Shown here: positions 1-23,484 of the stretch, piece by piece
How positions within the stretch are numbered: position 1 is the first letter of the stretch
Layout: each line of letters opens with the position of its first letter
DNA from: Pseudorhodobacter antarcticus
Lineage (GTDB): Bacteria; Pseudomonadota; Alphaproteobacteria; Rhodobacterales; Rhodobacteraceae
Direction: 5' to 3'
DNA: 23,484 bases
Assembly: GCA_945860375.1 (NCBI GenBank)
Contig: CAMAQR010000056.1
Coordinates: 1 to 23,484, forward strand
Notes under the pieces: generated by a model
Seen by the model: only the letters and a program-made list of their open reading frames with translations
Told to the model about the DNA's origin: nothing
Databases searched by the model: none
Program-made: the position numbers and the translations under genes

Positions 1-123
1 CCCTGATGCCGTGGGCCCACATCCCGCCAGTCAAAGCATCATAATGAGCTCATCCGGGACTCCCCGACGAGCCCATCGGCCTAGGTCCAACTGCCAAAAC
101 CGCTGAATGCAACCGAAAATTCA

Positions 124-612
124 ATGGGCCGCAGACGCCGCTTACGTTACACCCATCGCGACGCCGAGGTGATCGCCGCCACCGTCGCAGGCATGCCCGA
201 CAGCTTGGGCGGCATCCGCATGGCGATCTCTGTGGCCGAACTTGCACGCGCGGGGATGACACCAGATTGGTTGCCAGGCGTGGTGCCGCGCTGTGTGCCT
301 GCGGAAACCAAAACCAATCAGCATGGCGAGAGGGCGTCCACCATTGTGGTTGGCACCGAACGCGTGCTGTCGCGTGGCAAGTGGCGCACGATCGAGGTTC
401 TGGCATGTCCAATCACATGGCGGCCGCATCCAGAGCAGATCGCCTCCGCCCGGCGCGGCTATGAGGACTGGTGGCAGGCGCTGGACTGGGTGCGGGATGG
501 GTTGATCGCGGGAGGGATGCTGCGGGAGGTTGAGGTGACGGCGGCAATGCCACGGACACAGCCATGGAACCGATCACTCCCGTTCTTGGCGCAGCCCACT
601 TTTCAACCCTGA
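124..612 (+). CDS. Hypothetical protein, probably phage-derived
   Basis: An ATG-started frame of 162 residues, with an in-frame stop at about 82-84 upstream, so the start is bounded. The product is soluble-looking, with no signal peptide or membrane segment. The middle (about residues 60-120) carries TNQHGERAS, VGTERV, SRGKWRTIEVLACP and WRPHPEQIASARRGYEDWW. This resembles small hypothetical proteins I associate with alphaproteobacterial prophages, but I cannot name a family. Codon usage looks natural and the minus-strand frames over it read as low-complexity shadows. It sits next to a dead transposase, so it may be a surviving piece of a prophage or island. Function unknown. Confidence 0.5.
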   Translation: MGRRRRLRYTHRDAEVIAATVAGMPDSLGGIRMAISVAELARAGMTPDWLPGVVPRCVPAETKTNQHGERASTIVVGTERVLSRGKWRTIEVLACPITWRPHPEQIASARRGYEDWWQALDWVRDGLIAGGMLREVEVTAAMPRTQPWNRSLPFLAQPTFQP

Positions 613-668
613 TTTGTGCAACTGTGCCCATTGCATCTGGCTCGGCATACTGAATAGCCCCTAGTTTG

Positions 669-870
669 CTAGACGCCCTGCAGTTTCAGTTTCTGCTGCT
701 GTTCGAAGGCGATCGGTGACAACATGCCATTCCTAACGTGTTTGTGCTGCGGGTTGTAGAAGAACTCGATGTAGTCGAACACGTCGCGCCGGGCCTCATC
801 GCGGGTTTTATACTTTCTGCGCCTGATACGCTCGCGTTTGAGCAGGTTGAAGAAGCTCTCCACCACTGCC
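669..870 (-). pseudogene. IS3-family transposase (OrfB) C-terminal fragment
   Basis: The minus-strand frame ending at the TAG at 669-671 encodes ESFFNLLKRERIRR, then YKTRDEARRDVFDYIEFFYN and a terminal NGMLSPIAFEQQQKLKLQGV. This is the classic C-terminal end of the DDE integrase domain of IS3-group transposases; the E of ESFF is the last residue of the DDE triad. Only about 65 residues remain of a protein normally near 270-300, so it cannot be active. Its upstream side is joined in frame to an IS481-type sequence at about 861-869. DNA just beyond the stop (about 648-672) may be the residue of the element's terminal inverted repeat, but no partner end is visible. Confidence 0.8.
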
Positions 871-1145
871 AGCAGGTCGTCGATCGACACCAGCAGCGTC
901 TTGCGCAGGACAACCTGCCACCGCCTCCTGCGCCGGGGTCAAGGTGGTCTGCAGTCGATGCGGCGTATGGCTGCGGTCATGTACGGTGTCGCGCGGTGCT
1001 TCCATTTGTATACGGTCTGCTCGGTAGTCCCGAACCGTTCCGCAAGAACCGAGGCAGGCTCGGCGCTGGCCTGGATCGCAGTCCGCACCTTTGGTGTCGT
1101 CGTCGCGTGGCTGTGAAGATGAATCAGCATGTCCGCACCCCGCAT
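861..1145 (-). pseudogene. IS481-type transposase N-terminal fragment, frameshifted
   Basis: Read on the minus strand from 1145, the frame gives MLIHLHSHATTTPKVRTAIQ and a helix-turn-helix (ASVLAERFGTTEQTVYKWKHR). This is typical of the N-terminal half of IS481-type transposases and integrase-core proteins. Near 1000 the homology moves to another frame (DTVHDRSHTPHRLQTTLTPA), consistent with an extra GC dinucleotide. Near 915 it returns to the first frame (LRKTLLVSIDDLLAVV), consistent with one extra base. The two shifts sum to three bases. The catalytic DDE half of this protein is absent, replaced at about 861-869 by an IS3-type C-terminus. Non-functional. Confidence 0.75.
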
Positions 1146-1517
1146 CGAGTGTTCCTCAAGATCGATCTTGCCATGAAAAACGCAGAGCGCCGAGAGCCTA
1201 TGTGATCATCCGGGATGGAATACCTAACCGCCAATTATGCAAACCCCAAAGTGGCAACATTTTACGCTGCCCTTTGGTCTACTTTTGCTTTGCCGTTGAC
1301 AGCAGGAAGCGGCGCGACAGGGCTCGAGCAAGAGTTCAACAGCTTGCATGCCCAGCGCGCGGCCTGCGAGTACCACCGCGGGGCGCGCCAGCGTCAGCGT
1401 CAGCGGCGGCGGCGGCGGCGGCGGCGGCGGCGTTTGACTGACCCACCCCGCCCCCCCTGGATTGTTGGTGACCCAAGCCAAGCCGCAACTGGAGGTGGCG
1501 GTGGACCAAGGCAGAGC
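1146..1517. other. Gene-free stretch between transposase relic and sulfotransferase
   Basis: I find no protein frame here that resembles a family. Frames crossing 1380-1432 are dominated by poly-Pro, poly-Arg or poly-Ala runs from a CGG tract and are not credible genes. The part at 1146-1260 probably includes the outer edge of the IS481-type element, but I cannot locate a terminal inverted repeat. Confidence 0.5.
1391..1432. repeat. CGG trinucleotide microsatellite
   Basis: About nine perfect CGG units (1404-1430) are preceded by a short imperfect GCGTCA repeat (1391-1403). The tract is non-coding by my reading, lying about 90 bp past the 3' end of the sulfotransferase gene. Such tracts change length by replication slippage and can fold into G-rich hairpins. 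Confidence 0.85.
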
Positions 1518-2300
1518 CTAGCACAGACCACGCCCGCGCAAGCGCGACACCCACGGCCAGGCGCTGCGGTTTTCTTCCCACGCCAGATAAAGCGCGCGCC
1601 AATCTGCGCTGACGCCATTTCTTTGTGGTTTCAAGGCGGGGCGCCAGTCGGGCCCCAATGTCGGCGTGCCCCCCACCAAACCACCCATCCGCGCCAACGC
1701 ATTGGGCAGATCGGCCATAACATCTTCATAAATCAGACGCAGGGGGGCAATGCCGCGTCGCGCAAAAAAGGCCTCCCAATAGGCATTTGCGGCGGTGATG
1801 CGGTCAATGGCTGCGCGAATCGCGCGCGCGTCAAACTGAACCGACCGCCCCGCAACTGCGTCGGTCGATCTGTACCGGCCCGTCTGGTGCGCCTTGACCA
1901 AGGAAATCGCCTGCGCCAACACATCGGCGCGCGTCAGATGCACGAAATGCAGATCGGGCAGCACTGCGGTCCAATCCAAATGGCGCATCACACGGACGCT
2001 ATGGGATGGAAACAGCTTTAGCGCGTAGGTACCGGTCTCGCAGGCCCCGTCACGCAAAACCCGGTAAATTTGTTCAACCGGATCAGCGGGATAGACAGGG
2101 TCGTCATACCGACGCCGCGCGGATTTATTAAAATATTCGGCCGGAACACCCAAACAATTCGTTGCGCGCATGGCGTCACAGAAAAGGTTACTGCCCGACC
2201 TCGGCGTCGTGCAAATTGCAATCCCATGCCCTGCCACCCTTGAACCACCTGTCCGTCGTTCGGAAAAATTCTTGCACACGTGCATCATTGAATACTTCAA
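1518..2300 (-). CDS. Stf0-type sulfotransferase
   Basis: The 260-residue product belongs to the Stf0 family (trehalose 2-sulfotransferase-like). These enzymes move sulfate from PAPS to a sugar or other small hydroxylated acceptor. The PAPS 5'-phosphosulfate-binding motif is clear at residues 28-38 (AICTTPRSGSN). It is followed by family-typical GVPAEYFN, YALKLFPSH, HLTRADVLAQAISLVKA and a late IYEDVMADLP stretch. Length matches the family, so the gene appears intact. The ATG at 2300 is used, with ATG codons a few residues in as alternatives. It is divergent from the amino-sugar operon at 2410 across about 110 bp of relatively AT-rich DNA, suggesting shared regulation and sulfation of the same glycan. 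The acceptor cannot be read from the sequence. Confidence 0.85.
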   Translation of the reverse strand: MKYSMMHVCKNFSERRTGGSRVAGHGIAICTTPRSGSNLFCDAMRATNCLGVPAEYFNKSARRRYDDPVYPADPVEQIYRVLRDGACETGTYALKLFPSHSVRVMRHLDWTAVLPDLHFVHLTRADVLAQAISLVKAHQTGRYRSTDAVAGRSVQFDARAIRAAIDRITAANAYWEAFFARRGIAPLRLIYEDVMADLPNALARMGGLVGGTPTLGPDWRPALKPQRNGVSADWRALYLAWEENRSAWPWVSRLRGRGLC

Positions 2301-2409
2301 TAAATAAAAATAGGCTCAATGTGTACATGCTGGAATATCGATTGTCCGCCCTAAGTAGAATGGCTGTATCTGTGCTGAAATGAGATGGTAAAATGAAATG
2401 TGAACTGAA
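2301..2409. promoter_or_regulatory. Divergent promoter region, sulfotransferase / amino-sugar operon
   Basis: This 109 bp gap separates two divergently oriented starts and is visibly more AT-rich than its surroundings, so both promoters should lie in it. I cannot assign convincing -35/-10 boxes. Upstream ATGs in the right-hand part are either out of frame with the aminotransferase or followed at once by a stop (the in-frame ATG at 2398 is followed by TGA). This leaves TTG at 2410 as that gene's start. Confidence 0.45.
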
Positions 2410-3558
2410 TTGAGCGACGTACCCTTTAGCCGCACCAACATCATTGGGTCTGAAATCGCGCGCATTGCCTCTGTGTTGGAACAAGGTGTCCTTTCCGGGC
2501 CCGGCGCACAAAGTGCAGCCTGCGAAAAGCTGATCTTGGCCACAACGGGTGGGCATTGGGCCGCCGTGGTACCGTCCTGCACCGCAGCCTTGGAAATGTC
2601 GGCCATTCTTTTGAATTTGGCCCCCGGGGATGAGGTGATCTTGCCATCCTTCACCTTTGTCTCCACCGCTACGGCCATTGTGTTGCGCGGGGCCTGCCCG
2701 GTGTTCGTGGATGTGGACCCCATCACCCAAAACATCTGCCCGCGCGCGGTAGAGGCGGCGGTCACACCGCGCACACGGGCGATTTTTGTCGTGCATTACG
2801 CCGGTGTCGTGGCCGACATGACCGCGTTGTGCGGTCTGGCGTGCCAGCATGGTCTGGCCATCGTAGAAGACGCGGCACAAGCCTATGGGGCGTCGCGCAG
2901 TGGGAAAATGGCGGGCAGTTTTGGCGCCACATCCGCGTTCAGTTTTCACGGCACGAAAAACATCAGCGCGGGCGAAGCCGGGGCTTTGGTCGTGAACGAT
3001 CCTGCCCTATCGGATCGCGCGGCGATTTTGCGCGAAAAGGGCACCGATCGAGGCCGGTTTCTACGCGGGGAGGTGGATGCCTATACATGGCAAGATCTGG
3101 GGTCTTCACAGATCATCAGCGAATTGACAGCTGCGTTTTTGTGCGCGCAGCTGGAACGGGTGGGCCAGATCCATGCTGCCCGTTTTGCATTGTGGAACCG
3201 CTACCACAGCGCGCTGCGCGGCGCTGAACAGGCAGGTCATTTCACCCTGCCCCACCCGCCCTTAGATGCAGATCACAACGCGCATATCTTTTTCCTGATG
3301 CTGCCCGATGAACAGACGCGACACGACCTGCAGGGCTGGCTGTCGCGCGCGGGAATCGCTGCGGTGTCGCATTATGTGCCCTTGCATTCGTCGCCCGCGG
3401 GCCTGCGCTTTGGCCGCAGTGTGGGTGATATGCGGGCCACGAACCGCGCCGCCCAGTGCCTTTTGCGCCTGCCCCTGTGGAATGGGCTTGAGGCGCATCA
3501 GGATCGCGTCATTTCGGCCGTGCAGGATTGGTGCGCCACGCGGCAGGCCGCCACATGA
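2410..3558 (+). CDS. DegT/DnrJ/EryC1/StrS-type sugar aminotransferase (WecE-like)
   Basis: The 382-residue product is a PLP-dependent nucleotide-sugar aminotransferase of the DegT family, closest in feel to WecE/RffA (dTDP-4-keto-6-deoxyglucose transaminase). Visible hallmarks are PFSRTNI at the N-terminus, CTAALEM near residue 57, GDEVILPSFTFVSTA at 73-87, VEDAAQAYG (Asp154, pyridine-nitrogen contact) and SFHGTKNISAGEAGAL with the Schiff-base lysine at about 183. Length fits the family. The start is TTG, because the only in-frame ATG upstream runs into TGA. It is first in a four-gene operon, and its TGA overlaps the next ATG. The adjacent NeuD/PglD-like acyltransferase suggests the pair makes an N-acylated 4-amino-4,6-dideoxy sugar. 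The exact sugar is inferred, not shown. Confidence 0.9.
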   Translation: MSDVPFSRTNIIGSEIARIASVLEQGVLSGPGAQSAACEKLILATTGGHWAAVVPSCTAALEMSAILLNLAPGDEVILPSFTFVSTATAIVLRGACPVFVDVDPITQNICPRAVEAAVTPRTRAIFVVHYAGVVADMTALCGLACQHGLAIVEDAAQAYGASRSGKMAGSFGATSAFSFHGTKNISAGEAGALVVNDPALSDRAAILREKGTDRGRFLRGEVDAYTWQDLGSSQIISELTAAFLCAQLERVGQIHAARFALWNRYHSALRGAEQAGHFTLPHPPLDADHNAHIFFLMLPDEQTRHDLQGWLSRAGIAAVSHYVPLHSSPAGLRFGRSVGDMRATNRAAQCLLRLPLWNGLEAHQDRVISAVQDWCATRQAAT

Positions 3559-4418
3559 CGGGCTTGCCGAAGACTGCCCCCAAGGGATTTATGATCAATC
3601 TGGCATTTACCGGCGCGGTGTCGGACAAGGCGCGCAATCCCGCCGTGCCATATTCCACCGCCGAAATTCTGGCAGACGCTCAGACCGCTGCTGCCCATGG
3701 CGTGGCAATGGGTCATTTTCACGTGCGCGATGATCAGGGGGCTTCCACCAATGACCCTGCGCGTTACGGCGAACTCTTTTCGGCGTTGCGTGGCTGCTCG
3801 CAGACGGAAAAGATGATCCTTGTCGCATCCACTAGCGGGCGGCACGGCCAAACCGTAGCCGAACGTCGCGCGGTTCTGGATTTGCCGTTGGACATCCGGC
3901 CTGACATGGCGTCCCTGACCCTGTCATCGTTGAATTTCGCGGGCGGTCCGTCCATCAACAGCCCCGATACAATCCGCGTTTTGGCCCGCGCGATGCAAGA
4001 TGCCGGTGTCAAACCCGAGCTTGAGGTTTTCGATCTGGGCATGGTCAATTTCCTGCACATCCTGATTGCCGAAGGGTTGGTGACACCGCCCTATTTCGTC
4101 AATGTCATTTTGGGCAATGTTGCGGGTGCACAAGCCGATGCGCTGTCTGTGGGCGCGATCATGGCCAGCCTGCCACAGGGGGCCATCGTCAGCCTTGGGG
4201 GCATTGGATCTGCGCAGGGGCGCGCGCATCTTTTGGCTCTGGCTTTGGCGCAGGGGCTGCGAACGGGGCTGGAAGATAACTTTCGCCTGCCTGGATCTCT
4301 CGCCTTGGCCAGTAACGGCCAAATGGCAGCCCACAGCGCTGAGTGCGCCCGTTTGGCAGGCCGCCCCTTGGCAGCTATAGTTGAAGCCCGTCAAGTTTTG
4401 GGGCTGCGCCCAAGATGA
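3555..4418 (+). CDS. BKACE (DUF849) beta-keto acid cleavage enzyme
   Basis: BKACE enzymes are zinc-dependent TIM-barrel proteins that condense a beta-keto acid with acetyl-CoA, giving acetoacetate and a new acyl-CoA. The characterised founder is 3-keto-5-aminohexanoate cleavage enzyme (Kce). Family marks: NLAFTGAVSDK and NPAVPYS at residues 14-33, the zinc-binding HxH in GHFHVRDD (54, 56), KPELEVFDLGMV near 155, and GLEDN followed by ASNGQM near the C-terminus. I choose the ATG at 3555, which overlaps the preceding TGA in an ATGA, over a TTG at 3528; this gives 287 residues. The setting is unusual: family members normally sit in amino-acid or carnitine catabolism, not in a glycan operon. It could supply an unusual acyl-CoA to the downstream acyltransferase (inference). 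Confidence 0.85.
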   Translation: MTGLPKTAPKGFMINLAFTGAVSDKARNPAVPYSTAEILADAQTAAAHGVAMGHFHVRDDQGASTNDPARYGELFSALRGCSQTEKMILVASTSGRHGQTVAERRAVLDLPLDIRPDMASLTLSSLNFAGGPSINSPDTIRVLARAMQDAGVKPELEVFDLGMVNFLHILIAEGLVTPPYFVNVILGNVAGAQADALSVGAIMASLPQGAIVSLGGIGSAQGRAHLLALALAQGLRTGLEDNFRLPGSLALASNGQMAAHSAECARLAGRPLAAIVEARQVLGLRPR

Positions 4419-5491
4419 CACTCCCCATTGCGCCACGCATCAGCTTGGTGATGCGTAAACCCGACCCCAAGAATGACCTGCCAAATTCGGTCGTAAACGG
4501 GTTGCGCCGCAATGGTCTGGACGCGCATGCCTATAACGATGGTGATCCAGCAGTTCTGCACGGGGATGTGGTGCTGCTGTTGGGCCAGCCCTCGGGGTGC
4601 AGGCGCACGATCGGGCAGATTGAACGCACCCACCCGCAGCACCGCCCCCGAGTGGGGGCTTGGTTGTTTGAACCCCTGCCCGCGCCGCAGATGACCCTGC
4701 CCTTGATGCGTATCGCCACATCCCTTAGCGCCCTGCGCACGGGGCGGACCTGGGCAAGGCCCTTTATGCGGGTGTTGTCCTTTCCGCTGGATTTCGGGCT
4801 GGCCCTGTATCTGCGGGCCGGAGTGGGCGCACATAGTTTGCGGTTTTTGATCGACAGCGGGGCCTTTGTCTTGCGCGGGCGGGATTTGGGCTGGCTGGAC
4901 GCGATCTTTGTCAGCACCGAACAAAAACGGTTACAGTTGGCCGCATGGGCGATCCCTTCGCAATTTCTGCCCATCGGCCAACAGCCCATCTTTGGACAGG
5001 ATCACGGGCGGCCCCGCGACATTGACGTGCTGTTTGTCGGATCGGTGAAAAACCGGCGGCGCAAAACTGCCTTGGCGCAGTTGACGGGCCAGTTGCGCGC
5101 GCTTGGGCTGACGGTGCATCAGCCCACATCGCCCCTGTGGGGGCCGGCGCGCACCGACATGGTGAACCGGGCCAAGATCGTGCTGCACATGCACCAATAT
5201 GTCTGGGACACGCCATGGATGCGCTGGTATCTGGCCACGGCGAATGGGGCCGTTGTGGCCAGCGAACCCCTGTCCGTGCCGCACCCGCTGCGCCCGGGCA
5301 TCGATTATCTGGAAGCCACGCCCCAGTTTGCCCGCGACATCGCCTACCTTGCCCAGAACGAAACCGCACGGGCCGCCATGCTGGCCGCCTGCCGCACCAC
5401 GATAGAGACCCATTTGCTGCAAACACACTCGATCGACGACCTATCCCATGCCCTGCGCGCACTGTGTGCCCCGTCAGGGGGCGTGCCATGA
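4415..5491 (+). CDS. Glycosyltransferase, GT-B-like
   Basis: The 358-residue soluble protein has an ATG inside an ATGA overlap with the BKACE gene. The C-terminal half has the look of GT-B group 1 glycosyltransferases: DIDVLFVGSVKNRRR (about 208-222), NRAKIVLHMHQYVWDTPWMRWYLA (about 251-274), GAVVASEPL (about 278-286), then PGIDYLEA. This is the donor-binding half seen in CgeB/DUF3880-like and other distant glycosyltransferases. The N-terminal half is less conserved and contains LLLGQPSG and VGAWLFEPLP. No signal peptide or convincing membrane helix is seen. The role is presumably transfer of the sugar made by the neighbouring aminotransferase and acyltransferase. Donor and acceptor are unknown. 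Confidence 0.7.
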   Translation: MTLPIAPRISLVMRKPDPKNDLPNSVVNGLRRNGLDAHAYNDGDPAVLHGDVVLLLGQPSGCRRTIGQIERTHPQHRPRVGAWLFEPLPAPQMTLPLMRIATSLSALRTGRTWARPFMRVLSFPLDFGLALYLRAGVGAHSLRFLIDSGAFVLRGRDLGWLDAIFVSTEQKRLQLAAWAIPSQFLPIGQQPIFGQDHGRPRDIDVLFVGSVKNRRRKTALAQLTGQLRALGLTVHQPTSPLWGPARTDMVNRAKIVLHMHQYVWDTPWMRWYLATANGAVVASEPLSVPHPLRPGIDYLEATPQFARDIAYLAQNETARAAMLAACRTTIETHLLQTHSIDDLSHALRALCAPSGGVP

Positions 5492-6126
5492 AACCTGTCC
5501 TGATCCTTGGGACCACCCCCTATGCGGCTGTGTTCATCGACAGTTTTGAGGGCACGCCCGGCCTTGAAATCGCAGGCTGTGTGGAAAACATCAACCCGGC
5601 CCGATGTGCGGATCAGATTTTGGGCCGCCCCATCTTTTGGTCCGATGCGATCGACGACATGGCCCACAGCCACGATCTGATCTGCGCCTTGGCCACGACA
5701 AAACGCGCGGCGTGGATTGAAAACATGGCGGGGCGCGGATTTGGCTTTGCCACCCTTGTACACAACAGTGCTGTTGTGTCGCGGCGCAGCACCCTGGGGG
5801 CGGGCGTCGCGATTGATGCGGGCGTGGTGTTGGCGGGCTTCACGGAAATTGAAGACCATGTTCGCATCGGGCGCCGGGCGTCCATCGGGCATCACAGCAC
5901 CATCGGGCGCTATGCCACCCTTCATCCCGGGGCCATCATTTCCGGCAACTGCCGCATCGGCGCGGGCGTCATCATTGGCAGTGGCGCAGTCTTGATAGAT
6001 GGGATCGCCATCGGCGCGGGCGCCGTGGTCGCCGCCGGGGCCATCGTAATCAAAGATGTTGAGGCGCAGGTGATGGTCGCGGGCAACCCCGCGCAGATTA
6101 AGCGGCCCGACTACGGCCCGAAATGA
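5488..6126 (+). CDS. NeuD/PglD-like sugar O/N-acyltransferase
   Basis: The 212-residue product has two parts. The N-terminal PglD-type nucleotide-sugar-binding domain (about 1-85) begins MKPVLILGTTPYAAVFIDS. A left-handed beta-helix with hexapeptide repeats follows (about 90-205: GAGVAIDAGVVL, IGRRASIGHHSTIGRYATL, GAIISGNCRIGAGVIIG, GAVVAAGAIVIKDV). Such enzymes acetylate sialic acid precursors or UDP-4-amino sugars using acetyl-CoA. A candidate catalytic histidine lies in IGHHSTIG. Longer in-frame readings from 5137 lie wholly inside the glycosyltransferase gene. The ATG at 5488 forms an ATGA with the upstream stop and is the natural start. The usual glycine-rich GxGGH turn at the N-terminus is replaced by GTTPYAA, so the donor or acceptor may differ from the prototypes. 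Last gene of the operon. Confidence 0.85.
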   Translation: MKPVLILGTTPYAAVFIDSFEGTPGLEIAGCVENINPARCADQILGRPIFWSDAIDDMAHSHDLICALATTKRAAWIENMAGRGFGFATLVHNSAVVSRRSTLGAGVAIDAGVVLAGFTEIEDHVRIGRRASIGHHSTIGRYATLHPGAIISGNCRIGAGVIIGSGAVLIDGIAIGAGAVVAAGAIVIKDVEAQVMVAGNPAQIKRPDYGPK

Positions 6127-6254
6127 TCCTGCGGCGGTAAGCGTAGGCATACGGTCAACGCCCCCCAACAGCGCTGGCACAATTGCTGTTTTGTTTTCCA
6201 CTGCGCCAAGTTTGGATTGGTTGATCACCGGCACGCCGAAAGGCAAGCCGCTAA

Positions 6255-6389
6255 GTTGCCTGCGGCATCGGCTTTCAGCGCGGCACCCATGTCAACTGGC
6301 AACTGGTGACCAATGACGGCACCGGCGCGCCGACCCTGACTTACATGGGCGTGCAATTTGCCATCGCCACGAGCGGGGTGCTGACCTAG
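6255..6389 (+). pseudogene. Phage tail/virion protein C-terminal fragment
   Basis: The frame open from about 6255 and closed by TAG at 6387-6389 reads CGIGFQRGTHVNWQLVTNDG, then a short proline-containing turn and MGVQFAIATSGVLT. The pattern GFQRGTxxNWQLVTNDGTGAPT...G..FAI resembles the ends of beta-rich tail or receptor-binding proteins in alphaproteobacterial prophages. No start codon or upstream homology remains, so only about 42 codons survive. Assignment is by pattern recognition and is tentative. Confidence 0.4.
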
Positions 6390-7094
6390 GCTCTGGACTT
6401 CGGTAACCGGGGCGTATCAGTCAAGGCTTTTTCGGCATACGACATCTGCCGCTGGGTGTGCGGTCTTCGTCGACTCTTCACTCTAAGCCATCCTGCTTTC
6501 ACGTGTGCCTTCGACTGAGGTCGACCCGGGTGCATGCTTCGGTCCGTGGTCGGCGCGGTGGCCGCCAACATGATGCTGGTTCAATGCAATTCCGACGTGC
6601 GCATCTCATTGGCGTGCTCGATGTGATCGGCAGCAGTCCTGAGCACGGCATCATCGGAACCGCGTCCCGTGGGGACCTCGAAGGCCCGCGATCAGGCGGG
6701 CAGCAGTCTGGAGCTTGCGTCTTCAGTCGGCATTTATCACCGGAGTATCGAAGCGGAAGTCGATGTCACCCAATCCTCCCGTCACCAACTTCCAGCGATA
6801 GCTCGTTTGCTACCTTCCAAGTGCAAACGTTTGATTTTGTTCGCATAATACTTCTAGATTCACACAATCCTTGTAGTGCATTCAATGTGTACCCGTGATG
6901 CGATGCAAGAGACGCAAGGCTTTGTGCTGAGGCAGTTTGACATCTTCTTTGTTCAGCGGGCTCGATCAGCAAAACTGTGCTCACTATGGCGCAGGGGTTA
7001 AATAGAATTACAGCTTGGCACGCCCCCCCCTGGCATGGTTCCTCCCCGGCCCTGTTTGTATGCGGGGGGGCGCAGCGCGTCATTTCGCTAGCGA

Positions 7095-7119
7095 CTGGCT
7101 TTTTCACCGGGGAAGCCAG
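7095..7119. repeat. Hairpin 1 of the GGAAGCCA repeat patch
   Basis: CTGGCTT (7095-7101) and AAGCCAG (7113-7119) form a perfect 7 bp stem around an 11-base loop. The right arm overlaps a GGAAGCCA repeat. A very similar hairpin recurs at 7196-7218. Confidence 0.6.
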
Positions 7120-7269
7120 GTGGAAGCCACCTGACCCGCGATCTTGGAAAAAGCGACTCGTTATCAAAGGCTTGCGGAATCACGATCAACGCGTGCTGGA
7201 TTCTTTTTCGGAATCCAGGGAATCCACTTTACGGAAGCCACCGAGCCGGAATCCACCGTGCGGAAGCCA
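7111..7269. repeat. Patch of seven GGAAKCCA direct repeats
   Basis: Copies of GGAAGCCA or GGAATCCA start at about 7111, 7122, 7210, 7219, 7233, 7248 and 7262, all on the plus strand. The last three are 14-15 bp apart, often within CGGAAKCCACCG. The patch ends about 190 bp before the truncated DUF1989 gene. Its function is unknown; it is too short and too irregular for a CRISPR array. Confidence 0.7.
7196..7218. repeat. Hairpin 2 of the GGAATCCA repeat patch
   Basis: CTGGATTC (7196-7203) and GAATCCAG (7211-7218) form a perfect 8 bp stem with a seven-base TTTTTCG loop. It has the same design as the hairpin at 7095-7119: CTGG arm, T-rich loop start, GGAAxCCAG arm. Confidence 0.65.
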
Positions 7270-7456
7270 GGGCAGTCGGGCGCGTGGCGTCCTTTGTCGA
7301 GACCGCACGTGGCTGCGGCAGCCGCCCGATAATCTGGGTCCAGAAGCCTGCCAGACGCGCGCCGAAGTGATCCGCCTTGACCACGCCGCCTCCACCGATG
7401 ACATCTTCGTCTGCAAAATGGACGCACTATCGCCCCAGCAGCAGAGGAACCACAAA

Positions 7457-7770
7457 ATGATAGCAGACCTTCACGTTGTGCCCGCTCGACGCGGCCGCGC
7501 GGTGCGGCTGGCGAAGGGCCAGGCGATCCAGATCATCAATACGTATGGTCAGCAGGTTGTCGACACCTGGTGCTTCAATGCCGATGACATGTCGGAGTTC
7601 ATGTCGATGGAACACCTGCACGCCACGCTTCAAGGGGTATTCCCCGCTACGGGTGACGGGCTGACGACAAACCGGCGTCGACCCATCCTGATCCTAGAAG
7701 AAGACACCTCACCAGGCTGCCATGATACGGTCATCGCGGCCTGCGACGTGCACCGCTATGCGGGGATCAC
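7457..7770 (+). pseudogene. Truncated DUF1989 / urea carboxylase-associated family protein
   Basis: The ATG at 7457 follows an AGAGGA ribosome binding site. The first ~103 residues match the DUF1989 family (urea carboxylase-associated proteins, presumed metal-binding, usually found with urea, guanidine or amino-acid degradation genes). Motifs are PARRGRAVRLAKGQAIQIIN, VVDTWCF, EFMSMEHLHATL, TNRRRPILILEEDTSPGCHD and VIAACDVHRYAG. After about 7765 the similarity ends, although the frame stays open to 8209 by running through the antisense of minus-strand genes. The family is normally about 190-280 residues, so close to half is lost. The real coding content therefore ends at a rearrangement joint. 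Transcription from a surviving promoter would produce a fusion of no likely use. Confidence 0.75.
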
Positions 7771-7945
7771 GGGGCGGGCTGAAGCAATCCTGCGTCTCAG
7801 GTGTGACCTGCCGGATTTCGCGAGCGTTGAAGAAGTCTTCCGGCTTCCAGCTGGCCAGCGCGGGCAGAATGTGGGCCGGACAGCCGCCAAAGTGGACAAA
7901 GACATTCGCCCATTCCTCGGGGCCGATCTGGGCGCGTGTGCTCAT
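7709..7945 (-). pseudogene. Truncated gene of unknown family, last in the large operon
   Basis: The ATG at 7945 lies 10 bp after the small membrane protein's stop and is preceded by a GAGGGCG ribosome binding site. The first ~58 residues look like genuine protein (IGPEEWANVFVHFGGCPAHI, then LPALASW, KPEDFFNAREIRQVTPE). I do not recognise the family. From about 7771 onward the frame reads antisense to the DUF1989 fragment and stops at 7709. The gene is thus probably the 5' remnant of a larger downstream gene cut by the same joint. It marks the original operon as once extending further. Confidence 0.55.
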
Positions 7946-7955
7946 GATCGCGCCC

Positions 7956-8171
7956 TCAGATCAGCTGCAGTTCGAAGAGCACCGCGCTGGCAGCGGCCAG
8001 CGAAGGCCCCTGAACGGGCGCGCAATCTGCAAAGCACAGGATCGGTCGCACCTCCACCAGTCCCAGCCCCTGCGGCAACCACAACCCGCCCAGCAGAATG
8101 GCGAGAATGCCCAACAGCAAAAGCCACTTGTTGCGACGCCTGTGAATCCAAATCCGATTGCAGACTGCCAA
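7956..8171 (-). CDS. Small two-helix membrane protein
   Basis: The 71-residue product has a basic N-terminus (RIWIHRRRNK), a hydrophobic helix at about 15-35 (WLLLLGILAILLGGLWL), a short loop with two cysteines (CFADC, about 47-51) and a weaker second hydrophobic segment at the end. The start is taken as TTG at 8171, with AGGGCG eight bases upstream; an upstream GTG is closed at once by TAG. It follows the AhpD-like gene by 19 bp in the same operon. Such small proteins are usually annotated as hypothetical; I cannot assign a function. It could be an accessory membrane factor for the operon. Confidence 0.6.
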   Translation of the reverse strand: MAVCNRIWIHRRRNKWLLLLGILAILLGGLWLPQGLGLVEVRPILCFADCAPVQGPSLAAASAVLFELQLI

Positions 8172-8190
8172 GGCTGCGCCCTAGGCCACC

Positions 8191-8760
8191 TCACCGACCG
8201 AGATTGTAGAATTCGTCGTTGGGCCGCATGCTGGTGACATTGGCAAGTCGATTGGACATGCCAAAGAAGGCCGCGATGGCGGCGATGTCCCAGATATCCT
8301 CGTCGGAAAAGCCATGCCCTTTCAAAAGCGCGAAATCCGCATCGCCGACCTCTTGGGCGCGGGCCGAAACCTTCATCGCAAAGTCCAGCATGGCCATTTG
8401 GCGGGGGGTGAGATCGGCCTTGCGGTAGTTGATGGCGACCTGATCGGCGATCAGCGGGTTCTTGGCGCGGATCCGCAGAATGGCGCCGTGCGCCACGACG
8501 CAATACTGGCACTGGTTGGCGTTCGAGGTGGCCACCACAATCATCTCGCGCTCGGCCTTGGTGATGTCCCCTGGCTTTTCCATCAGCGCGTCGTGATAGG
8601 CAAAGAAGGCGCGGAATTCTTCGGGACGGTGGGCCAGCACCAGAAAGACATTGGGCACGAAGCCTGATTTTTCCTGCACGGCAAGGATGCGTTCCGAGAT
8701 GTCGGCAGGCATGTCCTTGATCTCGGGGACGGGAAAGCGGCTGATGGCGGGTGCGGTCAT
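8191..8760 (-). CDS. Carboxymuconolactone decarboxylase / AhpD-like peroxidase-related protein
   Basis: The 189-residue product is of the AhpD-like superfamily. These small all-helical proteins either act as thiol peroxidase reductants or catalyse decarboxylation. The redox motif CxxCxxxH is present as CQYCVVAHG (Cys84, Cys87, His91), favouring the peroxidase-related subgroup. The N-terminal EKSGFVPNVFLVLAHRPE and C-terminal DIAAIAAFFGMSNRLANV stretches are typical of that subgroup. The ATG at 8760 has AGGAG upstream; longer in-frame readings are in the CoA-transferase gene and are rejected. It follows the CaiB-like gene by 17 bp. Its role here is unclear: protection against a reactive aldehyde or thio compound is one guess. 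Confidence 0.85.
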   Translation of the reverse strand: MTAPAISRFPVPEIKDMPADISERILAVQEKSGFVPNVFLVLAHRPEEFRAFFAYHDALMEKPGDITKAEREMIVVATSNANQCQYCVVAHGAILRIRAKNPLIADQVAINYRKADLTPRQMAMLDFAMKVSARAQEVGDADFALLKGHGFSDEDIWDIAAIAAFFGMSNRLANVTSMRPNDEFYNLGR

Positions 8761-8777
8761 TTGAATCTCCTGGTGGG

Positions 8778-9956
8778 TCATTTGCCGGGCAGGACGGCGG
8801 CATAATCGGTGGGGTCGATGCCGCGTTCCTGCAGGATCTCGGCGGTGTCTTGGGAAAAGGCGGGCGGTTTGCGGCGGTAGGTGGCAGGGGTGCGCGACAG
8901 TTTGATCGGGCTGCCAGTGCTGCGATAATCGCCGATGTCGACGACCATCTCGCGGTGCAGCGTATGGGGGTCGGTGGCCGCCTGATGGATGTTGCGCACC
9001 TCGCCGCAGGGCACGCCGGCCTCGATCAACGCCTTGGCGATGGCGGCGCAGGGATGGGCAGCAAGGGCAGTTTCCAGTTCGATCTTCAGCGCGTCGCGGT
9101 TCTGGTTTCGGTTGCCGTTGGTGGCAAAGCGGGGATCCTGCGGCAAGTCTTCGCGGCCGATCAGGCGGCACAGCGTTTCAAACTGGCGGTTGTTGCCGAC
9201 GGCCAGAAAGATCGGGTCAGTCGCAGTCTGGAACGTGTCATAGGGGTAGATGTTGGGATGGGCGTTGCCCGAAGGGCCGGGAACCTTGCCCGAAAGGTAG
9301 TAGTTGGGCAGGTGCGGATGCAGCAGCGAAAAGCCCACATCGTAAAGCGCCACCTCGACGAACTGGCCTTTGCCGCTGCGGGTCCGCTCGTTCAGCGCCA
9401 TCAGGATGCCGATGACGGCGTTCAGCCCGGTCACCATATCCACCACCGGCAGGCCAACGCGCAGAGGGGTGCCCCCCGCCTCGCCGTTCACGCTCATGAT
9501 GCCGCAGGTCGCCTGAATGGCCGCGTCATAGCCCGGCAGCCCGCCATAGGGCCCGTCGCTGCCAAAGCCCGTCACGCGGGCATGGATCAGCCGGGGAAAG
9601 CGGTCCTGCAAGGCCGCGTTCGACAGGCCCCAGCGTTCCAACGTGCCCGCTTTGAAATTCTCGATGAAGACATCGGCGTCTTTCAGGAGGCGCAACAGCA
9701 GCTCCAGCCCGGCGGGTTGCGACATGTCCAGCGCCATGCCCCGCTTGTTGCGGTTCAGGCCCAGGAAATAACTGGCTGTGTCGTCCAGAAAGGGCGGGCC
9801 CCAACCGCGCGTCTCGTCGCCTTGGGGCGGTTCGACCTTGATCACATCGGCACCGTGGTCGGCCAGGATCTGGCCGGCATAGGGCCCACCCAGCACGCGG
9901 CTGGCATCAATGACCTTCAGTGAGGCCAGCGAGCCGGGGGAAAGCGTGTGGGTCAT
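8778..9956 (-). CDS. CaiB/BaiF-type (class III) CoA-transferase
   Basis: The 392-residue product is a class III CoA-transferase, which moves CoA between carboxylic acids through an aspartyl-CoA intermediate. Hallmarks are LKVIDASRVLGGPYAGQILADHGADVIKVEPP (13-44), GDETRGWGPPF, a FIENFKAGTLERWGL stretch, and GYDAAIQATCG with the catalytic Asp at about 144. The family-typical VALYDVGF and the C-terminal GVPCGEVRNI are also present, and length fits. The ATG overlaps the stop of the upstream beta subunit in an ATGA. Acid substrate unknown. In this operon an acid derived from the C2 product of nucleoside cleavage, such as a methylthio-acid, would be a logical candidate, but that is inference. Confidence 0.9.
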   Translation of the reverse strand: MTHTLSPGSLASLKVIDASRVLGGPYAGQILADHGADVIKVEPPQGDETRGWGPPFLDDTASYFLGLNRNKRGMALDMSQPAGLELLLRLLKDADVFIENFKAGTLERWGLSNAALQDRFPRLIHARVTGFGSDGPYGGLPGYDAAIQATCGIMSVNGEAGGTPLRVGLPVVDMVTGLNAVIGILMALNERTRSGKGQFVEVALYDVGFSLLHPHLPNYYLSGKVPGPSGNAHPNIYPYDTFQTATDPIFLAVGNNRQFETLCRLIGREDLPQDPRFATNGNRNQNRDALKIELETALAAHPCAAIAKALIEAGVPCGEVRNIHQAATDPHTLHREMVVDIGDYRSTGSPIKLSRTPATYRRKPPAFSQDTAEILQERGIDPTDYAAVLPGK

Positions 9957-10708
9957 GCGTCCTCGCTGGTTTCGCGCTGCAACTGGGCGGCAAAGTCGGG
10001 ATAGGTCTCAGAAAGCTCGTCCAGCACACGTCCGCGCAACAGGGCAAGGGTGGCGGCATCTGGGGGTGGCGTCGCAGCGGGTGCCGCATCATGGGCAAAG
10101 GCAAAGCCGGTGGCATCGGTGATCTCGGTCAGGTCATGGCCGGGGTGGATGCTGCGCAGGCGGAAACCGGGGCGGCTGGCATCGAAGTCGAATAGGCCAA
10201 GCCCGGTCAGCAGGGCATGCGGGCCACCGCTGCGATAGACGCCTTCCGGGCTGGTGCCGGGGGCCGAGACGAAATCCACCTTGTCGACAAAGATGCGCGG
10301 CGTGTGGTCTTCGCGAAACAGGATCACGCGAGGCACCACGAAGTACAGATAGGCCGCCCCGAAAGAGCCGGGCCAGCGCACCTTGGTCTGCGGATAGTCA
10401 CCCACCCCCACAAGGTTCACATTCCCCTGTCCGTCGATTTGCCCGCCGCTGAGGAAAAAGGCGTCGATCCGGCCCTGACCGGCGCAATCGAACAGTTCGA
10501 CCGAGCCATTGGTGAAGAAATTGTGTTTCACCGAACCCAGGATCGAGATGCGAACGCGCGGCGCACCAGCGGCTTCTTTCATGGCCCGCAGCAGCATGGC
10601 GCCAGCGGCGGGGATGGGAGAGGAGGCACCCACGGCGACATGGTGCACGCCGTCCAGCAAGCGCGCGATGGTGGTGATCAGCGTTTCGCGTGGGGTGGCG
10701 GGTTTCAT
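9953..10708 (-). CDS. CoA-transferase-family beta subunit (GctB/IpdB-like)
   Basis: The 251-residue product matches beta subunits of the glutaconate CoA-transferase / IpdAB group: VAVGASSPIPAAGAMLL (24-40), ELFDCAGQGRID, FFLSGGQIDGQGNVNLVGVGDY, RWPGSFGA and HTPRIFVDKVDFVSAPG. It partners the alpha subunit encoded just upstream (ATGA overlap). In glutaconate CoA-transferase the catalytic Glu54 lies in an IIVESG-like segment. The corresponding place here reads ISILGS (Leu57), so the nucleophile appears to be missing, as in IpdAB-type ring-opening hydrolases. The pair may therefore catalyse hydrolysis or C-C cleavage of a CoA ester rather than CoA transfer. The alignment was made from memory. 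Confidence 0.85.
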   Translation of the reverse strand: MKPATPRETLITTIARLLDGVHHVAVGASSPIPAAGAMLLRAMKEAAGAPRVRISILGSVKHNFFTNGSVELFDCAGQGRIDAFFLSGGQIDGQGNVNLVGVGDYPQTKVRWPGSFGAAYLYFVVPRVILFREDHTPRIFVDKVDFVSAPGTSPEGVYRSGGPHALLTGLGLFDFDASRPGFRLRSIHPGHDLTEITDATGFAFAHDAAPAATPPPDAATLALLRGRVLDELSETYPDFAAQLQRETSEDA

Positions 10709-11517
10709 GGTGCTGCGGCCCCCGTTTCGGCCAGATAGGCGGCAAAGCCTGCGTCGGTCTTCGCGGACCCGGCATAGCGTAAAAGTTCGCCCGTATCAGC
10801 GGGATATTCCCCCCAAAGCCCATAGGGCCAGGCCCCTTTCGGCGCGATTCCGATCGCATCGACGTATAGCGCGGGCAGGGTTCCGGCGGCCATGATTTCG
10901 GTCTCGAACAGATCGCCATCGATCACCCGCTCGACCGTAACAATGGTGCGGCGCGCGGCATAGGCCATGGTGGCCAACTCGCGCCGCCGCCCGATCCAGA
11001 CATTGCCGGCGCGGTCGGCCATCGCGGCATGGAAAATCGCGACATCGGGCTGGATCGCGGGCACCAGCACGACCGGATCGCCGCCTGGGCCAAACGGGTT
11101 GTCGATGACGCACCAGTCGGGGCGGTGGCGCAGCACATCGGTGCCGATCAACCCGCGCATGGCGCTGAAGGGCGCGCCCTTTTGCGCGGCGGTCAGCCCG
11201 GCATGGATCGCCGGGCAGGTCGAGTCCCTCAGGATAATGCTACCGTCCCTGACCGCCCGGTTGAAACAGGGCGCGCCGCCCGCCTCTCCCAATGTCATCG
11301 CGCTGGTCTCGACCGAGCGGACCAGCCCTGCGCCGATCAGCATGTCGGCCTGCAAGCCGCCGGTAGGCACGCAAACCAGATCAAGATCCCCTGCCCCGCG
11401 CGCAATCAGCGCATGGGTCATCGCCATCGACACGCCCGCGTAGTCGACCGGCAAGGCAATCTGCATCCCGGGTTCGATGAGACGGGCAAGGCTGGGAATG
11501 TCGGTTGTGGCGGGCAC
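10705..11517 (-). CDS. CoA-transferase-family alpha subunit (GctA/IpdA-like)
   Basis: The 270-residue alpha subunit of a two-subunit CoA-transferase-superfamily enzyme. Recognisable parts are LARLIEPGMQIALPVDYAGV, then DLDLVCVPTGGLQADMLIGAG (about 44-64), a FSAMRGLIGTDVLRHRPD stretch (about 117-134), VVLVPAIQPDVAIFHAAMADRAGNVWI (about 148-174) and RRTIVTVERVID. The GTG start at 11517 is supported by AGGAG ten bases upstream. The gene follows the amidohydrolase by 28 bp and overlaps the beta subunit by four. The substrate is unknown; see the beta subunit for the doubt about true CoA-transferase activity. Confidence 0.85.
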   Translation of the reverse strand: MPATTDIPSLARLIEPGMQIALPVDYAGVSMAMTHALIARGAGDLDLVCVPTGGLQADMLIGAGLVRSVETSAMTLGEAGGAPCFNRAVRDGSIILRDSTCPAIHAGLTAAQKGAPFSAMRGLIGTDVLRHRPDWCVIDNPFGPGGDPVVLVPAIQPDVAIFHAAMADRAGNVWIGRRRELATMAYAARRTIVTVERVIDGDLFETEIMAAGTLPALYVDAIGIAPKGAWPYGLWGEYPADTGELLRYAGSAKTDAGFAAYLAETGAAAP

Positions 11518-11545
11518 CCTTGGCTCCTTTCGCGGCGGGCAGGGT

Positions 11546-12880
11546 TCAGTGGGCGTGGCGGCAGGTGAACAAGGGCCGGGCGCGGTCGGCGATCTTGCGG
11601 ACGTCGTGTTTCACCCGCTCTTCGTCGATGGTGCGGACTTCCCGGTCCTCCATTACCAGACGGCCATGGATCATGGTGTGGCGCACATCGGCGGGCGATG
11701 CGGCATAGACCAGATGTGAGTAGATGTCATAGCAAGGCGTCAAATTGGCCGAGCTGAAGTCGATCACGGCAAGATCGGCCAGCTTGCCGACCTCCAGCGA
11801 TCCGATCTTGTCTGACAGGCCAAAGGCACGGGCGCCATTCACCGTCATCATGGCAAAAACCTCGGGCGCGGGCAGCACGAAAGGATCGCCAGTAACGCCC
11901 TTTTGCACCAACGCGGCCAGTTGCGCCTCGTGGAAGAAGTTCAGATCGTTGTTGGAGGCCGGACCATCGGTACCGATGGCCACGTTTACCCCGGCCCGGG
12001 TCATGTCCACCAGCCGGCTGATGCCCGAGGACAACTTCATGTTCGATGTCGGGCAATGCGAAACCGAGGTGCCGGTTTCCGCCAGCCGGGCGATCTCGGC
12101 ATCGGTCAGATGCACGCAATGCGCCAACAGGGTTTTGGGCCCCAAAAGGCCGCAATCGTCCAGAACCTCGATCGGGCTTTTGCCATATTGCGCGCTGACC
12201 TGCGCCAGTTCGCCCTTAGATTCCGCCGCATGGGTGATGAAGCCGATGCCGAAATCATGGGCGATGCGACGGACATCCTCCAGCATCGCGCGGTCGGTCG
12301 TATAGACGGAATGCGCCTGCACGCACAGATGCAGCAGGGGCTGGTTGGCATGGCGGTGCAGATAGTCATGCGCCTCTTGCAGATCGAACTGGCGGCGGTC
12401 CTCGAAACCGGGGATCGCGGCGAATACCGGGCCGTTGACGGTGCGAAAGCCCGCCTGCACCACAGCCTCGACCGAACCATCGAACTGCCAGTACATGTCG
12501 GTGGCACAGGTGGTGCCCGAGCGGATCATCTCGATCATCGCCAGATCGGCCCCAGCAATCACGGTGTCGGGGGCCACGATCTCGGCTTCGACCTTCCAGA
12601 TCTTTTCCAGCCAACCTTCCAGATTGTCGTCATCGGCAAAGCCGCGGAAAAGGGTCATCGCCCAATGGCCATGGGTGTTGACCAGACCCGGCGTGATCAC
12701 CATGCCGCTGACATTCAGGGTCTTTTTGGCGGTGAAAACCGGCATTTCGGCCTGTGGTCCCAACCAATGGATCGTCTCGCCCCTGACCGCCAGCGCGCCA
12801 TTCTCGATGATGCGCCGCCCGGCATCCATCGTGACAATGGTTGCGCCAAGCAGCAGGCAGTCTACTTCGATGGGGGTCAT
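11546..12880 (-). CDS. Amidohydrolase, MTA/SAH (5'-modified adenosine) deaminase type
   Basis: The 444-residue product is a metal-dependent hydrolase of the amidohydrolase superfamily, in the subgroup of 5-methylthioadenosine/S-adenosylhomocysteine deaminases and related chlorohydrolases. Metal and catalytic residues are visible: HGH at 70-72 in GLVNTHGHWAMTLFRG, His190 (VQAHSVYT), ITHAAE with His217 and Glu220, AHCVH at 254-257, HCPTSNMKL, and Asp305 in IGTDGPASNN. The expected reaction is deamination of MTA, 5'-deoxyadenosine or SAH to the inosine form. That suits the 6-oxopurine-type phosphorylases in the same locus. Preceded by a hairpin at 12907-12933 that may tune its expression. Other members act on guanine or triazines, so the substrate is not proven. 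Confidence 0.85.
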   Translation of the reverse strand: MTPIEVDCLLLGATIVTMDAGRRIIENGALAVRGETIHWLGPQAEMPVFTAKKTLNVSGMVITPGLVNTHGHWAMTLFRGFADDDNLEGWLEKIWKVEAEIVAPDTVIAGADLAMIEMIRSGTTCATDMYWQFDGSVEAVVQAGFRTVNGPVFAAIPGFEDRRQFDLQEAHDYLHRHANQPLLHLCVQAHSVYTTDRAMLEDVRRIAHDFGIGFITHAAESKGELAQVSAQYGKSPIEVLDDCGLLGPKTLLAHCVHLTDAEIARLAETGTSVSHCPTSNMKLSSGISRLVDMTRAGVNVAIGTDGPASNNDLNFFHEAQLAALVQKGVTGDPFVLPAPEVFAMMTVNGARAFGLSDKIGSLEVGKLADLAVIDFSSANLTPCYDIYSHLVYAASPADVRHTMIHGRLVMEDREVRTIDEERVKHDVRKIADRARPLFTCRHAH

Positions 12881-12906
12881 TTCATGGCTTTCCGCTGTTG
12901 AAGAAA

Positions 12907-12933
12907 TTCGGCGCTGTCACAGGCAGCGCCGAA
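12907..12933 (-). terminator. Intra-operon hairpin, possible attenuator
   Basis: TTCGGCGCTG (12907-12916) and CAGCGCCGAA (12924-12933) form a perfect 10 bp GC-rich stem with a seven-base loop. On the transcribed minus strand it is followed by TTTCTTC, a weak U-tract. It lies in the 74 bp gap between the ECF S-component stop and the amidohydrolase start. It could act as a partial terminator or mRNA-stabilising end, giving more transporter than downstream enzyme. Confidence 0.6.
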
Positions 12934-12954
12934 CCGGCTGTTAAGGTCGTGGCC

Positions 12955-13788
12955 TTACTCGGCCTCATCCGTAAACTGCTCGCGTCCCGAAAGCATCAGG
13001 CCCGCAATCACCAGAAGCGCCAGGAAGGGGATCATGACCACGAACAGCGTCCAGTTGCCCTGTTCGCCATCGAAGCCATAGATCGTCTGGCCAGCCGCCC
13101 CAAGGGCGACCATCGTGCCAAAGACCAGCCCGCCAAGGGCGCCGACGATCATCAGGATTGATCCAAGCGACTTGGCCTTGCCGGGGGCCACGTCTTCGAC
13201 GCTCATGATGTCGGTCCACAGAAGGCCCCAGCGTTTGACCCGCGGGTAAAGCAGCGACAGCAGGATCGGGCCGACCACGCAAACGGCGGCAAAGTTGTTC
13301 ACCGTTATGGTGATCGACAGGAAGGCAAAGGGCACCATACCAATCGAATCCGCATACCAGGCGATGATGATCGCGCAGGCCGCAGACCCGGTCAGGGCCA
13401 CGATTTCAAAGGCGATGAGCTTGCGCAAGTTGTTGGTCATTGGCGAGATGTCATTCTTGGGCACAAGGCCGAAGGTAGCCCCCCACATCTTGTAGGGCAC
13501 AAAGGCCAGAAAGAAATTGCCGATGGCGCCAAGGATCGAGCCCTGGTCCAGGGTGCCGCCAAAGATGTCGCCGACGGTGTTGCCGATGGCGGCACCCCAG
13601 GCACCGGCAGGGCCGAACAACAGCCCAAAAACCGGCGGAAAGACGTTTGCCGGGCGCACTTCGGTCACCCCCGGAACGATGGGAATCCCGCCCTTGAAGA
13701 CGATAAGGAACGCGCCGTAAATCGCCGCCGTCAAGGCCACCAGGATGATCATCCGGGTGTCCTTCCACATGGTGAATATTTCTCTCAT
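12955..13788 (-). CDS. ECF transporter S component (substrate-specific membrane subunit)
   Basis: The 277-residue integral membrane protein has about six hydrophobic segments: the N-terminal MIILVALTAAIYGAFLIVF, a FPPVFGLLFGPAGAWGAAIGNTVGDI stretch, AFEIVALTGSAACAIIIAWYA, VCVVGPILLSLLY, and two near the C-terminus. The VTEVRPANVFPP and GPAGAWGAAIGNTVGDIFGG blocks are typical of ECF S components. Start is ATG at 13788 with GGGAGAG upstream; a longer frame from 14001 begins inside the phosphorylase gene. Its T and A partners are encoded in the same operon, so this looks like a dedicated (group I) ECF system. By context the substrate is a 5'-modified nucleoside such as MTA or 5'-deoxyadenosine (inference). 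Confidence 0.8.
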   Translation of the reverse strand: MREIFTMWKDTRMIILVALTAAIYGAFLIVFKGGIPIVPGVTEVRPANVFPPVFGLLFGPAGAWGAAIGNTVGDIFGGTLDQGSILGAIGNFFLAFVPYKMWGATFGLVPKNDISPMTNNLRKLIAFEIVALTGSAACAIIIAWYADSIGMVPFAFLSITITVNNFAAVCVVGPILLSLLYPRVKRWGLLWTDIMSVEDVAPGKAKSLGSILMIVGALGGLVFGTMVALGAAGQTIYGFDGEQGNWTLFVVMIPFLALLVIAGLMLSGREQFTDEAE

Positions 13789-13841
13789 TCTTTCTCTCCC
13801 TCGTTTGTTGGTTTGAACTGTTGTTTTTGTTTTTGCCCGCC

Positions 13842-14618
13842 TCAGTCCTTGGCGGGGTGCATCACCATCACCGCATCGGCGCAGCGGCAGTCGGGTTCGG
13901 CCATCTCGCGCAGCGCATCGACCAGAAACCGTGCAAGGTTCTGCCGCGTCTCGACCATGTCTTCTTCGTGCAACTCCAGCACGTCCATGATCCCCGAACA
14001 CCAGTTGACCGAATAGGCGACGGCGGCGAAGTGCATGCCCGCCTCGCGCGCCAGAACGATCTCGGGGACGCCCGTCATGCCGACGACATCGCCGCCCAGC
14101 CGGTCATACATGCGGATCTCGGCCGGGGTTTCAAACCGCGGGCCGTTGGTGGCCACATAGACCGCGTCCGGCTTGATCGCCAGACCGCGGGCATGGGCCA
14201 GTTCCAGGATCTTGCGCCCCATGGCCGGGCAATAGGGCGCGTCCATCGCGGTATGGGCCAGACCGCTGTCACCGCCCTCAAAGAAGGTCAGCGGCCGGCC
14301 CGAGGTGAAGTTCATGAAATCGGTCAGAAGCGCCATTTCGGTCGGCCGCACCCGACGGTTGGCCGAGCCAACGGCATAGGTTGCGGCCACACGTTTCACG
14401 CCCAGCATCTGCAGGGCCTTGATATTGGCGCGGTAGTTGATGTTGTGCGGCGGGGTGCTGTGGTCCAGCCCGTGGCGGGCCAGAAAGACCAGTTCAAACC
14501 CGTCCACTGTGCCGATGTTGACCTTGGCTTGACCATAGGGCGTGTCGATGACCCGTTCCTGAAAACTCATGCCGGGAATGTCGTAGATCCCGGTTCCGGC
14601 GATGATGGCGCTATGCAT
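13842..14618 (-). CDS. MTA/MTI phosphorylase-type purine nucleoside phosphorylase (copy 1)
   Basis: The 258-residue product belongs to the trimeric PNP/MTAP family, which phosphorolyses a 5'-modified nucleoside to free base and (5-substituted) ribose-1-phosphate. Seen are AGTGIYDIPG (7-16), RHG at 48-50, PPHNINYRANIKAL (56-69), TYAVGSANRRVRPTE, GPRFETPAEI (159-168) and GMTGVPEIVLAREAGM. At the base-recognition site, where human MTAP has TDYD and human PNP has TNKV, this protein reads SVNWC (Asn205). Asparagine points to 6-oxopurines such as methylthioinosine, matching the deaminase encoded next in the operon. Placed between ecfT and the ECF S gene. A second, differently spelled phosphorylase is at 21459-22205. 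Confidence 0.9.
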   Translation of the reverse strand: MHSAIIAGTGIYDIPGMSFQERVIDTPYGQAKVNIGTVDGFELVFLARHGLDHSTPPHNINYRANIKALQMLGVKRVAATYAVGSANRRVRPTEMALLTDFMNFTSGRPLTFFEGGDSGLAHTAMDAPYCPAMGRKILELAHARGLAIKPDAVYVATNGPRFETPAEIRMYDRLGGDVVGMTGVPEIVLAREAGMHFAAVAYSVNWCSGIMDVLELHEEDMVETRQNLARFLVDALREMAEPDCRCADAVMVMHPAKD

Positions 14619-14637
14619 GTTTTTCCCTTCCGGATTT

Positions 14638-15420
14638 TCAAAACCGTGTCAGTCCGGGTATCTGGCCAATGCCCTGAAGGCGCAGCACGATCGACCCCGC
14701 GACGAACACAAGGGCAAAGCCCAGAACCAGATAATCGGCCCGTTTGAACTGCATCTGCAGGTAGTAGCTGCGCTTGTCCCGCGCGCCGAAACCCTTGGAT
14801 TCCAACGCCATGGCAAAAGTGTTGGTGTTGCGGATGGTCGAGATGAAGACCGGCACCAGAAGCGGCAGGAACCGGCGCAACCGCTCCAGCGGGTTCTTCA
14901 CGTGCAGATCCAAGCCCCGGCTGCGCTGCGCCTGACTGATGGTGATGATACTGGACCCGATGGTCGGCAACAGCCGCAACGCCGTCGACAGCGCAAATCC
15001 CACCCGGTAGGGCAGGCCGATCTTGATCAGACCCAGCACCAGTTCTTCGTTGCGGGTGGTGCTGATCAGGACCATGCCGCTGCTGATCACCAGCACGATC
15101 AGCAAGGTGCGGTTAACGGCGAACAGAAAGGATTCCACCTCGAATTTCCACCAAAGGGGCGTCACGCCGCTGGAAAAGAAATTCCACAGGATCATGCTGG
15201 ACAGCGACATCATGATCAGGATGAAACGAATGCGGCGCAGGTTGCGAAACGCGCCTGCGATGTAAAGTTGCAATAGCGACAGGCAGGTGATCGGGATCAG
15301 CCAGACCGGATGTTCAAACATCAGGATGGCCACGACGGTCAGAAAGGCCAGCGCCATCTTGGTGCGGGCATCCAGCCGGTGCATGAAGGAATTGTTGTCG
15401 ATATAGAAGTCGCCGCTCAT
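14638..15420 (-). CDS. ecfT: ECF transporter T component (EcfT)
   Basis: The 260-residue membrane protein is the scaffold that links the ATPases to the S component. The N-terminus has the usual FMHRLDARTKMALAFLTVVAILM block. The two coupling-helix motifs are present as SQAQRSRGLD and ALESKGFGARDKRS, variants of the Ala-Arg-Gly signatures that dock into the ATPase grooves. Four or five hydrophobic segments are visible. Its ATG overlaps the stop of the ATPase gene (ATGA), so the two should be translated in step. The phosphorylase starts 19 bp after its stop. Assignment to the ECF family is secure; substrate choice rests with the S component. Confidence 0.9.
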   Translation of the reverse strand: MSGDFYIDNNSFMHRLDARTKMALAFLTVVAILMFEHPVWLIPITCLSLLQLYIAGAFRNLRRIRFILIMMSLSSMILWNFFSSGVTPLWWKFEVESFLFAVNRTLLIVLVISSGMVLISTTRNEELVLGLIKIGLPYRVGFALSTALRLLPTIGSSIITISQAQRSRGLDLHVKNPLERLRRFLPLLVPVFISTIRNTNTFAMALESKGFGARDKRSYYLQMQFKRADYLVLGFALVFVAGSIVLRLQGIGQIPGLTRF

Positions 15421-17162
15421 GCCTCCATCACCCTGACGATGCAGCCTGCCATTTCTTCGGGGGTCAGGAAGGTGTGGCCCAGCCGGTTCGAGAAATCGAC
15501 GAAATGCGGTGGGCGCAGAAAGGCGTCATGCAGCCGGTCGCCATGCGAGAACACCTCGCGCGGGGTGCCTTGCAGGATCACCCTGCCCTCTTTCATCACG
15601 ATGACGCTGAGGGCATATTCGGCCACAACCCACATATGATGGGTGACAAAGATGATCGTGCTGCCTGCCTTGTTCAGCCGCTGCACAAGGTCCATCATCC
15701 CGCGCTGTTCGCTGTAATCCAGCCCCGTGGTCGGTTCGTCCAGGATCAGCACATCGGGTTTTGACGCCAGAACTGAGGCCACCGCCACCCGCTGCCGCCC
15801 GCTTTTGGTCAGCGAGAACGGGTCTTCCTTTTCCATGCCCGTCAGCCCAACCGAGGCCAGTGCCTCGGCGACCCGGGCCTTGATCTCGTCCTCGGGCAGC
15901 TTGCGCAGGCGCGAGGAAAAGGCGACCTCGTCAAAAACCGTTTCGGAAAAGATCTGATGGTCGGGGTTCTGAAAGACATAGCCGATCTTCTGGCCGATCT
16001 TGAAGATGCCCTGATCGCGTGTGGGCTTGCCATCGACCAGCACTTCGCCGCCGGTCGGCATCAGCAAGCCGTTGAAGTGCTTGGCAAGCGTGGTCTTGCC
16101 GCTGCCGTTCTGGCCCAGAATGGCCAGAACATCGCCGCGCCGCACCTCGCAGGTGACATTGTCCAGCGCCTTCAGGCCGGTGTCATAGGTGTGGTCCAGC
16201 CCGTCACAGCGGATCAGCACCTCGCCCAGACCGGCGCGGGCGGCGGCTTCGTTTTCCGCCAGCTTCTGGTAGGCCGGTGCCGAGACTTTCCAGCCCAGTT
16301 CGTTGAACCGGGCCACCCCTTCGTCAACCGTGATCGGCAGATCGGTTTCACCCATCCGTTTGAAGAAAGACGGGATGCCGAGCGGTGCCACGCCGACGCT
16401 GCGCATCAGATCGACGTCGCGCAAAACCTCGCGCGTTGGGCCAAGCCGGATCAGCCGACCGTCCTGCATCAGGGCGATCTTGTCGGCGTACAGCGCCTCT
16501 TCCGTTTCGTGTTCGATCATCATCAGGGTCGTGTCGTGATGTTCGCACAGCCGCCGGGTGATCTCGAAAACGCCCATCTTGCTGATCGGATCAAGGTCGG
16601 TGGTGGGTTCGTCCATCACCACAACGCGCGGTTTCATCGCCAGAACCGAAGCGATGGCCAGCTTCTGCTTTTGCCCCCCCGACAGGGTTGATGGCGCGCG
16701 GCCCTTCAGATGAGCGATGCCGACATAGTTGATCACCTCTTCCATCCGGGCATGCATTTCGTCGCGATCCACGCCGAAGTTTTCCATGCCAAAGGTCACC
16801 TCCAGCTCGAGGTTGGTCGAGAACAGCTGCGCTTCGAAATCCTGAAACACGATGCCGACCGTCTCGGAATTGCGCGCCACCGTGGTTTCAGTGGTCTTCT
16901 GGCCGAAGATTCGCACCTCGCCCGTGATCTTGCCCTTGAAAAAATTGGGGATCAGCCCGTTCATTGCGGCGGCCAGTGTGCTTTTTCCGGCACCGCTTGG
17001 CCCCATGACCACCAGAAACTCGCCACGGTCCAGCGACAGGGAAATGCTTTTCAGCGCCTCGGTCTTTTCTCCGCGATAGCGGTAAGTCAGGTCGGTGATC
17101 TGAACGGCTGGTTCCATGGTCACAACTCTTGCTTGCGGGGCGGCGGAAATGGCATCAGACAT
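15417..17162 (-). CDS. ecfA: ECF transporter ATPase, two ABC domains fused
   Basis: The 581-residue product carries both energy-coupling ATPase domains in one chain. Domain 1: Walker A GPSGAGKST (about 54-62), LSGGQKQ (160-166), Walker B VVVMDEP (about 180-186). Domain 2: Walker A GQNGSGKTT (350-358), signature LTKSGRQRV (451-459), Walker B LILDEP (472-477). Both have a switch histidine (IEHE, VTHH). The second signature departs from LSGGQ, as ECF ATPases sometimes do. I start at the ATG at 17162, which overlaps the aminotransferase stop by eight bases, rather than at 17219. It powers the EcfT/S transporter encoded downstream. Confidence 0.92.
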   Translation of the reverse strand: MSDAISAAPQARVVTMEPAVQITDLTYRYRGEKTEALKSISLSLDRGEFLVVMGPSGAGKSTLAAAMNGLIPNFFKGKITGEVRIFGQKTTETTVARNSETVGIVFQDFEAQLFSTNLELEVTFGMENFGVDRDEMHARMEEVINYVGIAHLKGRAPSTLSGGQKQKLAIASVLAMKPRVVVMDEPTTDLDPISKMGVFEITRRLCEHHDTTLMMIEHETEEALYADKIALMQDGRLIRLGPTREVLRDVDLMRSVGVAPLGIPSFFKRMGETDLPITVDEGVARFNELGWKVSAPAYQKLAENEAAARAGLGEVLIRCDGLDHTYDTGLKALDNVTCEVRRGDVLAILGQNGSGKTTLAKHFNGLLMPTGGEVLVDGKPTRDQGIFKIGQKIGYVFQNPDHQIFSETVFDEVAFSSRLRKLPEDEIKARVAEALASVGLTGMEKEDPFSLTKSGRQRVAVASVLASKPDVLILDEPTTGLDYSEQRGMMDLVQRLNKAGSTIIFVTHHMWVVAEYALSVIVMKEGRVILQGTPREVFSHGDRLHDAFLRPPHFVDFSNRLGHTFLTPEEMAGCIVRVMEA

Positions 17163-18540
17163 CGCGCAGGCCCTCCTGTCGAACGATGTCTTCAAGCTGG
17201 TCAAAGGCCCGGGTGACAATCGCGAACATCTCGTCGGTCTGGTCAGCGGTGATAATCAACGGCGGGCTCAGCACCAGCGCATCGCCCACGGCGCGCCCGA
17301 TCAGGCCCATGTCCTGACAGATGGCGGCCACCCGCTTGCCGATGCCGTGCTTGGGGTTGAACGGCCGCCGCGTCGCCTTGTCCGCCACCAGTTCCAGCGC
17401 CCCGATCAGGCCGATGCCCCGGGCTTCGCCCACCAGCGGGTGATCGGCCAAGGCCCTTTGATGCGCCTGAAACACCTCGCCCACACGGGCGGCATGGGCG
17501 ACGATGCCGTCTCTTTCGTAGATCTCGATCGTTTTCAGCGCAAGCGCGCAGCCGACAGGATGGGCGGTATGGGTAAAGCCATGACCGAAGGAACCCAGCT
17601 TGCGGCTTTCCTCCAGCATGGCCTGATAAAGCTCCTCTTCGATGCTGACCGCGCTGAGGGGAAAGACCCCTGAGGTGATGGCCTTGGCCATCGACACGCT
17701 GTGCGCCTGAATGCCGAAGGTTTCGCAGCCGAACATCTTGCCGGTCCGCCCGAAACCGCAGATCACTTCATCGACGATGAAGCGGATGTTATAGCGTTTC
17801 AGCACCGCCGCCACTTTGGCGAAATAGGTCTCGGGCGGCATGATAACCCCGCCTGCGCCCATGATCGGCTCGGCGATGAAGCCTGCCACCGTGTCGGGGC
17901 CTTCGCGCAGGATCAGCGCCTCCAGATCATCGGCCATACGCGAGGCGAAGTCCGCTTCGCTCTCGCCAGCTTCAGCATAGGCATAGTGATGCGGGCACGA
18001 GGTATGCAGGATGCCTGCGATGGGCAGGTCGAAATCGGTCTGGATCCCCGACAGCCCCGTCAGCGACCCCGAGGCGATGGTGACGCCGTGATAGCCCTTC
18101 TTGCGCGAGATGATCTTTTTCTTTTGCGGCCGGCCCAGCGCATTGTTCATGTACCAGGTCAGCTTGATCTGCATGTCATTCGCCTCGGACCCCGAACAGG
18201 CGTAAAGGATCTTCGAGGTCGGAACCGGCGAGATCGCCTTCAGCTTTTCGGACAGCTCGATCACGCCGTCATGCGACTTGCTAGAAAACGTGTGGGCAAA
18301 TGACAGCTTGCGCAGCGCCGCTGCACCGGCCTCGGCCAGTTCTTCGTTGCCATAGCCCAGCGAGGCGCACCAAAGCCCGGCGACCCCTTCGATATAGGGT
18401 TTGCCCCGGTCGTCATATACATGGATGCCCTGCGCTTCGTTAAAGATCTGCGGACCGGTTTCGCGGTGCTTGACCAGATTGGTATAGGGATGCAGGACGG
18501 TTTCGACGTCGCGCATGGCCATGTTGGACAAGGGGATCAT
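17155..18540 (-). CDS. Class III PLP-dependent aminotransferase
   Basis: The 461-residue product is an omega- or polyamine/beta-alanine-type aminotransferase of fold type I, class III. Marks: HPYTNL near the N-terminus, EGVAGLWCASLGYGNEELAEA (about 51-71), ACSGSEANDMQIKL (about 114-127), KKGYHGVTIASGSLTGL, GFIAEPIMGAGGV, FIVDEVICGFGRTG with Asp257, and SMAKAITSG with the PLP lysine at about 286. A TTG at 18564 would add eight residues; I prefer the ATG at 18540. It lies 27 bp after the isomerase gene. The amino donor and acceptor cannot be told. An amine- or aldehyde-handling role is plausible, because aldol cleavage of the isomerised sugar would release an aldehyde. Confidence 0.9.
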   Translation of the reverse strand: MIPLSNMAMRDVETVLHPYTNLVKHRETGPQIFNEAQGIHVYDDRGKPYIEGVAGLWCASLGYGNEELAEAGAAALRKLSFAHTFSSKSHDGVIELSEKLKAISPVPTSKILYACSGSEANDMQIKLTWYMNNALGRPQKKKIISRKKGYHGVTIASGSLTGLSGIQTDFDLPIAGILHTSCPHHYAYAEAGESEADFASRMADDLEALILREGPDTVAGFIAEPIMGAGGVIMPPETYFAKVAAVLKRYNIRFIVDEVICGFGRTGKMFGCETFGIQAHSVSMAKAITSGVFPLSAVSIEEELYQAMLEESRKLGSFGHGFTHTAHPVGCALALKTIEIYERDGIVAHAARVGEVFQAHQRALADHPLVGEARGIGLIGALELVADKATRRPFNPKHGIGKRVAAICQDMGLIGRAVGDALVLSPPLIITADQTDEMFAIVTRAFDQLEDIVRQEGLRDV

Positions 18541-18567
18541 GGCGTCACCCGGCGAGGGCTGCAACGG

Positions 18568-19593
18568 TTATTGCACATAATGCTGCTCCATCTGGTCGGC
18601 CTGAAACACGCCTTTGCTGGTGACGATAGAGGTCACCAGATGCGGCGGCGTGATGTCGAAAGCGGGATACCAGCCATGGGCCAAAGGGCTGGCGGTGCGG
18701 TGGCCCAGACAGTGCAGGCTTTCGTTCGGATCGCGGTCCTCCATCGGCACATCTTGCGGGCCGGGGGCCTTGCGGTCGGGGTCCTGAACCATCGCGGCAA
18801 AGGGCATGCCGTAGGCATGGGCCGCCAGCGCCAGTTGCAGCGTGCCAACCTTGTTGACGACATGGCCCGACATGGTCACTCGGTCCGCCGCCGTCATCAG
18901 GCGCGAGACGCGGCCCCGATCCATGGCCCAGGCGCCCATGTTGTCGGTGATGACGGTGACATCGATCCCCATCTCGGCGATGCTGTGCGCGGTCAGCCTG
19001 CTGCCTTGCAGATAGGGCCGGGTTTCGGTGCAGATCACCTTGATCCGCTTGCCCGCGCGCAGGGCCGCCGCCAGAGGTTCGATGATTGCGGATTCGCCCC
19101 AGCAATGGGTCAGCACCGTGTCGCCGTCCTGGATCAGCGTCGCAGCATGTTCGCCAAGCTGGCGCGAACGCGCGCGGCTGATTTCCCAGACGGCGTACAT
19201 GGCGGTTTCCATGCCGGCGGCAAAGTCGGCATCGGCCATGCGGCTTTCGGCTTCGGCCATCATCGCGCCGACGCCATTGGCAATCAGGTTGTTGGTGTGG
19301 CGGGTGGCAATCAACCGTGAGGCCGCCGCCTGCATCATGTCGCGCCGCGCCTGCGGGCCCAAGCCTTGGGCCATACGCGCCGCAAGGACCATGCCGGCAC
19401 TGGCGGCATAGAACGGGCCACCGCTTTGGGTGACCATCTCTTCGATGGCGCAGGCCACGTCTTCGACCGTCAGGCAGTCGACGAACAGGGTTTGAAAGGG
19501 AAAGACGCGGCGATCCAGTATCCGCACACGATCCGCCTCCAGTTTGACGCTTTGGTGCGTCAGGGTCGGCATTTCAAATTTCGGGGCGTTCAC
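18568..19593 (-). CDS. MtnA-like / eIF-2B alpha-type sugar-phosphate isomerase
   Basis: The 341-residue product belongs to the family of methylthioribose-1-phosphate isomerase (MtnA), archaeal ribose-1,5-bisphosphate isomerase and eIF-2B. Expected chemistry is aldose-1-phosphate to ketose-1-phosphate. Seen: LTHCWGES with catalytic Cys164, TETRPYLQGSRLTA (189-202), ITDNMGAW, AADRV with Asp237, VNKVGTLQLALAAHAYGMPF and PAFDITPPHLVTSIVT. It is not canonical: the MtnA VRGAPAIG loop is VTQSGGPFYAAS here, and the SRPTAVNL segment reads ATRHTNNL. The GTG at 19593 has GAGGAGG upstream, so longer frames are rejected. It is first in the large operon, facing the LysR gene. Isomerisation of 5-substituted ribose-1-phosphate is the likely job. 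Confidence 0.85.
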   Translation of the reverse strand: MNAPKFEMPTLTHQSVKLEADRVRILDRRVFPFQTLFVDCLTVEDVACAIEEMVTQSGGPFYAASAGMVLAARMAQGLGPQARRDMMQAAASRLIATRHTNNLIANGVGAMMAEAESRMADADFAAGMETAMYAVWEISRARSRQLGEHAATLIQDGDTVLTHCWGESAIIEPLAAALRAGKRIKVICTETRPYLQGSRLTAHSIAEMGIDVTVITDNMGAWAMDRGRVSRLMTAADRVTMSGHVVNKVGTLQLALAAHAYGMPFAAMVQDPDRKAPGPQDVPMEDRDPNESLHCLGHRTASPLAHGWYPAFDITPPHLVTSIVTSKGVFQADQMEQHYVQ

Positions 19594-19786
19594 GTTCTGC
19601 CTCCTCAATGAGCGCCGAAGTCGGGGCGTTACGCAGGACGGGCATCTTTGACCCGGCTGATCGCTGACCCTCCAAGGGCCGCAATGGTGCAAGTGTTGCA
19701 CGAGACAGTCGTTGCTGATACTGCTTATTAAATGACATGTTGTTGCCGTTTTGGCATCACACATCGAGGGGCCGCGATTGGAACGG
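19594..19786. promoter_or_regulatory. Divergent promoter region, operon / LysR gene
   Basis: This 193 bp gap separates the isomerase start (minus strand) from the LysR start (plus strand). It must contain the promoter for the large operon and for the regulator gene. A clear dyad sits near its middle (19687-19701). I cannot assign convincing -35/-10 elements on either strand. Confidence 0.6.
19687..19701. promoter_or_regulatory. Putative LysR-type regulator box
   Basis: GTGCAA-GTG-TTGCAC is a perfect inverted repeat and satisfies the T-N11-A rule for LysR-type binding sites (TGCAAGTGTTGCA). It lies about 94 bp upstream of the isomerase start and 86 bp upstream of the LysR start, the usual place for an autoregulated divergent operator. 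Confidence 0.6.
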
Positions 19787-20734
19787 ATGAAGGTCGAGCT
19801 TTCGCCGACACGCGTCTCACAGGCCATCTATTCGCGGTCGCTGATCTATTTCGCGTCGGTGGCAGAGACCGGGTCGATCCGCGAATCCTCGCGTCAGTTA
19901 AACGTCGCCGCCTCGGCCGTCAGCCGACAGATCGCGCAATTGCAGGACCGGCTGGGTATCAAGCTGTTCGACAATCTGGGCCATTCGCTGCGGCTGGCCC
20001 CAGCAGGCGAGGAACTGCTGCAATACTACCGGTCGATCGTCGGCGAGTTGGGGACAACCGTGGATTCCATCAGCGCGCTGCATGGGCATCGCACCGGCAC
20101 AGTGCGCATTGCAACGGTGGACAGTTTTGCCACCGCTTTTCTGGCGCGGTTGATCACCGAGTATTCGGCGCTTTATCCGTCGGTCCATATCGCGCTGTCG
20201 GTGCTGTCACTGCCCGAACTGGCGGCGCAGGTTCTGGACGGCAGTGCCGATATCGGCTTCACCTTCAACCTGCGGTCCCGCGAGGCCTTTGACGTCTTGT
20301 TCGAGACGGATTGCCCGATGGGGATCGTCGTGGCCGAAAACCATCCTCTGGCGGCCAAATCGGTGGTGACCTATGAGGATTGCATCACCTATCCCATCGG
20401 CCTCTTGCGGCCGGGCACGCCGATCCGCGCGGTGCTGGAACAGGCGGCGATGCGGGCCGGGCTGGCCTGGCCAAAATATGTCGAGGCGACCTCAATGCGG
20501 TTTCTGGAGGATCTGGCCCGGCTTGGGCGGATCGTGACCTTCCAGCCGCGCTACCCCTTCATGCCCAACCGCCAGACCGGGCCGCTGGTGTTTCGCCCGA
20601 TTGTCGATGGGCCGCGTGACAGCGATACTTTCGTGATGGTCGTTGACCGACGCCTGAACCTGCAACCCGCGCCGGCAGAATTTGCCCGTTTCGCCGCCCG
20701 TTTCCTGGCCGACCTGCCAGAGGTTGCCGACTGA
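19787..20734 (+). CDS. LysR-family transcriptional regulator
   Basis: The 315-residue product has an N-terminal winged helix-turn-helix (about 17-75: LIYFASVAETGSIRESSRQL, AASAVSRQIAQLQDRLGIKLFD, LRLAPAGEELLQYY). A periplasmic-binding-protein-like effector domain follows (from about 85: GTVRIATVDSFATAFLARLI, LDGSADIGFTFN, LGRIVTFQPRYPF). A TTG at 19751 would add 12 residues; the ATG at 19787 gives a more typical length. It is divergent from the large operon and ends five bases from the aldolase stop (convergent). It therefore probably senses a pathway nucleoside, sugar phosphate or aldehyde and controls the operon through the dyad at 19687-19701. Confidence 0.88.
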   Translation: MKVELSPTRVSQAIYSRSLIYFASVAETGSIRESSRQLNVAASAVSRQIAQLQDRLGIKLFDNLGHSLRLAPAGEELLQYYRSIVGELGTTVDSISALHGHRTGTVRIATVDSFATAFLARLITEYSALYPSVHIALSVLSLPELAAQVLDGSADIGFTFNLRSREAFDVLFETDCPMGIVVAENHPLAAKSVVTYEDCITYPIGLLRPGTPIRAVLEQAAMRAGLAWPKYVEATSMRFLEDLARLGRIVTFQPRYPFMPNRQTGPLVFRPIVDGPRDSDTFVMVVDRRLNLQPAPAEFARFAARFLADLPEVAD

Positions 20735-20739
20735 TCGTC

Positions 20740-21402
20740 CTATGCCTGCTCTGTCGGAGGTCTTTGCTGGCCATAGTTGCGAAACCGGGCCAAAACCTCG
20801 GCGATCTGATCGGCGCTTAACACCGGGGGTTCGCCCATTGGCAGGCATTTGAGGTAGAGTGCTGCCAGTTCCTCGACTGTCTCGGCCAGTTTCAGCGCAC
20901 CTGCCAGGCTGGCATGCGCCGCGATCATCCCGTGATGGGCCAGAAGGCAAGCCCGACGCCCCATCAGCGCAGTGATCGCCAGATCGGCCAGCGCCTGCGT
21001 GCCAAAGGTCGCATAGGGCGCGCAGCGGATGTCTTCCCCCCCGGCGGAGGCGATCAGGTAGTGGATCGGCGGGATGTCGCGGCCCATAATGGAAACCGCT
21101 GTCGCGTTCAGAGAATGGGTATGGACCACCGCGTTCAGATCGTCGCGCGTCCGCAGGATGTCGGCGTGGAACCGCCATTCGCTGGACGGCAAGACCGGGC
21201 CATCAAATCCGCCATCCCAGCGCATCGCCACGACCTGATCGGGTTGCAAATCCTCATATGCGATCCCGGTGGGAGAGATCAGGAAGCCTTGGCCCCACCG
21301 GACACTGATGTTGCCGGAGGTGCCCTTGGACAGACCCTTGGCCTGCATGTCGAGGCAGGTCTGAACCACCAACCGGCGCAGTTCGGTTTCCTGATTGGTC
21401 AT
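20740..21402 (-). CDS. Class II (FucA/Ald2-like) sugar-phosphate aldolase
   Basis: The 220-residue product is a zinc-dependent aldolase of the L-fuculose-1-phosphate type. Phosphate-binding GTSGN (27-31) and SPTG (43-46), catalytic Glu75 in SSEWRFHADI, and zinc ligands in VVHTHS (His94, His96) and AHHGMI (His157) are all present, with normal length. ATG at 21402 has GAGGAA upstream. Known relatives cleave ketose-1-phosphates to DHAP plus an aldehyde. In the DHAP shunt of E. coli and Rhodospirillum rubrum an enzyme of this type cleaves 5-deoxyribulose- or 5-methylthioribulose-1-phosphate. The MtnB dehydratase has the same fold and is the main alternative. The phosphorylase gene 56 bp upstream supports the salvage role. 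Confidence 0.88.
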   Translation of the reverse strand: MTNQETELRRLVVQTCLDMQAKGLSKGTSGNISVRWGQGFLISPTGIAYEDLQPDQVVAMRWDGGFDGPVLPSSEWRFHADILRTRDDLNAVVHTHSLNATAVSIMGRDIPPIHYLIASAGGEDIRCAPYATFGTQALADLAITALMGRRACLLAHHGMIAAHASLAGALKLAETVEELAALYLKCLPMGEPPVLSADQIAEVLARFRNYGQQRPPTEQA

Positions 21403-21458
21403 CTTGCCGTTCCTCTTTCAAAGGTGCTGATACTGCGGTCGCGACCAGACCGGAAAGA

Positions 21459-22205
21459 TCAGCGGCCCTGCCCTGCAAAGACCGTCAGGATTTTCAGGAT
21501 CCGCGCAAGTGCCGCCGTCCGCGTTGTTACCAGTTCGGCACGGCTGATCTCAAACCGGCTGTCGCCAATGCCCGCAGCGTGGTTCACGATCGGGCAGATC
21601 GCGGCATAGCCGATGCCCAGTTCGCGGGCCAGTGCCGCTTCGGGCATGCCGGTCTGGCCGACCAGATCGCAGCCATCCCGCGCCAGCTTTGCCACCTCGG
21701 CCGCGGTCTCCAGCCTTGGCCCGTTGCAGCAGCCATAGCAGCCACCGTCGGCGATGCCTTCCCCGGCAAGCAGCGCCGCCGCCAGAATGCGCTGGCGCAG
21801 CGCGTCCGAATAGGGCTGGGTGAAATCGACGTGGCGGACCGGTTTGCCATCCGTCCCGTCGTGATAGGTGCCGATCCGGCCGTGCGAATAGTCGATGATC
21901 TGATCCGGCAGGACAAGCACGCCCGGCCCGAAATCGCCCCTTATGCCGCCGCAGGTCGCGATGGACACCACCTGCGTCACGCCCAGTTCCTGCAAAGCCC
22001 AAAGGTTGGCCCGATAGTTGATCTTGTGTGGTGCCAGCGCATGCGGGTCGCCGTGGCGCGGCAGAAAGGCGATCTCGCGGCCACCGATCAAACCAATCGA
22101 GACAGCGCTGGACGGATCGCCGTAAGGGGTGGTCAGCTTTTCCGTTCGGACCGATGTCAGGTTCGGCAGGCTGGTGATATGGGTGCCACCGATCACTGCG
22201 TCCAT
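21459..22205 (-). CDS. Methylthioinosine phosphorylase-like enzyme (copy 2)
   Basis: The 248-residue product is of the trimeric PNP/MTAP family and reads most like the 6-oxopurine-specific methylthioinosine phosphorylase of Pseudomonas. Visible are AVIGGTHIT (3-11, where most members have GGTGL), TPYGDPS, RHG at 50-52, PHKINYRANLWALQELG (59-75), VLPDQIIDYSHGR, NGPRLETAAEVAKL (161-174), GQTGMPEAALARELGIGYA and PIVNHAAG with Asn208 at the base-recognition position. Start: ATG at 22205 with GGGAGG upstream; a frame to 22325 would add 40 unconserved residues. The gene is followed by the aldolase in the same direction, so phosphorolysis and cleavage are paired in one transcript. Confidence 0.9.
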   Translation of the reverse strand: MDAVIGGTHITSLPNLTSVRTEKLTTPYGDPSSAVSIGLIGGREIAFLPRHGDPHALAPHKINYRANLWALQELGVTQVVSIATCGGIRGDFGPGVLVLPDQIIDYSHGRIGTYHDGTDGKPVRHVDFTQPYSDALRQRILAAALLAGEGIADGGCYGCCNGPRLETAAEVAKLARDGCDLVGQTGMPEAALARELGIGYAAICPIVNHAAGIGDSRFEISRAELVTTRTAALARILKILTVFAGQGR

Positions 22206-22312
22206 CTCGAACCTCCCGTTCGCCCTTGCAGCATGATTTGGCCAAGCGCCTTTTGCGGGCTTTGACGTCACTTGCCAGCCAGCATAGGCCCGCCCAGTCG
22301 TTGCCGACAGCG

Positions 22313-22344
22313 CTGATTTCATCACACGACGTTGCTGAAATCAG
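22313..22344. promoter_or_regulatory. Candidate operator, CTGATTTCA dyad
   Basis: CTGATTTCA (22313-22321) and TGAAATCAG (22336-22344) are perfect 9 bp inverted arms, 14 bp apart. The centre-to-centre distance is 23 bp, about two helical turns, as expected for a dimeric regulator. It lies about 110 bp upstream of the phosphorylase start. Confidence 0.5.
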
Positions 22345-22361
22345 AACGATATACACGGTTT

Positions 22362-22396
22362 GGCGGGTTTTCGGGCCGTTCTAAGGGAAAACCGCC
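22362..22396. promoter_or_regulatory. Imperfect GGCGGTTTTC dyad
   Basis: GGCGGGTTTTC (22362-22372) faces GGGAAAACCGCC (22385-22396), complementary apart from one bulged base. It adjoins the CTGATTTCA dyad. It could be a second operator or a hairpin in a leader transcript. Confidence 0.4.
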
Positions 22397-22558
22397 CAAG
22401 TTATTCGAAACAGGCCGGATTGCCCGTCCGACCCTGTTTTGGCGAAACTTGACAGCGAAAGGACCCCGCCTCACAAAAGGAAACGCGTCGGCACTGCGGC
22501 CCGCTTTTAACCCCGCTCCGGTCAAAAGCGCGACTGCAACTGCTATATGCGAGGGTTC

Positions 22559-23484
22559 ATGAAGACCGGAGATGTCAGCTTCTGGTATGCCGACATCGGC
22601 CTGCCCCAGACCCGCCGTGCAGCCCTGACCGGCGATACGACGGCCGATGTAGCCATCATCGGTGCGGGGTATACCGGCCTTTGGACGGCCTATTATTTGC
22701 GCAAGGCGGACCCATCGCTTCGGGTTGTGGTGCTGGAAAAGGAGTTCGCCGGATACGGCGCCTCGGGCCGCAACGGCGGCTGGCTGACCGGCGGCTTTGC
22801 CTGGGACCATGACCGCTATGCCGCCGACCGGGGGCGCGAGGCGGTGCTGGACATGGTCCGCGCGATGGGAGGCACCGTTGCCGAGGTCATGCGTGTCGCA
22901 CAGGAAGAGGGGATTGAGGCCGACATCTTGCCGACCGATGAGTTGATCGTCGCCACCACCCGCGCACAGCTTGACCGGCTGAAGGGCGAGGTCGCCCATC
23001 GTCAGTCCTGGGGCGAAGCGGGCCAGGTTTATGAGATCACCGCCGATGAAGCCCGCGCCCGGGTCAATATCCCCGGCATCATGGGCGGCATGGTGGCCAA
23101 GGGCGTGGCCCGGGTGCAGCCTGCCAAACTGGTGCGCGGCCTGGCCGACGCCGCCGAACGCGCCGGTGCTGTGATCCACGAGGGAACGGCCGTCCTCAGC
23201 TACGCAAGCGGTCAGGTGGTCACCGATCGCGGCACCGTCCGGGCACCCATCATCCTGCGCGCGACCGAAGGCTTTACCGCCGGTCTTCCCGGCCACAAGC
23301 GGGAATGGCTGCCGCTGAACACGGCTCAGATCGTGACGCCGCCCTTGCCGCAATCGGTCTGGGATCAGATCGGCTGGTCGGGGCATGAGATTTTCGCCGA
23401 CTATGCCAATTCCTATTGCTACTGTCAGCGCACCCAGGACGGGCGCATCGCCCTTGGTGGGCGCGGCATTCCTTATCGGTTCGG
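22559..23484 (+). CDS. FAD-dependent amine/amino-acid oxidoreductase (DadA/PuuB-like), partial
   Basis: The gene runs off the right end; 308 residues are visible of an expected 430-460. The ATG at 22559 follows a GAGGG. The N-terminus SFWYADIGLP is typical of gamma-glutamylputrescine oxidase-like and other DAO-family enzymes. The Rossmann motif VAIIGAGYTGLWTAYYL (31-47) ends at Glu60 (VVVLEKE), and GYGASGRNGGW (65-75) binds the FAD. Later VAKGVARVQPAKLVRGLADAAERAG resembles the substrate-domain entry of the family. The expected reaction is oxidative deamination of an amine or imino acid, delivering an aldehyde and ammonia. It is divergent from the phosphorylase-aldolase unit and may belong to the same regulon, but the link is by position only. 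Confidence 0.88.
   Translation, partial: MKTGDVSFWYADIGLPQTRRAALTGDTTADVAIIGAGYTGLWTAYYLRKADPSLRVVVLEKEFAGYGASGRNGGWLTGGFAWDHDRYAADRGREAVLDMVRAMGGTVAEVMRVAQEEGIEADILPTDELIVATTRAQLDRLKGEVAHRQSWGEAGQVYEITADEARARVNIPGIMGGMVAKGVARVQPAKLVRGLADAAERAGAVIHEGTAVLSYASGQVVTDRGTVRAPIILRATEGFTAGLPGHKREWLPLNTAQIVTPPLPQSVWDQIGWSGHEIFADYANSYCYCQRTQDGRIALGGRGIPYRF

Follow-up and report, generated by a model that had tools for sequence, protein, structure and literature searches.

A QueT-family ECF transporter beside a candidate DHAP-shunt variant for S-adenosylmethionine-derived nucleosides in an alphaproteobacterial gene cluster

The described systems closest to the locus analysed here are the DHAP shunts, which are encoded by mtnK-mtnA-ald2 in E. 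coli, by mtnP-mtnA-ald2 in R. rubrum and R. palustris, and by a 5-deoxyribose cluster in B. thuringiensis, according to the accessible sections of the papers that describe them (PMC10986504, PMC12632272, PMC6079011, PMC5893883). The shunt has in common with our cluster an isomerase and a class II aldolase, through which the shunt takes a 5-substituted ribulose-1-phosphate to DHAP and an aldehyde, and the phosphorylase entry of the cluster resembles that of the MtnP form. Unlike the DHAP shunt, the cluster would be entered via deamination and Asn-type phosphorylases, and its isomerase is loop-deleted. Its importer is of the ECF type, whereas the accessible text on known DHAP-shunt clusters reports a putative permease in E. 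coli and putative sugar transporters in some others (PMC12632272, PMC6079011). Deamination followed by phosphorolysis of the inosine form is also a feature of the P. aeruginosa MTA deaminase/MTI phosphorylase and M. jannaschii MtiP routes, but the available part of the source ties neither an importer nor a class II aldolase to these steps, and the term ECF is absent from its main text (PMC6302742). On the transport side, the accessible portions of two papers report queT as a preQ1 ECF transporter gene (PMC11625349) and one C. difficile QrtT that takes up preQ1, queuine and the modified purine nucleoside Q (PMC11130926); the S component of our cluster shares PF06177 with QueT. In the literature searched, which covered few subscription papers, no listed title or abstract opening tied an ECF transporter to uptake of MTA, 5'-deoxyadenosine or S-adenosylhomocysteine (SAH), and in the accessible parts of PMC11477304, PMC11625349 and PMC3766115, transporter and nucleoside terms stand in separate contexts.

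The window (the whole stretch of DNA analysed, 23,484 nucleotides) carries this cluster at 8191-22205. Its host is a freshwater alphaproteobacterium. Profile and gene-call evidence recovered every gene claimed for this interval by the first-pass annotation, and the coordinates confirmed its layout of a tight minus-strand operon with a separate aldolase/phosphorylase unit (Table 1). By the starts used, the spacing of operon neighbours runs from an 8-base overlap, as between the aminotransferase and ATPase genes, to a gap of 74 bases, so the operon is likely to be co-transcribed.

Table 1 Genes of the cluster, with coordinates in the window and the profile or structural matches that assign them.
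Feature	Coordinates	Strand	Evidence
CMD/AhpD-like peroxidase-related protein	8191-8760	-	TIGR01926 222 vs cut-off 81.8
CoA-transferase family III (CaiB/BaiF)	8778-9956	-	PF02515
CoA-transferase family I, subunit B like (CoaB)	9953-10708	-	PF01144
CoA-transferase family I, subunit A like (CoaA)	10705-11517	-	PF01144
MTA/SAH-deaminase-type amidohydrolase	11546-12880	-	PF01979; closest PDB chain 4f0r
ECF S component, Pfam QueT family, C-terminal extension	12955-13788	-	PF06177 53.6 vs cut-off 33.7
Phosphorylase-1 (MTAP/MTIP family, Asn-type)	13842-14618	-	TIGR01694 218/275, NF006599 212/223 (both below cut-off); Asn205
ECF T component	14638-15420	-	PF02361 86 bits
ECF ATPase, two ATP-binding domains fused	15417-17162	-	TIGR04520 460 vs cut-off 315, two stretches of one chain
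Class III aminotransferase	17155-18540	-	NF004767 655 vs cut-off 517
MtnA-like isomerase, loop-deleted subfamily	18568-19572	-	PF01008; TIGR00512 208.5, below cut-off 279; PRK05720 272.4, above 271
LysR-family regulator	19751-20734	+	PF00126 + PF03466; divergent from isomerase operon
Class II (FucA-like) aldolase, proposed Ald2-type	20740-21402	-	PF00596 168 bits
S-methyl-5'-thioinosine phosphorylase (MTIP2)	21459-22205	-	NF006599 328.8 vs cut-off 223; closest PDB chain 3ozb; Asn at purine site

We propose that the cluster probably encodes a DHAP-shunt variant that is fed by an importer and entered via inosine forms, with a QueT-family ECF transporter importing nucleosides derived from S-adenosylmethionine (SAM). 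This reading is based on gene content, recurrent linkage, residue pattern and tree placement, from which we infer the substrates, the reactions and what becomes of the C2 aldehyde. The ECF transporter (QueT-family S, T and fused A) would import a 5'-modified adenosine left from SAM use, most likely 5'-methylthioadenosine (MTA) and/or 5'-deoxyadenosine, and the deaminase would convert it to the inosine form. The two Asn-type phosphorylases would then release hypoxanthine, leaving a 5-substituted ribose-1-phosphate for the loop-deleted MtnA-like enzyme to isomerise to the ribulose-1-phosphate, and the class II aldolase would yield DHAP and (methylthio)acetaldehyde or acetaldehyde.

In other phyla too, related S components adjoin the same enzymes, which argues that the linkage exceeds chance. 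Of 191 relatives located in genome contigs, we sampled 80 loci with a related S component (S loci) and recorded their gene content as tblastn matches with bits > 60; in GC-rich loci, genes were called by tblastn together with codon usage. Two of the loci, L001 and L002, are one contig. EcfA was present in 72 and EcfT in 70 of the 80, a phosphorylase in 46, an MtnA-type isomerase in 41, a deaminase match in 37 and an aldolase in 19 (11/33 for Chloroflexota loci). The phosphorylase was always on the same strand as S (46/46), lay at most 1.5 kb away in 39 of 46 cases, and was flanked by T and S in 37 of the 80 loci. Ten of the 46 Asn-phosphorylase loci had no deaminase, including five on at least 11 kb (L007, L010, L055, L066 and L077), and the deaminase matches in L060 (27%) and L053 (opposite strand) are doubtful; like the low aldolase count, this weighs against the proposed pathway. 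Adenosylhomocysteinase followed A-T-S on the same strand within 1.5 kb in all 10 Actinomycetota loci and in 1 of 6 Spirochaetota loci, and followed the transporter in both haloarchaeal plasmid records (2/2) according to their own annotation. In Rubrobacter taiwanensis, the one genome compared for this, the transporter-linked adenosylhomocysteinase is an extra copy, with a paralogue 56% identical. Finally, 15 of the 80 S loci encoded a methionine-gamma-lyase-like PLP enzyme, which would fit sulfur recovery of the kind that the accessible text attributes to the DHAP-methanethiol shunt (PMC5893883).

The transporter itself is recognisable from PF06177 in the S component, PF02361 in the T component and TIGR04520 matched twice within one ATPase chain. 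The S component scores above the Pfam QueT cut-off (Table 1) over residues 15-181, and an AlphaFold2 model (pLDDT 91.8) places two helices, 206-230 and 246-265, beyond this stretch; an earlier model built with 20 close sequences (pLDDT 56.5) was set aside. No sequence relative of the S component was found in the PDB at E-values up to 10. Foldseek searches with the model returned ThiT, RibU and FolT as the most probable solved folds, with weak E-values (best 0.054). The Foldseek list also contains unrelated membrane proteins. Control by a preQ1 riboswitch is known for part of the QueT family. At gathering score, no preQ1 riboswitch was found in the window or in the 53 of 80 S loci scanned; SAM and SAH riboswitches were likewise absent from the window and, at gathering score, from the same 53 loci, whose only RNA elements were T-box leaders, tRNAs and one cobalamin riboswitch. 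Riboswitch support for SAM, SAH or queuosine control was therefore dropped.

The phosphorylase step of the DHAP shunt is represented by two MTAP/MTIP-family genes, of which MTIP2 exceeds the NF006599 cut-off and phosphorylase-1 falls below it. Both carry an Asn at the purine site that aligns with the Asn of 3ozb, which we take to be P. aeruginosa MTI phosphorylase, and with the Asp of 1v4n and of 1cb0, presumably an archaeal and the human MTAP, respectively. This Asn/Asp position sets 6-oxo versus 6-amino purine preference. Asn occupies it in each of the 47 phosphorylase rows adjoining S, of which 46 are independent, and Asp in each of the 18 sampled housekeeping MTAPs. At the level of this residue, the pattern in the window phosphorylases and the rows beside S would fit the inosine-form route that the first-pass annotation had suggested.

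By its sequence, the isomerase is a non-canonical MtnA belonging to a loop-deleted subfamily. Two canonical MtnA loops are missing or changed. In the alignment the enzyme lacks seven residues after the Cys of LTHC. The NTGxLAT loop is absent from the subfamily in all rows listed. The Cys and Asp of MtnA are catalytic, and both positions are kept. The enzyme scores just over PRK05720 and below TIGR00512, and in the tree its subfamily forms one side of a starred branch of value 100, with 43 rows on that side, including overlapping fetches of a single gene, and 9 on the other. Both isomerase types are present in L051 and L059. The deaminase and the aldolase each failed to reach the cut-off of any of the 25 NCBIfam models listed, and phosphorylase-1 likewise scored below every model listed for it, which counts against the proposed pathway, as do the isomerase loops. 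The chain closest to the deaminase is named 5-methylthioadenosine/S-adenosylhomocysteine deaminase, and those closest to the aldolase are the L-fuculose phosphate aldolases 7x78 and 1fua (the latter presumably E. coli FucA), which together with its PF00596 match points to a class II aldolase, putatively of the Ald2 type. Genome context supports in part the uptake-and-cleavage pathway first claimed for this locus: importer, deaminase, 6-oxopurine-type phosphorylase and isomerase turn up side by side in several phyla, the aldolase more rarely.

The first-pass annotation had also tied CoA-transferase, aminotransferase and AhpD-like genes to the importer as processors of the C2 product, which the cross-phylum S loci did not support. 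L002, which is the window's own lineage, was the one locus among the 80 with CoaA, CoaB and CaiB; none had CMD, and the aminotransferase was matched in L002 and, with 30%, in L045. With these genes near-absent, we dropped CoA-transferase, CMD and aminotransferase as members of the uptake cassette. CoaA, CoaB and CaiB accompany the closest Rhodobacteraceae aldolases in all four clusters compared, with CMD in three of the four, so a downstream role may still apply. L181, L182 and L184 have the same CoaA-CoaB-CaiB set but no aldolase match, so the set is no marker of the pathway.

Conserved co-occurrence in Rhodobacterales, proposed at first pass as a check, was not borne out, with the S component in 1 of 248 genomes examined of the family and 1 of 398 of the phylum; a large protein database held about ten further S clusters at 88-94% identity, one of them named Paracoccaceae. 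What lies on G001:C59 (L179) seems to be this cluster again in a strain variant rather than a further case. Trees and identities alike show the window to be a chimera: its S, T, deaminase and phosphorylase-1 fall in starred tree sets, mainly Chloroflexota, and the rest resembles Rhodobacteraceae genes. We infer the direction of transfer: a Chloroflexota-like donor probably supplied the front end (ECF, deaminase and phosphorylase-1), which would have been joined to a Rhodobacteraceae back end of MTIP2, isomerase, aldolase and CoA-transferase module.

Such a history, like the rarity of the S gene in the family, would also suit a reading in which transfer placed three functionally separate units side by side: an ECF transporter, a nucleoside unit and an aldolase/CoA unit. 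We regard this as very improbable, given how often a phosphorylase sits between T and S, and given that G143 has MTIP2, isomerase and aldolase next to one another. Another reading starts from the QueT assignment and from the reported substrates of QueT and C. difficile QrtT: the transporter could import either a queuosine precursor or the common purine nucleosides adenosine and inosine, with the nearby enzymes serving general nucleoside salvage. The phosphorylases of L059 and L076, whose motif SCISNMA is PNP-like by eye, would agree with this. So would the S loci with neither phosphorylase, isomerase, deaminase nor adenosylhomocysteinase, which number 22 among the 80, 12 with stretches > 15 kb, and which also count against the importer reading. 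However, we know of no part played by an MtnA-type isomerase or a FucA-type aldolase in ordinary purine salvage, adenosylhomocysteinase follows the transporter in 13 records from two domains, and no queuosine genes were recognised among the neighbour families listed near S. Unlike QueT/QrtT, moreover, this S component has SAM by-product enzymes as neighbours, no preQ1 riboswitch in any of the 53 loci scanned, and two extra C-terminal helices, and we consider the ordinary-cargo explanation unlikely.

A different end product is a more serious, if still doubtful, possibility and is compatible with the importer reading. The isomerase may act on another sugar phosphate, so that the pathway ends other than in (methylthio)acetaldehyde or acetaldehyde, and CoA-transferase, aminotransferase, CMD and the TPP and S/N-oxide-reductase genes of relatives may process an unusual 5-substituted sugar. 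The separate branch of the loop-deleted isomerases and their coexistence with the other type in two loci point this way, as does the company of the aldolase in L113-L116, where it stands with CoaA, CoaB, CaiB, a TPP enzyme and a BisC-type reductase (in L114-L116 additionally with an FGGY kinase and CMD). Against it, the isomerase keeps its Cys and Asp positions, 15 of the 80 S loci contain the methionine-type PLP enzyme, and the CoA-transferase genes also occur apart from any aldolase.

Beyond the importer-fed shunt variant that we favour for the window, it is reasonably likely that a QueT-like S clade imports SAM-derived nucleosides (MTA, 5'-deoxyadenosine and SAH) in Bacteria and haloarchaea, with either deaminase-phosphorylase-isomerase-aldolase or adenosylhomocysteinase behind it, and with a cassette isomerase that has its own substrate. 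The isomerase subfamily is now defined for assay, and Thermanaerothrix daxensis GNS-1, Ornatilinea apprima P3M-1, Caldanaerobacter subterraneus DSM 13054 and Rubrobacter taiwanensis are named strains in which these predictions can be tested. If they are true, many transporters annotated for queuosine precursors would instead import by-products of methylation, of polyamine synthesis and of radical-SAM chemistry, such nucleosides would be a shared carbon, nitrogen and sulfur nutrient, and the cassette would offer a genetic handle on whether there is cross-feeding between cells via MTA, 5'-deoxyadenosine and SAH.

The gene content claimed by the first-pass annotation at 8191-22205 proved to be present, judged by family assignments and nearest solved structures. 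Within the 23,484 bases of the window, a minus-strand run descends from 19572 to 8191 in the order isomerase, aminotransferase, ECF ATPase (EcfA), ECF T component (EcfT), phosphorylase-1, ECF S component, deaminase, CoA-transferase A (CoaA), CoA-transferase B (CoaB), CaiB and the AhpD-like CMD, with spacings from an 8-base overlap to a 74-base gap. The nearest types are MTA/SAH deaminase for the deaminase, MTAP/MTIP for phosphorylase-1 and FucA for the aldolase (all three score below the cut-off of every NCBIfam model shown), and the S component is assigned to Pfam QueT. Elsewhere in the window, a DUF1989 gene is possibly a broken remnant, as its sequence match suggests, and one BKACE-family gene sits amid sugar-biosynthesis-like genes.

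Features of the window and of transporter-linked adenosylhomocysteinase loci
Feature	Position	Strand	Remark
Sugar-biosynthesis-like genes	window 2410-6126		WecE-type aminotransferase, glycosyltransferase-like and hexapeptide proteins
DUF1989 gene	window 7457-8209		urea-amidolyase-associated type; match spans 2-101 of the Pfam model's 168 positions
MtnA-type isomerase	window 18568-19572	minus	loop-deleted subfamily
LysR gene	window 19751-20734	plus	diverges from isomerase-to-CMD run
Aldolase	window 20740-21402	minus	beyond LysR
Second phosphorylase (MTIP2)	window 21459-22205	minus	over curated cut-off for S-methyl-5'-thioinosine phosphorylase
Actinomycetota example	L039:7447-12094		transporter, then adenosylhomocysteinase
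Haloarchaeal plasmid record	L152:8001-13107		
Haloarchaeal plasmid record	L153:8001-13089		

Both window phosphorylases carry an Asn that HMMER alignments place with the Asn of 3ozb and with the Asp of the MTAPs 1v4n and 1cb0. Asn occupied this position in 47/47 phosphorylase rows found beside S components (46 independent, because loci L001 and L002 share one contig), and Asp in 18/18 housekeeping MTAPs of Rhodobacteraceae, a sample (18 other loci among 20 fetched) of the 217 family genomes with a match. This residue pattern fits a route through the inosine forms. Of the 46 loci with an Asn phosphorylase, 36 also hold a deaminase match; none was seen in the other 10, five of which span at least 11 kb. 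The Halanaerobium genome of locus L066 has deaminase relatives at other sites, the closest at 37%. An MTAP-type match occurred in 217 of 248 family genomes, whereas G001, the nearest genome among those searched, had only the two cassette phosphorylases; searching its assembly of ~630 contigs to E 1e-20 gave no further copy.

An alignment of 20 S components, used as the query against genome contigs, revealed 191 relatives, and neighbouring genes were counted in 80 of these loci by tblastn (bits > 60). Transporter partners (EcfA, 72; EcfT, 70) and pathway genes (phosphorylase, 46; isomerase, 41; deaminase, 37; aldolase, 19) were accompanied by an RpiR-type regulator (16), a methionine-gamma-lyase-like PLP enzyme (15), adenosylhomocysteinase (11) and aminotransferase (2). 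CoaA, CoaB and CaiB were each found in one locus, L002 of the window's own lineage, and CMD in none of the 80 at this threshold. The run EcfA-EcfT-MtnA-phosphorylase-EcfS-deaminase occurred 21 times with extra genes allowed, and T and S flanked the phosphorylase in 37/80 loci. By phylum, phosphorylase was found in 32/33 Chloroflexota, 7/14 Bacillota, 5/6 Spirochaetota, 1/2 Thermodesulfobacteriota and 1/2 Pseudomonadota (L002) loci; the same tblastn search detected none beside S in 10 Actinomycetota or 4 Synergistota loci. Phosphorylase, isomerase, deaminase and adenosylhomocysteinase were all missing from 22/80 loci (every one of the 4 Synergistota, 6 Bacillota and others), which counts against a general link of the transporter family with these enzymes; for 12 of the 22, the stretch exceeds 15 kb (L042, L050, L056, L061, L065, L071, L072, L075, L078-L081). 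By eye, an enolase-superfamily-like neighbour is common to L056, L065, L068 and L079.

The Actinomycetota loci, searched identically and at the same thresholds, served as an inner control: adenosylhomocysteinase directly followed S in 10/10. The L039 enzyme exceeds the NF004005 cut-off of 275 (score 600), as does that of L073, a Treponema bin (577). Rubrobacter taiwanensis carries two full copies of the enzyme, 56% identical to each other, of which one is linked to the transporter. The two haloarchaeal plasmid records, by their own annotation, have the order QueT, ECF ATPase, ECF T, adenosylhomocysteinase, interrupted in one record by a small opposite-strand hypothetical gene. The PLP enzyme was distributed over 7 Bacillota, 5 Spirochaetota and 3 Chloroflexota loci; its best NCBIfam match in L057 is methionine gamma-lyase (460, below the cut-off of 550), and L057 and L058 additionally encode a zinc alcohol dehydrogenase-type dehydrogenase, below all cut-offs shown. 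These loci are reminiscent of the R. palustris DHAP-methanethiol shunt, where, according to PMC5893883, methanethiol can be recaptured by OAH sulfhydrylase. This analogy favours MTA over 5'-deoxyadenosine as the substrate in PLP-enzyme loci. The PLP gene is absent from the window, and thus both MTA and 5'-deoxyadenosine are possible there.

Among solved folds, a model of the S component built from 50 diverse sequences (pLDDT 91.8) gave its highest match probabilities with S components (ThiT, 0.99; RibU, 0.84-0.90; FolT, 0.77), with no E-value < 0.05 and with unrelated membrane proteins also on the list. In the model, two helices come after the segment that Pfam QueT spans. Neither the window nor the 53 of 80 S loci scanned contained a SAM, SAH or preQ1 riboswitch at gathering score.

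Window-type isomerases all lack, in the alignment, seven residues straight after the Cys of [LM]T[MHQ]C that canonical rows possess. TQ[GS][GN]GP was found in 12/13 window-type rows shown (the 13th is cut at that site), at the place where 6/6 canonical rows have VRGAP[AL]IG; the Asp position and NK[IV]GT are retained in the window type. A quick tree separated 43 window-type rows, which include overlapping fetches of one gene, from 9 canonical rows by a 100* branch, with labels taken from the best-matching query and long-branch warnings. The loop-deleted subfamily also occurs in L003, L051, L059 and others, and L051 and L059 each hold both types in one cassette.

Conserved co-occurrence across Rhodobacterales, which the first-pass annotation had named as a check, was not borne out, since the S component was present in 1/61 near and class-level, 1/248 family and 1/398 phylum genomes, each time G001 (the window's own assembly lay outside the set). 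The gene is not restricted to G001, because a large protein database contains ten further S clusters (P0002-P0011) that are 88-94% identical, one of them labelled Paracoccaceae. Among the best 120 relatives listed for S and the best 120 for phosphorylase-1, the majority without an organism name, those at 70-76% (S) and 60-70% (phosphorylase-1) were Chloroflexota wherever the name gives the organism. In quick trees, window and L002 fell into starred sets with Chloroflexota for S (27 of 30 rows, plus one Thermodesulfobacteriota bin), T (10 of 12), phosphorylase-1 (11 of 13) and the deaminase (4 of 6); many Chloroflexota rows, sampled by S, carry Anaerolineae names and others are labelled by phylum alone. 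MTIP2, the aldolase, CoaA, CoaB, CaiB and CMD are 63-89% identical to Rhodobacteraceae genes, and the isomerase is 64% identical over full length to one isomerase of genome G143 and 62% to another. From these sequence affinities, the window looks like a native back end joined by a transferred uptake front end.

In G143, one run (L149 and L113) encodes an ABC transporter (by eye), isomerase, TPP enzyme, CoaA, CoaB, CaiB, BisC-type reductase, second isomerase, MTIP2 and aldolase, with no ECF match. Loci L114-L116 combine the aldolase with CoaA, CoaB, CaiB, CMD, BisC and TPP genes and an FGGY kinase; the L114 BisC protein exceeds the TIGR00509 cut-off (1044 vs 1018). CoA-transferase A/B with a BisC-type S/N-oxide reductase forms a recurrent alphaproteobacterial module (L113-L116, L149, L180), in most loci also with CMD, TPP enzyme, CaiB, class II aldolase and FGGY kinase. 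CoaA-CoaB-CaiB was also found without an aldolase match in L181, L182 and L184, and these genes are therefore only candidate members of the pathway. The proposed pathway leaves the window's aminotransferase, CMD and CoA genes without an assigned step.

The DHAP shunt (PMC10986504, PMC12632272, PMC6079011) and the MTA-deaminase/MTI-phosphorylase route (PMC6302742) are already described, and transport of queuosine precursors is known for QueT/QrtT (PMC11130926, PMC11625349). A literature search that covered few subscription papers listed nothing to connect uptake of MTA, 5'-deoxyadenosine or SAH with an ECF transporter. On top of the known DHAP-shunt and MTI routes, the specificity of the transporter is possibly new.
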